A stretch of DNA of 64,000 nucleotides from Rhizobium jaguaris. GTDB lineage: Bacteria > Pseudomonadota > Alphaproteobacteria > Rhizobiales > Rhizobiaceae. The stretch spans positions 1,116,001 through 1,180,000 of the forward strand of contig NZ_CP032695.1 of NCBI RefSeq assembly GCF_003627755.1. The letters are read 5' to 3'. Position 1 is the first letter of the stretch; each line of letters begins with the position of its first letter. Of this stretch, positions 1-64,000 are shown piece after piece. The position numbers and the translations under genes were made by a program. The notes below the pieces were generated by a model, which worked only from the letters and a program-made list of their open reading frames with translations, was not told the DNA's origin and searched no databases.

Positions 1-510
1 GCGCTCGGCCACCGCACGCCTTGGGCCGAATTCAACGTCTACGCGGACCCGCATGCTGCCGAAATCGTCTTCCGGTCCGGCGTTCCGCTCACAATCATGC
101 CACTCGATATGACCTTCCAGGCGCTATTCACCGCCGATCATTTCGCGCGCTTCCGCGATCAGGGCGGCAAGCCGGGTCGGGCGCTGTTCAACCTGTTTAC
201 CACCTTCGACCGGAGCGACGTCAACCGTTTCGGCCGGCCGGGTGGCCCGATCCATGATGCGACCACCGTCGCCTTTCTGGTCCGTCCCGAACTTTTCACC
301 GGCCGGAAGGCCACGGTTGGCACGCAGCTCACGGGGCTCACGATGGGCTATACCTATGCCGATTTCTACCAAAAGATGGACCGCGCTCAAAACGCCAAGG
401 TCATGACCGGCGTCGACGAGCAGGGGTTCATCGATTTGCTGATCGAACGCATCGCCCGCCACGGCGATACCGGTGTCGATCCCAGGACCCGGGGAGGGCA
501 AAACGCATGA
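1..510 (+). CDS. Nucleoside hydrolase, C-terminal part (gene starts outside the window)
   Basis: The frame is open from base 1 and ends at TGA 508-510. The first visible residues (LGHRTPWAEFNVYADPHAA, then IVFRSGVPLTIMPLD) match the central region of inosine-uridine preferring nucleoside hydrolases, where the conserved AEFN segment contacts the ribose. A late His-Asp (GGPIHDATTVAF, about residues 80-91 of the fragment) is the usual C-terminal catalytic/metal region. The family cleaves the N-glycosidic bond of ribonucleosides to give base and ribose in the cytoplasm. The stop codon overlaps the next start (ATGA), so it is translationally coupled to an ABC importer and lies three genes before a ribokinase-like kinase. 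This supports uptake and cleavage of nucleosides with phosphorylation of the ribose. The N-terminal DxDxxxDD metal site lies outside the window and cannot be checked. Confidence 0.88.
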   Translation, partial: ALGHRTPWAEFNVYADPHAAEIVFRSGVPLTIMPLDMTFQALFTADHFARFRDQGGKPGRALFNLFTTFDRSDVNRFGRPGGPIHDATTVAFLVRPELFTGRKATVGTQLTGLTMGYTYADFYQKMDRAQNAKVMTGVDEQGFIDLLIERIARHGDTGVDPRTRGGQNA

Positions 511-1481
511 GCGGTTATCTTTTCAGCCGGCTGCTCCAGACCGTCCTGACGCTTCTCGTCATGTCGGTGCTGGTCTTCGCCGGCCTTTATCTCGTCGGCA
601 ATCCGGTCGACGTTCTCCTCAGCCCGACGGCGACGCCGGCCGAACGGCTGCAGGTCATCCAGTCCTTCGGCCTCGACAAACCAGTCTGGGAACAATACTG
701 GCTCTTCCTGACCCGCGCCTTGTCGGGCGACCTCGGCAACTCCTTCGTCTTCAACCAGCCTGCCCTGAGGCTCATCCTCAACCGCATGCCGGCGACGCTG
801 GAACTCGCCTTCGTTGCACTGGTGCTCGGCCTCGTCATCGGCATTCCGCTCGGCGTCTATGCAGGGCTCAAGCCGAAAAGCCTGGTTTCCAAATCGGTCA
901 TAACGTTTTCGATCCTCGGCTTCAGCTTGCCGACTTTCTGGATCGGCCTCGTCATGGTCATGCTGTTCAGCGTCAAGCTTGGCTGGCTGCCAGCGTCCGG
1001 CCGCGGCGAAACAGTGCCGGTCTTCGGCCTGCCGCTCTCGCTCTTCACGCTCGACGGCCTATCGCACCTGCTGTTGCCGGCCTTCAACCTGGCGCTTTTC
1101 AAGATCTCGCTTATCATCCGGCTGACCCGGGCCGGCGTTCTCGAAACTATGCAGCTCGATTTCGTCCGTTTCGCGCGCGCCAAGGGCCTGCCAGAACGGC
1201 GGATCGTCGTCGTCCATGTACTGAAGAACACGCTGATCCCGCTGATCACCGTTATTGGCCTCGAACTCGGTTCGCTGATCGCCTTTGCAGTCGTAACCGA
1301 GACGATCTTCGCCTGGCCGGGCATGGGCAAGCTTATCATCGACGCCATCGGCGTTCTCGATCGCCCCGTCATCCTCGCCTACCTGATGATCACCGTGGTG
1401 ATGTTCAGCGTCATCAATCTCCTGGTCGACATTCTCTACTCGATCGTCGACCCGCGCGTTCGCCTGGAAGGGAATTCCTGA
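507..1481 (+). CDS. ABC transporter permease, DppB/OppB type
   Basis: This 324-residue integral membrane protein has an N-terminal transmembrane segment directly after MSGYLFSRLLQTVLTLLVM, a periplasmic loop with SFGLDKPVWEQY and about six membrane helices in all, the standard plan of DppB-like permeases. The cytoplasmic EAA-like coupling motif is around RAKGLPERRIVVVHVLKNTL, with the family signature TETIFAWPGMGKL towards the end. It pairs with the DppC-type permease that starts on the last base of its stop codon. The start ATG overlaps the nucleoside hydrolase stop. Dpp-type importers mostly carry peptides or nickel; the neighbours argue for nucleosides here, which is inference. No solute-binding protein gene is visible on the 3' side, so it may lie upstream of the window. 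Confidence 0.9.
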   Translation: MSGYLFSRLLQTVLTLLVMSVLVFAGLYLVGNPVDVLLSPTATPAERLQVIQSFGLDKPVWEQYWLFLTRALSGDLGNSFVFNQPALRLILNRMPATLELAFVALVLGLVIGIPLGVYAGLKPKSLVSKSVITFSILGFSLPTFWIGLVMVMLFSVKLGWLPASGRGETVPVFGLPLSLFTLDGLSHLLLPAFNLALFKISLIIRLTRAGVLETMQLDFVRFARAKGLPERRIVVVHVLKNTLIPLITVIGLELGSLIAFAVVTETIFAWPGMGKLIIDAIGVLDRPVILAYLMITVVMFSVINLLVDILYSIVDPRVRLEGNS

Positions 1482-2419
1482 TGAGCCAGCAACCCACCTC
1501 CGCGACATCCGTCCATGCCGCGCAGGCCGGCACTCCGGCTCGCGCCTCCCGCTCGCCGCTCTGGCAAACCGTTTCGGCGCTCCTGCACGACAAGCTGGCG
1601 CTGATCGGGATCGTCCTCGTCACGCTCTTCGTGCTGGCGGCGCTCTTTGCGCCGCTGATGGCGCCTCAGAACCCATATGACCTTTCGCAGCTCGACATTC
1701 TCGACGGGCGCCTTGCCCCGGGATCCATGAGCGCGAACGGTATGGTCTATCTGCTCGGCACCGACGACCAAGGTCGTGATCTCTTGAGCGCCATGCTCTA
1801 CGGCTTGCGCACCAGCCTTCTGGTCGGCGTGTCGAGCGCGGCGATCGCGCTTCTCATCGGCGCATCGATCGGTCTCCTCAGCGCCTATGCCGGCGCCCGG
1901 CTCGATTCCTTCCTGATGCGCATCGTCGACATCCAGTTGAGCTTCCCGGCCATCCTGATCGCTCTGATCTTTCTCGCCATTCTTGGGCAGGGGATCGACA
2001 AGATCATCCTTGCGCTGATCGTCACCCAGTGGGCCTATTATGCCCGCACCATCCGTGGCTCCGCCCTGGTGGAGCGCAAGCGCGCTTATGTAGATGCTGC
2101 CCGTTCGATGGCGCTGCCGGACCACAGCATCCTGTTCCGCCACATCCTGCCGAACTGCCTGCCGCCGCTGATCGTCGTCGCCACCATGCGCGTAGCCTAT
2201 GCGATCATGCTGGAAGCGACGCTGTCCTTCCTGGGCATCGGACTACCGGTCACCCAGCCGTCGCTCGGACTGCTGATCTCCAACGGCTTCGAATACCTGC
2301 TGTCCGGCGACTACTGGATCAGCTTCTTCCCGGGCCTCGTCCTGTTGCTGCTCATCGTCGCGATCAACCTGATCGGAGACGCGCTGCGCGACATCCTCAA
2401 TCCGCGCCGCGAAGGTTAA
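1481..2419 (+). CDS. ABC transporter permease, DppC/OppC type
   Basis: This is a 312-residue permease. I chose the ATG at 1481, whose A is also the last base of the upstream stop (TGATG). The open frame extends further upstream, but only across the dppB-like gene. It has the OppC-type N-terminal cytoplasmic tail (rich in Ser, Thr and Ala), one helix (IGIVLVTLFVLAALFAPL), the segment LGTDDQGRDLLSAMLYGLRTSLLVG that is diagnostic of DppC/OppC, and a C-terminal EAA loop near RSMALPDHSILFRHILPNCL. It should form the membrane channel with the preceding permease and be energised by the double ATPase 3 bp downstream. Confidence 0.9.
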   Translation: MSQQPTSATSVHAAQAGTPARASRSPLWQTVSALLHDKLALIGIVLVTLFVLAALFAPLMAPQNPYDLSQLDILDGRLAPGSMSANGMVYLLGTDDQGRDLLSAMLYGLRTSLLVGVSSAAIALLIGASIGLLSAYAGARLDSFLMRIVDIQLSFPAILIALIFLAILGQGIDKIILALIVTQWAYYARTIRGSALVERKRAYVDAARSMALPDHSILFRHILPNCLPPLIVVATMRVAYAIMLEATLSFLGIGLPVTQPSLGLLISNGFEYLLSGDYWISFFPGLVLLLLIVAINLIGDALRDILNPRREG

Positions 2420-2422
2420 GCC

Positions 2423-4228
2423 ATGACCTCCCCAATTCTATCGATCTCTAACCTCAACACCTCGTTCCGCGTCGGCGGCGAGTGGCGCAACGTCGTGCGT
2501 AACGTCTCTTTCGACATCGGGCCGAAGGAAACCGTCGCCGTCGTCGGCGAAAGCGGTTCGGGCAAGAGCGTCGCGGCCATGTCGATCATGCGCCTGCTTT
2601 CGCCCGCCAATTCACGGGTCACCGGTCGCATCGACTTCGAGGGCAAGAACCTTCTCGACTTGCCGCTCGACGCCATGCAGTCCATCCGCGGCAACCATAT
2701 CGGCATGATCTTTCAGGAGCCGATGACGAGCCTCAATCCGGTGCTGAAAATTGGTCATCAGATCACGGAAGTTCTTGTTCAACATCGCGGCATGTCGCAT
2801 AGCCAGGCGGAAGCCGAGGCGGTCCGGCTTCTGGAAAAGGTTCGCATTCCCTCTGCCAAATCGCGGCTTTCGGAATATCCGATGAACTTTTCCGGCGGCA
2901 TGCGCCAGCGCGTCATCATCGCCATCGCCCTCGCCTGTGATCCGAAGCTGCTGATCGCCGACGAACCGACGACGGCACTCGACGTGACGATCCAGGCGCA
3001 GATTCTGGAACTCATCAAGACCCTGCAGGAAGAAGAGGGGACGTCCGTCCTCTTCATCACCCACGACATGGGCGTCGTGGCGGAAATCTCCGATCGCACC
3101 GTCGTCATGTATCGCGGCGAACAGGTGGAAACCGACACGACACGTGAGATCTTCGCCGGCGCCAAGCACCCGTATACGCGGGCGCTTCTATCCGCCGTGC
3201 CGCGGCTCGGTTCGATGACCGGTCTCGACCGGCCGCTGCGTTTCCCGCAGGTCGACATGGCGACCGGTGAGGTCCAACCGGTCAAGCCGACCGAAGACAC
3301 AGTCAAGCGCAACGCGCCGCCCATTCTCAAGGTCGATGGCCTCGTCACCCGCTTCGACATCAAGAAGGGCTTCCTGCGCAAGACGATCGGCCGCATTCAT
3401 GCGGTGGAGAACGTCTCGCTCGAACTGAGGCAAGGCGAGACGTTATCGCTGGTTGGCGAATCCGGCTGCGGCAAATCGACGACCGGCCGTTCGATCATCC
3501 GCTTGACGGATGCGCGGTCCGGCGAGATCGCGATCGACGGCAAGAACGTGCTGGACGCCAGCAAGTCGGCGCTCGCCGAAATCCGCCGCGAGGCGCAAAT
3601 GATCTTCCAGGATCCGTTCGAAAGCCTCAATCCGCGCATCCGCGTCGGTGCGGCGATCGCCGAGCCCATCGTCACCCATGGTCGCGGAACGGTGGCCGAG
3701 GCGAAAGAGCGTGTTGGCGATCTGCTGGAGCGCGTCGGATTGTCCGCCTCGATGGCGGATCGCTTCCCGCACGAATTCTCGGGCGGCCAGCGGCAGCGCG
3801 TCTGCATTGCCCGCGCTCTCGCCCTGGAGCCGAAGTTGATCATCGCCGACGAATCCGTCTCGGCGCTCGATGTGTCGGTCAAGGCGCAGGTCATCAACCT
3901 GATGCTCGACCTGCAGGAAAAATACGGGCTTGGTTATCTCTTCATCAGCCATGATATGGCGGTGGTGGAGCGGATCAGCCACCGTGTAGCCGTGATGTAT
4001 CTCGGCGAGATCGTCGAGATCGGTCCGCGGCAGGCCGTCTTCGAAAACCCACAGCACGATTACACGAAGCGGCTGATGGCAGCGGTTCCGATCGCCGATC
4101 CCTCGCATCGCCAGGCACGCCGGATCTCCAACGACGAGATCAAGAGCCCGTTTCGTGCGGCAGATTACGTGCCACCGAAGCGGTCCTACGGCCAAGCCGG
4201 CGAAGGCCATTTCTTCCAGGTCGCCTAA
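2423..4228 (+). CDS. ABC transporter ATP-binding protein with two fused NBDs (DppD-DppF type)
   Basis: This 601-residue protein carries two complete Opp/Dpp ATPase domains. NBD1 has Walker A GESGSGKS at residues 42-49, signature FSGGMRQRV and Walker B LLIADEPTTALD. NBD2 has Walker A GESGCGKS at 345-352, signature FSGGQRQRV and Walker B LIIADESVSALD, with the usual Pro after the catalytic Glu replaced by Ser. Each half ends in the HPYTR / HDYTKRLMAAVP segment found in Opp/Dpp ATPases, and together they supply both ATP sites for the two upstream permeases. Single-chain DppDF fusions are common in rhizobia. The gene starts 3 bp after the dppC-type stop and is followed 14 bp later by the kinase, so the operon structure is clear. 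Confidence 0.9.
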   Translation: MTSPILSISNLNTSFRVGGEWRNVVRNVSFDIGPKETVAVVGESGSGKSVAAMSIMRLLSPANSRVTGRIDFEGKNLLDLPLDAMQSIRGNHIGMIFQEPMTSLNPVLKIGHQITEVLVQHRGMSHSQAEAEAVRLLEKVRIPSAKSRLSEYPMNFSGGMRQRVIIAIALACDPKLLIADEPTTALDVTIQAQILELIKTLQEEEGTSVLFITHDMGVVAEISDRTVVMYRGEQVETDTTREIFAGAKHPYTRALLSAVPRLGSMTGLDRPLRFPQVDMATGEVQPVKPTEDTVKRNAPPILKVDGLVTRFDIKKGFLRKTIGRIHAVENVSLELRQGETLSLVGESGCGKSTTGRSIIRLTDARSGEIAIDGKNVLDASKSALAEIRREAQMIFQDPFESLNPRIRVGAAIAEPIVTHGRGTVAEAKERVGDLLERVGLSASMADRFPHEFSGGQRQRVCIARALALEPKLIIADESVSALDVSVKAQVINLMLDLQEKYGLGYLFISHDMAVVERISHRVAVMYLGEIVEIGPRQAVFENPQHDYTKRLMAAVPIADPSHRQARRISNDEIKSPFRAADYVPPKRSYGQAGEGHFFQVA

Positions 4229-4242
4229 CAGGAGCGCATATC

Positions 4243-5100
4243 GTGATCGTCACGTTCGGTTCGATCAATGTCGATTTCGTCTTCGAGATGGCGGAGATGC
4301 CGCAGCCGGGACAGACCCTGCTAGCGAACGGTTTCAGGATTGAAGCCGGCGGTAAAGGCGCCAACCAGGCGCTGGCCGCAGCCCGCGATGGCGCCGAAGT
4401 CGTAATGGTCGGTGCCGTCGGCTCTGATGCGCTGGCCGAAATCGGCATGCAAAATCTCGCGACCGCGGCCGATATTTCTCGTGTTGAGCGTCTCTCGGAG
4501 CCGACCGGTTGTGCTTCGATCTATATCGACGTTGCCGGTCACAACATGATTGCAGTGGCTGCCGGCGCGAATCTCTCTGCTTCCTCCGATGCCGTCGATG
4601 AAGATCTGCTGAGCCTGGCCGCCATCGTCGTCATGCAGATGGAAAACGATACAGCAGAAGTGGAAAAACTCATCCGCCGCGCACATGAGCTCGGGAAAAC
4701 CTCGATCCTAAACCTGGCTCCCGCATTTCCGCTTCGCGCCGAGGTTCTATCGCTCTGCGGTCTAATCGTGGTCAATGAGGACGAGGCAGAAGCGCTGGGC
4801 GGCTGGCTGGGCTGCGGCTCTAGCGCCAGGGAACTGTCCGAGACGCTCTCGACAGGGATTGTGCGAACGCTTGGCGGTGATGGTGCCGAGGCGCATCTCG
4901 ATGGAGAGGACATTCGCGTCCCGGCGATGCCGGTCGATGTGAAAGACACGACCGCTGCAGGCGATTGCTTCCTCGGCGTTCTCGCGTCGGCTCTGGATCG
5001 CGGCCTTTCACTGCGGCTCGCGATGCAGCGGGCATCTGTTGCGGCAGGTATTGCTTATTCGCGGTCGGGAAGCCAGTCCAGCATTCCACTGGCTGAATAG
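4243..5100 (+). CDS. rbsK: Ribokinase-like PfkB family sugar kinase
   Basis: This 285-residue PfkB-family kinase starts at GTG 4243, preceded by AGGAG about 9 bp upstream. The N-terminus MIVTFGSINVDFVF and the substrate motif GGKGANQALAAA (residues 37-48) are ribokinase-like. The anion hole and catalytic base lie in DTTAAGDCF (235-243), with Asp241 as base; the family usually has DTTGAGD, so Gly is replaced by Ala here. Ribokinases phosphorylate ribose at O5 with ATP. Downstream of a nucleoside hydrolase and an importer, the expected substrate is ribose released from nucleosides. It is slightly shorter than typical ribokinase (about 300-310). A deoxyribokinase or another pentose kinase cannot be excluded. 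Confidence 0.8.
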   Translation: MIVTFGSINVDFVFEMAEMPQPGQTLLANGFRIEAGGKGANQALAAARDGAEVVMVGAVGSDALAEIGMQNLATAADISRVERLSEPTGCASIYIDVAGHNMIAVAAGANLSASSDAVDEDLLSLAAIVVMQMENDTAEVEKLIRRAHELGKTSILNLAPAFPLRAEVLSLCGLIVVNEDEAEALGGWLGCGSSARELSETLSTGIVRTLGGDGAEAHLDGEDIRVPAMPVDVKDTTAAGDCFLGVLASALDRGLSLRLAMQRASVAAGIAYSRSGSQSSIPLAE

Positions 5101-5111
5101 ACTGACGGGAC

Positions 5112-5126
5112 GACTCCAACGGAGTC
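5112..5126 (+). terminator. Short hairpin after the nucleoside operon
   Basis: A perfect 6-bp stem (GACTCC / GGAGTC) with a 3-base loop lies 12 bp after the kinase stop. It has no T-run after it, so it is at best a weak or Rho-assisted terminator. Confidence 0.25.
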
Positions 5127-5224
5127 CTGATGTTTGGCCGTGCGAGTTTACCCAAAGGTTTATGTCGAGCATGAGCTCGGCTGATGGCTCAGTTCCCGTC
5201 AAGAGCATTTGTTACGCTCTTATG

Positions 5225-5276
5225 CAGCATTTGCAGCAATGCTGTATTTTCTGGATTGCGGTGCTTTAGCATGCTA
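5225..5276. promoter_or_regulatory. Two inverted repeats upstream of the toxin-antitoxin pair
   Basis: CAGCATT (5225-5231) and AATGCTG (5238-5244) form 7-bp arms around 6 bases, and TAGCATGCTA (5267-5276) is a perfect 10-bp palindrome. Both lie within 90 bp of the antitoxin start. Phd/YefM antitoxins commonly repress their own promoter by binding such palindromes, so these are candidate autoregulatory operators; binding is inferred. Confidence 0.4.
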
Positions 5277-5312
5277 TATGAAGGTCAAATTCTGGTTTGA
5301 GGAAGGCCGAAA

Positions 5313-5579
5313 ATGGCAGACCATGGCAGCTCTTTTACAACAAGCGATCTCTCGCGAAAGTCTGGCGACATAATTGCTGAAGCTTTGCGCCATCCCGTGA
5401 CGATTACCCAGCGGAATAAGCCCCGGTTGGTGCTGCTCAATATCGAAGATTACGAGCGGCTTATGAGACAGTCCAATGTGCGGACCGTTGAAACGATTGA
5501 TACCATGTCTGATCAACTCTTCGCCCAATTCGAGGCGGCTGTCGATGCCTATGCCGATAGTGACGACGCCAATCGATGA
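5313..5579 (+). CDS. Phd/YefM family antitoxin
   Basis: This 88-residue protein has the Phd/YefM plan. An N-terminal DNA-binding half (FTTSDLSRKSGDIIAEALRHPVTIT) precedes the conserved segment RNKPRLVLLNIEDYERLM (about residues 39-56), and the C-terminus is acidic and probably unstructured until toxin binding. The stop overlaps the next gene by 4 bases (ATGA), the usual coupling of antitoxin and toxin. Its role would be neutralising the toxin and repressing the operon through the palindromes upstream. The family call is secure from the PRLVLLNIEDYE block; the pairing with a PemK-like toxin is positional. Confidence 0.8.
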   Translation: MADHGSSFTTSDLSRKSGDIIAEALRHPVTITQRNKPRLVLLNIEDYERLMRQSNVRTVETIDTMSDQLFAQFEAAVDAYADSDDANR

Positions 5580-5992
5580 GCGGTTATGAAGAGATACAGA
5601 CTGCGGTGGTCGTGCGCTACCGTTATCTTTGGAGCCGGGAAGCAGACAACGGCGAAACGGAAGGTCGGAAGGAACGGCCCGTTGCCGTCGGCGTTCGGAT
5701 CGCTAGGACAGACGGTGATCTTGTGCTCTTCTTTCCAATAACAACCAAACAGCCGGAAAGTGGACGCTTTGCTGCAGAGATCCCGGTTATTGAGAAGCGC
5801 CGCGCCGGTCTCGATGTCGATCGACGTCTCTGGATTATTTTGGACGAATTCAACAGTGACGTTATTGGCCGCTCCTTTTATATAGAGCCTGAGCCACCGG
5901 TTGGCCGCTTCAGCAAAGCGTTCTTCCTTCCCCTGCTCCGCGAATTCATCGCCCGAAGTAAGACGCTAACGGAAGTTAGCCGCGTTAGGTAA
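5576..5992 (+). CDS. Putative PemK/MazF-like toxin
   Basis: This 138-residue protein overlaps the antitoxin gene by 4 bases. Its order of motifs, an early YRYLWSREADNGETEGRKER, then PVAVGVRIA, LVLFFPITTKQP, EIPVIEKRRAGLD and RLWIILDEFNSD, resembles a PemK/MazF-like family often found downstream of Phd-type antitoxins. In that family the RK-RP-AV block and the PIT segment correspond to the RNase fold. If so, it is a ribosome-independent mRNA interferase. I recognise the family by pattern only and it is a distant member, so the mechanism is unproven. Partner position and size fit a toxin well. Confidence 0.6.
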   Translation: MSGYEEIQTAVVVRYRYLWSREADNGETEGRKERPVAVGVRIARTDGDLVLFFPITTKQPESGRFAAEIPVIEKRRAGLDVDRRLWIILDEFNSDVIGRSFYIEPEPPVGRFSKAFFLPLLREFIARSKTLTEVSRVR

Positions 5993-6056
5993 TTGCGGTT
6001 CTCCGGCCTAGCGCCGTTTGAGGCTGAGCATACGCGGGAATGATTTCCGCTTATGC

Positions 6057-7235
6057 TTAGCTGTTGGCGCTAGGATCTCGATCGGGCTGACCTATGCGGC
6101 CTCCCAAACCTGGTTCAGGATCTTTGCCGCCAAGCCGCCTTGTCCTGAGGCAGGAAGCGACCCTAGTGTTGTTGCACGACATCGGACGTATCCTGGATGG
6201 CGCAGCTGAGGCAATCGCTTTCAGGAGAAAGATGATGGCGAGTGTCGTCAGCGTGTTTTGCGTTTCGAAATTCAGATGCAAGGCACCGTGGCCGGCCGAA
6301 AGCACTTGCGGTGTGACCATGGCCAGCAATCCGACGATCCCGCCGCCCAGCGCTGGGCGCAACGCCTGATGGATTGAGCTTTTCCGGGCAACCTGTTTGG
6401 TAAAGGTGACAGCTTTCATGATGACAATCCCCAGCATTGCGCAGAGGGCGCCAAGCAGGACAGCCGGCAAAAAATCGCGGGGTGCAATCGCTCCGATATT
6501 GCCAACTTCGATCAGGAATGTGTTGCCGGAGAGCGCCCGGGCGACAAGGGTTGCCAGGATGGCGGCGACTGCGGCCGGCGCAAGGGCAACGGTGCTGTAG
6601 GTGCCGATGATCAGCTCGAAGGCGTAGAAGGAGCCTGTCAACGGGGCATTGAACGCGGCTGCGATGGCGCCGGCGGCCCTACAACCGATCAGGATGCGCT
6701 GATCCTCTCTTCTGAAGGTGAGTTTCGTGCCGAGCTTCGATGCGATGCCGGAGGAGAGCTGGGTATAGCCGGCCTCCAAACCGACCGATGCCCCGAAGCC
6801 GTTGGAGATCAGGTTTTGGGCCGCAACGATAATACTGTCGGTCAGGGATATGCGGCCGCCATACAATGCATTGGCTTCGATCGGATCTACGATTGGCCGG
6901 TTTCGTCTCTTCCTGAGAATCAGGAAGACGATGCCCATGATCGCGCCACCGGCTACCGGCGCCATTAGAACCAGCAGCTCGTTGTCGATCGGTGAGGCGC
7001 TCAGCCATTCGTCATGCGATATACCGAAAAGAAGGCTATGCAGCGCCTTCGATATCCAGCTCATTGCGCTCACCACGCAGCCCGAGGCGATCCCGACCAG
7101 CGCCGCGCAGATTATCAATCCGATTTCGCTTCCTCTCGCGAAAGCCTTCTTTCGAAAGAGCTTGACGCGCGCTTGCGCTGTTCGAGAAAGAGAAGAGGTT
7201 TTGCGGGAGAGTGTGAAAAAAGCTACGGAAGACAT
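6057..7235 (-). pseudogene. ClC-type chloride channel/transporter, C-terminus replaced
   Basis: The reading frame gives 392 residues. From the start to about residue 344 it follows ClC proteins of rhizobia: hydrophobic helices, the selectivity-filter region GFGASVGLEAGYTQL (the GxxGxE-type motif), RAAGAIAAAFNAPLTGSFYAFE and LSAGHGALHLNF. After IIFLLKAIASA, where family members continue with a GSGFRGGLFFAS-like filter segment and further helices, the sequence changes abruptly to an Arg/Ser/Pro-rich tail (PSRIRPMSCNNTRV) with no membrane character. The switch maps near base 6205. The last helices and the Tyr that gates the anion path are therefore missing, and the protein is probably non-functional. 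The tail sequence was not identified; a deletion or rearrangement junction is the simplest reading. Confidence 0.7.
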
Positions 7236-7678
7236 GGTTCGAAGCGATCGGATACGGGCGATGTTTGGGTGCCGGAATAAAGAATGGCTGGAGCATGGTC
7301 GGCGCCCAGAATGAGTTCGCCAGGAGGTATAGACCGCAACCGGTTATGTGCATAATACCTTCGGCGTCCCCTCCGATTTCCGCCGGTTATCGCGTTCGTG
7401 AGCGGGTGAGTTGGCAGTGAAGGCCCACGTGGGTGCGACCAGCTTTTCTTTCGCCTCCTCGGTCATTCAGTCGACCATGAGACCGCACGGTCTCGCGAGT
7501 TCTCATTCGAAGGCCGGATCCCTGCGCGTCCAGCCTTGCAAAAACACGCATTGCGCGGTTTTGATAGAGTGTGTTCCGTGGCAGACGGAAGCCCGCAGCA
7601 GCCGTAAATGCCGATGAGGACGTGAACACAGAAATGGATGCTGATTTATTCTGAAGATAGCACTGGGAGGAGGGCCCA
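7236..7678. other. Intergenic region, divergent promoters expected
   Basis: These 443 bases separate the minus-strand ClC remnant from the plus-strand CoA-transferase gene. Short open frames exist on both strands but none has a ribosome-binding site or a recognisable product. The only clear signal is the Shine-Dalgarno GGGAGGAGGG just before 7679. Confidence 0.5.
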
Positions 7679-9022
7679 ATGACTACCATCCATCAGACGC
7701 TGTTTCGCGAACGGCTGCTATCCGCAAAGGAGGCCGTCGCTCTGATCCCCTCGGGCGCGAAGGTCGCGATGCCGATAGCTGCCGGTCAGCCGCCCGCGAT
7801 CCTTGCAGCATTGGCCGAGCGGGCCCGGGCGGGAGCCGTCGAAAATGTGCGGCTCCACTATCTTCTTTGTACTGGTGTTGCGGGAACCAGCGTCTTCGAT
7901 TTCGACCTCTGCCATCGGATCATTCCGATAAGTTACTTTCACGGAGGCGTGGAGCGTGCGCTCGACAAGAGGCGATCGGCCGAGGCATTGCCTGCCGTCG
8001 ACCTGGTGCCCTGCCATTTCAGCCAAGTGCCGCGCTCGCTGGTCGAGCACGTCGGGGTAGATACGCTGATTGCAACGGTCGCGCCGATGGATGCGGATGG
8101 CAATTTCAGCCTCGGCGCCAGTACCGACTACGCGCTCACGGTATCGCGGAAGCCGGGAATTCGGCTGATCCTCGAAGTCAATGCGAAGATGCCTTATGTG
8201 CGGGGCGATTGCATGATCCCCGTATCGAGCGTGACGGCGCTGGTGGAAAACGATGTTGACCTGCCGATGCTGCCGGCGGCTCCCAGCAATGAAGTGGACG
8301 ATGCCATCGGTGCGATCGTCGCAGGCCTGGTGGAAGACGGTGATTGCCTGCAAATGGGGATCGGCGCCTTGCCGGATGCAGTGTGCTCGCGGCTTTCGCA
8401 ACACCGCCACCTCGGTATTCATACGGAAATGATGACGGTGGGCCTTGCCAATCTTGTCAAGGCAGGCGTGGTTGACAATAGCCGCAAGCAAACACACGTC
8501 GGGCGATCGATCTTCACCTTCGCACTGGGTGATCAATCGCTTTACGACTTCCTGCACAACAATCCGGACATTGAAGCCTATCCGGTCGACTATGTGAACA
8601 ATCCTTTCGTCATTTCTCGGAACGACCGGGCCGTGTCGGTCAACGCAACGCTGCAGATCGATCTGAACGGGGCATGCAATTCGGAATTCATGAACGGCAG
8701 GCAGTTTAGCGCGTCCGGCGGCCAGGTCGATTTCGTGCGTGGCGCCTATGCTTCGCGGGGAGGGCGGTCGATCATCGCCTGTCATTCCACGGCGGCGAAA
8801 GGCACGCTCTCGCGCATCGTTCCAGCGCTGACTGGGCCAGTGACGACATCACGCAACGACACGCATATCGTCGTCACCGAATATGGATGGACGAACCTCA
8901 AGGGCAAATCCGTGGCCGAGCGAGCAAGGGCACTGATTGCGTTGGCCCACCCGGATTTTCGTGAGGAGCTGGATCGGGCAGCCCATGCGGCAAGGCTTTA
9001 TGCTGATACTGCGTTCGCTTAG
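7679..9022 (+). CDS. Acetyl-CoA hydrolase/transferase family protein (4-hydroxybutyrate CoA-transferase-like)
   Basis: This 447-residue protein belongs to the family I CoA-transferases that act as acetyl-CoA hydrolase, succinyl-CoA:acetate or 4-hydroxybutyrate CoA-transferase. Motifs seen are the N-terminal LIPSGAKVAMP, the middle GDCLQMGIGALPDAV, then GIHTEM with the probable catalytic Glu at residue 250, and SEFMNGRQFSASGGQVDFVRGA near 342-363, the oxyanion/CoA region of the family. The enzyme would move CoA from an acyl-CoA to a free carboxylate through a glutamyl-CoA intermediate in the cytoplasm. A strong GGGAGGAGGG ribosome site precedes the ATG. No metabolic partner lies beside it, so the substrate cannot be named; homologues accept small acids. 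Confidence 0.85.
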   Translation: MTTIHQTLFRERLLSAKEAVALIPSGAKVAMPIAAGQPPAILAALAERARAGAVENVRLHYLLCTGVAGTSVFDFDLCHRIIPISYFHGGVERALDKRRSAEALPAVDLVPCHFSQVPRSLVEHVGVDTLIATVAPMDADGNFSLGASTDYALTVSRKPGIRLILEVNAKMPYVRGDCMIPVSSVTALVENDVDLPMLPAAPSNEVDDAIGAIVAGLVEDGDCLQMGIGALPDAVCSRLSQHRHLGIHTEMMTVGLANLVKAGVVDNSRKQTHVGRSIFTFALGDQSLYDFLHNNPDIEAYPVDYVNNPFVISRNDRAVSVNATLQIDLNGACNSEFMNGRQFSASGGQVDFVRGAYASRGGRSIIACHSTAAKGTLSRIVPALTGPVTTSRNDTHIVVTEYGWTNLKGKSVAERARALIALAHPDFREELDRAAHAARLYADTAFA

Positions 9023-9347
9023 GGAGTTTAGCCTGCCAGGTTGACGGACAAATTCCGTACCTGCGAATCTCGTCGGGCGCGTTCATGAGACGGCTCGATG
9101 GCATTAACGGAATAGGCCAAACCCTCGCGGAGGAAGTCCAGAACCACCCGCAACCAGTTGGTGCAATCCTCATCGCCCTGTTTTCTTGCTGGGGACGACA
9201 CCCTGTGCCAACTCGGCTCTTCGTGCGGTCCTCTATCCCGAATACAAAGCCTGAATATTTAGGCAATCGTTACTTTACACTTCTATAAAGTGATAACGGG
9301 CAGCTTCAGATTGACTGCTGAACGCGACGCACGATTTGTGAGGCACG
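9023..9347. other. Intergenic region
   Basis: No gene was recognised in these 325 bases. An inverted repeat at 9272-9291 (listed separately) and an AT-rich stretch before 9348 suggest a promoter for the creatininase-like gene. Confidence 0.5.
9272..9291. promoter_or_regulatory. Inverted repeat ACTTTA-N8-TAAAGT
   Basis: The 6-bp arms are perfect and surrounded by AT-rich DNA, 57 bp before the creatininase-like gene. It is a candidate operator for that two-gene unit; no regulator gene lies next to it. Confidence 0.3.
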
Positions 9348-10184
9348 ATGATCTGTCGGCGCAAGTTCACCTTCGTTGGTATCTATCTCGCAGTTTTGTC
9401 TATGTTTGTGTTTCTTTCGACATATCCTTCGGCCGCGTCGGTCTTGCTTGAGGACCAAACCTGGACGGAACTGCGTGATCTTATTAAATCTGGAACAACG
9501 ACGATCATTGTGCCAATCGGGGGCGTCGAACAAAGCGGCCCGGCTATGGCGCTGGGCAAGCACAATGTGCGAGTGAAGTATCTCGCCGGGAAGATAGCCG
9601 AGCGGCTCGGCAATGCGCTGGTTGCGCCGGTGATATCGTATGTTCCCGAGGGTTCGATCGATCCGCCGACCGGGCATATGAAATTTCCGGGCACGATCTC
9701 GATCAGCGACAAAATTTTTGAACAGTTGCTCGAATCCGCGGCCCGCAGCTTCAAACTGCACGGCTTCACGACCATTGTCTTGATCGGCGATCACGGGGGC
9801 TACCAAGCCGATGAGCGTCTGGTAGCCGATCGCCTGAACCGAGAATGGGGCAATACGCCAGCCAGAGTGTTCGCCGCGCTCGAATATTACGAGATCACCA
9901 ACGGCGCCTATGTCGAGAAGCTTTTGTCTTCTGGTGCAAAGAGTAATGAAATCGGGACGCACGCCGGGTTGGCCGATACATCGCTTATGCTCGCCATCGA
10001 TCCGTCAATGGTACGCATGGATCGCATCCTGGCTGCTCCGAAGCTTGGTGCGGCTGATGGCGTCTACGGTGGCGATCCAACGCGATCATCCGCCGAGTTT
10101 GGCCAAATGGGTGTGGATCTGATCGTCAATGGGACGACTGACGCAATCCGCGAGTTCATCGCAAATCGGCGGCGGCCGCAATGA
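9348..10184 (+). CDS. Exported creatininase-family protein
   Basis: This 278-residue protein has an N-terminal signal peptide (basic MICRRK, a hydrophobic stretch to about residue 25, then a small-residue end around PSAAS). The mature part follows creatininase-family amidohydrolases: TTIIVPIGGVEQSGP (51-65), PTGHMKFPGTISIS, a GDHGG segment and THAGLADTSLMLAI. In cytosolic creatininases the first metal site is EQHGPHLPLGTD; here it reads EQSGPAMALGKHN, so the His and Asp ligands are substituted, although Glu61 and the downstream His residues remain. Metal content and activity are therefore uncertain. The stop overlaps the next gene by 4 bases, coupling it to a secreted beta-propeller, and the pair probably acts together in the periplasm. 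Confidence 0.75.
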   Translation: MICRRKFTFVGIYLAVLSMFVFLSTYPSAASVLLEDQTWTELRDLIKSGTTTIIVPIGGVEQSGPAMALGKHNVRVKYLAGKIAERLGNALVAPVISYVPEGSIDPPTGHMKFPGTISISDKIFEQLLESAARSFKLHGFTTIVLIGDHGGYQADERLVADRLNREWGNTPARVFAALEYYEITNGAYVEKLLSSGAKSNEIGTHAGLADTSLMLAIDPSMVRMDRILAAPKLGAADGVYGGDPTRSSAEFGQMGVDLIVNGTTDAIREFIANRRRPQ

Positions 10185-11347
10185 CGAGAGGACGCTTCAA
10201 GGCAATTCCCGCTCTAGTCTGGTGTATTGTCGCGCTGCAAGCGGCCTCAGCTTCAGCCGACCCATGCGCGGAGGCGTGCAGTGAGCAGTCGACGCCGCAG
10301 GGCGCCGTCAACATCTACAGCGAAACAACGTCAGACCACATGTCGCCAGCGACAACGGATGCGCTGCCACGAGTCTATGTGCCCAACCATGCGTCCAACA
10401 GCGTATCGGTCATCGACAGCCAAACGCTGAAGGAAGTCGACAGATTCCCAGTCGGACGGCATCCTCAGCACATCGTGCCTTCTTGGGATCTGAAGACGCT
10501 TTGGGTTGCCAACGACGCCGGTCTCTCAAACAAGGGCAGCCTGACACCCATTGACCCAAAGACGGGAAAGCCCGGCAAGACAATTCCGGTAGACGATCCC
10601 TACAACATGTATTTCATGCCGGATGGCAGTTCAGCGATCATTGTCAACGAGGCATACAGACGGCTCGAGCTGCGCGACCCGCAGACGATGGCGATCAAAT
10701 CGGTTATTTCAACGCCTACCTGTCATGGCATCAACCATGCGGATTTTGCCGCCGACAATTCCTATGCGATCTTCACTTGCGAGTTTGCCGGAGGCGGCCT
10801 TGTGAAAGTGGACTTGTCGACCAAAAAAGTCGTCGGCAACCTCACCTTGTCCAAGAAAGGGATGCCGCAGGACATTAGGCTTTCACCGGACGGTAAGGTT
10901 TTCTACGTGGCCGACATGATGAATGACGGCGTCTTCATGATTGACGGCAACAGCTTTACCGAGATCGGTTTCATTCCAACTGGCGTGGGAAGTCATGGAC
11001 TTAGCGTCAGCCGCGACGGAACTCAGCTCTTTGTCGCAAATCGCGGCTCGCACAATATGAAGCGAGCAGGTCCGCATGGTCCAGGCAGCGTAACGGTGAT
11101 CGATTTCGCAACCCGTTCGGTCGTTGCACAATGGCCAGTACCTGGCGGTGGCAGTCCTGATATGGGAAATGTCAGCGCGGACGGCAAACAATTGTGGCTA
11201 TCCGGTCGCTTCGACGGCGAGGTCTACATGTTCGACACTACCACCGGCGCCGTGACAAAGGTTCGAGTGGGCGTCGAGCCGCACGGGCTCACGGTTTGGC
11301 CACAACCCGGTAGGTATTCGGAAGGCCATACCGGGAACATGCGTTAG
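10181..11347 (+). CDS. Exported YVTN/YncE-type beta-propeller protein
   Basis: This 388-residue protein has a signal peptide (MTRGRFKAIPALVWCIVALQAASASA) and two or more Cys just after it. The body is a series of about 40-residue blades of the YVTN family: RVYVPNHASNSVSVIDSQTLKEV, then TLWVANDAG with LTPIDPKTGK, then VFYVADMMNDGVFMIDG, LFVANRGS and LWLSGRFDGEVYMFD. Such propellers are periplasmic or surface scaffolds that bind partners or cofactors; some are associated with quinoprotein or cytochrome systems. No haem-binding CxxCH is present. It overlaps the creatininase-like gene by 4 bases, so the two are almost certainly co-translated. Function unknown. Confidence 0.8.
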   Translation: MTRGRFKAIPALVWCIVALQAASASADPCAEACSEQSTPQGAVNIYSETTSDHMSPATTDALPRVYVPNHASNSVSVIDSQTLKEVDRFPVGRHPQHIVPSWDLKTLWVANDAGLSNKGSLTPIDPKTGKPGKTIPVDDPYNMYFMPDGSSAIIVNEAYRRLELRDPQTMAIKSVISTPTCHGINHADFAADNSYAIFTCEFAGGGLVKVDLSTKKVVGNLTLSKKGMPQDIRLSPDGKVFYVADMMNDGVFMIDGNSFTEIGFIPTGVGSHGLSVSRDGTQLFVANRGSHNMKRAGPHGPGSVTVIDFATRSVVAQWPVPGGGSPDMGNVSADGKQLWLSGRFDGEVYMFDTTTGAVTKVRVGVEPHGLTVWPQPGRYSEGHTGNMR

Positions 11348-11992
11348 CTTGCGGAAACACGTCTGCAAGAGCGGCCTTTGCATCGGATTGGGCGTTCCAC
11401 AGGCTGCAAGCGCACGTCATCGAAAATTTTTTCGACCCCATCGTGAGAATCGTCATCGTGTATGAGCGAAGCTTTGCAACATGGCGGCGCGAGTTCTTAA
11501 ATCCCTGACGCGTCGAGCTCTTGGGCGTCGTCGCCTTCCCAGGGTGAGGGCATTGGCGTACAGCACTTCAATTCCGGCTCGGCATATTCGATTCAGCGAC
11601 CAGGCAAGGAATCAGAGGCGCGCCAGCCTTCTGCACTGAACTGCGTGCGGAATTCAAAGTCGTTGACCGGGCGGGTCGAACCGATCCGCGTCGCAGGGAG
11701 ATAATCCGGGCCATGGCAATCGACCGAGCTCGCGGCTGCCTCGAATTTGCGACGAAACTTTTGGGTCAGCTCGCGCAAGCCTCGGATCAGGTGCCTCTGT
11801 TACGGCTGCAATAGGAAATATCCCGCGAGTAGCGCGGGGACTATGAAACCTAAAGCAGTCAGTTAGTTCGCAATCGCATTTATTCCTGCGCCTCAGCCGC
11901 TGTCGTTAGCCGGATAATCGGAAGCCTTTGCGGCTACCTAGTCCGGCGGGACAAGCAAGACGTGATCAAGCTAATATTTGGAACGCTCGTCT
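11348..11992. other. Long intergenic region without recognisable genes
   Basis: These 645 bases lie between the propeller gene and the repeat protein. Short frames (for example 61 residues on the minus strand at 11593-11778) have no ribosome-binding site or family resemblance I can name. The repeat protein's own promoter must lie here, but no convincing -35/-10 pair was found. Confidence 0.4.
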
Positions 11993-14203
11993 ATGACTTC
12001 AATCATTTCTTCTCTATCCGCAAATGTGATCCGGTCTCTTCCCACCGCCACGATCGCTTCTTTGACCACGGACGAGGTAGCGGCGCTGGGCACAAGCCAA
12101 ATCAAGGCGCTTACCTCAGCCCAGATCGCCGCGTTGGATACGCAGGATGTTGCTGTTCTCACCTCGACGCAGATGAACGCCATATCAGCGGGCGCGATCG
12201 TGGGCTTGGGGCTAGACCAACTGGCCGTTCTATCATCGGTCCAGATTGGGGGGCTCTCTACGGTTGAAGTGAAAGCGCTGACCACCAATCAGATTGCGGC
12301 GCTGTCGACAGCGCAGATCGGCGCGTTGACGACGACGCAGATCGCTGCTCTCTCTGCCGCAGAGGTCGGCGCCCTGTCGTCGCAGGATATTGCGGCGCTG
12401 TCGAGCGACCAAATCGGAGCCATCAGCTCGGTCGCCCTGTCGAAGCTTTCAACCGCTAATGTCGCCTTGCTCTCCACCGGCACGATCGCCGCTTTGAAGA
12501 CCGCGCAGATCGCGGCACTGACGTCCAACCAGATCGCTGCACTCACGACCAACCAGATCGGCGTTTTGAGTTCCATACAGATCGGCGCTTTGAGCGCGAA
12601 GCAGGTTGCGGCTCTGAGCACCGTCGCCGTGGCTGCGCTCTCGAGTGAACAAATCGCCGCGCTGAAGCCTGCCTCGACCGCGGCGCTGACCACCGGTCAG
12701 ATTGCGGCGCTGACGACGGCGCAGATCGGTTCATTGTCGAGCGCGCAGATCGCGGCGCTGACGGCCGCAGAGGTTGGTGCCCTGTCGTCGCAGGATATTG
12801 CGACGCTGTCGAGCGACCAAATCGGAGCCATCAGCGCGCTGGCCTTATCGAAGCTCTCCACGGATAACGTCGCATTGCTCTCCACCGGCACGATCGCCGC
12901 CTTGAAGACCGCGCAGATCGCGGCACTGACGTCCAGCCAGATCGCCGCACTCACGACCAACCAGATCGGCGTCTTAAGTTCGACGCAGATCGGCGCTTTG
13001 AGCGCGAAGCAGGTTGCGGCTCTGAGCACCGCCGCCGTGGCCGCGCTCACGACCGCGCAAATCGCCTCACTGAAGTCCGCCTCGATCGCTGGGCTGACCA
13101 CCAGTGAGATCGCGGCGCTATCGACGGCGCAGATCGGTTCATTGACGACGACGCAGATCGCCGCTCTGACGGCGGCAGAGGTTGGCGCCCTGTCGTCGCA
13201 GGATATTGCGGCGCTGTCGAGCGACCAAATCGGAGCCATCAGCGCGCTCGCCCTGTCGAAGCTTTCGACTGCTAATGTCGCCTTGCTCTCCACCGGCACG
13301 ATCGCCGCTTTGAAGACGGCGCAGATCGCGGTGCTGACCTCCAGCCAGATCGCTGCACTCACGACCGGTCAGATCGGCGCTTTGAGTTCCGCGCAGATGG
13401 GCGCGTTGAGTGCGAAGCAGATTGGGGCTCTGAGCACCGTCGCTGTGGCTTCACTCTCGACCGAGCAAATCGCCTCACTGAAGTCTGTCTCGATCGCGGC
13501 ACTGACCACCGGGCAGATCGCAGCGCTGTCGACTGCGCAGATCGATGTATTGTCGACTGCGCAGATCGCCGCTCTGACGGCCGCAGAGGTCGGCGTCCTG
13601 TCGTCGCAGGATATCGCGACGTTGTCGAGCGATCAAATCGGTGCCATTAGCGCGCTCGCCCTGTCGAAGCTCTCGACTGCTAATGTCGCATTGCTCTCCA
13701 CCGGCACGATCGCTTCCTTGAAGACGGTGCAGATCGCGGCGCTGACGCCCAGCCAGATCGGTGCGCTCACGACCGGTCAGATCCATGTTTTGAGTTCCAC
13801 ACAGATCGGCGCTTTGAGCGCGAAGCAGATTGCGGCTCTGAGCACCGTCGCCGTGGCCGCACTATCGACCGAGCAGATCGCCTCACTGAAGTCTGCCTCG
13901 ATGGCGGCTCTGACCACCAGTCAGGTTGCGGCGCTGTCGACGGCGCAGATCGGTTCATTGACGACGACGCAGATCGCGGCACTGACGTCCGCCGAGATCG
14001 GCGCCCTGTCGTCGCAGGATATCGCGACACTGTCGAGCAGCCAAATCGAGGCCATCAGCATCCGAGGCCTGCGGGGACTGTCAACCTACGATATTTCGGT
14101 GCTGTCCAGTGACCAATTGCACGCTATCACCACAACCCAGGCAGAGGCATTGGACTCGGCGCAAGCCGCGGCGATCATTGCGGCCTATGTTGCTCATAGC
14201 TGA
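11993..14203 (+). CDS. Octapeptide-repeat protein, 736 residues
   Basis: I chose the ATG at 11993; an in-frame TTG lies 5 codons earlier and neither has a good Shine-Dalgarno. Apart from about 20 residues at the N-terminus and 30 at the C-terminus the whole protein is an octapeptide repeat with consensus A-L-(S/T)-(S/T)-x-Q-I-(A/G), for example STAQIGAL, TTTQIAAL, SSDQIGAI. Hydrophobic residues recur at fixed positions every 8 residues, as in a solenoid. Seventeen octapeptides make a 136-residue higher-order unit, present four times (see the repeat entry). There is no signal peptide, no RTX nonapeptide, no transmembrane segment, no Cys and hardly any aromatic residues. Proteins with such Ala-Leu-Thr-Gln-Ile repeats occur in other proteobacteria, but I know of no proven function. 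A surface, secreted or scaffolding role is only inference. Confidence 0.8.
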   Translation: MTSIISSLSANVIRSLPTATIASLTTDEVAALGTSQIKALTSAQIAALDTQDVAVLTSTQMNAISAGAIVGLGLDQLAVLSSVQIGGLSTVEVKALTTNQIAALSTAQIGALTTTQIAALSAAEVGALSSQDIAALSSDQIGAISSVALSKLSTANVALLSTGTIAALKTAQIAALTSNQIAALTTNQIGVLSSIQIGALSAKQVAALSTVAVAALSSEQIAALKPASTAALTTGQIAALTTAQIGSLSSAQIAALTAAEVGALSSQDIATLSSDQIGAISALALSKLSTDNVALLSTGTIAALKTAQIAALTSSQIAALTTNQIGVLSSTQIGALSAKQVAALSTAAVAALTTAQIASLKSASIAGLTTSEIAALSTAQIGSLTTTQIAALTAAEVGALSSQDIAALSSDQIGAISALALSKLSTANVALLSTGTIAALKTAQIAVLTSSQIAALTTGQIGALSSAQMGALSAKQIGALSTVAVASLSTEQIASLKSVSIAALTTGQIAALSTAQIDVLSTAQIAALTAAEVGVLSSQDIATLSSDQIGAISALALSKLSTANVALLSTGTIASLKTVQIAALTPSQIGALTTGQIHVLSSTQIGALSAKQIAALSTVAVAALSTEQIASLKSASMAALTTSQVAALSTAQIGSLTTTQIAALTSAEIGALSSQDIATLSSSQIEAISIRGLRGLSTYDISVLSSDQLHAITTTQAEALDSAQAAAIIAAYVAHS
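12290..14060 (+). repeat. Tandem array of 408-bp units inside the repeat gene
   Basis: The landmark CGCAGGATAT (or CGCAGGATATC) occurs at 12381, 12789, 13197, 13605 and 14013, every step exactly 408 bp, which is 136 codons or 17 octapeptides. A partial unit precedes the first landmark and another follows the last. The units differ by scattered substitutions but not by length, so the octamer phase has been preserved across all copies. Within each unit the 24-bp octamer repeat is strongly diverged. The likely history is octamer expansion first and later duplication of the 17-octamer block. Confidence 0.9.
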
Positions 14204-14872
14204 CTATGACGTCGGTGGCAGAACCGCTTGCGGTTCCTCGAAATGACGAAGAGGACGGCAAACCAGTCACGAGTTCAACAAAGAAAGGCCGAACGATGTT
14301 CTCGCCGGCCTCCCTTGCTCCATTTCGATACTGCCGGTACATCCGCGGTCAGTCATCGGAAGTGGCTCATGAGGTGAGTATGTCACTGCTGAGAGTTTGT
14401 GCAAGGAACAAATTTGGAGTAGGCCATTGTCCTACTTTTTGGCTGTTCCACCTTGCTTGAACGCGATTCCGCTAGCCACCAATGCAGACCAGCAGTTCTT
14501 AAACACTGCAGACGGATCGTTGAGTACCTAAACCGAATGCGCTGCGGTTGGTCCCATCTCGGTCCGATCCTTGTAGAGAAGCGCCGCCCATATAGGCTTC
14601 GCATGATTTCTTACTGGCGCTCGCTGATCCATCATTGCAAATGAAGGTTGGTCCCTGGCAGTGATCGACGCTGCCTTTGTGGCCACTGCATCGAGTAGTG
14701 ACCCATGAAATAGCTGGCGCCTCTCCGATTTGCCGGCATATGTCGGATCAATCTGCATCGCTCAGTTCGTCCGATTCTGAAGAACAAAATCCAAAATGGA
14801 TAATTGCGCGGTTCTCATCCTGAAAATTATTCATACCCTTTTTCCGACAGGTTTGGGAGGAGCGACGAGATA
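14204..14872. other. Intergenic region before the catabolic island
   Basis: No gene was recognised in these 669 bases. A 6-bp hairpin (GAACCG / CGGTTC, 14221-14236) lies 17 bp after the repeat gene and could end its transcript, without a T-run. The 17-bp island element sits at 14789-14805 and a Shine-Dalgarno GGGAGGAG precedes 14873. Confidence 0.45.
14789..14805. promoter_or_regulatory. Island operator candidate, copy 1
   Basis: The sequence is ATCCAAAATGGATAATT: a palindrome ATCCA-N3-TGGAT followed by AATT. It is 68 bp upstream of the SDR start at 14873. Closely matching copies occur at 27615 and 36065, each in front of another unit of the same island, so I propose one shared transcription factor. 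Confidence 0.6.
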
Positions 14873-15646
14873 ATGACGGATACGAAGCTTTGCATTTTGA
14901 CAGGGGCTGCCGGGGAAGTTGGCCGGGCAACGGCGCGGCGTTTCGCAGAGAGCGGCTGGTCGATGATCCTGTGCGACAGGATGGCTGACATTTCAGCTCT
15001 GGCGAACGATTTTTCTGCCGAGTTCGGTCGCACCTGCCTGGGCATCCAGATGGATCTGGCGAACGATCAGGAGGTCGATCGGGTTGCAAAGACAGCGAAT
15101 GAAACCGGCATTCCATTGCGCTTCCTGGGACTGGTGGCCGCGATCAACCATCCGGCCGTCAGCATCGAGAATATCGACATGGCCCTATGGGACCGGGTGC
15201 ACAACATCAATCTGCGGGCGAACGTGAAGTTCATTAGCGCGTGCGTGCCGCAGCTGCGCAAGGCTGGTAATGCTTCCATCGTGAATGTCGCCAGCTACTG
15301 GGGCAGGGAAGGTCATGCCTATTTCAGCCCCTATTGCACATCGAAGGCCGCACTGATTTCGCTGACGCAAAGCGTCGCCGCGGAGCTCGCGCCAGATATC
15401 CGGGTGAATTGCGTCGCGCCAGGCAATATCAACACGCCGATGCATTTCAATGCGCTGGCGGTCGAGGCTGAAAAACGCGGAATTTCCGCCGATGAAATGC
15501 GTGAGATCGAGTGGGCCAAGATCCCGATGGGCCGTCCTGCTGAAACAGCAGAGATAGCATCCGCAATTCATTTTCTGTCTACCGACGATGCTAGCTATTT
15601 CATCGGCGCGACGCTGGACGTCAATGGTGGCTGCCGATTCACCTAA
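14873..15646 (+). CDS. SDR family oxidoreductase
   Basis: This is a 257-residue classical short-chain dehydrogenase. The ATG at 14873 is chosen because GGGAGGAG lies 11 bp upstream; an open extension to 14804 has no ribosome site and would run across the region just after the operator. The NAD(P)-binding motif TGAAGEVG is at residues 10-17, and the catalytic residues are Ser141, Tyr154 and Lys158 (YCTSK). The C-terminal VNGGCRF is the usual SDR end. It should oxidise or reduce a secondary alcohol or ketone. It is the first gene of the island after operator copy 1 and is followed by an ABM-domain gene 152 bp downstream. The substrate is unknown. Confidence 0.88.
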   Translation: MTDTKLCILTGAAGEVGRATARRFAESGWSMILCDRMADISALANDFSAEFGRTCLGIQMDLANDQEVDRVAKTANETGIPLRFLGLVAAINHPAVSIENIDMALWDRVHNINLRANVKFISACVPQLRKAGNASIVNVASYWGREGHAYFSPYCTSKAALISLTQSVAAELAPDIRVNCVAPGNINTPMHFNALAVEAEKRGISADEMREIEWAKIPMGRPAETAEIASAIHFLSTDDASYFIGATLDVNGGCRFT

Positions 15647-15681
15647 CGAGACGGCGATCGGCGCAGAAAATTGGAAGGTCA

Positions 15682-15729
15682 GAGCATCCCGCTTTCAGGT
15701 GGAGCCACCTGCAAGCGGATAAGATGCTC
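15682..15729. repeat. Intergenic palindrome forming a three-segment hairpin
   Basis: Outer arms GAGCATC / GATGCTC, middle arms CCGCTT / AAGCGG and inner arms CAGGTGG / CCACCTG around AG give a nearly continuous stem of about 20 bp. It sits between the SDR and the ABM gene. Its size and form resemble the palindromic intergenic repeats scattered in rhizobial genomes; no second copy was noticed in this window. As RNA it could stabilise the upstream message. Confidence 0.5.
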
Positions 15730-15798
15730 CAGATTCAAAAGACGAGAGCGGCCTTTGTGCGTTCAAATAAACGCATGGCGCTGTAGGGGAGGGAAAGA

Positions 15799-16101
15799 AT
15801 GTTGGATCAGCTTACGGTCATCGCTCATCTCGTGGCGCGTCCGGACAAGATCGAGGACACAAAGGCATTTCTGATGTCGCTCATCGAGCGGACGCGCGCT
15901 GAGGAAGGCTGCGTCGACTATCATCTGCACCAGAGCCAGGAGGACCCGGCCAACTTCGCCTTCTATGAAAACTGGACCAACCGCGCGGCCCTGGACGAGC
16001 ATATGGAGACGCCGTATCTGCAGGAGTTGATCGCGCGAAAGGACGAGTTTTTCAAAGTTGACCCGGACATTCGCCTGCTGACGATGATTTCGCCGCGATG
16101 A
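15799..16101 (+). CDS. Antibiotic biosynthesis monooxygenase (ABM) domain protein
   Basis: This 100-residue protein is one ferredoxin-like ABM domain: LTVIAHLVARPDKIEDTKAFLMSLIERTRAEEGCVDYHLHQSQEDPANFAFYENWTN, then a helix with HMETPYLQELI. The ordering of EEGC-Y-hydrophobic-Q and FYENW is diagnostic. Members (for example YgiN, a quinol monooxygenase) act on quinols or polyketide phenols without metal or flavin, while others only bind or isomerise ligands. In an island ending in hydroxyquinol cleavage a role on a quinol or quinone intermediate is plausible but unproven. A GGGGAGGGAAAG ribosome site precedes the ATG. It converges with the LacI gene, 12 bp away. Confidence 0.85.
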   Translation: MLDQLTVIAHLVARPDKIEDTKAFLMSLIERTRAEEGCVDYHLHQSQEDPANFAFYENWTNRAALDEHMETPYLQELIARKDEFFKVDPDIRLLTMISPR

Positions 16102-16113
16102 TGTCCGTCCGGC

Positions 16114-17223
16114 TCAACCGGTAATCGCGCCCGATTGGACAGCGACAGGCGAAGGATCGGCATCCGATCCGCGCTTACGCACCGGGCCTGTGCTGCCTCG
16201 CAGCACCAGATGAGGCGTGAGAAGGACGCGCTTTATCGGTTGCGAAAGATTCTTGATCAGGCTCATGAGTAGGTCGGCGCCCTCCAATCCGAGGTCACGA
16301 CCCGCAGTGTGTAATGTTGTCAGCGGCGGCGACAGCATATTCATGAACGGCAGATCGTTGACGCCGGTCAGCGAAATCTGTTCCGGACAAGAGATGCCAG
16401 CCGATTTCAGCGCAACAAGGCATCCAACGGCGAGCAGGTCGTTGAAGGCGAGGACGGCGGTGCTGGTCAATCCTGACGCCAACATATGCGCCATGATCCG
16501 CTCGCCCTCAGCAACATCATAGGCTCGCGCTTCGACAACATCGAACCGGCAACCGGCAGCCTTTGCAAGGCGTGTCGCCGCATTGAAACCCGCCAGCCGG
16601 TTCTGAGCGGTAGAGGCCGCCAACGGCGGGGTGACGTAGCTGATATCCCTATGGCCCAGATCGAGAATGTGCTCAACCAGCGCTTGAACGCCTGAAACAT
16701 CGTCCATCGAAATCGACGACATCCGAGGGTGCCTGGGATCCCGAAGAACGGCAACGGTCGGTATGCCCAGTTCCAAGCAGAGTTCGACTGAGGGGTCATT
16801 GAGCTCGAAGCTGGCAACGACCAGGCCGGCGACGAACTGACTGCTCATCCGCTCGATGATCGATCGGAGTTTAACGGGACTGTAATCCGAGTTAGCGACG
16901 AAGGTCACGTAGCCATCTTCCGCCACGCGTTCTTCCACGGAAGCGATGATTGGAGAAAACAAGGGGTCGCTGAGATTAGGGACGATGAGACCGATGGTTC
17001 CCGTCTTCTGCGTTCGAAGGCTAGAGGCGAGAGTGTTTCGCTTGTAGCCGAGCTGCTCGGCCACCTTCTCGATCTTTCGGACGACCTTGCTCGATATCCG
17101 ATGGCTCGTGCCCGGGTTCAGCGCACGCGACGCCGTCGAGACATGCACGCCGGCGCCGTTCGCAACGTCAACGATGGTGACGCGCGGGCGCTTGCCTTGA
17201 TGACGCTGCGGGATATCGATCAT
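16114..17223 (-). CDS. LacI family transcriptional regulator
   Basis: With ATG at 17223 the protein has 369 residues; a GTG at 17290-17292 would add 23 residues unlike the family, so I prefer the ATG. The LacI helix-turn-helix is TIVDVANGAGVHVSTASRALN (about residues 16-36) followed by the hinge segment GYKRNTLASSLRTQKTGTIGLIVPN. The rest is a periplasmic-binding-protein fold effector domain (GLTSTAVLAFNDLLAVGCLVAL, LTGVNDLPFMNMLSPPLTTL). It would bind a sugar-like effector and repress the divergently transcribed reductase and transporter operon. The palindrome GCAAACGTTTGC upstream of that operon is a typical LacI-family site. Confidence 0.9.
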   Translation of the reverse strand: MIDIPQRHQGKRPRVTIVDVANGAGVHVSTASRALNPGTSHRISSKVVRKIEKVAEQLGYKRNTLASSLRTQKTGTIGLIVPNLSDPLFSPIIASVEERVAEDGYVTFVANSDYSPVKLRSIIERMSSQFVAGLVVASFELNDPSVELCLELGIPTVAVLRDPRHPRMSSISMDDVSGVQALVEHILDLGHRDISYVTPPLAASTAQNRLAGFNAATRLAKAAGCRFDVVEARAYDVAEGERIMAHMLASGLTSTAVLAFNDLLAVGCLVALKSAGISCPEQISLTGVNDLPFMNMLSPPLTTLHTAGRDLGLEGADLLMSLIKNLSQPIKRVLLTPHLVLRGSTGPVRKRGSDADPSPVAVQSGAITG

Positions 17224-17496
17224 TCGGGGGCCGGCCACATCAACTTTCGGATTCGGTTGATTGGGAAAATATGCGATCAAACCTTTGCACACAAGATGGG
17301 TGATAAAGCGATTGCGGTTCGACGATTATCATCTCACTGGGAGAATCCCCTTTAAAGAGACAACCCTTGGCTTAAAGTGCTTCGAAATTTCGCCCTTTGC
17401 TAGCTGATAGTGAGTAAAAGCGACCGCCTGAAACAGCGTCCCGACAAGGCCACTCGTTCTAAATTTTCGTGTGCCTAGGATACTTTCGCAGATATT

Positions 17497-17512
17497 AGAC
17501 AAACGGTTGTCT
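17497..17512. promoter_or_regulatory. Secondary LacI-type site
   Basis: AGACAA-ACGG-TTGTCT has perfect 6-bp arms around a centre similar to the main operator 90 bp downstream. Two sites between divergent genes would allow looping; this is inference. Confidence 0.4.
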
Positions 17513-17597
17513 TAGAGAGGCTCATAACAAACCACTATAAAAGCTATATAAATCGGTATTCCTGATCTTTCCATGCCCAAGGAATCTGCAAAAGAGA

Positions 17598-17609
17598 GCA
17601 AACGTTTGC
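17598..17609. promoter_or_regulatory. LacI-family operator
   Basis: GCAAACGTTTGC is a perfect 12-bp palindrome with the central CG typical of LacI-family operators. It abuts the -35 hexamer of the promoter at 17612-17640 and lies between the lacI-type gene and the operon it faces. Confidence 0.7.
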
Positions 17610-17611
17610 AC

Positions 17612-17640
17612 TTGACTCATCCGTTTGTGGCTTCTAATCA
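17612..17640 (+). promoter_or_regulatory. Candidate sigma-70 promoter of the reductase/transporter operon
   Basis: TTGACT (17612-17617), a 17-bp spacer and TAATCA (17635-17640) give a good -35 and a weak -10. The LacI-type palindrome directly upstream fits a repressible promoter. Confidence 0.45.
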
Positions 17641-17692
17641 TGCCCACCAACGGAGCGGCACAGTGCGTGCCGGGGAATGGAGAGAACGCACG

Positions 17693-18727
17693 ATGTCCTG
17701 GGATTTCGAGCGCAGTCCAAAGATCGCATTTGTCGGTACCGGCGCGCAGGGCGCGTCGATTGGTGCCGATTTTGCGCTGGCGGGCCTTGATGTAACCTTC
17801 ATCGAGCAGTGGCCGGAGCATGTCGATGCGATGAATGAGCGCGGTATCACAGTGCACCTGCCCATGCGCTCAATTAATGCAAACGTTCGCGCAAAACACC
17901 TTTGCCAAGTGGCAGAACTGCGGGAGCGCTTCGATATCATCTTCCTGGTGGTCAAGGCTTACGATACCCGCTGGACATGCCAGCTCGTCGAGCCGGTTCT
18001 GGCATCCGACGGCCTCGTCGTCGGTGTGCAGAATGGAATGACGCAGCATGCGATCGCTTCAGTCGTTGGCGTCGAGCGCACTGTCGGCGCCGTCTTCGAC
18101 ATGGCGTCGAATATGTTCGTGCCTGGCGTGACAAACCGACAGAACGATCACGACACGTCCTGGTTTGCGCTCGGTGCTCTCGATCCGGCAAATCGGGCGC
18201 GGGTGGAAAGAATCGCGGAGCTGCTGCGGCTGAGTGGCCGCGTCGAGGTTTCGGACGATATCGGTTCCGCCAAGTGGATGAAGCTGGTTGTCAATGCCGC
18301 GCAATTGGTTCCGTCGGCCATCCTGAACCTCCCATTCGCGGAGGCGATCAAGATGCCCGGCATGGCGACGGTGATGCGAACCGCAGGTTATGAGGCGATG
18401 CGCGCGGCGCAGGCCGATGGCGCAAGCATTGTTCCAATCCTCGGCATGGCCCCGACGACGACCAACGATCCGGAACGCTATGTAGACGAGATTTTCGACG
18501 AAGTCCTCAAGACATTCATGATGCCGGATACGCTGACGACCGTCCTCCAGGATTGGCGGAAGAGACGGCGCGCGGAGGTCCTGGATATCAACGGATACGT
18601 CGTCGAGACGCTGAAAAGAGCGGAGCAGGCAGCTCCGATCAACGAACGGATCGTCGAGATCGCCCGCTCGATCGAGCGAGGAAGTCTGGCGGCACAGGCG
18701 TCGAACAGCTCGCTTTTCGCATCATAA
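17693..18727 (+). CDS. Ketopantoate reductase (ApbA/PanE) family protein, copy 1
   Basis: This is a 344-residue protein from ATG 17693 (GGAGAG about 9 bp upstream). The longer open frame to 17573 would run through the promoter and operator. The N-terminal Rossmann motif is FVGTGAQGASIGADFALAG. The family elements FLVVKAYDTRWTCQLVEP and LVVGVQNGMT follow, as does the catalytic region with SAKWMKLVVNAAQLVPSAI (Lys and Asn). It belongs to the 2-dehydropantoate 2-reductase superfamily, but two near-identical copies inside a catabolic operon point to reduction or oxidation of a different 2-keto/2-hydroxy compound. It is not recommended as panE. It forms an operon with copy 2 and the first sugar-type ABC importer. 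Confidence 0.82.
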   Translation: MSWDFERSPKIAFVGTGAQGASIGADFALAGLDVTFIEQWPEHVDAMNERGITVHLPMRSINANVRAKHLCQVAELRERFDIIFLVVKAYDTRWTCQLVEPVLASDGLVVGVQNGMTQHAIASVVGVERTVGAVFDMASNMFVPGVTNRQNDHDTSWFALGALDPANRARVERIAELLRLSGRVEVSDDIGSAKWMKLVVNAAQLVPSAILNLPFAEAIKMPGMATVMRTAGYEAMRAAQADGASIVPILGMAPTTTNDPERYVDEIFDEVLKTFMMPDTLTTVLQDWRKRRRAEVLDINGYVVETLKRAEQAAPINERIVEIARSIERGSLAAQASNSSLFAS

Positions 18728-18826
18728 ATCTCGCCTGCAGGCGGGGTTAGACGGTCCTGGGCGACCGGAATGATTTGCTGAAACAACGCGTGCACGAGCC
18801 GCACGCCACTGGAGAAGGAGAGTTGA

Positions 18827-19888
18827 ATGAGTTGGGATAAGGCGCGCGGCCCGAGAATCGCATTTTTGGGAACAGGCGCTCAGGGCGCGTCCATTGGAGC
18901 CGATTTCGCATTGGCCGGGCTCGACGTCACCTTCATCGAGCAGTGGCCGGACCACGTCATGGCCATCCGCGAAAACGGGATCACCGTGAATCTGCCGACC
19001 CGCACCATCAATGCGAAGGTCCCCGCTCTGCATCTCTGCCAAGTCGCGGAAATCAAGGAGCCTTTCGATATCGTCTTTCTCGTGGTCAAGGCCTACGACA
19101 CCAAATGGGCATGCCAGCTCATCGAGCCCTGCCTGGCTCCAGACGGCCTGATCGTGGGGCTTCAGAACGGCATGACGCATGAGGACATCGCTGACGTCGT
19201 CGGCCGCGAACGGACCATCGGTGCCGTTATCGAAATTGCCTCCAACATGTTCGTTCCCGGCATCACGAACCGGCAAAACGATCATGACACCTCGTGGTTC
19301 GCTCTCGGCGCGTTGGATCCCAAGACGCAGGAGCGAGTTGAAGACGTCGCCGATCTGCTCCGGAATTCCGGCACCGTCGAAGTCATGGAGGATATTCGTT
19401 CCGCGAAATGGATGAAGCTCGTCGTCAATGCCGCCGAACTCATTCCGTCGGCGATTATCAACTTGCCGCTGGCAGACGCTGCGCGTGCACCCGGCATGCT
19501 CGAAGTCATGCGAGCAGCGGGATACGAGGCAATGCAGGCCGCTCTGGCGGATGGCGCCAAGATCGTTCCGATCATCGGCATGCCGCCGGTCACGACCAAC
19601 CATCCGGAGCGCTACGTCGACCAGATCTTCGAGGAGGTGCTGAAGACCTTCTCGCAGGCCGACACATTGACGACGTCCTTGCAGGACTGGCGCAAGGGGC
19701 GCCGCGCTGAGGTGCAGGAAGTCAACGGATGGGTCGTCGACATCCTCGCCGCTCATGGTCAGAAAGCGCCGGTGAACCAGCGCGTTATGGACGTTGCTTA
19801 CGATATCGAGGCTGGCCGGATCGAAGCGCGGCCGGAAAATTCGACCCTGTTGATCGAGACATACCAAGCCGTGGCCGACCGTCGATAA
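18827..19888 (+). CDS. Ketopantoate reductase family protein, copy 2
   Basis: This 353-residue protein starts 99 bp after copy 1, with GAAGGAGAG before the ATG. It aligns with copy 1 over its full length with few gaps (FLGTGAQGASIGADFALAG, FLVVKAYDTKWACQLIEP, SAKWMKLVVNAAELIPSAI), and clearly most positions are identical. The two arose by tandem duplication and have diverged enough to have separate substrates or to form a heteromer. Compared with copy 1 the C-terminus is longer by about nine residues (ETYQAVADRR). The order copy 1, copy 2, binding protein, permease, ATPase, permease implies that they process the cargo of this transporter soon after import; that is inference. Confidence 0.82.
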   Translation: MSWDKARGPRIAFLGTGAQGASIGADFALAGLDVTFIEQWPDHVMAIRENGITVNLPTRTINAKVPALHLCQVAEIKEPFDIVFLVVKAYDTKWACQLIEPCLAPDGLIVGLQNGMTHEDIADVVGRERTIGAVIEIASNMFVPGITNRQNDHDTSWFALGALDPKTQERVEDVADLLRNSGTVEVMEDIRSAKWMKLVVNAAELIPSAIINLPLADAARAPGMLEVMRAAGYEAMQAALADGAKIVPIIGMPPVTTNHPERYVDQIFEEVLKTFSQADTLTTSLQDWRKGRRAEVQEVNGWVVDILAAHGQKAPVNQRVMDVAYDIEAGRIEARPENSTLLIETYQAVADRR

Positions 19889-19944
19889 GTCCCGGCGGCT
19901 GGGCGGCAGGCGAAACATCATTTTAACCTGAGGAGGAGAATGGC

Positions 19945-21051
19945 ATGAAATCGCATCTGAAATTCGGCACCATGGCACGACGGCTCGTGACGTCCGCAGC
20001 TGTCTGCGCGAGCATCGCGCTACCGGCCGCGCATGCGAACGCCGGCGAGGCGAAGGGCGGCAAGCTGATTGTCGGCATCGACGAGACAGCTTCCGAATAC
20101 TGGTCGGAATATCTGCAGGGCGTGAAGGATATCGGCGAGTCGCTCGGCAAGGATCCCGCCGTGCTGACCAGCAATTATCAGGGTGACCAGCTTCTGGCCC
20201 AGCTCGGCGCTACCTATTCGGCCGGCTGCAACCAGTGCGCCCTTGCCACCGACCCGTCATCGAACGCCTTCGTAAAAGCCGTAGTCAACAGGTCGGCCAA
20301 GTCGAAGGTCCATGTCGTCACGATCTGGAACCGCCCCGAGGACATCCATCCCTGGGACACTGATTCTAAATATTGGGTCGCCCACACGTCCTTTGATGGC
20401 GTGATGTCGGGCTATTATCAGGTCATGGCGCTTTGCAAGGCGTTGAACGGCAAGGGCAAGATCGCAGCAATCGAAGGCGTCCCGTCCACCCCGCCGGCCT
20501 ATCAGCGTATCGCCGGCCTGAAGAAGGGCCTGAAGGAATGCCCCGGTCTCGAACTCGTCGACACGCAGGTCGGTGACTGGCAGGAAACAAAGGCGCAGAA
20601 TATTACCCGCACCTGGCTTGCGCGCTACGGGGATCAACTGCAGAGCATCTTCGCTTCCAACGATGCGATGGGCCGCGGCGCCGTCGCCGCCCTGAAGGAA
20701 AAGGGACTGAACGGTAAGGTTCTAGTTACCGGCTCTGATGGTTCGAATATCGGCCTGGAAATGGTCAAGAACGGCGACATGCTGGCGACCGTCTGGAATG
20801 ATCCGGTCCTGCAGGGCGCGGTTTCCATGTCGCTCGCCTATGCGGCGGCTGTCGGCGATATCGATCCGGAAAAGCTGACGCATGCGCAGCGCGACTTCTA
20901 CCTCAAGCAGGATGTCGTGACGAAGGACAACGTCGACAAGTATCTCGACCTCAAGAAGAACGCGCCGAAATACGCCTACGACGAAATCAAGAAAGACTTC
21001 TGGAAGGACTCGGCGGGTCAGATTCCGGAAGGCGCAAACGAGAACAAGTAA
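19945..21051 (+). CDS. Sugar-type ABC transporter substrate-binding protein (transporter 1)
   Basis: This 368-residue exported protein starts after GAGGAGGAG. A signal peptide (basic start, hydrophobic core LVTSAAVCASIALPAA, cleavage around HANAG) precedes KGGKLIVGIDETASEYWSEYLQGV, the first strand and helix of cluster B (ribose/galactose) binding proteins. Other fold elements are QGDQLLAQLGATYSAGCNQCALATDPSS, VHVVTIWNRPEDIHPWD, GKIAAIEGV, IFASNDAMGRGAVAAL and VLVTGSDGSN. The Trp-rich ligand pocket region and two Cys near GCNQC are notable. It would deliver a sugar-like ligand to the permeases encoded next. The ligand cannot be named. Confidence 0.88.
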   Translation: MKSHLKFGTMARRLVTSAAVCASIALPAAHANAGEAKGGKLIVGIDETASEYWSEYLQGVKDIGESLGKDPAVLTSNYQGDQLLAQLGATYSAGCNQCALATDPSSNAFVKAVVNRSAKSKVHVVTIWNRPEDIHPWDTDSKYWVAHTSFDGVMSGYYQVMALCKALNGKGKIAAIEGVPSTPPAYQRIAGLKKGLKECPGLELVDTQVGDWQETKAQNITRTWLARYGDQLQSIFASNDAMGRGAVAALKEKGLNGKVLVTGSDGSNIGLEMVKNGDMLATVWNDPVLQGAVSMSLAYAAAVGDIDPEKLTHAQRDFYLKQDVVTKDNVDKYLDLKKNAPKYAYDEIKKDFWKDSAGQIPEGANENK

Positions 21052-21067
21052 TCGGAAGGAGGGGTCG

Positions 21068-22093
21068 ATGGACGCCGCTACCAGTATGAACTCCAAAACC
21101 GGCGCTCGCTCGCTGACGCTGATTGGCGAGATCCGAAGCAAGTCGTCATGGACTCAGTTTGCGGGACCTATTGTGGCGCTCGTCGTGCTGTCCGTAGGTT
21201 TCCAGCTGGTTAGCGGTAGCTTCTTTACGATCGACAACCTCAAATCCGTGATCGAGGCAGCGGCGGTTCCTGCAATTCTCGCCGCTGCCATAAGCTTTGT
21301 CGTCATCATGGGTTCCATCGACCTCTCGGTGGAAGGCACGATGGCGACGACGAGCATGATCGTTGCCCTCCTGGTCGCAAACAGCGTCAACGGCAACGAC
21401 TACGGCATGGTGGGGTTACTGGCCGCGCTGGCCACCGGCCTCGCCTTCGGTCTCTTCAACGCCGTCCTCAATGCGGTGCTGCAAATGCCCTCCCTGATAG
21501 TGACACTCGGAACCTGGTTCGTCGGGCTGGGCATAGCGGCCGTTCTCTTTCCCCAGCGCGTCCCGCAGATCAACGATCCGCTCATCCTCAACCTGGCCCG
21601 TGTTCGCATCTTTGATCTGAGCCTGGTCGTCTACATCGCGCTCGCCGTGATCATCATCAGCCAACTGGTCCTGAATTTCACGAGACTGGGCCGCATGATC
21701 TACGCGATCGGAGGCGATGAAGGCCTGCTCGTCGCCTCCGGCCTGCGCATCCGATGGGTCAAGATATCGGCCTTTTCCATTTGCGGTCTGCTCGCGGGCA
21801 TGTGCGGCGTCTTGCTGTCAGCGCAGCTCAGTACCGGAAATGCGAATATCGGCAATGGGCTTCTGTTTCCAGCGATCAGCGCCGCGGTTCTTGGAGGCAC
21901 TGTCCTTACCGGCGGACGCGGCGGCGCGGTTCAATCTGCCCTTGGTGCTTTGCTTCTCGAAGTGCTGAACAATGGCCTGATCCAGATCGGAGCCGGTCCC
22001 TACACCCGCCATATCATCAGCGGCGCGGTCATCGTCATCGCGGTCGCCGTTGGCGGCTGGCATCGCCGCAGCAAACTGAGGGTCGTAAAATGA
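21068..22093 (+). CDS. Sugar-type ABC transporter permease (transporter 1, subunit A)
   Basis: This is a 341-residue RbsC-type permease with eight or more membrane helices. Characteristic segments are AISFVVIMGSIDLSVEGTMA, LQMPSLIVTLGTWFVGLG, and the C-terminal FPAISAAVLGGTVLTGGRGGAVQSALGALLLEVLNNGLIQIG. Its TGA overlaps the ATPase start (ATGA). It should form a heterodimer with the second permease at 23662, since both carry the GSIDLSV and GG-(T)-(A/V)-(L/I)-(T/S)-GG blocks and the ATPase gene lies between them. Confidence 0.9.
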   Translation: MDAATSMNSKTGARSLTLIGEIRSKSSWTQFAGPIVALVVLSVGFQLVSGSFFTIDNLKSVIEAAAVPAILAAAISFVVIMGSIDLSVEGTMATTSMIVALLVANSVNGNDYGMVGLLAALATGLAFGLFNAVLNAVLQMPSLIVTLGTWFVGLGIAAVLFPQRVPQINDPLILNLARVRIFDLSLVVYIALAVIIISQLVLNFTRLGRMIYAIGGDEGLLVASGLRIRWVKISAFSICGLLAGMCGVLLSAQLSTGNANIGNGLLFPAISAAVLGGTVLTGGRGGAVQSALGALLLEVLNNGLIQIGAGPYTRHIISGAVIVIAVAVGGWHRRSKLRVVK

Positions 22094-23607
22094 CAGGCTC
22101 GCTCGTTCTCAAAGGTGTCCGCAAGACTTACGGAAGCGTCGTCGCGCTCGAGGGTATCGATCTCGAAATTCCCGCGGGCCAGGTGCTCGGACTGATCGGT
22201 CAAAACGGTTCCGGCAAGTCCACTTTGCTGAAGATATTGGCGGGATTGGCAACACCGGATGAGGGCCAGATTGTCCTCGATGGTCAGCCGATCGTGCTGG
22301 ATTCCGCCGCGGCAGCCGGTCGTTACGGCATCGGCATGGTGCATCAGGAACAGTCGCTGATCCCCAACCTGACCGTCGCGGAAAACATCTTCCTCGACAA
22401 GCCGCATCCGGCCAAGAAGAACGGGCTCTACCGGTGGGGGGCCTTGAACAAGGCCGCGCAGGAGCAACTTCATAAGATCTCGGTCGATCTGCCGACCCGC
22501 GCGCTCGTCGAGGACCTGCGCTTTGCAGAGCGGCAGCAGGTGGAACTCGCCAAGGTGCTCGCGATCGAAGAACTTGTCGACAGGCCGCCGATCATCTTGT
22601 TCGATGAGCCCACATCGGTTTTGACGCCGGACGAGATCAAGCTTCTTTTCAAGCAGATCAACAGATTGCGCGGAAATGCGACGATCGTCTTCGTATCGCA
22701 CCGTCTGGAAGAGGTCCTGGAAATCAGCGACCGCATCGTCGTCATGACCGACGGCCGCAAGGTGGCCGAAAGAGACAGTGGTTCCGTCGATCGCAACGAA
22801 CTTTACGAATTGATGGTGGGCCACCAGCGGGTCGCGGGAGCCAGATCGGACCGGAAGACCGCGGTGCAGGCTTCGGCGCCGGTTCTCAAGATCGAGAGGC
22901 TGAGCAGCGGCCAGCATTTTCGCAATGTCGACTTCGAACTTCGGCGCGGCGAAATCCTGGGTATAGCCGGCGTGCTCGGCTCCGGCGCCGAGGAGGTCTG
23001 CCGGGCGGTCTTTGGCGCCGAACGCGTCGACACGGGAAAGATTGCGATCGAGGGCAGGGCGGTTGCGCCCAGCAGCCCAAGAACGGCCGTTCGCGAAGGC
23101 ATCGGATATCTGCCGGCCGATCGCCGCTCCGAGGGAATGCTTCCGAGCCGGTCTCTGTTCGAGAACGCTGTCCTGACATTCGGCCTTGACTATGGCTGGC
23201 GCTCTTTCGTCGTGAAACGCAGCAAGGAGCGCCCGGTGGCGCTGGAATGGATGAAGCGGCTCAAGGTGAAGATGCATACGCCTTATGCGCCGATATCGAG
23301 CCTCAGCGGCGGCAATCAGCAGAAGACCGTGCTCGCGAAATGGCTCATGGCCAAGAAGCTCAAGTTGCTGCTGCTTGACCATCCAAGCCGCGGGCTCGAT
23401 CCCGGCGCGCGAGACGATCTCTTCGCCGTGATCCGGGAACAGGCCGACAAGGGCCTGTCGATCGTCTTCGTCGGCGACACGATCTCAGAGTTGCTGGAGC
23501 TTTCCGACCGGATCGTCGTGATGCGCGACGGCGAGATCACGGCGCATTTCGACCTGACGGGCGGCGCGATACCCAAGGAAGAGGAAGTCGTCGCAGCCAT
23601 GGTCTGA
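22090..23607 (+). CDS. Sugar-type ABC transporter ATP-binding protein with two NBDs (transporter 1)
   Basis: This is a 505-residue RbsA/MglA-type ATPase from ATG 22090; the open frame upstream belongs to the permease region. NBD1 has Walker A GQNGSGKST (37-45), a degenerate signature (LRFAERQQVELAKVLA) and Walker B IILFDEPTSVL. NBD2 has the degenerate Walker A typical of this family (GVLGSGAEEVC) and an intact signature LSGGNQQKT. Its Walker B, however, reads LLLLDHPSRGLD, with His431 in place of the catalytic Glu. In this two-NBD family the two ATP sites are asymmetric, so hydrolysis may depend on one composite site only. It energises the permeases encoded on either side. Confidence 0.9.
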   Translation: MTGSLVLKGVRKTYGSVVALEGIDLEIPAGQVLGLIGQNGSGKSTLLKILAGLATPDEGQIVLDGQPIVLDSAAAAGRYGIGMVHQEQSLIPNLTVAENIFLDKPHPAKKNGLYRWGALNKAAQEQLHKISVDLPTRALVEDLRFAERQQVELAKVLAIEELVDRPPIILFDEPTSVLTPDEIKLLFKQINRLRGNATIVFVSHRLEEVLEISDRIVVMTDGRKVAERDSGSVDRNELYELMVGHQRVAGARSDRKTAVQASAPVLKIERLSSGQHFRNVDFELRRGEILGIAGVLGSGAEEVCRAVFGAERVDTGKIAIEGRAVAPSSPRTAVREGIGYLPADRRSEGMLPSRSLFENAVLTFGLDYGWRSFVVKRSKERPVALEWMKRLKVKMHTPYAPISSLSGGNQQKTVLAKWLMAKKLKLLLLDHPSRGLDPGARDDLFAVIREQADKGLSIVFVGDTISELLELSDRIVVMRDGEITAHFDLTGGAIPKEEEVVAAMV

Positions 23608-23661
23608 CGCGAGCGGCCTTCCATCTTGCAAACTGAATTTGGAACAAGGGATGAAACGACC

Positions 23662-24642
23662 ATGGGCAACGCACTGGACAGCACATTGATCGCCGCCTTT
23701 CGGGGCTCTCGATCGACCATGTTGCGAGGGCTTGGTCCCTTGCTCGTGCTAATCGCGCTCGTGGCGATCAGCGCCATCATAGCTCCCGGGGTGATCGAGG
23801 CGGACTCGCTCGTCAGCTTTCTGTCGGATGCGGCGCCGATCATAGCGCTGGTCATCGGCGGAACGCTCCCCATTCTGGCCGGTAGCATCGACCTCTCTGT
23901 CGCGGGCGTCGCGTCGCTGACGGGAGTTCTCGTCGTCGTCCTCAATCCGATCTTCGGCCCGTGGACGTCAATTGTCGTCATCCTCATCGCCATGACGTTC
24001 GGCGCGACACAGGGCTTTTTGCATTCATGGCTGCAACTGCCGTCCTTCATCGTCACGCTCGGCACGCTCAGCATGCTTTCGGGCCTTGCGCTCCTGCTAT
24101 CGAACGCCACGGCGGAGCCCATTCCCGACAACGACCTCTTCGTGACCTATCTTTCCGACAGCACCGCCGATATCCCCAATACCGTCATAGCGCTCATTGT
24201 CATTATCGCGGTGCTGGCAAGCCTGCTTCGCTATCTTCGGCTTGGACGCGATATCTATGCGCTTGGGACGGGTGAGAGAGCCGCCATCATGTCCGCCGTC
24301 AACGTCGTCGCCGTGCGGACCATCGTCTTTGCAATTTCGGCAGGTTGCGCAGCGGTCGCAGGCCTCTTCCTGATCTCGATCACGGCGTTCAGCTCGCCGA
24401 CACTCGCCGGCAATTTGCTCCTGCTGTCGATCGTCGGCGTGGTCCTTGGCGGCACGGCGATCTCCGGTGGCGTGGGCGGCCTCTTCCCGGCCGTCGTGGG
24501 AGGGCTGATTACGTCGTGGCTGCGCATTGTGACCGTTATCATCGGTGTCCAGCCGACGGCGCAAAACATCGTCTTCGGCCTGACGGCGTTGGTGGCGGTC
24601 GCGCTAACCACGGACCGGAGCAAGCTCGGCATCATCAAGTAA
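23662..24642 (+). CDS. Sugar-type ABC transporter permease (transporter 1, subunit B)
   Basis: This 326-residue RbsC-type permease is taken from ATG 23662 with AAGGG upstream; a TTG at 23626 would add 12 residues. It has GGTLPILAGSIDLSVAGVASL, LQLPSFIVTLGTLSMLSGLALL and VLGGTAISGGVGGLFPAVVGGLI, all typical of the family, plus a hydrophilic periplasmic insertion (SNATAEPIPDNDLFVTYLSDSTADIPN). It is the second, non-identical permease of the system and the last gene of the operon, converging with the regulator gene 90 bp away. Confidence 0.9.
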   Translation: MGNALDSTLIAAFRGSRSTMLRGLGPLLVLIALVAISAIIAPGVIEADSLVSFLSDAAPIIALVIGGTLPILAGSIDLSVAGVASLTGVLVVVLNPIFGPWTSIVVILIAMTFGATQGFLHSWLQLPSFIVTLGTLSMLSGLALLLSNATAEPIPDNDLFVTYLSDSTADIPNTVIALIVIIAVLASLLRYLRLGRDIYALGTGERAAIMSAVNVVAVRTIVFAISAGCAAVAGLFLISITAFSSPTLAGNLLLLSIVGVVLGGTAISGGVGGLFPAVVGGLITSWLRIVTVIIGVQPTAQNIVFGLTALVAVALTTDRSKLGIIK

Positions 24643-24731
24643 GTTTGTTCGGCTGCGTGATCGGTCAGCGCAGCCGAGCCCAAACGCTTGCAAGCGGCGG
24701 TTCGAACGAGCTGCCGTTCTTGCTATCTATG

Positions 24732-26453
24732 CTAAATGACGTTCTGCCTGGGCCAAGTCCTCTGAACGGATTTGAGGCTGGCTTCGATCTGCGCGGCGGC
24801 ATGTTCAAGAGCAAGCCTGGGCGATTTGTTGCCAAGCAGTGCATCGTGGATTTCTTCGCCAAGAACCTTCTCGATCGTCGTGTATTGTGGGATCTTGGGG
24901 CGCTGCCAGGTATGCAGCAGGTTCTTTTTTGCCAGCTGGTCCACGAAGCGGACGATCGGGGAGCTTGCGGCAGCTTCCGGGTCAGCGCTGACCGAAAAGC
25001 GCGGTGCGACGGGAAATCCGTTCTTCACATGCGCCTTCATCGCTTCCCGGGAAGCCATCCACGCTATTGCGTCCGCGGCAAGTTCCACCCTTTCTTCCGG
25101 TAGATTGGTCGGAATGCAGAAGAGAAAGCCGCCGATTGGCGAGGCACGCGTGCCGCCAGGACCGTAGGGCTGTGGCAGATATTCAACCCGACGCTTCACG
25201 ACGGACTGGACGTCATATTCGAAGCGGGCCGCGCGCATGGTCCAGAAATAGCCGAGGCTCGCTTTGCCCTTCAAAAAGATTGCGAGGGTCTGATCCCAAG
25301 CCAACTCCAGGATTTTCGGCGGCGAGATTTCCATCAGTCTGCGCATATAGTCGAGGGCCGAGAACCCGGCGTCGGACAAGATCGTGCAGCTCAGCTCTTC
25401 CAGATTGGCGCCGTCGAGCGTGAAGCCGGAGCGGGTCTTGCGCAGAGAGATCGCCGGCTGCCCGCAGGCGCCCATGAAAAACAGGAAGCTCGACGCGATC
25501 GGCATGCCCCGCGCGCCGTCCCACACCGCTCCGAACATGCCTTCGTCCGGCGCATGAAACTTGCGGCCGGCATTGATGACGTCGTCGAAGGTCTTGGGAA
25601 AGGATAGGCCGGTGTCGGAAAACAGATCCTTCCTCGCGGCCAGAAGTTCTACGGTGCAGTAGCCCGGAACGCCATAGTCCCGTCCCTCCCAGGTCGCAGA
25701 CGACCAGATGGACGGATGGAAATCCAGCGGATTGATACCGGTCTTTTGGATATATTGATCGATCGGCCTGATAACACCGCTTTCAGCAAATTCTCCGAGC
25801 CAGGGCATGTTGATGGCAATGACGTCGTAGTCGGAAAGCGGTTTGGCACCGTTTTCGCGCGCGCGCAGATAAAGATCGGGAAGCGGCAGAAGGTCGAAAT
25901 TCTTTCGAGACGCGAGGTTGTTGCGAAAGTCGGCCCACATGTTCCGCATCGCAGAGAAGTAATTGTCGTCGTTCAGCAGAAAGCGAAGCTCGATCTGCGA
26001 TTCGGCACGCTTCTGGACAAGCCTCATCGGTGGAATGATCTGCGAGCCGAGGGGCGTGCCCCCGAAGTAATACTCGTCTTCCTCCTCACCGGCACGCAGC
26101 CCCAATGTCTGCGCGAGGAGCGATTTCGTCTTGCGGGCATAGATCTCGAACGACCGAAGCAGTTGCTCGCTCGGCTGCAGCGCGAAGCTCTTGCCTGTCG
26201 AACTCTTGGCGACTTTGAGAATATAGCCGCTGTCGATCAGACGGTTGATCAGTCTCATCGAGGTCGCGTAGGGAAGGCCGGATTCCTGTCCGAGCGTCGA
26301 GATCGAGACGGTCTGGCTCTGTATGTGCGATTTGATCAGGAAGGTGACGATCAACCAGATCGCATCGTCATCGGCCGCCTCGACAACCTCCCTGAATGGG
26401 CGGCGCGTTTTCTCGATGAAATCGATGACGCGCAGCATTTCGTATTCGTTCAC
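24732..26453 (-). CDS. Winged-HTH regulator fused to a cytosolic solute-binding-protein domain
   Basis: This 573-residue protein starts at GTG 26453, with GGGAGG 5 bp upstream. Residues 30-95 form an IclR/MarR-like winged helix: a first helix AIWLIVTFLI, the helix-turn-helix ISTLGQESGLPYATSMRLINRLIDSGYILK split over 51-80, and a wing VAKSSTGKSFAL. A linker (100-150) leads into about 390 residues of a type 1 extracellular solute-binding fold. Markers are YDVIAINMPWLGEFAESGVIRPID (209-232), GRDYGVPGYCTVELLAARKDLF, SFPKTFDDVINAGRKF and SPIGGFLFCIPTNLP, as in multiple-sugar binding proteins. No signal peptide or membrane helix exists, so the binding domain is cytoplasmic and should sense a ligand rather than deliver it. 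It lies 68 bp downstream of, and in line with, the 26522-27448 gene. It is the prime candidate to bind the 17-bp element found three times in the island. Confidence 0.8.
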   Translation of the reverse strand: MNEYEMLRVIDFIEKTRRPFREVVEAADDDAIWLIVTFLIKSHIQSQTVSISTLGQESGLPYATSMRLINRLIDSGYILKVAKSSTGKSFALQPSEQLLRSFEIYARKTKSLLAQTLGLRAGEEEDEYYFGGTPLGSQIIPPMRLVQKRAESQIELRFLLNDDNYFSAMRNMWADFRNNLASRKNFDLLPLPDLYLRARENGAKPLSDYDVIAINMPWLGEFAESGVIRPIDQYIQKTGINPLDFHPSIWSSATWEGRDYGVPGYCTVELLAARKDLFSDTGLSFPKTFDDVINAGRKFHAPDEGMFGAVWDGARGMPIASSFLFFMGACGQPAISLRKTRSGFTLDGANLEELSCTILSDAGFSALDYMRRLMEISPPKILELAWDQTLAIFLKGKASLGYFWTMRAARFEYDVQSVVKRRVEYLPQPYGPGGTRASPIGGFLFCIPTNLPEERVELAADAIAWMASREAMKAHVKNGFPVAPRFSVSADPEAAASSPIVRFVDQLAKKNLLHTWQRPKIPQYTTIEKVLGEEIHDALLGNKSPRLALEHAAAQIEASLKSVQRTWPRQNVI

Positions 26454-26521
26454 GTCGGCCTCCCAACCGTCGCGCTGTGGCCAATCACACTAGCCGGCAA
26501 ATTTTTCTTTCGCTAGCTCGC

Positions 26522-27448
26522 CTAAATTGCTTTTAAGGTCTGAGGCGCGGCAGTCTTTTCCCGCGCCATACCCGCAAGCCGTTCATATTGTTCGAAGAGA
26601 ACGAAGAAGTCCTTTTCCGCAAGCCCGTCGGCGAATGCGGCCTCGTACTGCTGCCGGATCATCGAGGCAAGATACATCGGGACATGGTCCGATTTTGCCG
26701 CCCCCAGGATGAGATCGAAATCTTTCATCATTTGCGAGACAGAGAATGCTGGATCGAAATTACGGTTGACCAACAGATCGCGTTTGTAGGCAATGAGCGG
26801 CGAGGCGACCGCGCTTTCGCAGATGACGTTGAGCATAGTCTCAACCGACAGATTTCCCTTCAGCCCGAGCGTCAGCGCTTCTCCAAGCAAAGCGGCCGTT
26901 GCCCCCACCAGGGCATTCAGCACCAGCTTGAGGTACCGCGCCTCCTCGCCCTCTCCGAGATAGAAACGCTTGGACGAGAAACTTGCCAGGATGGGCTCGA
27001 TCTTGCGATAGGCATCCTCCGGCCCCGAAACCATGACAGACAGCATGCCGGACGATGCGGTGATGGTGCTTCCGGAAACGGGCGCGCGCAAATAAGCCAC
27101 ACCCTTGCGGCCGAGAGCTTCGGCGACCTCGGCGGAGAGCTCCGGAGAAACGGTGCTCATCTCCACGAGAATTTGGCCCGGCTTCAGCAGCTCGACGAGA
27201 GCGGATGGCGCCAATGTCAGCTGGCGGAGAACGGCATCGTTCGGGATGGTGAGCATCACCACGTCAGACGCCTCGACGAGATCCTCAAGTGCATGCGCCA
27301 CGTTCGCGCCCTGGGCGACGACGGAGGCACGGTTCTCGGGAAGCGGCTCATAGACGGTCAGCGGATATCCGTTTTCAAGGACGCGCCTGCTCATCGGCGC
27401 GCCCATCTTTCCGATGCCGGCCCATCCCACTCTCAACGTCTCAATCAT
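26522..27448 (-). CDS. 3-hydroxyisobutyrate dehydrogenase family oxidoreductase
   Basis: This 308-residue beta-hydroxyacid dehydrogenase is read from ATG 27448, with GGAAGGAAGG 6-8 bp upstream (an in-frame TTG two codons earlier is less likely). The Rossmann motif GIGKMGAPMS is at residues 11-20. The substrate motif RAPVSGS (121-127) replaces the usual DAPVSGG, the first Asp being Arg. The catalytic Lys174 and Asn178 lie in YLKLVLNALVG. Family members oxidise 3-hydroxy acids such as 3-hydroxyisobutyrate, tartronate or glycerate semialdehyde with NAD(P). It is divergent from the SDR operon and upstream of the HTH-binding-protein fusion, sharing the control region with operator copy 2. Confidence 0.87.
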   Translation of the reverse strand: MIETLRVGWAGIGKMGAPMSRRVLENGYPLTVYEPLPENRASVVAQGANVAHALEDLVEASDVVMLTIPNDAVLRQLTLAPSALVELLKPGQILVEMSTVSPELSAEVAEALGRKGVAYLRAPVSGSTITASSGMLSVMVSGPEDAYRKIEPILASFSSKRFYLGEGEEARYLKLVLNALVGATAALLGEALTLGLKGNLSVETMLNVICESAVASPLIAYKRDLLVNRNFDPAFSVSQMMKDFDLILGAAKSDHVPMYLASMIRQQYEAAFADGLAEKDFFVLFEQYERLAGMAREKTAAPQTLKAI

Positions 27449-27614
27449 GCACAACCTTCCTTCCCTGGCGGCAGTCGCCGGCCAGAAATATCCTATGCCG
27501 CGATTTCACGGAGGAGCGCATGAGCTAAAAAAGGTTCATTCGTTCGGCGCAAGCGCCGCTTCCTCCTGTCAGAAATCTTAGCGTCGGAAGCAGTCAGATT
27601 GCTGCATTGAAAAT

Positions 27615-27631
27615 ATCCATTTTGGATAATT
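27615..27631. promoter_or_regulatory. Island operator candidate, copy 2
   Basis: The sequence ATCCATTTTGGATAATT has the same ATCCA-N3-TGGAT core plus AATT as copies 1 and 3, with TTT instead of AAA at the centre. It lies between two divergent units and could control both. Confidence 0.6.
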
Positions 27632-27712
27632 AAAGGTTTGCCGAAGCACAGGTTCATCCTTTAGCTTTGCTTACGGATCGCATGGCGGTTCCTGTGGGAG
27701 GAATAAAGCCGT

Positions 27713-27767
27713 CAACAAAATATAAAAGCTGCGGAAACGATGTGTTTCCGCAAACTGTATTTTGTTG
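27713..27767 (+). promoter_or_regulatory. Nested inverted repeat in the leader of the catabolic operon
   Basis: Outer 10-bp arms CAACAAAATA (27713-27722) and TATTTTGTTG (27758-27767) enclose inner 8-bp arms GCGGAAAC (27731-27738) and GTTTCCGC (27744-27751) with loop GATGT. All arms are perfect. It sits 38 bp before the leader ORF start, so it is either a structured 5' leader or an operator. Confidence 0.5.
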
Positions 27768-27804
27768 TCAGCGCTCTTATCAGTCTATCGGAGGAGGGCT
27801 TGAG

Positions 27805-27873
27805 GTGAGAAGTAAGGCGAAAAGCGTCATCGCATCTTTGGGGCATCTATCACCCTGCGTTGTACAGCTATGA
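27805..27873 (+). CDS. Putative 22-residue leader peptide coupled to the SDR gene
   Basis: A GTG at 27805 follows a very strong Shine-Dalgarno (GGAGGAGGG, 27790-27798) and opens a 22-codon frame (MRSKAKSVIASLGHLSPCVVQL) whose TGA overlaps the ATG of the SDR at 27870 in an ATGA junction. The SDR start itself has no visible ribosome site, and its own frame is closed by TAA at 27813. Translation of the SDR therefore probably depends on reinitiation after this short frame. The peptide resembles no family I know; its value may lie only in coupling. Confidence 0.5.
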   Translation: MRSKAKSVIASLGHLSPCVVQL

Positions 27874-28658
27874 GTGGGTTGGTCAACAATAAGGTCGTCA
27901 TCGTCACTGGAGCAGCGCGCGGAATAGGCGCTGGCATTGCCGCGGATCTCGCCGAGAAAGGCGCGCATGTCGTCATCGCCGACCTGAATGCCGACGCGGC
28001 GCGACAAACGGCTTCGAAAATCTCTGGTAGCGGCGGCAGCGCGATTGCGGTCGCCGTAGACGTTTCCAGCCGCAAAGGCGTCAAGGCCCTGATCGACGAG
28101 ACCGTCTCGCACTTCGGCCGGCTGGACGTCATGTTCAACAATGCCGGCATCAGCCAGACTTGCCCGTTTCTTGAGGTCACGGAAGAAGATTTTGACCGGA
28201 TCATGAAAATCAATGGTCTCGGCGTCCTGATCGGGACGCAGGAAGCCGCAAAGCAGATGATCGCGCAAGGCCAGGGCGGTAAGATCATCAATACCGCTTC
28301 GGTCGCCGGCAAACAGGGCTATCCGCTGTTTGCGCATTATTGCGCCTCCAAGTTCGCCGTTGTCGCGATCACTCAGGCCGCAGCCCGTGCGCTCGCCGAG
28401 CACAAGATCACTGTCAACTGCTTCGGGCCGGGCGTCGTCAAGACGGAGCTGTGGGAACAGCTCGACCGCGAATTCATGGAACATGGGCTGACGGAAAAAC
28501 CGGAGCAGGCGATAAACGAATTTTCGCAATCGATCCTGCTCGGTCGTGTTTCACTGCCGAAGGACATCGCGGGCGTCACCACGTTCCTGGCATCCGACGC
28601 ATCGGACTATGTCACCGGCCAGACCGTCATGGTCGATGGCGGCATGGTGCTGATCTGA
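27870..28658 (+). CDS. SDR family oxidoreductase
   Basis: This is a 262-residue classical SDR with TGAARGIG (13-20), NNAG (90-93) and the catalytic residues Ser144, Tyr157 and Lys161 (YCASK). The sequence resembles acetoin/2,3-butanediol or polyol dehydrogenase type SDRs (LWEQLDREFMEHGL region and C-terminal GQTVMVDGGMV). It is the first full gene of a tightly spaced run extending to the maleylacetate reductase. It should interconvert a hydroxyl and a keto group with NAD(H). ATG 27870 is the only reasonable start because of the upstream in-frame stop. Confidence 0.9.
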   Translation: MSGLVNNKVVIVTGAARGIGAGIAADLAEKGAHVVIADLNADAARQTASKISGSGGSAIAVAVDVSSRKGVKALIDETVSHFGRLDVMFNNAGISQTCPFLEVTEEDFDRIMKINGLGVLIGTQEAAKQMIAQGQGGKIINTASVAGKQGYPLFAHYCASKFAVVAITQAAARALAEHKITVNCFGPGVVKTELWEQLDREFMEHGLTEKPEQAINEFSQSILLGRVSLPKDIAGVTTFLASDASDYVTGQTVMVDGGMVLI

Positions 28659-28668
28659 GGAGGACATC

Positions 28669-28793
28669 ATGACAGGGCTGAGCAACAGGGTCCCGCCTGC
28701 TCTCCCGTTCTTTTCCTCGCCCCCGACGAAGCCGGTCTCGTGACGGGCGACAACTTGATCTGCGACGGCGGCTACGCAGCACAGCAATTATGA
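28669..28793 (+). pseudogene. Remnant of a fourth SDR gene (internal deletion)
   Basis: After AGGAGG an ATG at 28669 encodes MTGLSNRV, a typical SDR N-terminus, but the frame soon ends. In another frame the last 27 codons before TGA 28791-28793 read like an SDR C-terminus (DEAGLVTGDNLICDGGY with a final AAQQL). A full SDR has about 250 residues, so some 200 codons between the two ends have been lost together with the frame. The ribosome site and the end were retained, and the TGA overlaps an ATG of the next gene, so the original operon contained one more dehydrogenase. Confidence 0.7.
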
Positions 28794-28804
28794 AAGGCAT
28801 GGCA

Positions 28805-29878
28805 ATGAAGGCTGTACGATATTACTCCAAGAAAGACATCCGGGTCGAAGATGTGCCAGCGCCAAGTGGCCCGCTCGGCGACGATATGGTGCTGATCGAG
28901 CCGTTGGTCTGCGGCATTTGCGGAACCGACTTGCATGAGTACATCGCGGGACCGATCGTGACGCCCGCCACGCCCAATGTCTATTCTGGCGCCACCCTGC
29001 CGCAGATCCTCGGCCATGAATTTTCTGCCAGGGTCTTGGAGGTGGGCAAGAATGTGACGCACGTTTCCCCAGGTTCGCGTGTGTCCATCCAGCCGCTCGT
29101 CTCGCCGCGCGACGATTATTACGGCCGGCGCGGCCTGTTCCACCTCAGCGAAAAGATGGCGGTAGTGGGGTTGTCCTGGGATTGGGGGGGCATGGGCGAA
29201 CGAGCGGTCATCAATGGCTACAACGCCATTCCGGTGCCGGACACGGTCTCGGACGTTCAGGCGGCCATGATCGAGCCGGCCGCCGTCGCGCTCTACGGTG
29301 TCGACCGCGGCAGAGTGACCAGCGGCAGCAGTGTTCTCGTTTCCGGCGTCGGCCCGATCGGCGCGCTGGTCCTGCTGGCGGCCAAGGCGGCCGGTGCGAC
29401 AAAGATCTTCGTGTCCGAGCTCAATCCGAACCGTCGCGCTTTGGCGCAACAGTTGGTCCCGGAAGCGGTCGTCTTCGATCCGCGCGAAACGGATACGGAC
29501 AAGTTGTTCCGCGATCAGACAGAGGAGGGCGTGGGCGTCGACGTGGCACTCGAATGTGTTGGTGCCGAGGCGTCGCTCAACCTTTGCGCCAAGGCCGTGC
29601 GTCGTCGCGGCACCGTTGTGCAGGTCGGCCTGCATGTGAAGCCGGCTTCTGTCGACGCGATGCTTTGGGCGCTGAAGGATATCACCGTTGAGGCGACGTG
29701 GTGCTATCCCGTGCAGATCTGGCCCCGCATCGCCTCGATGATCGGCACCGGCATCTTCCCGGTCGAAAAGGTCGTCACGGCGCAGATCGCGCCGGAAGAC
29801 GTGGTCGAAAAAGGCTTCGAAGCACTGCTCGATCCCAAGGCCACTCACATGAAGATCCTCGTGAACATGAAAGCCTGA
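28805..29878 (+). CDS. Zinc-dependent medium-chain dehydrogenase (2,3-butanediol dehydrogenase-like)
   Basis: This is a 357-residue protein from ATG 28805, chosen because AAAGG lies 6 bp upstream and MKAVRYYSKKDIRVEDV is the usual family start; ATGs at 28790 and 28799 are in frame. Catalytic zinc ligands are visible in CGICGTDLHEY (Cys and the later GHE of LGHEFSARVLEVG). The coenzyme motif is SGVGPIGALVLLAAKAAG. The four-Cys structural zinc lobe is replaced by SPRDDYYGRRGLFH. The N-terminal YIAGPI segment resembles (R,R)-butanediol dehydrogenases. It would oxidise a secondary alcohol or vicinal diol with NAD. Confidence 0.88.
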   Translation: MKAVRYYSKKDIRVEDVPAPSGPLGDDMVLIEPLVCGICGTDLHEYIAGPIVTPATPNVYSGATLPQILGHEFSARVLEVGKNVTHVSPGSRVSIQPLVSPRDDYYGRRGLFHLSEKMAVVGLSWDWGGMGERAVINGYNAIPVPDTVSDVQAAMIEPAAVALYGVDRGRVTSGSSVLVSGVGPIGALVLLAAKAAGATKIFVSELNPNRRALAQQLVPEAVVFDPRETDTDKLFRDQTEEGVGVDVALECVGAEASLNLCAKAVRRRGTVVQVGLHVKPASVDAMLWALKDITVEATWCYPVQIWPRIASMIGTGIFPVEKVVTAQIAPEDVVEKGFEALLDPKATHMKILVNMKA

Positions 29879-29880
29879 TC

Positions 29881-30648
29881 ATGAACAACCCGATGGATCT
29901 CAGCGGGCGAAAATTTCTGATCACCGGCGCGGCCGGTGGTAACGGCAGCGCCACCTGCCGTTACCTGGCCTCGCTCGGAGCAACGATCGTTGCAGCAGAT
30001 CGCGATGTCTCGGTGGAGAAGACCTGCGACGACATTCGTGCGGCGGGAGGCACGGCGGAAGCCGTTACCTTTAATGTCACCGACAAGAGTTCAGTCGAGG
30101 CAGCGGCGGCAAAGGTGGCCGAGCGCTTCGGTGCTTTAGACGGCATCTTCGCCAATGCCGGCATGTCGTACGAGCGCACGGCGCTGGATCATAGTGAAGC
30201 GGACTGGCGCACCGTCATGTCCGTCAATCTCGACGGCGTCTTCTGGACTGTCCAGGCATTTGGAAGACCCATGATCGAGGCCGGGCGAGGGGCCGTCGTG
30301 ATGACGGCGTCGATTGCCGGGGTCAAAGCGGTTCGGCCGGAGCTCCATGTCGGCTACGACGTGTCTAAAGCTGGTGTCGCTCACATGTGCCGGGTCCTGG
30401 CGGCCGAGTGGGCAAGATTCGGCGTGCGCGTCAACGCCGTCGGACCTGGCTACACCGACACCGTCATGCTGGCGGAAGTCGGCCGTGCTCAACCCGCCGT
30501 CATGCAGAAATGGCTGGATGACACTCCGATCAACCGCTTGATCAAACCCGACGAGATCGCCTCCGCGGTCGCATTTCTACTCTCCGACGCGGCGAGCGGT
30601 ATCACCGGCCAACTGCTGATGGTCGATGGCGGCTACTCCATCGCCTGA
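29881..30648 (+). CDS. SDR family oxidoreductase
   Basis: This 255-residue SDR starts 2 bp after the preceding stop. It has the cofactor motif TGAAGGNG (15-22), NAG (92-94) and catalytic Ser144, Tyr159 and Lys163 (YDVSK). The C-terminus GQLLMVDGGYSIA is standard. It has the FabG-like architecture but lies in the middle of a catabolic operon, so it is probably a polyol or ketone dehydrogenase. No Shine-Dalgarno is visible, which fits coupling to the upstream gene. Confidence 0.88.
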   Translation: MNNPMDLSGRKFLITGAAGGNGSATCRYLASLGATIVAADRDVSVEKTCDDIRAAGGTAEAVTFNVTDKSSVEAAAAKVAERFGALDGIFANAGMSYERTALDHSEADWRTVMSVNLDGVFWTVQAFGRPMIEAGRGAVVMTASIAGVKAVRPELHVGYDVSKAGVAHMCRVLAAEWARFGVRVNAVGPGYTDTVMLAEVGRAQPAVMQKWLDDTPINRLIKPDEIASAVAFLLSDAASGITGQLLMVDGGYSIA

Positions 30649-30666
30649 ATTCGAAAGGAATTATCC

Positions 30667-30951
30667 ATGTTTTACGCTGTTCACTGCGTTGACCACGAGG
30701 GTGCCGTCGAAAAGCGGCTCGCCAATTACGACGCCCACAAGGCCTATCTTTCGACAGGCAAGACCAAGACCGTGATCTCCGGCCCGCTTCTTGCGGACGA
30801 CAACGAAACGATGATCGGCTCCCTCTTTGTTTTCGAGGCCGACACCAAGGAAGAGATCGTCGCCTTCAACAAGGCCGATCCTTTCACTAAGGCCGGTGTT
30901 TGGAAAACCGTCAACATCCACCCCTTCAACAAACGGGTAGACAATCGATGA
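30667..30951 (+). CDS. YciI family protein, copy 1
   Basis: This 94-residue protein is one YciI ferredoxin-like domain: MFYAVHCVDHEGAVEKRLANYDAHKAYL, then ISGPLLADDNETMIGSLFVFEADTKEEIVAFNKADPF with the family's His (in the AHKAYL helix) and Asp (ADPF). The closest precedent in a similar setting is TftG of the 2,4,5-T pathway, a YciI-fold dehydrochlorinase acting on a chlorinated hydroxyquinol just before the dioxygenase. Here the protein may eliminate water or rearrange a ring intermediate, which is inference. AAAGGAA precedes the ATG and the stop overlaps the next gene (ATGA). Confidence 0.85.
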   Translation: MFYAVHCVDHEGAVEKRLANYDAHKAYLSTGKTKTVISGPLLADDNETMIGSLFVFEADTKEEIVAFNKADPFTKAGVWKTVNIHPFNKRVDNR

Positions 30952-31961
30952 CCATGATCGAGGAAAAGCCGGTCATCGCCGCCCTGGTCGGTCTCGGCTG
31001 GTGGGGCCGCAAGATGGCAAGCCTCGTCAATGCCGGCGATGCACAGATGCATTTCGTGCGTGGCGTCGATCCGAGCCCTGAAGCGGCCGTGTTCGCCGGA
31101 CAGATGGGTCTGCAATATTCGCCGGATATGGCGGAAGCCCTGAGCGACCCGACGATCGAAGCGGTCGTGCTTGCCACGCCGCATACGCTGCACCGGGACC
31201 AGATCGCGCGCGTGGTCGCGGCCGGGAAACATGTTTTCTGCGAAAAGCCGCTCGACCTCAGCAGAGCCGGAGCGGAAGAGTCCGTCGCTCTATGCCGAGA
31301 GGCTGGTCTTGTGCTCGGAATGGGCCATGAGCGTCGGTTCGAGCCTCCGATCGCCGAAATCCTGGAAGCGGCCAAGTCGGGGAAGCTGGGCCGGCTGCTG
31401 CAGATCGAAGCGAATTTCAGTCATGACAAATTTCTCAGCCTCGACCCGTCGAATTGGCGGCTGAAGGCCGACCAGGCACCGGCAGGGGGCATGACGGCGA
31501 CCGGAATTCATCTGACGGACCTTGCTGTGAAGCTCATGGGCCGCGCCACGGATGTCCGCGTCGTGTGCGAGAACCTTGCCTCCAGCATTCCGCAGGGCGA
31601 CACGATGAGTGCGCATATCCGCTTTGCCGGCGGAGGCACGGCCTATGTCTCGGCAACCCTTGCCACGCCCTTCGTCTCCCGCTTCGCCGTCTACGGCACG
31701 GATGGATGGATCGAAGTGCGCGACAAGGCGCATGTCGAAGCGCCCGACGGCTGGGTCGTGACCGAGGGCTGGAAGAACCAGCCGATAACCGTTCGAGAGG
31801 TAGCGCCCGCCGAACCGGTTCGCGACAATCTGAGAGCCTTTGCCCGCGCCATTCGCGGCGAGGCCGACTACCCCATTACCGGCGAGGATATGATCAGCAA
31901 TATTGCGCTGCTGGAAGCCATCGTGCGGTCTGCACAGAGCGGCGCGCTGGTACAGGTTTGA
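30948..31961 (+). CDS. Gfo/Idh/MocA family oxidoreductase
   Basis: This is a 337-residue protein from ATG 30948, whose ATGA overlaps the YciI stop. The N-terminal NAD(P) domain has ALVGLGWWGRKMASLV and the family signature CEKPLDLS (around residue 93). The C-terminal substrate domain includes DLAVKLMGRATDV, with the GGMTATGIHLTDL segment providing the catalytic Asp/His region. Family members oxidise sugars and cyclitols (glucose-fructose oxidoreductase, inositol 2-dehydrogenase). Together with sugar-type importers this points to a polyhydroxylated substrate. Confidence 0.88.
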   Translation: MTMIEEKPVIAALVGLGWWGRKMASLVNAGDAQMHFVRGVDPSPEAAVFAGQMGLQYSPDMAEALSDPTIEAVVLATPHTLHRDQIARVVAAGKHVFCEKPLDLSRAGAEESVALCREAGLVLGMGHERRFEPPIAEILEAAKSGKLGRLLQIEANFSHDKFLSLDPSNWRLKADQAPAGGMTATGIHLTDLAVKLMGRATDVRVVCENLASSIPQGDTMSAHIRFAGGGTAYVSATLATPFVSRFAVYGTDGWIEVRDKAHVEAPDGWVVTEGWKNQPITVREVAPAEPVRDNLRAFARAIRGEADYPITGEDMISNIALLEAIVRSAQSGALVQV

Positions 31962-31971
31962 GGAGGAAGAC

Positions 31972-32955
31972 GTGAAAGCTCTGGTTTTCGAAGCCCCGGA
32001 AAAGCCCGCAATCGTCGATGTAGGCATGCCCGATCTGTCGCCCAACGAGGTTCTGGTTCACACCAAGGCTGTAGGCATCTGCCATTCCGACTACGAGCTG
32101 TTGGCCGGACGCTACATTATCCCGATCTCCTATCCGGTGACGCCCGGCCACGAATGGAGCGGTGAAATCGTCGAGGTTGGCCGCAATGTCACCGGCTTCA
32201 AGAAGGGCGACCGCGTCGTCGGGGAATGCGTGGTGCGCACCCCGGAGCGACTGCACCACTTCGGTTTCTCCATGAGCGGTGCGGATCGCGAATTCTTCTC
32301 TGTCAATCCGGAATGGCTTCACAAGCTGCCCGATGCCGTCGACGACAAGAAGGCTGCGCTGATCGAGCCCTTCACCTGCGGATTCTACGCGGTGCTGCGC
32401 TCAGGCGGTACGAATGCCAGCGAAACCGTCGTGGTCTCGGGAGGCGGTACGATCGGGCTGGTATCGGCTGCGGCAGCGATCGGAATGGGCGCTCGCGTCA
32501 TTGTCGTCGATCCGCTTGCATCTCGCCGCGAGGTGGCGAAGCGGCTCGGAGCGGATGTCGCCATTGACCCAGCGGACGGAGGTGCTGCCGAGAAGATTCG
32601 CGAACTGACCGGGGGACATGGTGCCGATCTTGTGATCGAGGCCTCCGGCCATGACGCATCCTTGGCGGCGGCATTCGACTATGCCCGCGAAGAGGGCCGA
32701 ATGTCGATGGTGGGCATCAACATCGGGCGCAAGGTGCCTGTCGTCATCGGCCAGATACAGATGAAGAACCTGACCGTGCGTGGCTGTATCGGATCTCCCG
32801 GCGTCTGGCCGGCCGCCATTCGTTTCCTGGAGCGGACGGGCATCGATCTTTCGCCAATCCAGACGCATGATTTCGCTCTGACCGACGCCGTCAACGCCTT
32901 CTCGTTTGGCCAGGATCCGACGAAAAGCATCAAGATCACGCTGCTGAATGGGTAA
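31972..32955 (+). CDS. Zinc-dependent medium-chain alcohol dehydrogenase
   Basis: This 327-residue protein starts at GTG 31972 after AGGAGGAAGAC; the open frame upstream is not translated like the family. Zinc ligands are seen in GICHSDYE and in PGHEWSGEIVEVG. The cofactor site is VVVSGGGTIGLVSAAAAIG, followed by VIVVDPLASRREVAKRLGAD. The structural-zinc Cys cluster is absent (VVRTPERLHHFGFSMSG in that place), as in some polyol dehydrogenases of the sorbitol/threonine dehydrogenase group. It lies 10 bp after the Gfo/Idh gene. A sugar-alcohol or cyclitol oxidation is likely but not shown. Confidence 0.87.
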   Translation: MKALVFEAPEKPAIVDVGMPDLSPNEVLVHTKAVGICHSDYELLAGRYIIPISYPVTPGHEWSGEIVEVGRNVTGFKKGDRVVGECVVRTPERLHHFGFSMSGADREFFSVNPEWLHKLPDAVDDKKAALIEPFTCGFYAVLRSGGTNASETVVVSGGGTIGLVSAAAAIGMGARVIVVDPLASRREVAKRLGADVAIDPADGGAAEKIRELTGGHGADLVIEASGHDASLAAAFDYAREEGRMSMVGINIGRKVPVVIGQIQMKNLTVRGCIGSPGVWPAAIRFLERTGIDLSPIQTHDFALTDAVNAFSFGQDPTKSIKITLLNG

Positions 32956-32958
32956 GTC

Positions 32959-34017
32959 ATGACCAAACACGCACTTATCGTCGGCGCAACCGGGATCACC
33001 GGCAGCAACCTCGCCGAAAATCTCCTGGCCGAAGGTGGCTGGACGGTTTCGGGCCTGTCCCGATCGCAAAGTCTGATCGCAGGCGTCAAGACCTTGAGTT
33101 GCGATCTCGTCGATGGCAATTCGGTTCGCGCCGCATTGACGGATGCGAGACCAAGCCATGTGTTTATCACCGCGTGGTCGCGCCAGGAGACCGAGACGAG
33201 AAATTGCGAGGTCAACGGCGCCATCGTTCGCAACGTGCTTGACGCCTTGCGGGGGCGAGGTGTCGAGCACGTCGCCTTGACGACCGGCACCAAGCATTAT
33301 CTCGGTCCGTTCGAATCCTACGCGAAGACGCAGCCAGAGACGCCATTCCGCGAGGAGCAGGAGCGTCTTCCGGGTGAGAACTTCTACTACGTACAGGAGG
33401 ACGAGGTCTTTGCCGCCGCCGCAAGGGAGGGCTTTACCTGGTCGATTCATCGTCCGCATACGCTGATCGGCTATGCGGTTGGAAACGCGATGAATATGGC
33501 GGCGACGCTTGCGGTCTACGCCTCCATCTGCCGGGAAACCCGCAGGCCCTTCGTCTTCCCCGGTTCGCCGGAGCAGTGGCAGGCCGCAACGGATGTCACC
33601 GATGTCAGGCTGCTTGCGAAACACCTCAAATGGGCAGCGACAACGAAGGCGGCCGCCAACCTCGCCTTCAACGTCGTCAATGGAGAGGTGTTCCGCTGGA
33701 AGTGGCTTTGGCCGCGCATCGCGAATTATTTCGGCCTTGAGGCAGCAGTCTATCCTGGCGCGCCCACGCCGCTGGAAGAGCAGATGGCCGGCGCCGAACC
33801 GATCTGGAACGAGATGGTCAAGAAGTTTGACCTCCAGCCGAATGCGCTCTCCCGCGTGGCATCCTTCTGGCATTCGGATGCAGATCTCGGACGCCAGATC
33901 GAGACGTTCAACGACATGGGCCGCAGCCGCAAGCTCGGCTTTCTCGACTATCAGGATACGACAAGCTCGTTCATAGACGCCTTCGAACGGCTGCGAGCAG
34001 ATCGGATCATACCTTAA
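32959..34017 (+). CDS. PRISE-like NAD(P)-dependent reductase (extended SDR)
   Basis: This 352-residue extended SDR starts 3 bp after the previous stop. It has the modified nucleotide motif VGATGITGSNLAENLL, LTTGTKHYLGPFESY, the NFYYVQEDEVF segment and WSIHRPHTLIGYAVGNAMNMA. These are the hallmarks of the PRISE group (progesterone 5-beta-reductase and iridoid synthase-like), which reduce activated C=C bonds of enones with NADPH through a Tyr/Lys pair. In this island an enone or quinone-like ring intermediate would fit. Bacterial members are mostly uncharacterised. Confidence 0.82.
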   Translation: MTKHALIVGATGITGSNLAENLLAEGGWTVSGLSRSQSLIAGVKTLSCDLVDGNSVRAALTDARPSHVFITAWSRQETETRNCEVNGAIVRNVLDALRGRGVEHVALTTGTKHYLGPFESYAKTQPETPFREEQERLPGENFYYVQEDEVFAAAAREGFTWSIHRPHTLIGYAVGNAMNMAATLAVYASICRETRRPFVFPGSPEQWQAATDVTDVRLLAKHLKWAATTKAAANLAFNVVNGEVFRWKWLWPRIANYFGLEAAVYPGAPTPLEEQMAGAEPIWNEMVKKFDLQPNALSRVASFWHSDADLGRQIETFNDMGRSRKLGFLDYQDTTSSFIDAFERLRADRIIP

Positions 34018-34036
34018 GATGTCAGGAGTGCAGCAT

Positions 34037-34918
34037 ATGTCCGAGCAAGCGAGCGCGAGCACCTCGCCATCCGGCTTTTTCACCGAGGAAAACTCGGTCG
34101 CGACCGTCAATGCCCGTATGGGCAAGGATGTCGATCCACGCCTGGCCGAGGTGATGGCCTGTCTCGTCAAGCATCTCCACAACTTCGCGCGCGAGATCAA
34201 CCTGACTCAGGACGAATGGGACTTCGGCATCGATTTTCTGACACGGACGGGGCAGATCTGCAGGCATGGGCGACAGGAGTTCATTCTTCTGTCCGACACG
34301 CTCGGCCTGTCGATGCTGGTCGACGCCATCAACAACAGACGTCCACCGGGTGCCACGGAGAATACGGTCTTCGGCCCGTTTCATGTCGAGGGCTGCCCCA
34401 TACGCCAGATGGGTGATCAGATCTGTCTGGATGGCAAGGGTGAAAGCTGTCTCTTCATCGGTCGGGTGCTCGATCTTGATGGCAATCCGGTTGCGGGAGC
34501 CAAGATCGACGTATGGTCCGACAATGCGGAAGGTTATTATGACGTCCAGCAGCCGGGTATCCAGCCGAAATGGAACAATAGGGGTGTCTTCGTGACAGGC
34601 ACCGACGGGCGCTACAGCTTCGTCGGCATAAAGCCAGTATCATATCCAATCCCGGACGACGGGCCGGTCGGGAAAATGCTCGCAAGCCTCGTCCGCCACC
34701 CATATCGGCCGGCGCACATGCACTACATGGTGCGCGCAGAAGGATTTCAGAAGCTGGTGACGCACACCTTCGTTGGCGGCGACCCTTATCTGGAATCGGA
34801 CACCGTGTTTGGTGTCAAGAAGACACTAGTCGCGCCGTTCACGCGGGGAGAGGGTGGCAACACGCTCTGGCGCTCGGACTTTGACTTCGTGCTCGCACGG
34901 CCCGGTCAGACAAGATAG
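34037..34918 (+). CDS. Hydroxyquinol 1,2-dioxygenase (intradiol)
   Basis: This is a 293-residue protein from ATG 34037, with CAGGAG 7-8 bp upstream; an ATG at 34019 is in frame but has no ribosome site. The N-terminal helical linker domain is followed by NTVFGPFHVEGCP (109-121), typical of hydroxyquinol dioxygenases, and the intradiol beta-sandwich. The Fe(III) ligands are probably Tyr168 (in EGYYD), Tyr203 (VSYPIP), His227 and His229 (RPAHMHY). The enzyme opens 1,2,4-trihydroxybenzene with O2 to maleylacetate. The next gene encodes maleylacetate reductase, which confirms the assignment over catechol dioxygenase. It marks the metabolic exit of the island. Confidence 0.92.
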   Translation: MSEQASASTSPSGFFTEENSVATVNARMGKDVDPRLAEVMACLVKHLHNFAREINLTQDEWDFGIDFLTRTGQICRHGRQEFILLSDTLGLSMLVDAINNRRPPGATENTVFGPFHVEGCPIRQMGDQICLDGKGESCLFIGRVLDLDGNPVAGAKIDVWSDNAEGYYDVQQPGIQPKWNNRGVFVTGTDGRYSFVGIKPVSYPIPDDGPVGKMLASLVRHPYRPAHMHYMVRAEGFQKLVTHTFVGGDPYLESDTVFGVKKTLVAPFTRGEGGNTLWRSDFDFVLARPGQTR

Positions 34919-34927
34919 GAGCGGAAA

Positions 34928-35992
34928 TTGGAAAACTTCGTCTACAACGGAAATCCGGGCCGCGTCATTTTCGGGCGCGGGACGATCGCGCGTCTTCCCG
35001 AAGAGGCTGAAAGGCTAAAGGCGCGGCGCATTCTCGTACTTTCTACTCCCGAACAAGCCGAACAGGCGTCCGCTATCGCGCGGCACATGGGATCGCGCGC
35101 CGTCGCTACCTATTCGAAGGCGCAGATGCATACTCCGGTCGAGGTGACGGCAGATGCCATGCGATATGTGGAGCAACATGCCATCGATGCACTGCTGTCT
35201 GTTGGTGGCGGGTCGACGACGGGCCTCGGAAAGGCGATCGCCTTTCGCACCGACCTGCCGCAGATCGTGGTGCCCACGACCTATGCGGGCTCGGAAGCCA
35301 CACCAATCCTGGGCGAGACCGAAAGCGGCCGCAAGGTCACGAAGTCCGATCCGCGCATCCTTCCCGAAGTCATCGTCTACGATGTCGATCTGACGATGAC
35401 GTTGCCCGTCTCACTTTCGGTGACCAGCGGCATCAATGCGGTCGCCCACGCAGTCGAAGCACTTTATGCGAAAGAGGCTAATCCGATCATTTCGCTGATG
35501 GCGGAAGAAGGGATCACTGCCATCGCCCGCGCATTGCCGCGCATTCATTCAAACCTAGGCGATGAGGATGCGCGGGCGGATGCACTTTACGGTGCATGGC
35601 TCTGCGGCGTCTGTCTCGGCTCGGTCGGCATGGCGCTGCATCACAAGCTTTGTCATACGCTTGGAGGCATGTTCAACCTGCCGCACGCGCAGATGCACAC
35701 GGCGGTCCTGCCGCATGCGATCGCCTATAACGCCGATGCGACGCCGGCAGCGATGGCGCGGCTGGGCAGGGCTCTCGGTGCTGCCGATCCGGCCGCCGGG
35801 ATTTTCGACTTGGCCAAAGGGCTCGGCGCGACGATGTCGTTGAAGGATCTCGGTATGTCTGATGGCAGTGTCGATGCGGCGGTCGAGCAGGCAATGTCAA
35901 ACGCCTATTGGAACCCCCGTGAGCTGGAAAAGCGCGGGCTGACCGATTTGCTCGAACGCGCCTTCCGTGGAGACGCGCCAAAGACGGCATAA
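34928..35992 (+). CDS. Maleylacetate reductase
   Basis: This 354-residue iron-type alcohol dehydrogenase family protein starts at TTG 34928 behind AGGAGCGG. MENFVYNGNPGRVIFGRGT is the conserved maleylacetate reductase start. The cofactor loop is SVGGGSTTGLGKAIA, followed by VPTTYAGSEATPILGETE, which is diagnostic of the family. The segment HHKLCHTLGGMFNLPHAQMHTAVLPH carries the His residues of the metal region. It reduces maleylacetate to 3-oxoadipate with NAD(P)H, feeding the 3-oxoadipate pathway. It is the last gene of the run that begins at 27870 and is followed by a GC-rich hairpin. Confidence 0.92.
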   Translation: MENFVYNGNPGRVIFGRGTIARLPEEAERLKARRILVLSTPEQAEQASAIARHMGSRAVATYSKAQMHTPVEVTADAMRYVEQHAIDALLSVGGGSTTGLGKAIAFRTDLPQIVVPTTYAGSEATPILGETESGRKVTKSDPRILPEVIVYDVDLTMTLPVSLSVTSGINAVAHAVEALYAKEANPIISLMAEEGITAIARALPRIHSNLGDEDARADALYGAWLCGVCLGSVGMALHHKLCHTLGGMFNLPHAQMHTAVLPHAIAYNADATPAAMARLGRALGAADPAAGIFDLAKGLGATMSLKDLGMSDGSVDAAVEQAMSNAYWNPRELEKRGLTDLLERAFRGDAPKTA

Positions 35993-36002
35993 GCTATGAT
36001 GG

Positions 36003-36025
36003 GGCGCCGTCGATCGGGCGGCGCC
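36003..36025 (+). terminator. GC-rich hairpin after the maleylacetate reductase gene
   Basis: A 7-bp stem GGCGCCG / CGGCGCC with a 9-base loop starts 11 bp after the stop codon. The following bases are only weakly T-rich, so termination efficiency is uncertain, but the position at the end of the operon fits. Confidence 0.4.
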
Positions 36026-36064
36026 TCTGCAGATTTGGGTGGAAAGCCACGCAGTTATTCAGAA

Positions 36065-36081
36065 GTCCAAAATGGATAATT
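36065..36081. promoter_or_regulatory. Island operator candidate, copy 3
   Basis: GTCCAAAATGGATAATT differs from copy 1 at the first base only. A TATAAC at 36113-36118 could be the -10 element of a promoter for the following YciI-transporter unit, which would place the element around position -50 to -35. Confidence 0.6.
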
Positions 36082-36197
36082 CCGTTGTTTTCTTTGGTTT
36101 TACTCCGTTTACTATAACTCCTGCGATATCTGGAATGTCCGCATGTTGGTGGGAAACGGAAGGACAATTCGGCTGGTCTGGTGAGGAGCTAGAAGTC

Positions 36198-36482
36198 ATG
36201 CTTGCAGTTCGCGTTGCTCTATCCAATCCCGAGAAGGCGGACGCACGCGAAACCTATTTGCAGGATCACAAGCGCCATCTGCGATCGGGTCGGCTTCGCA
36301 TCGTCCAGTCCGGACCGATCCTCGACGAAGCCGGCGAGGGAAGCGGAGGAGTCGTCGTCGCAGATGTCGTCTCGCTCGAAGAGATGCATCGATTCAGTGC
36401 AGAGGATCCCTTTGTCCTCCACGGAGTCTATTCGAGCGTCAGCATCCACGAATGGCGACCAACGATCAGTGATCGCGGATAA
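36198..36482 (+). CDS. YciI family protein, copy 2
   Basis: This is a 94-residue protein from ATG 36198, with GAGGAG 10 bp upstream. The open frame reaches back to 36039, but that part would run through the operator and promoter and has no ribosome site. The YciI-like elements are LQDHKRHLRSGRLRIVQSGPILDEAGEGSGGVVVADVVSLEEMHRFSAEDPFVLHGVY split over the domain, with the His of DHKRHL and the Asp of AEDPF as in copy 1. The two copies have the same length but are clearly diverged. It opens the second transport unit of the island and may act on the same ring intermediates as copy 1. Confidence 0.78.
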   Translation: MLAVRVALSNPEKADARETYLQDHKRHLRSGRLRIVQSGPILDEAGEGSGGVVVADVVSLEEMHRFSAEDPFVLHGVYSSVSIHEWRPTISDRG

Positions 36483-36543
36483 CGCGCCTGCAATTGGATG
36501 CTCTGCATTTCCACGACAGCTGATATTCTGAGGAGGAGGGAAT

Positions 36544-36750
36544 ATGAAAACGATGAGCAATCTCAAATGGGACAAGATCCGCGACTGGCTCGCGGAAGCC
36601 GGAAGCGTCTGCAGCGGATACTATGTCGACTATCAAGAGCTGCGGATTTCGCGTCCAAAACTGCAGCCTGGCCGACAGTTTGATCAGCCAAGACATGCTG
36701 TAAAAGCCGACCCGGCGAAAGGGCGGCTAGTTAGCAACGGCGAATTCTGA
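36544..36750 (+). CDS. Small hypothetical protein (68 residues)
   Basis: A strong AGGAGGAGGG lies 4-13 bp before ATG 36544. The product is a 68-residue soluble basic protein (SNLKWDKIRDWLAEAGSVC, then YYVDYQELRISRP) with one Cys and no signal peptide or membrane segment. I do not recognise a family. The excellent ribosome site and its position between YciI copy 2 and the permease of transporter 2 support a real gene, but no conservation can be judged from one sequence. Confidence 0.45.
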   Translation: MKTMSNLKWDKIRDWLAEAGSVCSGYYVDYQELRISRPKLQPGRQFDQPRHAVKADPAKGRLVSNGEF

Positions 36751-36859
36751 CGCCGGTCTGCGATTTCTTTTCGTTGGCATCTCCCGAACGCGCTCCGCGG
36801 CCTCTGCGCTGCGAGCCCGAAGGGGCTGCCGTGCACTTCAGGCTGAGAGACGGGCTTCG

Positions 36860-37885
36860 ATGACAAACGCTACCCCCATCACCTCAAATATGCGTCCCAA
36901 GGAGACGATATTGCGGATGCCGCTGGCGCGAAGCTTCATGACTGTCGTTGGCTCGACGCTCGTTCTGCTCCTCATATGCATGATCTACGCACCCTCAAGC
37001 CTCTCCTGGGGGGCGCTGACGGGGAGTCTGCCTTTCGCGGCGATTATCGCCATCGTGGGCCTCGGACAGTTGCTTGTTGTGCAACAGGGCGGCTTCGATC
37101 TCTCGCTGCCCGGAGCCGTGTCGCTCGCAGTCGTCGTCGCAACCCACTATCCGCAACAGAATGATGCGTTGCTTTTCCAGGCCGTCCTGCTGTCCATTGG
37201 CTTTTTGCTCGCTGCCGGCTTCTTGAATGGCATCCTCATCAGCTTTTTTCAGCTGAATGCAATCATCGCCACGATCGGCACCAACGCTCTCCTTTATGGC
37301 GCGGTCTTCGCCGTGTCCGGTGGTGTCCCCTCGATCACGACAGATCTGTTGGCTGACATTGCGGGTGGCGAAATCCTGGGCGTGCCGAACTCGGTGGTCT
37401 TCGCGCTCGTCGCCATGGCCATCGTGACCTTCGTGCTCAAGAAAACGGTTGCCGGGCGCAGGTTCGAGGCAATCGGTGCCAACCCGCGAGCCGGGCGCGC
37501 AGCAGGCCTAAACGTCCGCGTTCACCAAACCATGGCTTATGTCTACGCGCAGCTTCTCTACTGCATGGCCGGGACGCTGATCGCAGGCATCACGCGCGAG
37601 CCGACCGCCTTTCAGGGAGACAGCCTGTTGCTGCCATCCGTTGCGGTTGTGGTGCTCGGCGGCACCTCGCTACTGGGCGGCCGGGGCTACCCCATTTCGA
37701 CGGTCATCGCCGCCTTCTTTCTAAACCAATTGAGCCAATTCGCACTCTCGGTCGGCGTGCCGTTTTCGGCTCAAACCATCATCCAGGCCTTGGCTCTGGG
37801 TTTTGGCATCGGCGTTTACTCGTTCCGCTGGACGGTAAACCTCAGAAAAGCAACTGGAACAAAAAAAGTGGAGGAACAGAAATGA
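36860..37885 (+). CDS. Sugar-type ABC transporter permease (transporter 2)
   Basis: This 341-residue RbsC-type permease has the segments IVGLGQLLVVQQGGFDLSLPGAVSLAV, FFQLNAIIATIGTNALLYGAVFAVSGG, FEAIGANPRAGRAAGLNV and LPSVAVVVLGGTSLLGGRGYPIS. The normally conserved GGIDLSVG is changed to GGFDLSLPG. It overlaps the binding-protein gene by 4 bases. The second permease of this system is the C-terminal domain of the fused protein at 39020, so the transporter is again a heterodimer. Confidence 0.88.
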   Translation: MTNATPITSNMRPKETILRMPLARSFMTVVGSTLVLLLICMIYAPSSLSWGALTGSLPFAAIIAIVGLGQLLVVQQGGFDLSLPGAVSLAVVVATHYPQQNDALLFQAVLLSIGFLLAAGFLNGILISFFQLNAIIATIGTNALLYGAVFAVSGGVPSITTDLLADIAGGEILGVPNSVVFALVAMAIVTFVLKKTVAGRRFEAIGANPRAGRAAGLNVRVHQTMAYVYAQLLYCMAGTLIAGITREPTAFQGDSLLLPSVAVVVLGGTSLLGGRGYPISTVIAAFFLNQLSQFALSVGVPFSAQTIIQALALGFGIGVYSFRWTVNLRKATGTKKVEEQK

Positions 37886-38949
37886 AATACGCTTCTATCG
37901 CCAAAGGCTTGGCCTTCTCCGTTGCAACTGCGGTCATGGCACTCGGCAGTGCCAATCTTGCCAAGGCGGGGGCGCCGTCCTGGTGTGGACCGAAGAAGGC
38001 AACGCTGGCTTTGCTCGACGGCTACGGCGGCAACAGTTGGCGCCAGGTGACAACGGCTTCTGGCAAGCAGACCGTCGAGCTCTGCCCGAGCATCACCAAA
38101 TACGAATACGCCGATGGTCAGGGCGATACCCTGAAGTCCATTTCGGATATCAAGAGCATGGCAGCGAAGGGCATCGACGCGCTTGTCGTATTCGGCGACG
38201 CGGGCCCCGCAGTCCTTCCGGCGCTTACCAGCGTTTATAAGCAGGGCAAGGTCGTTGTGCCTTATCGTGTTGCCGTCGGCGGCAAGGACGGTCAAAATTA
38301 TTCCAAATTCATCGGGGCGTCCTTCGAGAACGATGGCGAGAACTGGGGGACGTGGATCAAGAGCGTGTTGCCGAAGGGCGGAAACCTGCTGTTCCTCAGC
38401 GGGCCGGCGGGCAACAGCCAGGGCCTGGACGAACTCAAAGGCCTGAAGAAGGTCCTCGGACCGGAATATGTCTTCGTCAATCCGCAACCGTTCGACGTTA
38501 CGAATTGGGATCCGGCACTGACCCAGAAGGTGCTGACGGCGGAAATCGCCAAGAATGCCAAGATTGATGTCATCATCTCCGACTTCGGGCCTTCGATGGT
38601 CGGTGCTTTGCCGCTGTTTAGCAAGCAAGGCAAGTCGATCCCGGCGCTCGCCACCTCCGACGGTAATTCGCTCGGCTGCTTCTGGCAGGCGAACAAGGCA
38701 AGCAATGTGGATTTCAAACTATTCACGGTCGCGACCGGCAATGACAACGTGCGCCTCGCCGTGCAATGGGCGGTCGCACTCGCCACCGGCGGCACGCCGC
38801 CGAAGGACGAGGTTTTCGAGGCTCCGGTTTTCGAGGACTCGGTCTCCGGAAAGCCGAATGCAGTGCAGTGCCGCAACGATCTGCCGGGCGCCATCTACTT
38901 GTCTTCGGAGCTTCCCGCTGAAGATCAAGCCAAGGCCGTTGGCAAGTAA
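37882..38949 (+). CDS. Sugar-type ABC transporter substrate-binding protein (transporter 2)
   Basis: This 355-residue exported protein starts in an ATGA overlap, with GTGGAGGAAC upstream. The signal peptide (MKYASIAKGLAFSVATAVMAL, cleavage near LAKAGA) precedes ATLALLDGYGGNSWRQVTTASG, the first strand of a cluster B binding protein. Then come KSISDIKSMAAKGIDALVVFGDAG, VVVPYRVAVGG, LLFLSGPAGNSQGLDEL and IDVIISDFGPSMVGALPLF. It has an internal Cys pair (SWCGPK and ELCPSI) that could form a disulphide. It differs strongly from the binding protein of transporter 1, so the two systems probably take different ligands. Confidence 0.88.
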   Translation: MKYASIAKGLAFSVATAVMALGSANLAKAGAPSWCGPKKATLALLDGYGGNSWRQVTTASGKQTVELCPSITKYEYADGQGDTLKSISDIKSMAAKGIDALVVFGDAGPAVLPALTSVYKQGKVVVPYRVAVGGKDGQNYSKFIGASFENDGENWGTWIKSVLPKGGNLLFLSGPAGNSQGLDELKGLKKVLGPEYVFVNPQPFDVTNWDPALTQKVLTAEIAKNAKIDVIISDFGPSMVGALPLFSKQGKSIPALATSDGNSLGCFWQANKASNVDFKLFTVATGNDNVRLAVQWAVALATGGTPPKDEVFEAPVFEDSVSGKPNAVQCRNDLPGAIYLSSELPAEDQAKAVGK

Positions 38950-38969
38950 TTGGCAAAACGAACACGACA

Positions 38970-38993
38970 TGCCCGGAGGAAAACCTCCGGGCA
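38970..38993 (+). promoter_or_regulatory. Intercistronic hairpin after the binding-protein gene
   Basis: Perfect 10-bp arms TGCCCGGAGG / CCTCCGGGCA enclose AAAA, with no T-run. In ABC operons such hairpins behind the binding-protein gene protect the upstream message and lower downstream expression, giving excess binding protein; that role is inferred from position. Confidence 0.6.
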
Positions 38994-39019
38994 AGCGTCC
39001 CTAGACTGGATCATAAGCT

Positions 39020-41530
39020 ATGACTGCAGCACAGGTTAATGCGATCGAGGCGGGCAGATCGGCACATTACGACGTGACCATCCGCTTGGCCGGCATCTAC
39101 AAATATTTCTCGGGCGTTCCAGCGCTCCGCGATGTGAACGTCGAATTCCTGCCGGGCGAGGTTCATGCCATTCTTGGTGAGAATGGTGCAGGTAAATCGA
39201 CATTGATGAACATCATCGCGGGCACGCTCCAGGCCAGCGGGGGCGAAATTACCTTCGAAGACCAGCGCATCCAGCAGATGACACCCGAAGTCGCGGCCTC
39301 TCTTGGCATCGCTATCTGTTTCCAGCACCCGGCGATCCTCGAGGATCTTTCGGTTCTGGAGAACGTCTGTGTTGCGCTGCCACCTTCTGTTTTTTCCGAT
39401 CGACCGGCGCAGGATGTCGTCCAGGACATGCTCGATGCGGTAGGGCTGCAGCTGCCGTTGCGTATGCGCGCCGATCGTATGACGGTGGCGCAGAAGCATC
39501 TGCTCGAAATCGGTAAGGCGCTTGCGCTCAAGCCCAAAGTTCTCATTCTCGACGAACCGACCGCCTCCCTTGATCAGGAAGCGTCGGACATGCTGTTCGG
39601 TCGCATCCGCAACGCGGTCGCGACCGGAACCTCGGTCATCTACATTACCCACCGTCTGGCGGAGTTGCGCCAGATTGCCGACCGCGTGACAGTCTTGCGC
39701 GACGGACGCGTTCGTGGCGCCGCACGTGTCGGAGATATCAGCGATGCCGACCTCGTAGGTCTCATTGTGGGCCGCACGCTTGAAGCCGCTTTCCCGCCGA
39801 AGTCGAAGGACGTAGCCGAGGAAACGAGCCTCTCTATCGCCGGCCTGAGCGGAAGGGGACTTAGAAATATCAGCTTCGATGTGCCGCGTGGCCAGATCAT
39901 CGGCATTGCTGGTGTGGCAGGCAATGGCCAGACGGGACTCATGCGCACGCTCGCGGGACTGGAGCCGGCACAGGGCGCTATCACCTTGCGCGGCCGCATG
40001 CTCAAACAGCAGGGACTTCTGCGCGAAGCCGCCTTCATGCCTTCTGACAGGCATCGGGAGGGCGTCGCGAGCGGCCTGACCGTGCGTGAAAACGCCACTT
40101 TCTCGGCCCTGGACAAACTCGCGGTTAACGGGATCATGAGTCGCGCGAAGGAACACGAAAAGGTTAAGTCGATCTTCGACGAGCTGGCGGTGAAGGCGCC
40201 AAGCATGGAGGCCCCGATCCTGTCGCTGTCCGGCGGCAACCAGCAGAAGGTCGTGATGTCGCGAGCGCTTTTGTCGGAGCCGGGCCTGATCATCGCCGAC
40301 GAGCCGACCCAAGGCGTCGACGTCGGCGCGCGCTTCGAAATCTACCGCATCCTGCGGGACGTCTCGGATGCTGGAACGCCCGTTATCGTGAATTCTTCCG
40401 ATGCCGTGGAGCTCGAGGGGCTCTGTGACAAAGTCGTCGTGATGTCGCGCGGACATGTCGTCGAAACGCTCACCGGTGATGAAGTCACCGAAGAACGGAT
40501 CGTCGCCGCCGCCGTCAAGGCGGAAACCCATGATGTTGAAAGCGGCTCGAAGGCAGTGGCGGCGCAATCGGAGGGGCTTCGCCACTTCTTGCAGTCGGAC
40601 AATTCACCGATCGTGCCTCTGGCGCTCGTCACTCTGCTTCTTGGGCTCTATGTCAACGGCCAGAACGACAACTTCCTGTCGATCTCCAATATCTACAACA
40701 TTTTTCTTCTGGCGACCGCATTGGGCTTTATCGCGCTCGGGCAGACCATCGCGTTGCTCATGGGCGGTATCGATCTTTCCGTAGGACCGCTCGCCGGCTT
40801 CCTCGTCGTCGTCGCCTCGTTCTTCGTCAACGACGGTATGTCGACGCCGGTGGTTCTGGTGGGCTTAATGCTGATGTTCGCCGGCGCGTTTGTCACCGGC
40901 GCTGTGAACGGACTTCTGATACGATATGCGAACTTTACGCCCATCGCCGCGACGCTCGCCATGTATATCGCGATCCAGGGGCTGAGCTTCCTGCTGCGCG
41001 ATAATCCCGACGGCTATATAAGTTCCACGGTGACGGACTGGATCAACTGGCAGTGGGGTCCGTTTCCCGTGGCCTTCCTGGTGCTTGTCGCCGTCACCTT
41101 GTGCGGTGAATATGCCTTGCGCCGGACGAGGCTCGGCTGGCGCCTGCGGGCCGTCGGTTCCAACGAGGAATCGGCACGCCGAATGGGCATTCGAATCGAT
41201 CTGACCTACATCAGCGGATATATCGCTTGCTCGTTGCTGACCGGTCTCGGTGCCGTGATGCTGATGACCCAGATCGGCGTTGGCGACCCGCGTCAGGGGG
41301 TCAGTTATACACTCTCCAGCATCACTGCCGTCGTGCTCGGCGGCACGAGCCTGACGGGCGGTCGCGGGACGTTTATCGGAACGGTCTTAGGCGCTGTCCT
41401 GCTTACCGAGATCCTTAGCGCCGTCACTTTCCTTAGCCTCACCCAGACCTATCAGTATTTGTTCCAGGGGATTCTGATCGTCGTCGCTGCGTTGATCTAT
41501 GCGGCGGTGCGCAGACGAGCCGCCTCCTGA
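39020..41530 (+). CDS. Fused ABC transporter: two ATPase domains plus permease (transporter 2)
   Basis: This 836-residue protein joins an RbsA-type double ATPase to an RbsC-type permease. NBD1 has Walker A GENGAGKST (53-61) and Walker B LILDEPTASLD. NBD2 has the family's degenerate Walker A (GVAGNGQTGL), signature LSGGNQQKV and intact Walker B IIADEPTQGVD. From about residue 520, after RHFLQSDNSPIVP, eight or more membrane helices follow with TIALLMGGIDLSVGPLAG, FTPIAATLAMYIAIQGLSFLL and VVLGGTSLTGGRGTFIG. Ribose-type systems normally encode these as separate chains, so the fusion ties one permease to the motor while the other permease (36860) is separate. No frameshift is needed: the junction is one continuous frame. 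Confidence 0.9.
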   Translation: MTAAQVNAIEAGRSAHYDVTIRLAGIYKYFSGVPALRDVNVEFLPGEVHAILGENGAGKSTLMNIIAGTLQASGGEITFEDQRIQQMTPEVAASLGIAICFQHPAILEDLSVLENVCVALPPSVFSDRPAQDVVQDMLDAVGLQLPLRMRADRMTVAQKHLLEIGKALALKPKVLILDEPTASLDQEASDMLFGRIRNAVATGTSVIYITHRLAELRQIADRVTVLRDGRVRGAARVGDISDADLVGLIVGRTLEAAFPPKSKDVAEETSLSIAGLSGRGLRNISFDVPRGQIIGIAGVAGNGQTGLMRTLAGLEPAQGAITLRGRMLKQQGLLREAAFMPSDRHREGVASGLTVRENATFSALDKLAVNGIMSRAKEHEKVKSIFDELAVKAPSMEAPILSLSGGNQQKVVMSRALLSEPGLIIADEPTQGVDVGARFEIYRILRDVSDAGTPVIVNSSDAVELEGLCDKVVVMSRGHVVETLTGDEVTEERIVAAAVKAETHDVESGSKAVAAQSEGLRHFLQSDNSPIVPLALVTLLLGLYVNGQNDNFLSISNIYNIFLLATALGFIALGQTIALLMGGIDLSVGPLAGFLVVVASFFVNDGMSTPVVLVGLMLMFAGAFVTGAVNGLLIRYANFTPIAATLAMYIAIQGLSFLLRDNPDGYISSTVTDWINWQWGPFPVAFLVLVAVTLCGEYALRRTRLGWRLRAVGSNEESARRMGIRIDLTYISGYIACSLLTGLGAVMLMTQIGVGDPRQGVSYTLSSITAVVLGGTSLTGGRGTFIGTVLGAVLLTEILSAVTFLSLTQTYQYLFQGILIVVAALIYAAVRRRAAS

Positions 41531-41641
41531 TGGGATAGCGGATGGCCCATATGCTCTGGATTCGACCATCTATACGGCTGGAATTTGCTTTCGAACGTCG
41601 TGATTTCGATCATTCAACCGCATTCTGATGAGGAAGATAAC

Positions 41642-42157
41642 ATGGCAACTAAAGTCTACGGTATGCATCATATCGGCATCACCGTCCCGAATATCGAAGA
41701 GGGCGTCGCCTTCTTTCAAGCGGTCTTCGGCGCCATCGATGTCTTTCGCACGGGACCGTTCGATGTCGATCAGGATTTCATGAAGAACAAGCTCGGCGCT
41801 TCGGCACAGTCGACCATTCGCGATCTGGTTTTCCTGCGTTGTGGCGAGGGAACGAGCGTCGAGCTCTTCGAATATAGCGGCGAGGAAGCCTCGCCACCGA
41901 AACGATCATCAGAGGTCGGCGGCATGCACCTCTGCTTCGAAGTCCAGGATGTGCATGCTTCCGCGGAGCGCCTGCGGGCGCAAGGCATCGAAATGCTTGA
42001 CGGTCCCAACTTAGTGGAGACGGGTCCTTTGGCAGGCTTCAACTGGATTTATTTTCGGGCTCCTTGGGGCCTGATCCTGGAGCTCGCAAGCTTCGACAAG
42101 CTCGGATACGAAGACAACTCTCCCCATCGCTTGTTGAGAGCAAGTCAATCCAACTAA
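41642..42157 (+). CDS. VOC (glyoxalase/bleomycin resistance) family protein
   Basis: This is a 171-residue protein from ATG 41642, with GAGGAAG upstream. The VOC fold is shown by VYGMHHIGITVPNIEEGVAFFQAVFGA (metal His of HHIGI), VELFEYSG, GGMHLCFEVQDVHASAERLRAQGIEM (second His) and WGLILELASFD (Glu). It is one VOC module pair in a single chain. Members catalyse isomerisation, epimerisation or dioxygenase steps with a divalent metal. At the end of the transporter 2 unit it probably handles an intermediate of the island, such as a lactone or an epimerisable keto compound. The substrate is unknown. Confidence 0.83.
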   Translation: MATKVYGMHHIGITVPNIEEGVAFFQAVFGAIDVFRTGPFDVDQDFMKNKLGASAQSTIRDLVFLRCGEGTSVELFEYSGEEASPPKRSSEVGGMHLCFEVQDVHASAERLRAQGIEMLDGPNLVETGPLAGFNWIYFRAPWGLILELASFDKLGYEDNSPHRLLRASQSN

Positions 42158-42499
42158 CACTCCCTCTCGATAGGAATGAATAATCAAATGCCCTGCATTT
42201 ACCATCGATCGACCATTAAATCGTCCGCCTTGAACCAAGACTGGGCCGGCATACGCCGGCATCGGATCAACGGGTCCGTGGTCCCGGCAGTATGAAGACG
42301 ATGGCGGGGGTCCGGGTGTTCGTTGATTGGCTGGTCAGGCTATTGGCGAATGCGAAATTGAACGAACTTTGACAATTAGATTGCCCATTGCAAACGATCA
42401 GTCTCGTCCTGATCTTTAGCCCGATCGCGGATCGGAAGGGGACGCTCGATCCCGGCATTTTCCTCGCGGCCTGGTCAGCCAGGGGCCGCGGTTCCGGGG
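42158..42499. other. Intergenic region before the thiamine operon
   Basis: No gene was recognised. A short perfect hairpin GCCGGC-ATAC-GCCGGC (42246-42261) may end the VOC transcript. Frames on both strands here lack ribosome sites. Confidence 0.45.
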
Positions 42500-42528
42500 T
42501 TGACACGGACTCAGCCCCGGACATAGTC
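42500..42528 (+). promoter_or_regulatory. Candidate promoter of the thi operon
   Basis: TTGACA at 42500-42505 and CATAGT/ATAGTC at 42522-42528 are separated by 16-17 bp, about 15 bp before the riboswitch begins. Confidence 0.45.
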
Positions 42529-42542
42529 TTTGCGGCATTCAC

Positions 42543-44585
<2,043 letters not shown>

Positions 44586-44586
44586 T

Positions 44587-45567
44587 ATGCGCGTCCTCGT
44601 CAAAGGGGCCGGTGTTGCCGGCCTCACGGTCGCTCATGAACTGCTTCGGCGCGGCGCTGAGGTCACGATCTCAGATCCCAGCCGGAATTTCCGCCAAGCT
44701 GCCTCCTGGCTCGCAGGCGGCATGCTGGCGCCCTGGTGCGAACGAGAAAGCGCCGATGAGGCTGTTCTCGAGCGCGGCCGCGATTCCGCGGACCGATGGG
44801 AGGCGATTCTACCGGGCAAGGTCGCCCGCAACGGCACGCTTGTCGTCGCGCCGAACCGCGATCAAAGCGAGCTGAAGCGATTTGCCAATCGTACGACTGG
44901 CTATCGCTGGGTAGACGAAGACGACATCGCCTTCCTCGAACCCTCCTTTGCCGGCCGTTTCAGGCATGGCCTGTTTTTTCCGCAGGAAGCGCACCTCAAT
45001 CCCCGCCATGTATTGCAGGCATTGAAAGACAATCTCTCGGCAAACGGCGTCACCTTCGTCGATGAGATCGCGGATAGCGACGGCTTCTCTGAAATCGTCG
45101 ATTGCACGGGCGCAGCTCGCATCGGTCAGAGCGGGGAGTTGCGGGGTGTGCGGGGCGAAATGCTCTATCTGCAGACGGAGGAGGTCACGCTTGCGCGTCC
45201 TGTCCGCCTGTTGCATCCGCGTTTTCCCATCTATATCGTGCCACGCGGCGAAGGCCTGTTCATGGTCGGCGCGACAATGATCGAAACGGACTTTCAAGGG
45301 CCGATCACCACGCGCTCGCTGATGGAGCTGCTGAACGCTGCCTATGCGCTGCATCCCGCATTTGCCGATGCCTCTGTCGTCGAAACCGGCACCGGCATAC
45401 GCCCCGCCTTTCCAGACAACCTTCCGCGGGTGACGCGCGAGGACAATGTCATCATCCTCAATGGCCTTTATCGCCACGGTTTTTTGCTGGCACCGACCAT
45501 GGCAGCCGAAGCCGCGGATCTGGTCTTTTCCGAACAGACGAAGCAAAGGAGCCCTCGATGCGCCTGA
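44587..45567 (+). CDS. thiO: Glycine oxidase ThiO
   Basis: This 326-residue FAD-dependent oxidase starts one base after the thiC stop. The N-terminal FAD motif is VLVKGAGVAGLTVAHELLRRGAEVTISD, followed by SWLAGGMLAPWCE typical of ThiO/DAO proteins. The C-terminal GIRPAFPDNLPRVTREDNVIILNGLYRHGFLLAPTMA carries the second FAD contact and the substrate Arg. ThiO oxidises glycine to the imine used by ThiG for thiazole formation. It overlaps thiS by 10 bases. It is somewhat shorter than Bacillus ThiO (about 370), as is common in rhizobia. Confidence 0.93.
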   Translation: MRVLVKGAGVAGLTVAHELLRRGAEVTISDPSRNFRQAASWLAGGMLAPWCERESADEAVLERGRDSADRWEAILPGKVARNGTLVVAPNRDQSELKRFANRTTGYRWVDEDDIAFLEPSFAGRFRHGLFFPQEAHLNPRHVLQALKDNLSANGVTFVDEIADSDGFSEIVDCTGAARIGQSGELRGVRGEMLYLQTEEVTLARPVRLLHPRFPIYIVPRGEGLFMVGATMIETDFQGPITTRSLMELLNAAYALHPAFADASVVETGTGIRPAFPDNLPRVTREDNVIILNGLYRHGFLLAPTMAAEAADLVFSEQTKQRSPRCA

Positions 45568-45755
45568 TCATAAACGGCGAACCCGAGACGACAGCCGCAA
45601 CCACGCTTTCGCAGCTTCTGGCCGCGCTCGATTATGAGGGCGAGTGGCTGGCAACCGCCGTCAACGGCGAACTCATCCATCGCGAGGATCGCGATGATCA
45701 CCTTCTGAACGACAATGACAGGATCGAGATCCTGACCCCCATGCAGGGAGGCTGA
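45558..45755 (+). CDS. thiS: Sulfur carrier protein ThiS
   Basis: This 65-residue ubiquitin-like protein begins with MRLIINGEPE and ends with the di-Gly tail (LTPMQGG) that is adenylated and thiocarboxylated to carry sulfur for thiazole synthesis. It starts inside the end of thiO in another frame (AAAGGAG upstream) and is followed 3 bp later by thiG. Confidence 0.95.
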   Translation: MRLIINGEPETTAATTLSQLLAALDYEGEWLATAVNGELIHREDRDDHLLNDNDRIEILTPMQGG

Positions 45756-45758
45756 CCC

Positions 45759-46532
45759 ATGCTTGATCTCTACGGAAGCCAGATTGGCTCGCGTCTTCTT
45801 CTCGGCACAGCACGTTATCCTTCGCCGGTCGTCCTGGCCGAAGCCGTCAAGCGATCGGGGACGGAGATCGTCACCGTGTCGCTGCGCCGGGAAACAGCCG
45901 GCGGGCGCAATGGCGGTGCGTTTTTCGATATGATCCGGGCGCTCGGCGTCCGCGTTCTTCCCAATACCGCCGGCTGCCACGGCGTATCCGAGGCCGTGCT
46001 GACGGCCAAGATGGCGCGTGAGGTGTTCCAGACCAACTGGATCAAGCTGGAGGTGATCGGCAATCACGATACACTGCAGCCAGATGTCTTCGCGCTGGTG
46101 GAGGCGACCCGCATACTCGCGGGTGACGGCTTTGAGGTCTTTCCCTATACGACCGACGACCTGGTGGTGGCCGAGCGTCTGCTGGAGGCGGGATGCAAGG
46201 TGTTGATGCCCTGGTGCGCCCCGATCGGCACCGCGGCGGGCCCTCTCAATCTTTCGGCCCTTCGATCCATGCGCGCGCATTTTCCAGAGGTACCGCTGAT
46301 CGTCGATGCAGGCATCGGCCGCCCGTCGCATGCAATGACCGTGATGGAGCTCGGTTTTGATGCGGTCCTTCTGAATACTGCGGTTGCCGGTGCGGGTGAT
46401 CCCGCTGGGATGGCGGAAGCCTTTGCCAAGGCGATTGAGGCCGGCAGACAGGCGTTCGGCGCCGGCATGCTGGAGCCGCGCGACATGGCGGTTCCGTCGA
46501 CACCCGTGATTGGAAAGGCGGTATTCGCGTGA
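45759..46532 (+). CDS. thiG: Thiazole synthase ThiG
   Basis: This 257-residue TIM-barrel protein has [19 protein letters not shown], the catalytic Lys region [39 protein letters not shown] and [28 protein letters not shown], all family blocks. It condenses deoxyxylulose phosphate, ThiS thiocarboxylate and the glycine imine to the thiazole phosphate moiety. AGGGAGG precedes the ATG and the stop overlaps thiE (GTGA). Confidence 0.97.
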
Positions 46533-47143
46533 AGCTCGATCCTTTCTATCTGATCGTCGATAGCGCTGTCTGGACCGAAAGGCTGGTCCCGCTTGGCGTT
46601 AAACTCGTGCAACTGCGCGTCAAGGAGCGCGCCTTATCGGACATCCGCACAGACATCCGGCGTGCAAAAGCAGTCTGCGCGGCGCATGCGTGCCAGTTGA
46701 TCGTCAATGACTACTGGCAGCTTGCCATCGAGGAAGGCTGTGATTTCATTCACCTCGGCCAGGAGGATCTGGCGACGGCCGATCTTGCCGCCATCCGCGA
46801 GGCCGGCCTGAAGCTGGGGCTTTCCACGCATGACGAGGCGGAACTGGCAACCTCGCTTGCGGCGCGTCCGGATTATATCGCGCTCGGTCCGATCTACCCC
46901 ACCATTCTCAAGGCGATGCCCTGGGCGCCGCAAGGTCTTGACCGTCTGCGCGACTGGAAGAGCCGCGCCGGCCCGCTGCCGCTCGTCGCTATTGGCGGGC
47001 TGACGGTGGAGCGCCTTGCCGGCGTGTTCGAAAATGGGGCCGATAGCGCCGCGGTTGTGACCGACATTACGCGCAATCCTGATCCCGAACAACGGACGCT
47101 GGCGTGGGTTGCCGCAACCCGATCATTTCATCGAGAAGGTTGA
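46529..47143 (+). CDS. thiE: Thiamine phosphate synthase ThiE
   Basis: This 204-residue protein starts at GTG 46529 in a 4-base overlap. The family blocks are [68 protein letters not shown] and [30 protein letters not shown]. It joins hydroxymethylpyrimidine pyrophosphate to thiazole phosphate. The usual INDR/VNDR block reads VNDYW here, as in the alphaproteobacterial subgroup that sits next to thiG. It converges with the GntR gene after 2 bp. Confidence 0.95.
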
Positions 47144-47145
47144 AA

Positions 47146-47778
47146 CTACGGTCTGCTTCCCGGTTTCTGCCCCATCCATTGCACGTGGCGCGAAAGGACC
47201 GCCGTGGCAACGTCCACATTACCGGCACGCAACGCGTTGAGAATGGCACGATGATCGCGATCAGTCGGTGCCTCCCATTCAGCGCGCCAGCCGGAAAACA
47301 GGAAGCGCGCGCTGACGGCGTGCAGGTCTTCAATTGTCTTCAGCAGGCGCGGCATGTTGCAGGGAGACAGAATGAGACGGTGGAACGTCCCGTTCGCCTC
47401 TTCCCAGGCCTGAACGTCAGTCGCGCGATCACCGGCATGGATCGCCTCTTCGGCCCGGTCCAGAATGGCTTTGGTCATATGAGGCGCAGCATTGCGTAGC
47501 GCCAATACTTCAAGAGCGGCACGCATCTCCGCCACTTCGCGCACCTCTTCGACGCTAAAGCCGACCACGCGCACGCCCTTGCGGGGCTGACTGACCACCA
47601 GGCCTTGGGATTCGAGGCGACGGAAGGCCTCGCGCACGGGCACATGGCTGGCGCCGAATTCCTCGGCAATGTGGTCCTGCCTGAGCTTGGCGCCCGCTTC
47701 GATCACGCCTGAAATAATACGATCCGCGAGTGTCCGGCTTATCCGCACAGCGATGGGATCATCTTTTGCAACGCTCAT
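47146..47778 (-). CDS. GntR family regulator with FCD domain (BioR candidate)
   Basis: This 210-residue protein has a GntR winged helix at the N-terminus (LADRIISGVIEAGAKLRQDHIAEEF, then VPVREAFRRLESQGLVVSQPRKGVRV) and a helical FadR-type effector domain (VAEMRAALEVLALRNAAPHM, FHRLILSPCNMPRLLKTI, DHRAILNALRAGNVDVA). It lies 115 bp behind bioZ on the same strand as the biotin operon. In rhizobia the biotin repressor BioR is a GntR-family protein commonly encoded next to the bio genes, and a TTATCGATAA box precedes bioB. The identity with BioR is therefore plausible, but sequence alone cannot exclude a regulator of another pathway. Confidence 0.8.
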   Translation of the reverse strand: MSVAKDDPIAVRISRTLADRIISGVIEAGAKLRQDHIAEEFGASHVPVREAFRRLESQGLVVSQPRKGVRVVGFSVEEVREVAEMRAALEVLALRNAAPHMTKAILDRAEEAIHAGDRATDVQAWEEANGTFHRLILSPCNMPRLLKTIEDLHAVSARFLFSGWRAEWEAPTDRDHRAILNALRAGNVDVATAVLSRHVQWMGQKPGSRP

Positions 47779-47893
47779 TGAATTATCATCGGTTTCAGAA
47801 GGGGTCGCATTGACTTGAATGCCCTATTCTTACCTGCTCCTTTGTTGATTCTCCATATTCTTCATAGAACTGTCGCGGTTCCACCGCGCCAGT

Positions 47894-48880
47894 TTAGACC
47901 GCGAGGATGACAGCCCCGCCCGCCAGGCCCGCACCGGCGGCAGTCATGAGCAGATGCTCTCCCGGCTTGAACGGTTTACGGCGATTTTCGACGGAAAGGG
48001 ACAGCGGAATGGTCGCAGCCGACGAATTACCGAATTCCGCGATCGTGCTGACAAGCTTGCCTTCTTCCAATTCGAGATTATGGCGAACCGCGTCGCAAAG
48101 ACGGAGATTGGCCTGATGCGGGATGAAGCGGTCGATGGCGGAGACCGTTACGGCAGCCTCATCCATCGCTTCGCGTGAGGTGCGTGTCATCAACTCGACA
48201 GCGCGGGAGAAGACCTCGCGCCCATCGCGCATCGTCATCAGCACTTGGTCCCCCGCGGCTTCCGGAGAAAATGGCTTGTTGCTGCCGCCGGATGGGATGG
48301 TAATCAGATCATAGCCACTTCCATCTGAAGCCATCACGGCTGCCTTGAGACCGCTTTGACCATCGCGGCATGGAGCAAGCACGACAGCGCCGCCGCCATC
48401 CGCAAACAGAACGGCGCTGGCGCGTTCCGCAGGGTTGATGCGGCGGCTGAGAATATTGGCGGCAACGACGAGCACCGCCCGGCCATGCGCACGCACGAAG
48501 CCATCCGCCAGCGTCAGCGCGTAGAGGAAGCCCGAGCAAGCTCCGGCAAGATCGATGGCTCCGGAATTTCGCAAGCCGAGCTTGTGCGCCAGAAGCGGCG
48601 CCGAAGGTGGCAAGAGATGATCCGGCGTCGAGGTGGCAAGCAAGGTCATGGCGATCTCGCCCGGTGCAATTCCGGCGTCCTCAAGGGCCATTTTTCCGGC
48701 CTCGGCTGCAAGGCCGCTCAATGTGTCCCCCTCGGCTGCCCAATGGCGGGATCGGATGCCGGTGCGCCTTTCGATCCAGCCATCCTCGAGGCCGAGTTGG
48801 CTCTCGATTTCCGCATTATGGACGATACGGGATGGAACGGCATGACCGAATCCGGCGAGGCGGGAGGAGAGAGGCGTCAA
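47894..48880 (-). CDS. bioZ: BioZ, beta-ketoacyl-ACP synthase III-like pimeloyl precursor synthase
   Basis: This 328-residue FabH-like thiolase-fold protein starts at TTG 48880 in a TTGA overlap with the bioA stop. The catalytic triad is Cys115 (DLAGACSGF), His255 (IPHQAN) and Asn285 (FGNSSAAT). It sits as the last gene of bioBFDAZ. In Agrobacterium BioZ is known to condense glutaryl-CoA with malonyl-ACP to a 5-keto-pimeloyl-ACP, replacing the BioC/BioH route. That replacement fits the absence of bioC and bioH here. The position in the operon separates it from a housekeeping FabH. Confidence 0.9.
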
Positions 48881-50147
48881 GATCCAGTCTCCTCTAGAAC
48901 GAGCGAGGCGACTTCGTCGATCGCATCATAGGCTGCCGCGATATCCCCGGCGCTTGTGCAATAGGGCGGCATCAGGTAGATGACGTTTCCGAGCGGGCGC
49001 ACAAGCAACCCGCGCTCGCGAAACAGCTTGCGTATGCGCGGCCCCACTTCGGCGAGGTAGCCGCCGGTGGGTACTGCAAGATCGAGGGCGGCGATCGTTC
49101 CGCATTGCCTGACGTTTACAAATCTATTGTCGTTCTGGAAGCGTCGCAGATGATGGCTGTGCTGCGCGGCAAGCTCGGCAATCCGGGTTTCGACCGGTTC
49201 GTCTTGCCAGACCTGCAGATTGGCGACAGCCGCCGCGCAGGCGATTGCGTTGGCGGTATAGGAACTCGAATGGAAAAAGGTCTTGCGTCGGTCGGAAGAC
49301 AGATGGGCCTCGAAAATCTCTGCTGTGCAAAGAGTTGCCGCCAGCGGCAGGGCACCCCGGTCAGACCCTTCGATGTACACAGGATATCCGGAGTTACACC
49401 CGCCTGTTCGCAGGCAAAGCGCGTTCCGGTACGACCCCAGCCGGTCATCACCTCATCGGCGATGAACAGGCAGCCGTATCGGCCGGCGATCTCCTTGAGA
49501 GCAGAAAGCACGGCGCTGCCGTAGAACTTCATGCCCCCCGCGCCGAGCACCAGCGGTTCGACCAGAATGGCGGCGACCTTTCCCGAACGGCAGATGGCTT
49601 CGAACGCATCGAGCGTTTCCTGTTCCCGACCGAGTTCGGGGAAGGGAAGGCGGTCGACGCCGAAGAGCAGCGGCTCGAAGGGCGCATTGAACACGCCACG
49701 CTCTCCCGCGGACATGGTGCCGATCGTGTCGCCATGATAGCCATGTTCCATCACGACGATGCGATCACGCGCGATGCCGCGATTGTGGAAAGTGCCGAGC
49801 GCCATCTTGATCGCCACCTCGACGGCCGTCGATCCGCTGTCCGAGTAGAAGACGTGTTTCAGTCCCGAGGGCGCGAAGGCGAGCAGACGTTCGGCGAGGA
49901 TTTCTGCGGGTTCATGGGTAAATTCCGCGAAGATAATCTGGTCGTAGGCCTCCGTCGCTTCGCGGATTGCCGCCATGATGCCGCGATGGCGATGGCCATG
50001 GGTGATCACCCACCATGACGAGATTGCGTCGAGGATGCGATTGCCATCCTCGTCGAACAGATATGCGCCTTCGGTCGCGACGATGCGCTTCATTGGCGGT
50101 TCAAGGGCATGCTGTGTAAAGGGGTGCCAGACGGGCGAGGGGGTCAC
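48877..50147 (-). pseudogene. bioA: bioA, adenosylmethionine-8-amino-7-oxononanoate aminotransferase, frameshifted
   Basis: The 5' part (from GTG 50147) reads [13 protein letters not shown], then [43 protein letters not shown], and [14 protein letters not shown] up to CTSKGLTG, with the PLP Lys in TSKGLTG. There the frame switches: the family continuation [20 protein letters not shown] is in the next frame and runs to the normal end at 48877. One missing G in the run at 49355-49358 (C on the plus strand) explains it: GGGG where GGGGG would restore GLTGGALPL. The enzyme aminates KAPA to DAPA using SAM. Both ends keep their 4-base overlaps with bioD and bioZ. It may be a sequencing error in a homopolymer or a real mutation. 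Confidence 0.88.
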
Positions 50148-50782
50148 GCGCGTGCCTCCATCAGGAACTCAATGTCGAAATTTTCGCGGAAGGCGCGGCG
50201 CAGAGTTTCACTCGTCAGGCTTTCCAGCAGGGGCAGCCGGCCCAACACCTTCACTTGCCCGATGGCGGCGATGGTCGCCTGGGTGTCGGCATTTTCCGCG
50301 CCGAGAAAAGCCACGCCGCAGAGGGGAATGTCGCGGCTGCGCAGCGCCTCGATGGACAGTAGCGTGTGATTGATGGTGCCGAGCGACGTTCGGGCGCAGA
50401 GAATGACGGGAATACGCCACCGGGCGAAGACATCGGCAAAGACCGTGTTTTTCGTGAGCGGGACCAGTAGGCCGCCGGCTCCCTCGATTACCAGCGGACC
50501 GGTGCAGGCTGGCGGCTCAAGCCGGGCCGGGTCGATTTCCACGCCGTCGAGTCGTGCCGAAAGATGCGGTGAGAGCGGGGCGGAGAGGCGATAGGCTTCC
50601 GGCAGGATATGCGCTGCGGGCAGCCGGCTCAGTCGGACAACGGCTTCGCTGTCCGTCTCATCTTCCAGTCCGGATTGCACGGGTTTCCAATATCGGGCGT
50701 TGAGCGCGCCCGTCAGCGCTGCGGCAAACACGGTCTTGCCGATGCCGGTATCCGTGCCGGTTACCACGAAACGGGCGGTCAT
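50144..50782 (-). CDS. bioD: Dethiobiotin synthetase BioD
   Basis: This is a 212-residue protein from ATG 50782, in an ATGA overlap with bioF. The P-loop [19 protein letters not shown] is at residues 5-23. The segments [14 protein letters not shown] and [12 protein letters not shown] are typical of BioD and bind KAPA-derived DAPA and ATP. It forms the ureido ring of dethiobiotin from DAPA, CO2 and ATP. The open frame extends 11 codons further upstream but inside bioF. It overlaps bioA by 4 bases. Confidence 0.94.
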
Positions 50783-51920
50783 TTCCTGTGTTCCTCCATG
50801 GCAGCGGCGAGGCAATCCAGCATGTGCGCAATCTGCTCCGAATCGACGTTGAGCGTGATCGACAGCCGCAGGCGTGCCGTGCCCTCCGGCACGGTCGGAG
50901 GACGGATCGCACGGATGTCGAACCCTTGAGCCTGAAGAGTTTCGGCAATTCGTACCGCACCCGCGTTGTCGCCGATGATAACAGGCTGGATCTGCGACCC
51001 GCTCGGCTCTATGCCGAATCGGCTCTTCAATCCGTCACCGACAAAGGCGACCAGACGTTCCAGGGCCTCGCGGCGCTCGGGTTCGTCATCCACTATGCGC
51101 AAGGCTTCGCGCACGCCCGCCGCCATGAGAGGCGAGGGCGCGGTGGAATAGATGAAGGCGCGGGCGCGGTTGACGAGATAGTCGGCAAGCATGCGCGGCA
51201 CGGCAAGCAGCGCCCCCGATACGCCCAGCGCCTTGCCGCAGGTATGAAGGGCAAGCACATTGTCCCGGCCCTCCAACCCCGCCGCCAGCCCTCTGCCCCC
51301 GTGCCGAAAACGCCGGTGGCATGGGCTTCGTCGATCACTAGAAAGGCCTCGTGACGATCGGCAATATCGGCGAGGGCGGCGAGCGGCGCTCTGTCACCGT
51401 CCATGGAATAGAGGCTCTCGACGGCAATCCAGGGCCGGCCCTTACCGCCCTCCCTGCGCCAGTTTCGAATCGCCTCATCGAAGGCGTTCGCATCGTTGTG
51501 ATCAATACTGACGGCCGTCGCCTTGCTGGCCGCAATGCCCTCATGGGCGCTGGCATGGATGAGCGCGTCGTGCACGATCAGATCTTCACGCCGTGGCAAG
51601 GTCGAGAAAAGCGCAGAATTGGCGGCATAGCCGCTGCCGAAATAGAGCACGCGTTCCACGCCGAAAAATTCGGCGGCTTCCATCTCCAGCGCCTCGTGTT
51701 CCGGATGGTTGCCGCGCAGCAGGCGCGAGCCGCCCGCCCCCGCCGGAACGCCGCTTTCCATCGCCGCGATGATCGCCGCCTTGAGGCGTGGTGCGCCCGC
51801 AAGAGCGAGAAAATCGTTGGACGTAAAGTCCGTGCCACGCTGCGGCGCCAGGCTGCGCAGCCGCGCCTTGCGCCGCAGGCCCTCAAGCGTGGCGGCATAG
51901 TCCGAAAGTATCGCCGTCAC
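50779..51920 (-). pseudogene. bioF: bioF, 8-amino-7-oxononanoate synthase, frameshifted
   Basis: From GTG 51920 (overlapping the bioB stop) the frame encodes the N-terminal two thirds of an AON synthase: TDFTSNDFLALAGAPRLKAA, GAGGSRLLRGNHPEHEALE, YFGSGYAANSALFSTL and VIDEAHATGVFGTG. The family continuation, GRDNVLALHTCGKALGVSGALL with the PLP Lys in CGKALG, is in another frame and runs to 50779. Adding one G to the run at 51296-51300 (C on the plus strand) restores FGTGGRGLAAGLEGRDN. The enzyme condenses pimeloyl-ACP with alanine. As in bioA, the lesion is a single base in a G-run, so the open question is error versus real loss. Confidence 0.88.
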
Positions 51921-52918
51921 ACCGCCGGCTCCAGCGGCATGGGAGAAAGGCCGAGGCGGCGGAAGAGCGCGGTGTCGTGATCGTCGCCGGGATTGTCCGC
52001 CGTCAGCAGCGTGTCGCCGACGAAGATGGAGTTGGCGCCCGCGAAGAAACAGAGCGCCTGCATCTCGTCGCTCATTTCGGTGCGTCCGGCCGAAAGGCGC
52101 AGATGCGAGGTCGGCATCAGGATGCGCGCCAGTGCGATCGTGCGGACGAAATCGATCGCATCGATAGGTTCAGCGTCCGCCAGCTTCGAACCGGGAATGG
52201 GGATGAGTTGGTTGATCGGCACGCTTTCCGGCGGCACAGGCAGGTTCGCCAGCGTCAGCAGCATCGAGATCCGGTCGTCGACCGTCTCGCCCATGCCCAG
52301 AATTCCGCCGGCACACACCTTGATGCCGGCCATACGTACGGTTTCCAGCGTATCGAGCCGGTCCGCGAAGCTTCGGGTGGTGATGATTTCGGAATAGAAG
52401 CGCTCGGAGGTGTCGATGTTGTGGTTGTAGTAGTCGAGGCCGGCTTCCGCGAGTTCGCCTGCCTGAGTCTCCGTCAGCATGCCGAGCGTCATGCAGGTTT
52501 CCATGCCGAGCGCCTTCACGCCCTCGACCATGGCGACCAGAGTGTCCATATCGCGGTCCTTCGGGCTGCGCCACGCCGCCCCCATGCAGTAGCGAGTCGC
52601 GCCCGCATCCTTGGCTTTGCGCGCCTCAGTGAGAACGCGTTCGACTTCCATCAGCTTCGAGGCCTTCAGGCCGGTCGGATAGTGGGCGGACTGGCTGCAA
52701 TACCCGCAATCTTCGGCGCATCCGCCTGTCTTGATCGACAGAAGTCGGCTCATCTGTACGGCGTTGGGGTCGAAATGCGCGCGGTGGATGGTCTGAGCCC
52801 GGAAGAGCAGATCGTTAAATGGCAAATTATAGATAGTTTTTGCTTCACCGAGGGTGATGGCGGGCGATCGTGATGGATAAAGTGTCGAACATTCCGAAAT
52901 TTGGGTGATTTTCTTCAC
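51917..52918 (-). CDS. bioB: Biotin synthase BioB
   Basis: This is a 333-residue radical SAM enzyme from GTG 52918, with GGAGGA 7 bp upstream. The SAM [4Fe-4S] motif [16 protein letters not shown] gives Cys67, Cys71 and Cys74. The second cluster region ([36 protein letters not shown], and [12 protein letters not shown]) is intact. It inserts sulfur into dethiobiotin. It is the first gene of the bioBFDAZ operon and has a BioR-type palindrome 43 bp before its start. Confidence 0.97.
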
Positions 52919-52960
52919 TACGTTCGTCCTCCAGACTCAAATTATGGATAGAAGATATTT

Positions 52961-52970
52961 TTATCGATAA
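52961..52970. promoter_or_regulatory. BioR-type box upstream of bioB
   Basis: TTATCGATAA fits the published BioR signal TTATMKATAA of alphaproteobacteria exactly. Weaker relatives occur at 52942-52951 (TTATGGATAG) and, inside the 5' end of bioB, at 52827-52836 (TTATAGATAG). It should mediate biotin-pathway repression by a GntR-type BioR. Confidence 0.65.
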
Positions 52971-53121
52971 TTTGGCAAGGACTATCTGAAGTGCGGTGAA
53001 GTTTCCGGTATGTGCAAAGGGAGACGGCGGTCTAATTTGCCTCTGTAGCCGATCGTGCGCGTTGGAGGCCGGATAAATACTCGGGTCTTGAATGGATGGA
53101 TCCACCCATGTGGCCTAAAGC

Positions 53122-53150
53122 AAAAACCACGGCGAATGGCCGTGGTTTTT
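53122..53150 (-). terminator. Intrinsic terminator, probably of the DUF1127 gene
   Basis: Perfect 12-bp arms AAAAACCACGGC / GCCGTGGTTTTT with a 5-base loop give a textbook stem with T-runs on both strands, so it can work in both directions. On the minus strand it follows the DUF1127 stop at 53218 and insulates bioB downstream. Confidence 0.85.
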
Positions 53151-53217
53151 ATCCTTGGCGTTTGGCTCGCCAGGCAGCGATTCAATTTGGCAGGCTCATC
53201 CCAAGAGCCTGACCCTC

Positions 53218-53355
53218 TTAGCGACCGTATACTGCTCGCTTGATATCGCCGCGGGCGAGACCGATGTCCTTCAGCGCGGAGTCGCTGAGCTGTGCGAGTT
53301 CGCGATAGGCCTTGCGAAGTTCAAAAAACTCAATGATCCTGTTGTTCGTTTTCAT
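53218..53355 (-). CDS. DUF1127 small protein (45 residues)
   Basis: On the minus strand ATG 53355, with a GAGG ribosome site 6 bp upstream, encodes MKTNNRIIEFFELRKAY, then RELAQLSDSALKDIGLARGDI and KRAVYGR. The block ELAQLSDSALKDIGLARGDI is the DUF1127 signature found in dozens of rhizobial miniproteins. Some 40-50 residue DUF1127 proteins in Agrobacterium are RNA-associated and affect phosphate or carbon physiology; the function of this one is unknown. The terminator at 53122-53150 lies 68 bp after its stop, which supports a monocistronic message. Confidence 0.85.
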   Translation of the reverse strand: MKTNNRIIEFFELRKAYRELAQLSDSALKDIGLARGDIKRAVYGR

Positions 53356-53794
53356 TGCATACCTCGTTAATTTGTTGCCTAATTATGTAGCAGAGTGGTT
53401 GCGAATTGAGCAGCGCAAACGTTGCATGGCTGGAATACGCTGCATGAAGATCTCCTCGTGATATTGATCAATGAGATGCATGTGCGAGTGACGACTGCGG
53501 ATTCCGGCGGACAGGAGAAGGTGGGAAATTCCGGTATGATCCCGCGTCGCGGTTGACGAATGGAAGCTTTGAAATTCCGCTGGCCCGCGGAGCGATGTCC
53601 TTTAGGGGGACGACAGCTGAGGATAATGCCGCCACCGATATCGGCGACAGTGCGCCAACCGGCGCTATGGAAGCTGCAGAGATCCCAGGCGCCGTTGGCA
53701 CCACCGAGCGGGAATACGAAGCGTTCGGCGCTCTTGGAAAAGGCTACGCGATGATCTACATTCTTTCCAAGAATTATCTACATGGAGATGGCTC
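53356..53794. other. Intergenic region between DUF1127 gene and vapBC
   Basis: No gene was accepted in these 439 bases. A plus-strand frame at 53553-53834 has low-complexity Ala/Gly-rich sequence and no ribosome site and overlaps vapB out of frame. GGAGATGG before 53795 is the vapB ribosome site. Confidence 0.5.
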
Positions 53795-54040
53795 ATGCCC
53801 ATCAATGTCAACAATCCGGAGGCCGACGCGTTGACGCGCAAGTTTGCCGAAATGGCTGGCGTCGGCATCACCGACGCCATCGTCATAGCTATGCGCGAGG
53901 CGATCGAGCGTCGCACTCGCGCGGAGACGCCGTTGCAGACTGCCGCACGCTTGCGAAAAAAGCATGGGGTCGCGATGAACGACGATGCCCGCAAGCCTCT
54001 TCCCCGTGAAGCCTTCGATGACATGTGGGATGATGCGTGA
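53795..54040 (+). CDS. vapB: VapB-type antitoxin
   Basis: This 81-residue protein starts behind GGAGATGG. The N-terminal MPINVNNPEADALTRKFAEMAGVGITDAIVIAMREAIERR is the Rv0623/PSK-operon type antitoxin DNA-binding domain. The C-terminus (KPLPREAFDDMWDD) is the acidic toxin-binding tail. The stop overlaps the toxin start (TGATG), the standard VapBC arrangement. It neutralises the PIN toxin and represses its own promoter. Confidence 0.88.
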   Translation: MPINVNNPEADALTRKFAEMAGVGITDAIVIAMREAIERRTRAETPLQTAARLRKKHGVAMNDDARKPLPREAFDDMWDDA

Positions 54041-54444
54041 TGTTCGTCGATGCCTGCGCAATCATCGCGCTTCTCTCTGATGAGCCGGAGGCGGCACGCG
54101 TCTCCGACGCCATTTCTTCGGCCAGACATCCGTTTACATCTCCCGTCGCCATTCTCGAAACCGTCCTCGGCCTTGCACGGCCCGACAAGTTCAATCTTCC
54201 AGTGCCTGCAGTCGAAACAATTGTGGTGGAATTCCTTGATGTGCGGGAAATCGAGGTTCGCGATCTTCCCCCGGCCTCCGAGACGACGCGGCTCGCCCTT
54301 GTCGCCGCGCACCGTTATCGCAGCGGCCGCCATGGCCTGAACCTCGGCGATTGCCTGCATTATGCCTGCGCCAAATTCCATGGCGTGCCGATCCTCGCCA
54401 CGGCGGACGAGTTTAGGTCGACCGATCTCGAAACCGTTTCCTGA
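54040..54444 (+). CDS. vapC: VapC-type PIN-domain toxin ribonuclease
   Basis: This 134-residue PIN protein starts at ATG 54040 (a GTG one codon upstream is less likely). Acidic Mg2+ ligands are visible at the start (MFVDACAIIALLSDEPEA, Asp4), in the middle (TSPVAILETVLGLA, Glu) and near the end (GLNLGDCLHYACAKFHGVPILATADEF, two Asp). VapC toxins cut specific RNAs, often initiator tRNA. All expected catalytic residues seem present, so the toxin should be active if expressed without VapB. Confidence 0.9.
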   Translation: MFVDACAIIALLSDEPEAARVSDAISSARHPFTSPVAILETVLGLARPDKFNLPVPAVETIVVEFLDVREIEVRDLPPASETTRLALVAAHRYRSGRHGLNLGDCLHYACAKFHGVPILATADEFRSTDLETVS

Positions 54445-54667
54445 ACCCGCTGAAGCGGTAACGCCGAGATCGGCCCGTCGCAACACTGTCCGGCCATCGG
54501 TCCTGGCGCAGCGCGGCGTTCGGCAACGGCCTCGCCGTGCTCCGCGTCCGTTCGCCCGCCGGTGCCTTCACCCAGTTGCGCGCCGCCCTTTGAACCGCCG
54601 TGACGGGGTTGCGATCGGCGCCACCTCCTGGAGGTTTAAACATGAGCAGCAAGGAACGTGCCGCGTC

Positions 54668-55660
54668 TCAATTGGACACAGCTTCGCAAAGGGGAATGGG
54701 GCGCGGCGGCGGCGCTGGATGATCTTGCTTGTACTGGGCGATGATTGGCTCGAGCTTCTCTTTCGGCCAGAACTGCGGCGAGCCGATCTCGCTGAGGCAT
54801 GAGGCATTCCAGTAAGAACCGCTTTTGGCCGGCGATTGGCCTGATGCGACCGCACGCGCAATGGCACTGATGTCACGGGCCTCCGGATAGATATAGAGGG
54901 TCGTCGGGTTATCTTTGACCATCGACAACACTTGCACGGTATCCTCCGGTGACCAGCTGGTGCAGCCGTCGCTGCGGCCGCCCGCATAGGTGACCAGTTT
55001 GCCGAATGGGACGTAGCCCTCGCGATTGGCGTAGGGGCTTTCCGGTTTTTTCTGCATGCATATGCCCGAGACGAGCGCCGCGGCATGTCCACCGATGGCG
55101 CGCTGCCTGGCGTTCGCAGTCTCGCCGATGCCGTCGAACTGAACGAACGATCGGGTCAGAACTGCGTCCCGATTGGTAGAAGCACGATAATAGCCTTTAA
55201 AGGATGTCTTGATCTCATTCGTAAGGTACTCGCCACCGGCCGTCAGATTGGAATCCATTGCGTTGCCGAAGTTTTTTGCACACTCCCGCCCGTTGGAAAA
55301 GTTGACGACCCCTTGCAGATTGCGGCCACCGCCATGCCCTGCCGATATCACGTGGAAAGACTGGGACGCCTCGCAGATCATGTAGAACCGGCCACCTGCA
55401 GTTCCGTTAGGACGCGTGGCGTCCATCGCAAAATAGCATGCGTTTCTCACACGTCCCTCTGCGACCTTCTCCAGGTAGAGTGCCCGAGCCCGCTCCAGCA
55501 CGACTGGAGCAATCTGCCCATTTCCTTCTCCAACATATCCCGCCAGCCAGACTGGAATGGCCGACGCATTGCTCAAGGCAAATGCCGGGCCCGCACCGCA
55601 AAGTGCTGCCGCCACTGCGGCGAAGCCGAGGCACTTGAAAATGCTAAATCTTGGGCGCAT
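54668..55660 (-). CDS. Exported L,D-transpeptidase-like (YkuD_2 type) protein
   Basis: This 330-residue protein has a signal peptide (MRPRFSIFKCLGFAAVAAALCGAGPAFA). The body resembles the murein L,D-transpeptidase catalytic domain family: RFYMICEASQSFHVISAGHGGGRN, GGEYLTNEIKTSFKGYYRA, AIGGHAAA and the active-site block GGRSDGCTSWSPED with Cys233 as nucleophile and His192 nearby. In classical enzymes the block is SHGCxR/V; here Asp replaces the His (SDGC), so activity should be tested. It would act on peptidoglycan in the periplasm. The gene stands alone. Confidence 0.7.
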   Translation of the reverse strand: MRPRFSIFKCLGFAAVAAALCGAGPAFALSNASAIPVWLAGYVGEGNGQIAPVVLERARALYLEKVAEGRVRNACYFAMDATRPNGTAGGRFYMICEASQSFHVISAGHGGGRNLQGVVNFSNGRECAKNFGNAMDSNLTAGGEYLTNEIKTSFKGYYRASTNRDAVLTRSFVQFDGIGETANARQRAIGGHAAALVSGICMQKKPESPYANREGYVPFGKLVTYAGGRSDGCTSWSPEDTVQVLSMVKDNPTTLYIYPEARDISAIARAVASGQSPAKSGSYWNASCLSEIGSPQFWPKEKLEPIIAQYKQDHPAPPPRPIPLCEAVSN

Positions 55661-56168
55661 GCGGTATCTCCCCGAGCCGCCGAGCCGTTCATCTGCATGA
55701 TGCCGGGCGGGGTGTCGGAATCAAAGTGGGCGAAAAAGTTCTAGTGCATTATCACTGTGCTTGAGCAATCGTTAACACTACATTTCCAATTTTGTCGTTG
55801 CTGCAGTGAGCGAAATGCCAAAGGCATCGGCAACGGAGAAATGCTGTTGGTCTCATCTCGTGCCACTATGCATCCACGACCTAGTCGGCGTGACGGTCAA
55901 TCATGGCGCAGAACAGGAGAGCGGCGATGTCCAGATGGCGCCGGAATTTGCAGCGCGCCGATCCTGATCGAAGGCTACGCCGATGATCGCTCGACGTCCG
56001 GATGCCGTTGCGGCAGGCCAGAAGTCAAATCGGGATTTGTCAAAGGGAAGGACGCCAGCCGTCACGACGAGGTTGGAGGTCGATAACGAATTCGCCGCCT
56101 CAATCTCGATTGGGAGCGCCCCGATGCAATGGGAGTGCGTTGGTACCAGAGATTCAATCCCGTTGGTC
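55661..56168. other. Intergenic region, possibly containing decayed sequence
   Basis: No intact gene was recognised in these 508 bases. Frames on both strands give short Arg-rich or low-information translations and no ribosome sites; a decayed transposase was considered but not established. Confidence 0.4.
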
Positions 56169-56729
56169 TCAGCGGGTGGAGAGGGGCAGTGGCGGCGGTG
56201 GGGTGGTCGAGCCGGCGGCAAGTGAACGCTGCACCATGACGGTGTCGGCCCAACGGCCGTAACGATAGGCAACTCCCGGCAACAGGCCGACACGGGCAAA
56301 ACCGAACCGTTCATGCAGGGCGAGCGAAGCAGCGTTATCGGCGTCGATATAGCCGATCATCTGCCGAAAGCCGGCGGCGGCACAGGTGTCGATCAACGCC
56401 CGCATGAGGAGGCTCCCGACACCCTGGCCGACATGGTCATGATGCACATAGATCGAATGCTTGACGGTGTAGCGATAGGCCGGGCGTTTGCGGAACAGAA
56501 CCACATAGGCATAGCCCACCACTTTTTCGCCTTCGATCGCGACCACATGCGGAAACCGGCGGCTCTTCAAATTTTTGCGCCGTTCCCGCAGATCATCCGG
56601 TTGCGGCGTGTCGTTATCGTCCACCCCGTCCTCGACGCCGCGGCGAATGTGGCGGCGATAGATGGCAAGCATAGCATCGACGTCCGTCTCGCGAGACGGA
56701 CGAATGAAGATCGTTTTGTTCTGCTCCAT
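56169..56729 (-). CDS. GNAT family N-acetyltransferase (phosphinothricin acetyltransferase-like)
   Basis: This is a 186-residue protein from ATG 56729; the frame is open further upstream but would enter the intergenic region before the decarboxylase end. GNAT motifs include IRPSRETDVDAMLAIYRRHI at the start, VVAIEGEKVVGYAYVV, the acetyl-CoA loop VHHDHVGQGVGSLLMRALID (R/Q-x-x-G-x-G type) and GYIDADNAASLALHERFGFARVG. The spacing is that of Pat/Bar-like acetyltransferases, which acetylate small amino-acid-like amines. It lies 22 bp behind the basic amino acid decarboxylase on the same strand, so acetylation of the resulting polyamine or diamine is a possible role. Confidence 0.85.
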   Translation of the reverse strand: MEQNKTIFIRPSRETDVDAMLAIYRRHIRRGVEDGVDDNDTPQPDDLRERRKNLKSRRFPHVVAIEGEKVVGYAYVVLFRKRPAYRYTVKHSIYVHHDHVGQGVGSLLMRALIDTCAAAGFRQMIGYIDADNAASLALHERFGFARVGLLPGVAYRYGRWADTVMVQRSLAAGSTTPPPPLPLSTR

Positions 56730-56751
56730 GATCGAACCTGAACTTCTCAGC

Positions 56752-59109
56752 CTATTCCGCAACGACGTAGGTATAAAGCCGGATGCGGCCGGATGCATCG
56801 ATCTCGCGATAGATCCCCTGAATCTCCACCTCAAAGCCGGGGAAGGTGTTGAAGCAGGTTTCAAACATCTTGAGATAGTCGATCATGGGCTTAGCCCTTT
56901 CGCTCAGGCGCTCGCCTGGCACGATAGTCGCAATACCGGGAGGATAAACTACAAACGGCGTGGTTGCGATGCGGCCGGCAATGGCGTCGATCGGCAGATA
57001 GTCGACATCGTTGCGAACCAGGCAGCGCGCGGCATCATGGGGCGACATGGCCATCGGGGGTAAGTGGTCAGCAGAAAACTGTTTTGTCTGAAGCGCGCTG
57101 ACATCGGCCTGGCGGAAGAAGTTGTGCATTTCCGCGCACAGATCGCGCAGGCGTACTCCGCCATAGCGGCCCGGACGGCGTCGATAGAATTCCGGGATCG
57201 CCTCCTCCAGCAGAGCATTGTCGTCATGGAGTTTTTTGAAGGCGACGAGGCCGCTGATCAGGGTACCGGCTTTGCTGGCCTCTACACCAGGCGTGAGCAA
57301 GAAGAGCAGCGAATTGAGGTCGTTCTTCTCCGCGACTATGCGGTTTTCCCGCAGATATTGCGCGACTATGGGCGCCGGTATGCCGTGCTCGGTGTATTTT
57401 CCGCTTTTCCGGTCGAAGCCGGGGGTGAGCAGGGTGAGCTTGTTCGGATCGGTCATGGCGAAGCCCTGCTCCATCCCTGAAAAGCCATGCCATGTAGCGT
57501 CCGGCGTCAGGTGCCAGAAGGCGGGATTGGTGGCGAGCTGGTCGGTAGAGACACTTTCCCAAAGCACCTCATGCACCGCGCCGGGGCTCGACACATCCGG
57601 GATTGCCACCCGGTCTGGCACGAAGGGCTCGAAGAACCAGCGGCGCTCGGGGCGATGCTCCTTTTCCTCGAATTCGCGGCGCACCGCACGGATCTTCTTA
57701 CGCAGCTCGATACCGAGACGGATCGTATCGTCCCACAGCACTTCGCCCGAGCGGCCCTTCATCATCTGCGCGCCCACGTCAAGCGAGGCAAACAGCGGGT
57801 AGAAGGGTGAGGTCGACGCGTGCTGCATGAAGCTTTCGTTGAACCGCCGGTGCTCCACACGGCGCTTCTGGCCGGTGATATGCCGGTCCTTCATGTGGAT
57901 CTGCGAGGCCTGCGAGAAGCTTGCAAGCTGCTTATGGGTGGATTGAGTGGCGACGATGCCTGGCGCATCCGGGCCGAGATCGGCAAGACCCATGGCAAAA
58001 CGTCCGGCATAGAGCGGATGAAACTTCATGAAGCCGGCCCAGGCCTCGTCGAAGAGGATGTAATCGCACAAATGTCCGATACGCTTGAGGATCATCTCGG
58101 CATTGTGAATGGTGCCGTCGTAGGTGCACTGCTCCACCACCGCGACGCGGAATGGACGAGGCTTTTTGTAGGCCTCGGGGTCTTTCACCAGCGGATGGGT
58201 GCGGATGCGCTCTCTGAGCGCCTCTTCGTCCATAGCCGCAAAATCGATGGGACCGATCAAGCCATGGAGGTTGCGTATAGTCGGCAGGTAAACCGGAATG
58301 CCGCCGGAAATCATCAACGCGCCGTGATGAGCGGCCTTATGATTGTTACGGTCGAACAGCACGAGATCGCCATCGGTGACGAGGGCGGAGAGGGCGACCT
58401 TATTGGAGGTGGAGGTGCCGTTCAGCACGAAATAGGTCTTCTCGGCGCCGAAAATTTTGGCGGCTTCCTTCTGTGCGGCCAGCGCCGGTCCTTCGTGGGT
58501 CAGAAGGTCGCCGAGGTCGAGCACGGAATTGTCGAGATCGTCGCGAAACACCGCTTCGCCGAGATGCTCCATGAATACTCGACCGATAGGGCTGCGGCTG
58601 TAGAAGATGCCGCCATTGTGCCCAGGGCAGGTCCAAAGGTGGTTGCCTTCTTCGGCATAATCGACCAGCGCACCGAAGAACGGCGTCTTCAACGTCTCGG
58701 CATATTGCTTGAGCCGGCTGATGAGGCTCTTGGCGATGAAGGCGGGCGTTTCTTCCGACAGGAAGACATAGCCGTCGATGAAATCGAGCACCTCCACCGG
58801 CACATCCTCGAAGCGCTTACGGCGGATCAGCAGGATGATCGGGAATTCGAGACCGCGCCGACGCATCAGATTGATGAGGGAAGCCGTTTTGCCCTCGAGC
58901 CCCTTTTTGCCCCAGTCGACGAGCATGCAGCCGATGGCGGCGTCTGTCTGCACGGCTATCTCTGCATCTTCGAGATTGCGCGCCCGCACTACCTCAAAGC
59001 CCGAGCGCTCGATCTCCTCGACGATCTGGTTGTAGCGGGCGCCCTCCAGGTCGTCGCTGTCGAAAGCCGGCGTTGCGAACAGAAAGTTGAAACGTCTGAA
59101 ATAATCCAT
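56752..59109 (-). CDS. Orn/Lys/Arg decarboxylase (fold type I, biodegradative class)
   Basis: This is a 785-residue protein from ATG 59109, with AGGAG 9 bp upstream; 41 additional upstream codons are open but unlike the family. Residues 1-135 are the N-terminal flavodoxin-like wing domain. TCPGHNGG (160-167) and GTSTSNK start the PLP domain; His257 stacks on PLP, Asp354 pairs with its ring nitrogen (FDEAWAGF) and Lys393 (STHKQL) forms the Schiff base. The C-terminal domain includes PFVVYPPGIATIVPGE. It decarboxylates ornithine, lysine or arginine to putrescine, cadaverine or agmatine; sequence reading does not decide which. It lies upstream of the GNAT gene. Confidence 0.9.
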   Translation of the reverse strand: MDYFRRFNFLFATPAFDSDDLEGARYNQIVEEIERSGFEVVRARNLEDAEIAVQTDAAIGCMLVDWGKKGLEGKTASLINLMRRRGLEFPIILLIRRKRFEDVPVEVLDFIDGYVFLSEETPAFIAKSLISRLKQYAETLKTPFFGALVDYAEEGNHLWTCPGHNGGIFYSRSPIGRVFMEHLGEAVFRDDLDNSVLDLGDLLTHEGPALAAQKEAAKIFGAEKTYFVLNGTSTSNKVALSALVTDGDLVLFDRNNHKAAHHGALMISGGIPVYLPTIRNLHGLIGPIDFAAMDEEALRERIRTHPLVKDPEAYKKPRPFRVAVVEQCTYDGTIHNAEMILKRIGHLCDYILFDEAWAGFMKFHPLYAGRFAMGLADLGPDAPGIVATQSTHKQLASFSQASQIHMKDRHITGQKRRVEHRRFNESFMQHASTSPFYPLFASLDVGAQMMKGRSGEVLWDDTIRLGIELRKKIRAVRREFEEKEHRPERRWFFEPFVPDRVAIPDVSSPGAVHEVLWESVSTDQLATNPAFWHLTPDATWHGFSGMEQGFAMTDPNKLTLLTPGFDRKSGKYTEHGIPAPIVAQYLRENRIVAEKNDLNSLLFLLTPGVEASKAGTLISGLVAFKKLHDDNALLEEAIPEFYRRRPGRYGGVRLRDLCAEMHNFFRQADVSALQTKQFSADHLPPMAMSPHDAARCLVRNDVDYLPIDAIAGRIATTPFVVYPPGIATIVPGERLSERAKPMIDYLKMFETCFNTFPGFEVEIQGIYREIDASGRIRLYTYVVAE

Positions 59110-59449
59110 GGGTACCCGCTCCTGACCTGGCACGAGGTGTCGACGCGTTTCATGACATGGATGTGACAGAGTACCGGATGTTCGAAACACCCGCACAGCA
59201 TTCGTCTCGTCTGCTCCTGGATTTCTCGGCATAAATCAATCGTCGGCAACTATCCGATGCGGTCGTCACTCTTTGCCTGACTGGAACGGTCCTGTTACCA
59301 AAGTCCTGAGCCCAGATCACATTCGGGTTGGGTGCGGTGCCGTCCGCGGTAACGCCACCGCGGGCATGCCGGGAGCCAGAAATTGACCCTCATCAATGCC
59401 CGCTGCGCTGCGCGTGCAATTGTTCCTCATCCTCCCAGGGAGCAGGACC
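59110..59449. other. Divergent intergenic region
   Basis: These 340 bases separate the minus-strand decarboxylase from the plus-strand Mg2+ ATPase. Neither a convincing M-box nor another riboswitch was found. CAGGGAGCAGG before 59450 is the ATPase ribosome site. Confidence 0.45.
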
Positions 59450-62044
59450 ATGGACAATCCAGCCAAGAATGTCGCGCTAGAGCATCGTGTCGCAGATTTC
59501 CCCACTCCTTACTGGGCAAAATCCATCGCGGTGCTGTTTACCGAATATAAATCGCAGTCGTCTGGCCTGTCCACGGCGGAAGCGACGGGCCGGTTGCAAA
59601 TCTACGGTTCGAACACACTCAGGGTCGGCGGTCGAGCGAATGTGTTGCGCCTCCTGCTGAAGCAGTTTCTCAGCCCGCTGGTCTTAATTCTCATTTTCGC
59701 GGCTATCGTCGCTGCAGGCGTTGGCGAAATACATGACGCCGTGATCATCGGCTGTATCGTCGGCGCAAGCTGCCTGCTGGGATTCTCGCAGGAATTCTCT
59801 GCCTCGCGTGCCATCGAATCGCTTCGACGCGGCATTTCGCTAACCGCTGCCGTCATCCGCGACGGGAAGGAACAGACAATCCCGGCTGATCGGATCGTGC
59901 CCGGTGACATCATCAAACTGTCTGCGGGGAGTCTGGTGCCCGCCGATGCGGTTCTTCTATCCACCCAGGACCTCAATGTGACGGAGGCGGCGCTGACCGG
60001 CGAGACGTTTCCCGTCGCCAAAGCGCCGGGCATATCCAAGCCCGACACGCCGATCGACGGTCGCTTGAACTGTGTCTTCACCGGAACTTCGGTGCGAAGC
60101 GGCATCGCAACCGCGCTTGCGGTCAAGACAGGCAACAACACGGAGTTCGCCGCTATCGCGGGCGCCATCACCCGCGAAATTCCCGAAACGGACTTTGCGC
60201 GCGGTATTCGCCGCTTCGGCTATCTGATGACCAGAATTATGCTGGTCATCGTATTCGTCGTTTTCATCGCTAACCTACTGCTCCACCGTCCGCTTATCGA
60301 CTCACTGCTGTTTTCGCTTGCACTCGCTGTCGGGCTGACGCCCGAGCTGTTGCCCGCCATCATCAGTGTGACGCTGGCGCGCGGCGCCCGTGTCATGGCG
60401 CGGCAGGGTGTCATTATCCGCCGTCTGGAGGCCATGGAAAATCTGGGCAGCATGGATATGCTCTGCACGGACAAGACCGGAACGCTGACGGAGGGGACGA
60501 TCCGCCTCGACAAATGTGTTGACGTGCAGGGTCAGCCTTCCGACCAGGTAAGATTGCTGGCCATCCTCAACGCCGGCCTGCAGGCGGGTCTCAAGAATCC
60601 GCTCGACGATGCCATTCTGGCCGAAAAAAAAGAAACCGTGCTTTCAGCTTATCGGAAGCTGGGTGAGATTCCTTATGATTTCGCCCGAAAGCGGCTTTCG
60701 GTCGTCGTCGCTCAGCAGGATGGCGCCCAACTGATCTGCAAGGGCGCGGTCACTACTCTTTTGGACATTTGCACGACGGCGAAAGCAGGCAGCGTCGCCA
60801 AACCGATCGATGCCCAGTTGCGCGCCGAAATCGACGGACGCTACCAGCGATGGAGCGAGGACGGAATTCGCGTCATAGCGGTGGCGACAGGCTCATTTGA
60901 TCAGCAAAAGACGCCACTCGACAAAAGCGACGAAACCGCCCTTTGCCTGGAAGGCTTCCTCCTGTTTCTTGATCCTCCCAAGGCTGGCGTGAAGGAGGTT
61001 CTTGGGGGGCTACGCAAGCGCGGGATCGGCATCAAGATCATCTCGGGGGACAATCGCTATGTCGTCGCGCATCTGGCGAAGTTGGTCGGTCTGAAAGACG
61101 CGCGCGTGCTGAGTGGCCGCGACATCGCGTCCATGAGCAATGATGCGCTTTTCGCCAAAGCCACGAAGACGGACCTGTTCGCTGAAATCGATCCCAATCA
61201 AAAAGAGCGGATTATCAAGGCCTTGCGCAGGGCTAACCATGTCGTCGGCTATATGGGCGACGGTATCAATGATGCTCCCGCTCTGCATGAAGCCGATGTG
61301 GGCATCTCGGTCGATAGCGCCGTCGATGTTGCGCGGGAAGCGGCCGACGTCATCCTGCTGCGCCGCGACCTCGATGTCCTGATGCGTGGCGTCGACGACG
61401 GACGACGGACGTTTGCAAATACGCTGAAATATATATCGATCGCCACCAGCGCCAATTTCGGCAACATGATCAGCATGGCGATAGCCTCGCTCCTGCTGCC
61501 CTTCCTGCCACTGCTTGCCAAACAGATCCTGCTCAACAATCTTCTGGCGGACATCCCGTCGATGACGATCGCCACCGACAGGGTCGATCCTGCCGAGGTG
61601 CAGCGGCCGAAGCGCTGGAACATCGCCGGCATTCAACGCTTCATGCTGTGTTTCGGGCCGATCAGCTCCCTCTTCGATTTCGTGACCTTCGGTTTCCTTC
61701 TCTTCGCCGGAGTGGGCGTCGATGCGTTCCGGACGGGATGGTTCGTTGAATCGCTGACATCTCAGATCGCAACGATGCTGATCGTCCGCACGGTCTTTTC
61801 GAGTTGGAAGAGCAGGCCGAGCGGCCTGCTTGTCGCAACGACAGCCCCCATCGGTCTCGTCGGCATCAGCCTGCCATATCTGCCCTTCGCGGAGACCTTC
61901 GGTTTCGTGCCTCTGCCTTTCAGCGTGCTGGGCGCTCTGCTCTCCATAACCGTCGCTTTCGCGGTCGCGCTGGAGATGGCAAAGAGCTGGTTCTTCCGGC
62001 ATGAGCGAAAACATTCCTCGTTCCACAGGAAGAAATTGCGATAG
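59450..62044 (+). CDS. mgtA: Magnesium-translocating P-type ATPase (MgtA type)
   Basis: This is an 864-residue P-type ATPase from ATG 59450, of normal MgtA/MgtB length. The actuator loop has LNVTEAALTGETFPV, the phosphorylation site is DKTGTLTEG with Asp341, the nucleotide domain has CLEGFLLFLDPPKAGV, and the hinge is GDGINDAPALHEADVGISVDSAVDVAREAADVILL (603 onwards). The C-terminal membrane part includes ATSANFGNMISMAIASLLLPFLPLL and NNLLADIPSMTIATDRVDP, the Mg2+ transporter signature that separates it from Ca2+ pumps. It brings Mg2+ into the cell, usually induced by Mg2+ limitation or acid. Confidence 0.93.
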   Translation: MDNPAKNVALEHRVADFPTPYWAKSIAVLFTEYKSQSSGLSTAEATGRLQIYGSNTLRVGGRANVLRLLLKQFLSPLVLILIFAAIVAAGVGEIHDAVIIGCIVGASCLLGFSQEFSASRAIESLRRGISLTAAVIRDGKEQTIPADRIVPGDIIKLSAGSLVPADAVLLSTQDLNVTEAALTGETFPVAKAPGISKPDTPIDGRLNCVFTGTSVRSGIATALAVKTGNNTEFAAIAGAITREIPETDFARGIRRFGYLMTRIMLVIVFVVFIANLLLHRPLIDSLLFSLALAVGLTPELLPAIISVTLARGARVMARQGVIIRRLEAMENLGSMDMLCTDKTGTLTEGTIRLDKCVDVQGQPSDQVRLLAILNAGLQAGLKNPLDDAILAEKKETVLSAYRKLGEIPYDFARKRLSVVVAQQDGAQLICKGAVTTLLDICTTAKAGSVAKPIDAQLRAEIDGRYQRWSEDGIRVIAVATGSFDQQKTPLDKSDETALCLEGFLLFLDPPKAGVKEVLGGLRKRGIGIKIISGDNRYVVAHLAKLVGLKDARVLSGRDIASMSNDALFAKATKTDLFAEIDPNQKERIIKALRRANHVVGYMGDGINDAPALHEADVGISVDSAVDVAREAADVILLRRDLDVLMRGVDDGRRTFANTLKYISIATSANFGNMISMAIASLLLPFLPLLAKQILLNNLLADIPSMTIATDRVDPAEVQRPKRWNIAGIQRFMLCFGPISSLFDFVTFGFLLFAGVGVDAFRTGWFVESLTSQIATMLIVRTVFSSWKSRPSGLLVATTAPIGLVGISLPYLPFAETFGFVPLPFSVLGALLSITVAFAVALEMAKSWFFRHERKHSSFHRKKLR

Positions 62045-62179
62045 GTCAAGGCTCTTTCCGGATGGCATGTCATAATGCCGTCGTCGGTTGAAAGCGCGTG
62101 CTCTCATCGACTGGGCTTCGACGCGATACGAGGCACCCAGTCTCGAGCACACCTCTCAATTCCAACAGGAGCTTGAACT

Positions 62180-62764
62180 TTGCCGCGGCACATACTGATC
62201 ATAGAAGCGCATCCGGACGGTCATGATCGCCATCTGTGTGGCGCGCTTGCGGATGCATACGCGACAGGTGCGACAAATGCAGGCTTTACGCTGCGCAGGC
62301 TGGATATCGCCAAGCTGGATTTCCCGTTGCTTCGCTCGCGCGAAGAGTTTGAAAACGGTATGGTTCCCGAAGCACTTGCCGCTGCGGCCGAAGCTATCCA
62401 ATGGGCCGAACATATCGTTGTCATCTTTCCGCTTTGGCTCGGCACCATGCCGGCAATGCTGAAGGCCTTCCTGGAGCAGGTATTTCGGCCAGGCGTCGCT
62501 TTTCAATATCGCGACCGCGGTTTTGCGAAGAGGCTGCTTGCCGGCTGCTCGGCCCGGCTGATTGTCACGATGGGAATGCCAACACCCGTCTATCGATTTT
62601 GGTTCGGGGGTCATGGGGTCAACGGCCTGAGACGCAGCATCCTGAATTTTGCCGGAGTTCGGCCCGTGCGGCAGACCTTTTTCGGAATGGTCGAGCAGGT
62701 GGACGAGGCGGCGCGAAAGCGTTGGCTTACGAAGGTCGAAGCTCTTGGCCGTCGCGGACTATAG
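62180..62764 (+). CDS. Flavodoxin-fold NAD(P)H-dependent oxidoreductase
   Basis: This 194-residue protein starts at TTG 62180 with CAGGAG upstream. The FMN-binding flavodoxin-like fold of the NQO1/MdaB group is shown by HILIIEAHPDGHDRHLCGALADAY, FPLLRSREEFENGM, IQWAEHIVVIFPLWLGTMPAMLKAFLEQVFRPG and a late VTMGMPTPVYRFWFGGHG. Such enzymes reduce quinones or flavins with two electrons from NAD(P)H, protecting against redox cycling. It follows the Mg2+ ATPase by 135 bp; a common transcript is not clear. Confidence 0.85.
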   Translation: MPRHILIIEAHPDGHDRHLCGALADAYATGATNAGFTLRRLDIAKLDFPLLRSREEFENGMVPEALAAAAEAIQWAEHIVVIFPLWLGTMPAMLKAFLEQVFRPGVAFQYRDRGFAKRLLAGCSARLIVTMGMPTPVYRFWFGGHGVNGLRRSILNFAGVRPVRQTFFGMVEQVDEAARKRWLTKVEALGRRGL

Positions 62765-62994
62765 CTGAGTTAGTCCCCTTGGTTCAGCTCGTCTTCCTGC
62801 ATCGGTGTCGGCAACCCGGAGCACGCAAGTTGCCTTCTGAAGCCTGGATTGCCTGAACAACAAGCGTGATGCGTTCGTCTCGCTTTCTGAGCCTAACTTA
62901 CCGCGGACAGCCGAACCTGACGAAATCATCGCCATGCAGGGCGCCTTCTCAAGAGGTCGCCCTGCTGTTCGCATTTTACAAGATAGCCCGAGCA

Positions 62995-63864
62995 TCAGGC
63001 GTTAGCGACAGTCTCGGCGGCAAAATCGCGATAGGAACGCAGTGGACGGCCTAGGATCTTCGTCAGACGCTCGACATCACCAGCCTCGGGGATCATGCCA
63101 TCGCTGACATAGCGCTCCGCCATCAGGCGCATCTCATACGCCATCCACTTCGGCATGAAGGTCGCCAGATTCTGCTCGAAGCCGGTCGGATCATCGCCGC
63201 CATAGGCAACCGGGCGCCCCAGGACATCTGACCAGATCGCTGCCACAGCCGTTCCGGTTAGCGTGTCGGGACCGACCAGATTGATGGTTTCGATTGGCAG
63301 CTTGCCTGGGGCCTGGTCACGACGGATCAGTTCGATGGCTGCGACTTCGGCAATGTCGCGGGCATCGACCATGGCAACACCCTTACCTCCGATCGGCATC
63401 GGATAGAGATTGTAGTTGAAGATCACGTCCTTGATCATGAGTTCGTTGTCGATGAAGTAGGACGGACGCAGGATCGTGGCGCTGAAGCCCATCTGTTCGA
63501 TCATGCGCTCGGCCCCTGACTTCACGGCAAAGTGCGGCACGTTGACAAAGCGGTCGGCGTGAATGACCGACAGATAGACTACCCGGTCGACGCCGGACTC
63601 GCGGGCGATGTTCAGGGTAACGATCGCCTGGGTGAACTCGTCTCCCGTAACCGCATTGAGGAGGAACAACGTGCTGACGCCGGTGAAGGCTTTGCGCAGC
63701 GCGTCGATATCGAGCAGTTCTCCTTGAACAACTTCAACTGCGGCCGGGAAGTTGGCCTTTGAGGGGTCGCGGGTAAGGATGCGCACATTGGCGTCGCGCT
63801 TGACGAGTTGTTCAACGACATGGCGGCCAACGCGGCCGGTGGCGCCTGTAACGAGGATGGTCAT
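62995..63864 (-). CDS. NmrA-like NAD(P)-binding protein
   Basis: This is a 289-residue protein from ATG 63864 (GGAG 7-9 bp upstream); the open extension to 63966 overlaps the divergent promoter. It has the Rossmann motif ILVTGATGRVGRHVVEQLVKR, followed by VEVVQGELLDIDALRKAFTGVSTLFLLN, VDRVVYLSVIHAD and SGAERMIEQMGFSATILRPSYFIDN, as in NmrA-like atypical SDRs and quinone-oxidoreductase-like sensors. The YxxxK catalytic pair is not conserved, so it may be a redox sensor or a reductase. It is divergent from the regulator start at 63969. Confidence 0.85.
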   Translation of the reverse strand: MTILVTGATGRVGRHVVEQLVKRDANVRILTRDPSKANFPAAVEVVQGELLDIDALRKAFTGVSTLFLLNAVTGDEFTQAIVTLNIARESGVDRVVYLSVIHADRFVNVPHFAVKSGAERMIEQMGFSATILRPSYFIDNELMIKDVIFNYNLYPMPIGGKGVAMVDARDIAEVAAIELIRRDQAPGKLPIETINLVGPDTLTGTAVAAIWSDVLGRPVAYGGDDPTGFEQNLATFMPKWMAYEMRLMAERYVSDGMIPEAGDVERLTKILGRPLRSYRDFAAETVANA

Positions 63865-63968
63865 GGGATTTCTCCGTGTTGGTTTGCTTGACAGGTCGAA
63901 TATGCGTGGTTCACTGATGGTCCGATAGACAACAAAATTGGACACTCCGTCTCGTGGGTGAAACACGC

Positions 63969-64000
63969 ATGGATCTTCTTGCTCTCGCCGATTTCAATCT
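63969..64000 (+). CDS. Start of a divergent regulator, possibly LysR family (cut by the window end)
   Basis: ATG 63969 opens a frame reading MDLLALADFN before the window ends. This resembles the first residues of certain LysR-type regulators, which are often divergent from NmrA-like or oxidoreductase genes. Only ten codons are visible, so the family is a guess from context. Confidence 0.35.
   Translation, partial: MDLLALADFN

Follow-up and report, generated by a model that had tools for sequence, protein, structure and literature searches.

The formation of hydroxyquinol has so far been regarded as requiring an oxygenase, and the locus studied here raises the question of how this compound could arise in a gene island that combines hydroxyquinol cleavage with sugar-type importers and many dehydrogenases. 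The island takes up 14.8-42.2 kb of the window, that is, the whole stretch of 64,000 nucleotides from Rhizobium jaguaris that was analysed. Its core genes were assigned by Pfam and NCBIfam scans, and the genes lie on the forward strand unless stated otherwise.

Gene content of the island and a shared palindrome

The scans bore out the gene list of the initial annotation (two importers, Gfo, three short-chain dehydrogenases or SDRs, other dehydrogenases, PRISE, DIOX and MAR), though it had overlooked two small genes, YciI1 (30667-30951) and ABM (15799-16101). Likewise, of its "three SDRs plus a remnant" the three SDRs were recovered, whereas the stretch between SDR2 and Gfo, possibly the said remnant, is an intact YciI gene. 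The left part of the island holds SDR0 (14873-15646, by domain scan, with an uncertain start at 14804 or 14873), the small ABM-family protein with its antibiotic biosynthesis monooxygenase domain, a LacI-family regulator (16114-17292, reverse strand, by domain scan) and two ketopantoate-reductase-like enzymes assigned by Pfam/NCBIfam, KPR1 (17573-18727) and KPR2 (18827-19888). These are followed by importer 1 (19945-24642), consisting of the ribose-type substrate-binding protein SBP1 (19945-21051), a permease (21068-22093), an ATPase with two ABC stretches (22090-23607) and a second permease (23626-24642). On the reverse strand lie HTH_SBP (24732-26453), which joins an HTH-like N-terminus, recognised by reading and lacking a Pfam hit, to an SBP_bac_1 domain and is probably a one-component regulator judging from its sequence, and HIBDH (26522-27454), which resembles 3-hydroxyisobutyrate and 2-hydroxy-3-oxopropionate dehydrogenases.

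The central operon comprises SDR1 of an acetoin-reductase-like subfamily (27870-28658), the Zn dehydrogenase ZnDH1 (28790-29878), SDR2 (29893-30648), YciI1, the Gfo/Idh/MocA dehydrogenase GFO (30948-31961), ZnDH2 (31972-32955), which is sorbitol-dehydrogenase-like in PDB, a PRISE-family enone reductase related to progesterone 5-beta-reductase and iridoid synthase (32959-34017), the hydroxyquinol 1,2-dioxygenase DIOX (34037-34918, start at 34019 or 34037) and the maleylacetate reductase MAR (34928-35992). Behind it come a second YciI-family protein, YciI2 (36198-36482), importer 2 (36860-41530), with a permease (36860-37885), the ribose-type substrate-binding protein SBP2 (37882-38949) and a fused ATPase-permease (39020-41530), and a VOC-family, methylmalonyl-CoA-epimerase-like protein (41585-42157). 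Both importers are complete CUT2 (ribose-type) systems, each with a Peripla_BP_4 protein, a BPD_transp_2 permease and a double ABC ATPase, and SBP1 and SBP2 matched only generic sugar binders. Ribose-type importers were also seen at two loci (L010 and L058) in clusters that have a monooxygenase-like gene as well.

That these genes share regulation had been asserted at the outset, and a conserved operator-like palindrome, TATCC-N5-GGATA, now lends this partial support. A perfect copy, TATCCATTTTGGATA, lies in the divergent promoter region at 27614-27628, and a copy with one mismatch, AATCCAAAATGGATA, precedes SDR0 at 14788-14802. A degenerate copy with two mismatches (36064-36078), before YciI2 and importer 2, is by itself not above chance; L001 and L003 display a one-mismatch palindrome at the corresponding position. 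The motif stands upstream of the dehydrogenase-dioxygenase operon in the window and seven relatives, and upstream of the importer operon in two relatives, while no intergenic copy with at most one mismatch was found in L005, L006, L059, L064, L123, L127/L142, L128/L137 or L033. One-mismatch palindromes numbered 28, several of them intragenic, in 27 cassette-related stretches against 18 in 70 control loci, the latter including L030, L053 and L065, which hold parts of the gene set.

Candidate enzymes and a possible route to hydroxyquinol

The closest solved relatives of DIOX, an intradiol dioxygenase, are hydroxyquinol and 6-chlorohydroxyquinol dioxygenases (PDB 8r2x, E 8e-134, then 3n9t and 1tmx), and its residues Y168, Y203, H227 and H229, which we take to be the Tyr/Tyr/His/His iron ligands, are invariant in alignment A1. 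The PDB matches of MAR are the maleylacetate reductases 3jzd, 3hl0 and 3w5s. Enzymes of these two families convert hydroxyquinol to maleylacetate and maleylacetate to 3-oxoadipate, respectively.

GFO scored 114 bits against the NCBIfam inositol 2-dehydrogenase equivalog, below its cut-off of 355, and ZnDH1 and ZnDH2 scored 149 and 165 bits against scyllo-inosose 3-dehydrogenase IolM (cut-off 450), which is still the top model for both. GFO keeps the catalytic Lys and His, but the Asp of the inositol-dehydrogenase triad is replaced by Ala184 (position read from the motif), and because this Asp is absent, GFO is possibly something other than a plain polyol oxidase; its solved relatives include 1,5-anhydrofructose reductase, aldose-aldose oxidoreductase and DgpA. 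The PRISE protein is homologous over its full length (E 8e-78), and its TGTKHYLGP and NFYY motifs, which presumably carry the catalytic Lys and Tyr of enone reductases, align. Pfam domains of the IolE, IolD or IolB type were not found among the scanned island genes, nor did the island show an IolE- or EDD-type dehydratase.

Among solved YciI structures, the best sequence match of YciI1 is TftG (E 7e-13), followed by the uncharacterised protein HI0828 (E 1e-4), whereas in predicted fold the match to HI0828 equals that to TftG in Z. TftG is the 5-chlorohydroxyquinol dehydrochlorinase of the 2,4,5-trichlorophenol pathway and acts one step before hydroxybenzoquinone/hydroxyquinol (PMC3975901). By analogy, YciI1 is a candidate aromatising lyase that would act by a TftG-like elimination. 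The proposed lyase step depends on YciI1 alone.

In the route that we propose, a CUT2 importer would take up a ring compound with several hydroxyl groups, most probably a cyclitol or a deoxy- or O-substituted cyclitol, whose ring carbinols would be oxidised to ketones by Gfo, the two Zn dehydrogenases and the SDRs. PRISE would reduce (or isomerise) an enone arising along the way, YciI1 would bring about the beta-elimination that yields a quinonoid or aromatic ring, i.e., hydroxybenzoquinone or hydroxyquinol, and DIOX and MAR would carry hydroxyquinol through maleylacetate to 3-oxoadipate. A balanced example can be written in which inositol would give inosose, then tetrahydroxybenzene by loss of two waters, hydroxybenzoquinone by loss of a further water and hydroxyquinol by uptake of two hydrogens; the dehydration of tetrahydroxybenzene would parallel the loss of HCl by TftG, and the whole would be redox-neutral. 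We infer the polyol substrate, the sequence of oxidation steps and the role of YciI1 as lyase; a non-aromatic ring polyol as precursor is plausible and would fit the TftG-like, enone-reductase and polyol-dehydrogenase-like families. To the full reading, a self-contained regulon that would form hydroxyquinol from such a polyol by oxidation and TftG-like elimination, we give an even chance. Quinate or shikimate is a less likely substrate, as it would need decarboxylation and no decarboxylase domain was detected among the scanned island genes. In searches of an open-access library, no listed paper described a cyclitol-to-hydroxyquinol route in its title or the opening of its abstract.

An unlikely, though still serious, alternative is the import of a ready-made ring, such as a glycoside, an ether or another substituted hydroxyquinol, from which the Gfo and Zn dehydrogenases would oxidise the sugar or side group and YciI1 would remove the ring substituent before DIOX and MAR finish the degradation. 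The sugar-type character of both importers and the sugar and glycoside oxidoreductases among the solved relatives of Gfo are consistent with it, but it leaves PRISE unneeded, and no glycosidase or other glycoside-cleaving domain occurs among the scanned island genes. To our knowledge, free hydroxyquinol glycosides are also rare in nature, which counts against such an import. In its favour, again, the substrate of TftG is itself a substituted hydroxyquinol (PMC3975901).

Lack of a recognised ring oxygenase and conservation in other genomes

The initial annotation held that the island has no flavin monooxygenase or decarboxylase, and among the genes scanned the FAD_binding_3, Acyl-CoA_dh_2, Rieske and decarboxylase domains were indeed all missing; none of eight oxygenase probes matched in the window. 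The two FAD hydroxylase types commonest beside such dioxygenases had no match (E<=1e-10) in this genome, nor in G017 and G275. Among the 80 most similar of at least 592 dioxygenase loci, 11 carry YciI1, 55 a ring oxygenase, none both and 14 neither, where ring oxygenase means the eight BLAST clusters c6, c11, c26, c28, c48, c54, c80 and c271 within 8 kb, each assigned through the Pfam domains of a single member, and the counts cover these clusters only.

These absences bear on a reading that we hold to be rather improbable, in which the hydroxyquinol would come from a ring oxygenase that escaped recognition, be it ABM, acting as a monooxygenase that needs no cofactor, or an enzyme of the FAD or acyl-CoA-dehydrogenase type encoded at another place in the genome. 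The whole genome has 31 matches to FAD_binding_3, of which many are short, and 13 to Acyl-CoA_dh_2, and these may include such an enzyme; at a related locus from a MAG (L033), a monooxygenase-like gene of the Acyl-CoA_dh_2 family sits two genes downstream of the dioxygenase, and the one-mismatch palindrome stands before SDR0-ABM in the window, with ABM proteins found also in L055, L124, L141 and L142. Against this stand the unmatched hydroxylase types, the lack of any locus with both YciI1 and a ring oxygenase among those 80, and the detection of ABM in just 3 of the 19 Gfo-clade stretches (the window, L055 and L124), or four counting L142, the continuation of L127.

A comparison of genomes for co-occurrence of these genes without a ring hydroxylase had been suggested with the initial annotation, and its outcome agrees with that proposal. 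In the Gfo clade of 19 loci a hydroxyquinol-type dioxygenase is nearby in 17, with L128 scored as linked to a dioxygenase about 11 kb off in L137, an adjoining stretch of the same contig, and a probed ring oxygenase in none. The conserved order is HTH_SBP-HIBDH on one side and ZnDH1-YciI-Gfo-ZnDH2-(PRISE)-DIOX-MAR on the other, at about 45-97% amino-acid identity to other genomes; importer 2 forms part of it in 11/19 loci, and PRISE is missing in five (L121 and L123, both with the dioxygenase, and L124, L125 and L128). Rhizobium rhizoryzae DSM 29514 is among the carriers of the cluster. The recurrence of this gene order is more than chance. The dioxygenases of these loci belong to several lineages and force at least five label changes (six for the 17 strict rows, eight for the 19 CASS rows, which add L033 and L030, holding parts of the set with no Gfo in the fetched stretch), so that one dehydrogenase clade is repeatedly paired with different dioxygenase lineages.

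The dioxygenase linkage of 17/19 in the Gfo clade compares with 0/21, with absence being weak for some unlinked Gfo rows that lie on short contigs of 4-9 kb (L180, L187, L189, L193) and L182 having no gene calls; wider context for weaker Gfo matches was covered in 9/10 cases in the family survey and in 11/18 other genomes in the class survey. Chance adjacency of dioxygenase and dehydrogenases was set aside on this linkage. It is also very improbable that DIOX/MAR and the dehydrogenase-transporter module are independent neighbours, DIOX/MAR clearing hydroxyquinol from elsewhere, since, although the two are separable (L124 and L125 of the Gfo clade have the dehydrogenases with no dioxygenase at the locus), the linkage, the repeated recruitment of different dioxygenases, the small PRISE-DIOX and DIOX-MAR gaps (19 and 9 bases) and the shared palindrome argue against it.

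Because of the comparative genomics, the palindrome and the lack of a genomic match to the two hydroxylase types, we consider it well supported that hydroxyquinol would be made by dehydrogenases of its own gene set without a classical hydroxylase. The original proposal is thus supported where it has dehydrogenases form hydroxyquinol without a hydroxylase, whereas a non-aromatic ring polyol as the precursor is only plausible. Besides the Gfo/Zn-dehydrogenase architecture of the window, a second one, in which a TRZ/ATZ-type amidohydrolase accompanies HIBDH or KPR, was found in L032, L200, L204 and L206 and perhaps serves amino-cyclitols; L128 is mixed and includes Gfo. More tentatively, the regulon, in these two architectures, may aromatise a cyclitol (inositol- or quercitol-like) with a YciI dehydration and no oxygenase before ring cleavage.

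Known systems and accessory small proteins

With the gra/resorcinol- and tft-type hydroxyquinol pathways the island shares the DIOX and MAR families and likely their reactions, but the FAD, Acyl-CoA_dh_2-type or Rieske oxygenase of those types (the 55 loci above) gives way to polyol-type dehydrogenases, the PRISE protein and the TftG-like YciI. The chlorophenol monooxygenase of the TftG pathway has no counterpart seen in the island, and the leaving group of YciI1 would be water or another group. The Thermotoga-type inositol route uses IolG and IolM. As in this and the common iol routes, an inositol- or inosose-oxidising Gfo/Idh/MocA enzyme and Zn dehydrogenase are the top NCBIfam models for the island enzymes, which differ in falling far below the equivalog cut-offs and in leading to hydroxyquinol cleavage.

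In Corynebacterium glutamicum, the iolT2-rhcM2D2 and oxiC-cg3390-oxiD-oxiE sets, which to judge from gene numbers are neighbours, likewise combine inositol genes with a MAR and a dioxygenase, with the inositol permease IolT2 where the island uses ABC importers. The available parts of the sources describe the oxi genes (PMC9603128) and a repressor, IhtR, which 1,2,4-trihydroxybenzene releases from DNA, resorcinol and inositol having scarcely any effect on its binding (PMC7764795), and in those parts no cyclitol-to-hydroxyquinol route, PRISE, YciI or Zn dehydrogenase was found. If true, the proposed route would be an oxygen-independent entry from alicyclic polyols into aromatics, leading sugar-type ring carbon into the 3-oxoadipate pathway, and hence a new bacterial passage from sugar-type to aromatic metabolism. 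Some members of the YciI family, which is large and mostly uncharacterised, would thereby gain a function, and the unexplained pairing of inositol and hydroxyquinol genes in C. glutamicum might be accounted for.

YciI1 itself also appears to occur apart from the dioxygenase, as 5/15 YciI1 genomes of the family survey had none seen nearby (one of the five at a contig end), and 4/5 other YciI1 genomes of the class survey had none in 7-20 kb. YciI2, Dabb, c14 and ABM, one or another of which most cassette loci carry, were set aside as hidden hydroxylases; c14 and YciI2 look accessory because both also sit in oxygenase-containing clusters. The idea of c14 as a ferredoxin-like barrel akin to YciI was dropped, and its alignment begins M-P-N in most rows, presumably the mark of a tautomerase-like protein.

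Layout and regulation of the island

The window lies on the 2.58-Mb contig (C2:1116001-1180000) of an 8.03-Mb host genome in four contigs, and domain scans of it recovered the genes that the initial annotation had listed for the island at 14.8-42.2 kb. Its closest tree neighbours, together with thi/bio genes further downstream, indicate a Rhizobium. Two unlisted genes were also noticed, namely an ABM-family gene (15799-16101) and YciI1 (30667-30951), a gene for a TftG-like small protein between SDR2 and the Gfo/Idh/MocA dehydrogenase gene (Gfo, 30948-31961). All genes from 27870 to 35992, including those of hydroxyquinol 1,2-dioxygenase (34037-34918) and maleylacetate reductase (MAR, 34928-35992), run in the same direction with intergenic gaps of -4 to 131 bases, which is consistent with a single operon. 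The minus-strand gene at 24732-26453 encodes a winged-helix-like N-terminal region of ~200 residues followed by an SBP_bac_1 solute-binding domain; we take its product for the regulator, possibly a sensor derived from a periplasmic binding protein, and relatives with 40-97% identity adjoin many such clusters (11/19 Gfo-clade loci). Upstream of the island, we observed a creatininase-family gene (9348-10184) and a long ORF of ALTTAQ repeats (11978-14203; 29 stretches) with a 15-base motif repeated every 408 bases.

A perfect TATCC-N5-GGATA palindrome was detected in the divergent gap 5' of the dehydrogenase operon in the window and in the related loci L001, L002, L003, L004, L011, L121 and L122, and L002 and L121 have it a second time, again perfect, ahead of importer genes. 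Ten perfect copies, all intergenic, were counted in 0.66 Mb of 27 stretches related to the cassette (Gfo, the zinc dehydrogenases ZnDH1 and ZnDH2, YciI1, dioxygenase and MAR, with or without the enone-reductase-family gene PRISE), compared with a single copy in the 70 other dioxygenase loci scanned (1.30 Mb). One-mismatch copies precede SDR0/ABM (14788) and, in L001, a KPR2 gene. The regulation earlier proposed to be shared across the island is partly supported by this palindrome. The copy at 36064, ahead of YciI2 (36198-36482) and the ribose-type importer 2 (36860-41530), has two mismatches and is alone not distinguishable from chance, and none was found in the window before the operon of importer 1 (19945-24642), which has a LacI gene as neighbour. 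The link is clearest in the Rhizobiaceae form, since no intergenic copy with at most one mismatch was found in L005, L006, L059, L064, L123, L127/L142, L128/L137 or L033.

Conservation of the cassette

Plasmids of Sinorhizobium sp. B11, Rhizobium sp. WL3, R. rhizoryzae and R. indicum carry the core gene order as well; in R. indicum, importer 2 is replaced by other importers. Among all fetched stretches, 19 carried Gfo at ≥55% identity, and the dioxygenase lay within 16 kb of it in 16 of them, or in 17 when L128 is included, where it lies ~11 kb off on an adjoining stretch; ZnDH1 and ZnDH2 were each present in 18, MAR in 15, PRISE in 14 and importer 2 in 11. When the Gfo alignment was searched against 297 family genomes (E<=1e-60), 17 gave matches, 11 of them above 470 bits, and the dioxygenase was within 20 kb in nine of these 11; G160 has its dioxygenases on a different contig, one of them next to a hydroxylase, and in G275 (85% complete) none was found. 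In the class survey, 19 of 385 genomes matched, with a best score of 388 bits apart from the host, and the 11 contexts fetched showed no dioxygenase.

A tree of 40 Gfo rows placed the cassette type in one supported clade (n=19), with dioxygenase linkage in 17/19 members against 0/21 outside it. Under a strict definition of the cassette, the dioxygenases of its 17 loci were spread over several lineages among 94 rows, with six changes of cassette label, at least five of them forced. Of the arguments for hydroxyquinol as the end point of the dehydrogenases, this repeated joining of one dehydrogenase lineage with different hydroxyquinol dioxygenases is the strongest.

YciI1 matched in 15 of the 297 family genomes, with the dioxygenase within ~12 kb in ten, MAR alone in one and neither seen nearby in four, one of which is at a contig end. 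Among the 385 class genomes, six matched, including the host; G657 (L206) holds a MAR-amidohydrolase-HIBDH-dioxygenase-FAD-linked oxidase-importer-YciI1 cluster, and in the other four no dioxygenase was seen within 7-20 kb. A second architecture (L032, L124, L128, L141, L198, L200, L204, L206) joins YciI1 or a relative to an amidohydrolase, often with HIBDH or KPR; all five amidohydrolases tested (L124, L128, L200, L204, L206) were NF006056, and the others were assigned by similarity. In L032, L200, L204 and L206, dioxygenase and MAR are present but the fetched stretch shows no Gfo.

Ring hydroxylases

A dioxygenase search with one genome per species gave at least 592 loci, of which the best 80 by similarity were analyzed. 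Six (L005, L006, L011, L055, L059, L064) hold the set including Gfo, and L033 and L030 hold parts of it. A ring oxygenase (FAD_binding_3, Acyl-CoA_dh_2 or Rieske type within 8 kb) occurred in 55, YciI1 (≥55% identity) in 11, neither in 14 and both in none; the p-value of this exclusivity table takes no account of kinship among the loci. Eight oxygenase probes gave no match in the 19 Gfo-clade stretches, the entire window included, in agreement with the earlier claim that the island lacks a hydroxyquinol-forming monooxygenase; the suggested comparative check returned co-occurrence of the Gfo clade with the dioxygenase in 17/19 and with probed oxygenases in 0/19. In L059 and L064 the operon extends further, through KPR2 and a small protein to genes for two CoA-transferase subunits, a thiolase and the VOC protein, and L126 likewise has CoA-transferases and thiolase; these would carry 3-oxoadipate into central metabolism, so that the operon appears complete without any hydroxylase.

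As to supply by a co-induced hydroxylase elsewhere in the genome, one of the outcomes named earlier as refuting, neither FAD hydroxylase type matched in the host at E<=1e-10, although the host has 13 Acyl-CoA_dh_2 matches and other FAD_binding_3 proteins, the strongest being probably PobA because a protocatechuate-dioxygenase-like gene is nearby. Counter-cases are L033, whose second gene past the dioxygenase is Acyl-CoA_dh_2 monooxygenase-like, G014 and G160, with separate hydroxylase-dioxygenase clusters, and G204 (R. rhizoryzae, L003), with a 34% relative of one FAD hydroxylase type. The cassette very probably works as a single route to hydroxyquinol that dispenses with a classical hydroxylase.

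Other hydroxyquinol clusters were also noticed. In R. leguminosarum, L010:6072-16164 and L058 form an oxygenase-bearing counterpart, in which MAR, the dioxygenase, a ribose-type importer and a YciI2 relative accompany an Acyl-CoA_dh_2 monooxygenase-like gene and an Amidohydro_2 gene (L010:7931-8911). L050, L053 and L065, a Mesorhizobium/Bradyrhizobium variant, combine dioxygenase and MAR with a Zn dehydrogenase (45-47%), SDRs, YciI1, Dabb and ABC genes, and show neither a close Gfo or PRISE nor any of the clustered oxygenases. L052, L054, L057 and L061 carry aldehyde dehydrogenase, amidase, Acyl-CoA_dh_2 and Rieske oxygenase genes and perhaps serve an amide-bearing aromatic. A ~110-aa protein that has no Pfam match and in most rows begins with M-P-N adjoins the dioxygenases of L008, L014, L017, L020, L026, L027, L059, L064 and L123, and may be a tautomerase-like accessory of hydroxyquinol pathways.

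Proposed route and precedents

An imported non-aromatic ring polyol would be oxidised by Gfo, the Zn dehydrogenases and SDRs, PRISE (perhaps replaced by an old-yellow-enzyme-family gene in G160 and G275) would handle an enone intermediate, and YciI1 would catalyse an elimination to hydroxybenzoquinone or hydroxyquinol. For this full scheme, in which substrate, step order and YciI1 role are inferred, we consider the chances evenly balanced. In the initial proposal, formation of hydroxyquinol without a classical hydroxylase is backed by the dehydrogenase-dioxygenase linkage (17/19) and the lack of any probed oxygenase, and the polyol precursor is plausible.

Searches of the open-access literature brought up no published cyclitol-to-hydroxyquinol pathway, in line with the earlier remark that no pathway with such a gene set was known. 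The nearest printed precedent that we found is the C. glutamicum iolT2-rhcM2D2 operon, which, judged by gene number, presumably lies near oxiC-cg3390-oxiD-oxiE. The repressor of the former responds to 1,2,4-trihydroxybenzene (PMC7764795), and the latter are inositol dehydrogenase genes (PMC9603128). Chemical precedent exists as well: an inosose undergoes dehydration to tetrahydroxybenzene, and conversion of inositol derivatives to 1,2,4-trihydroxybenzene is possible in the flask (PMC11467972).
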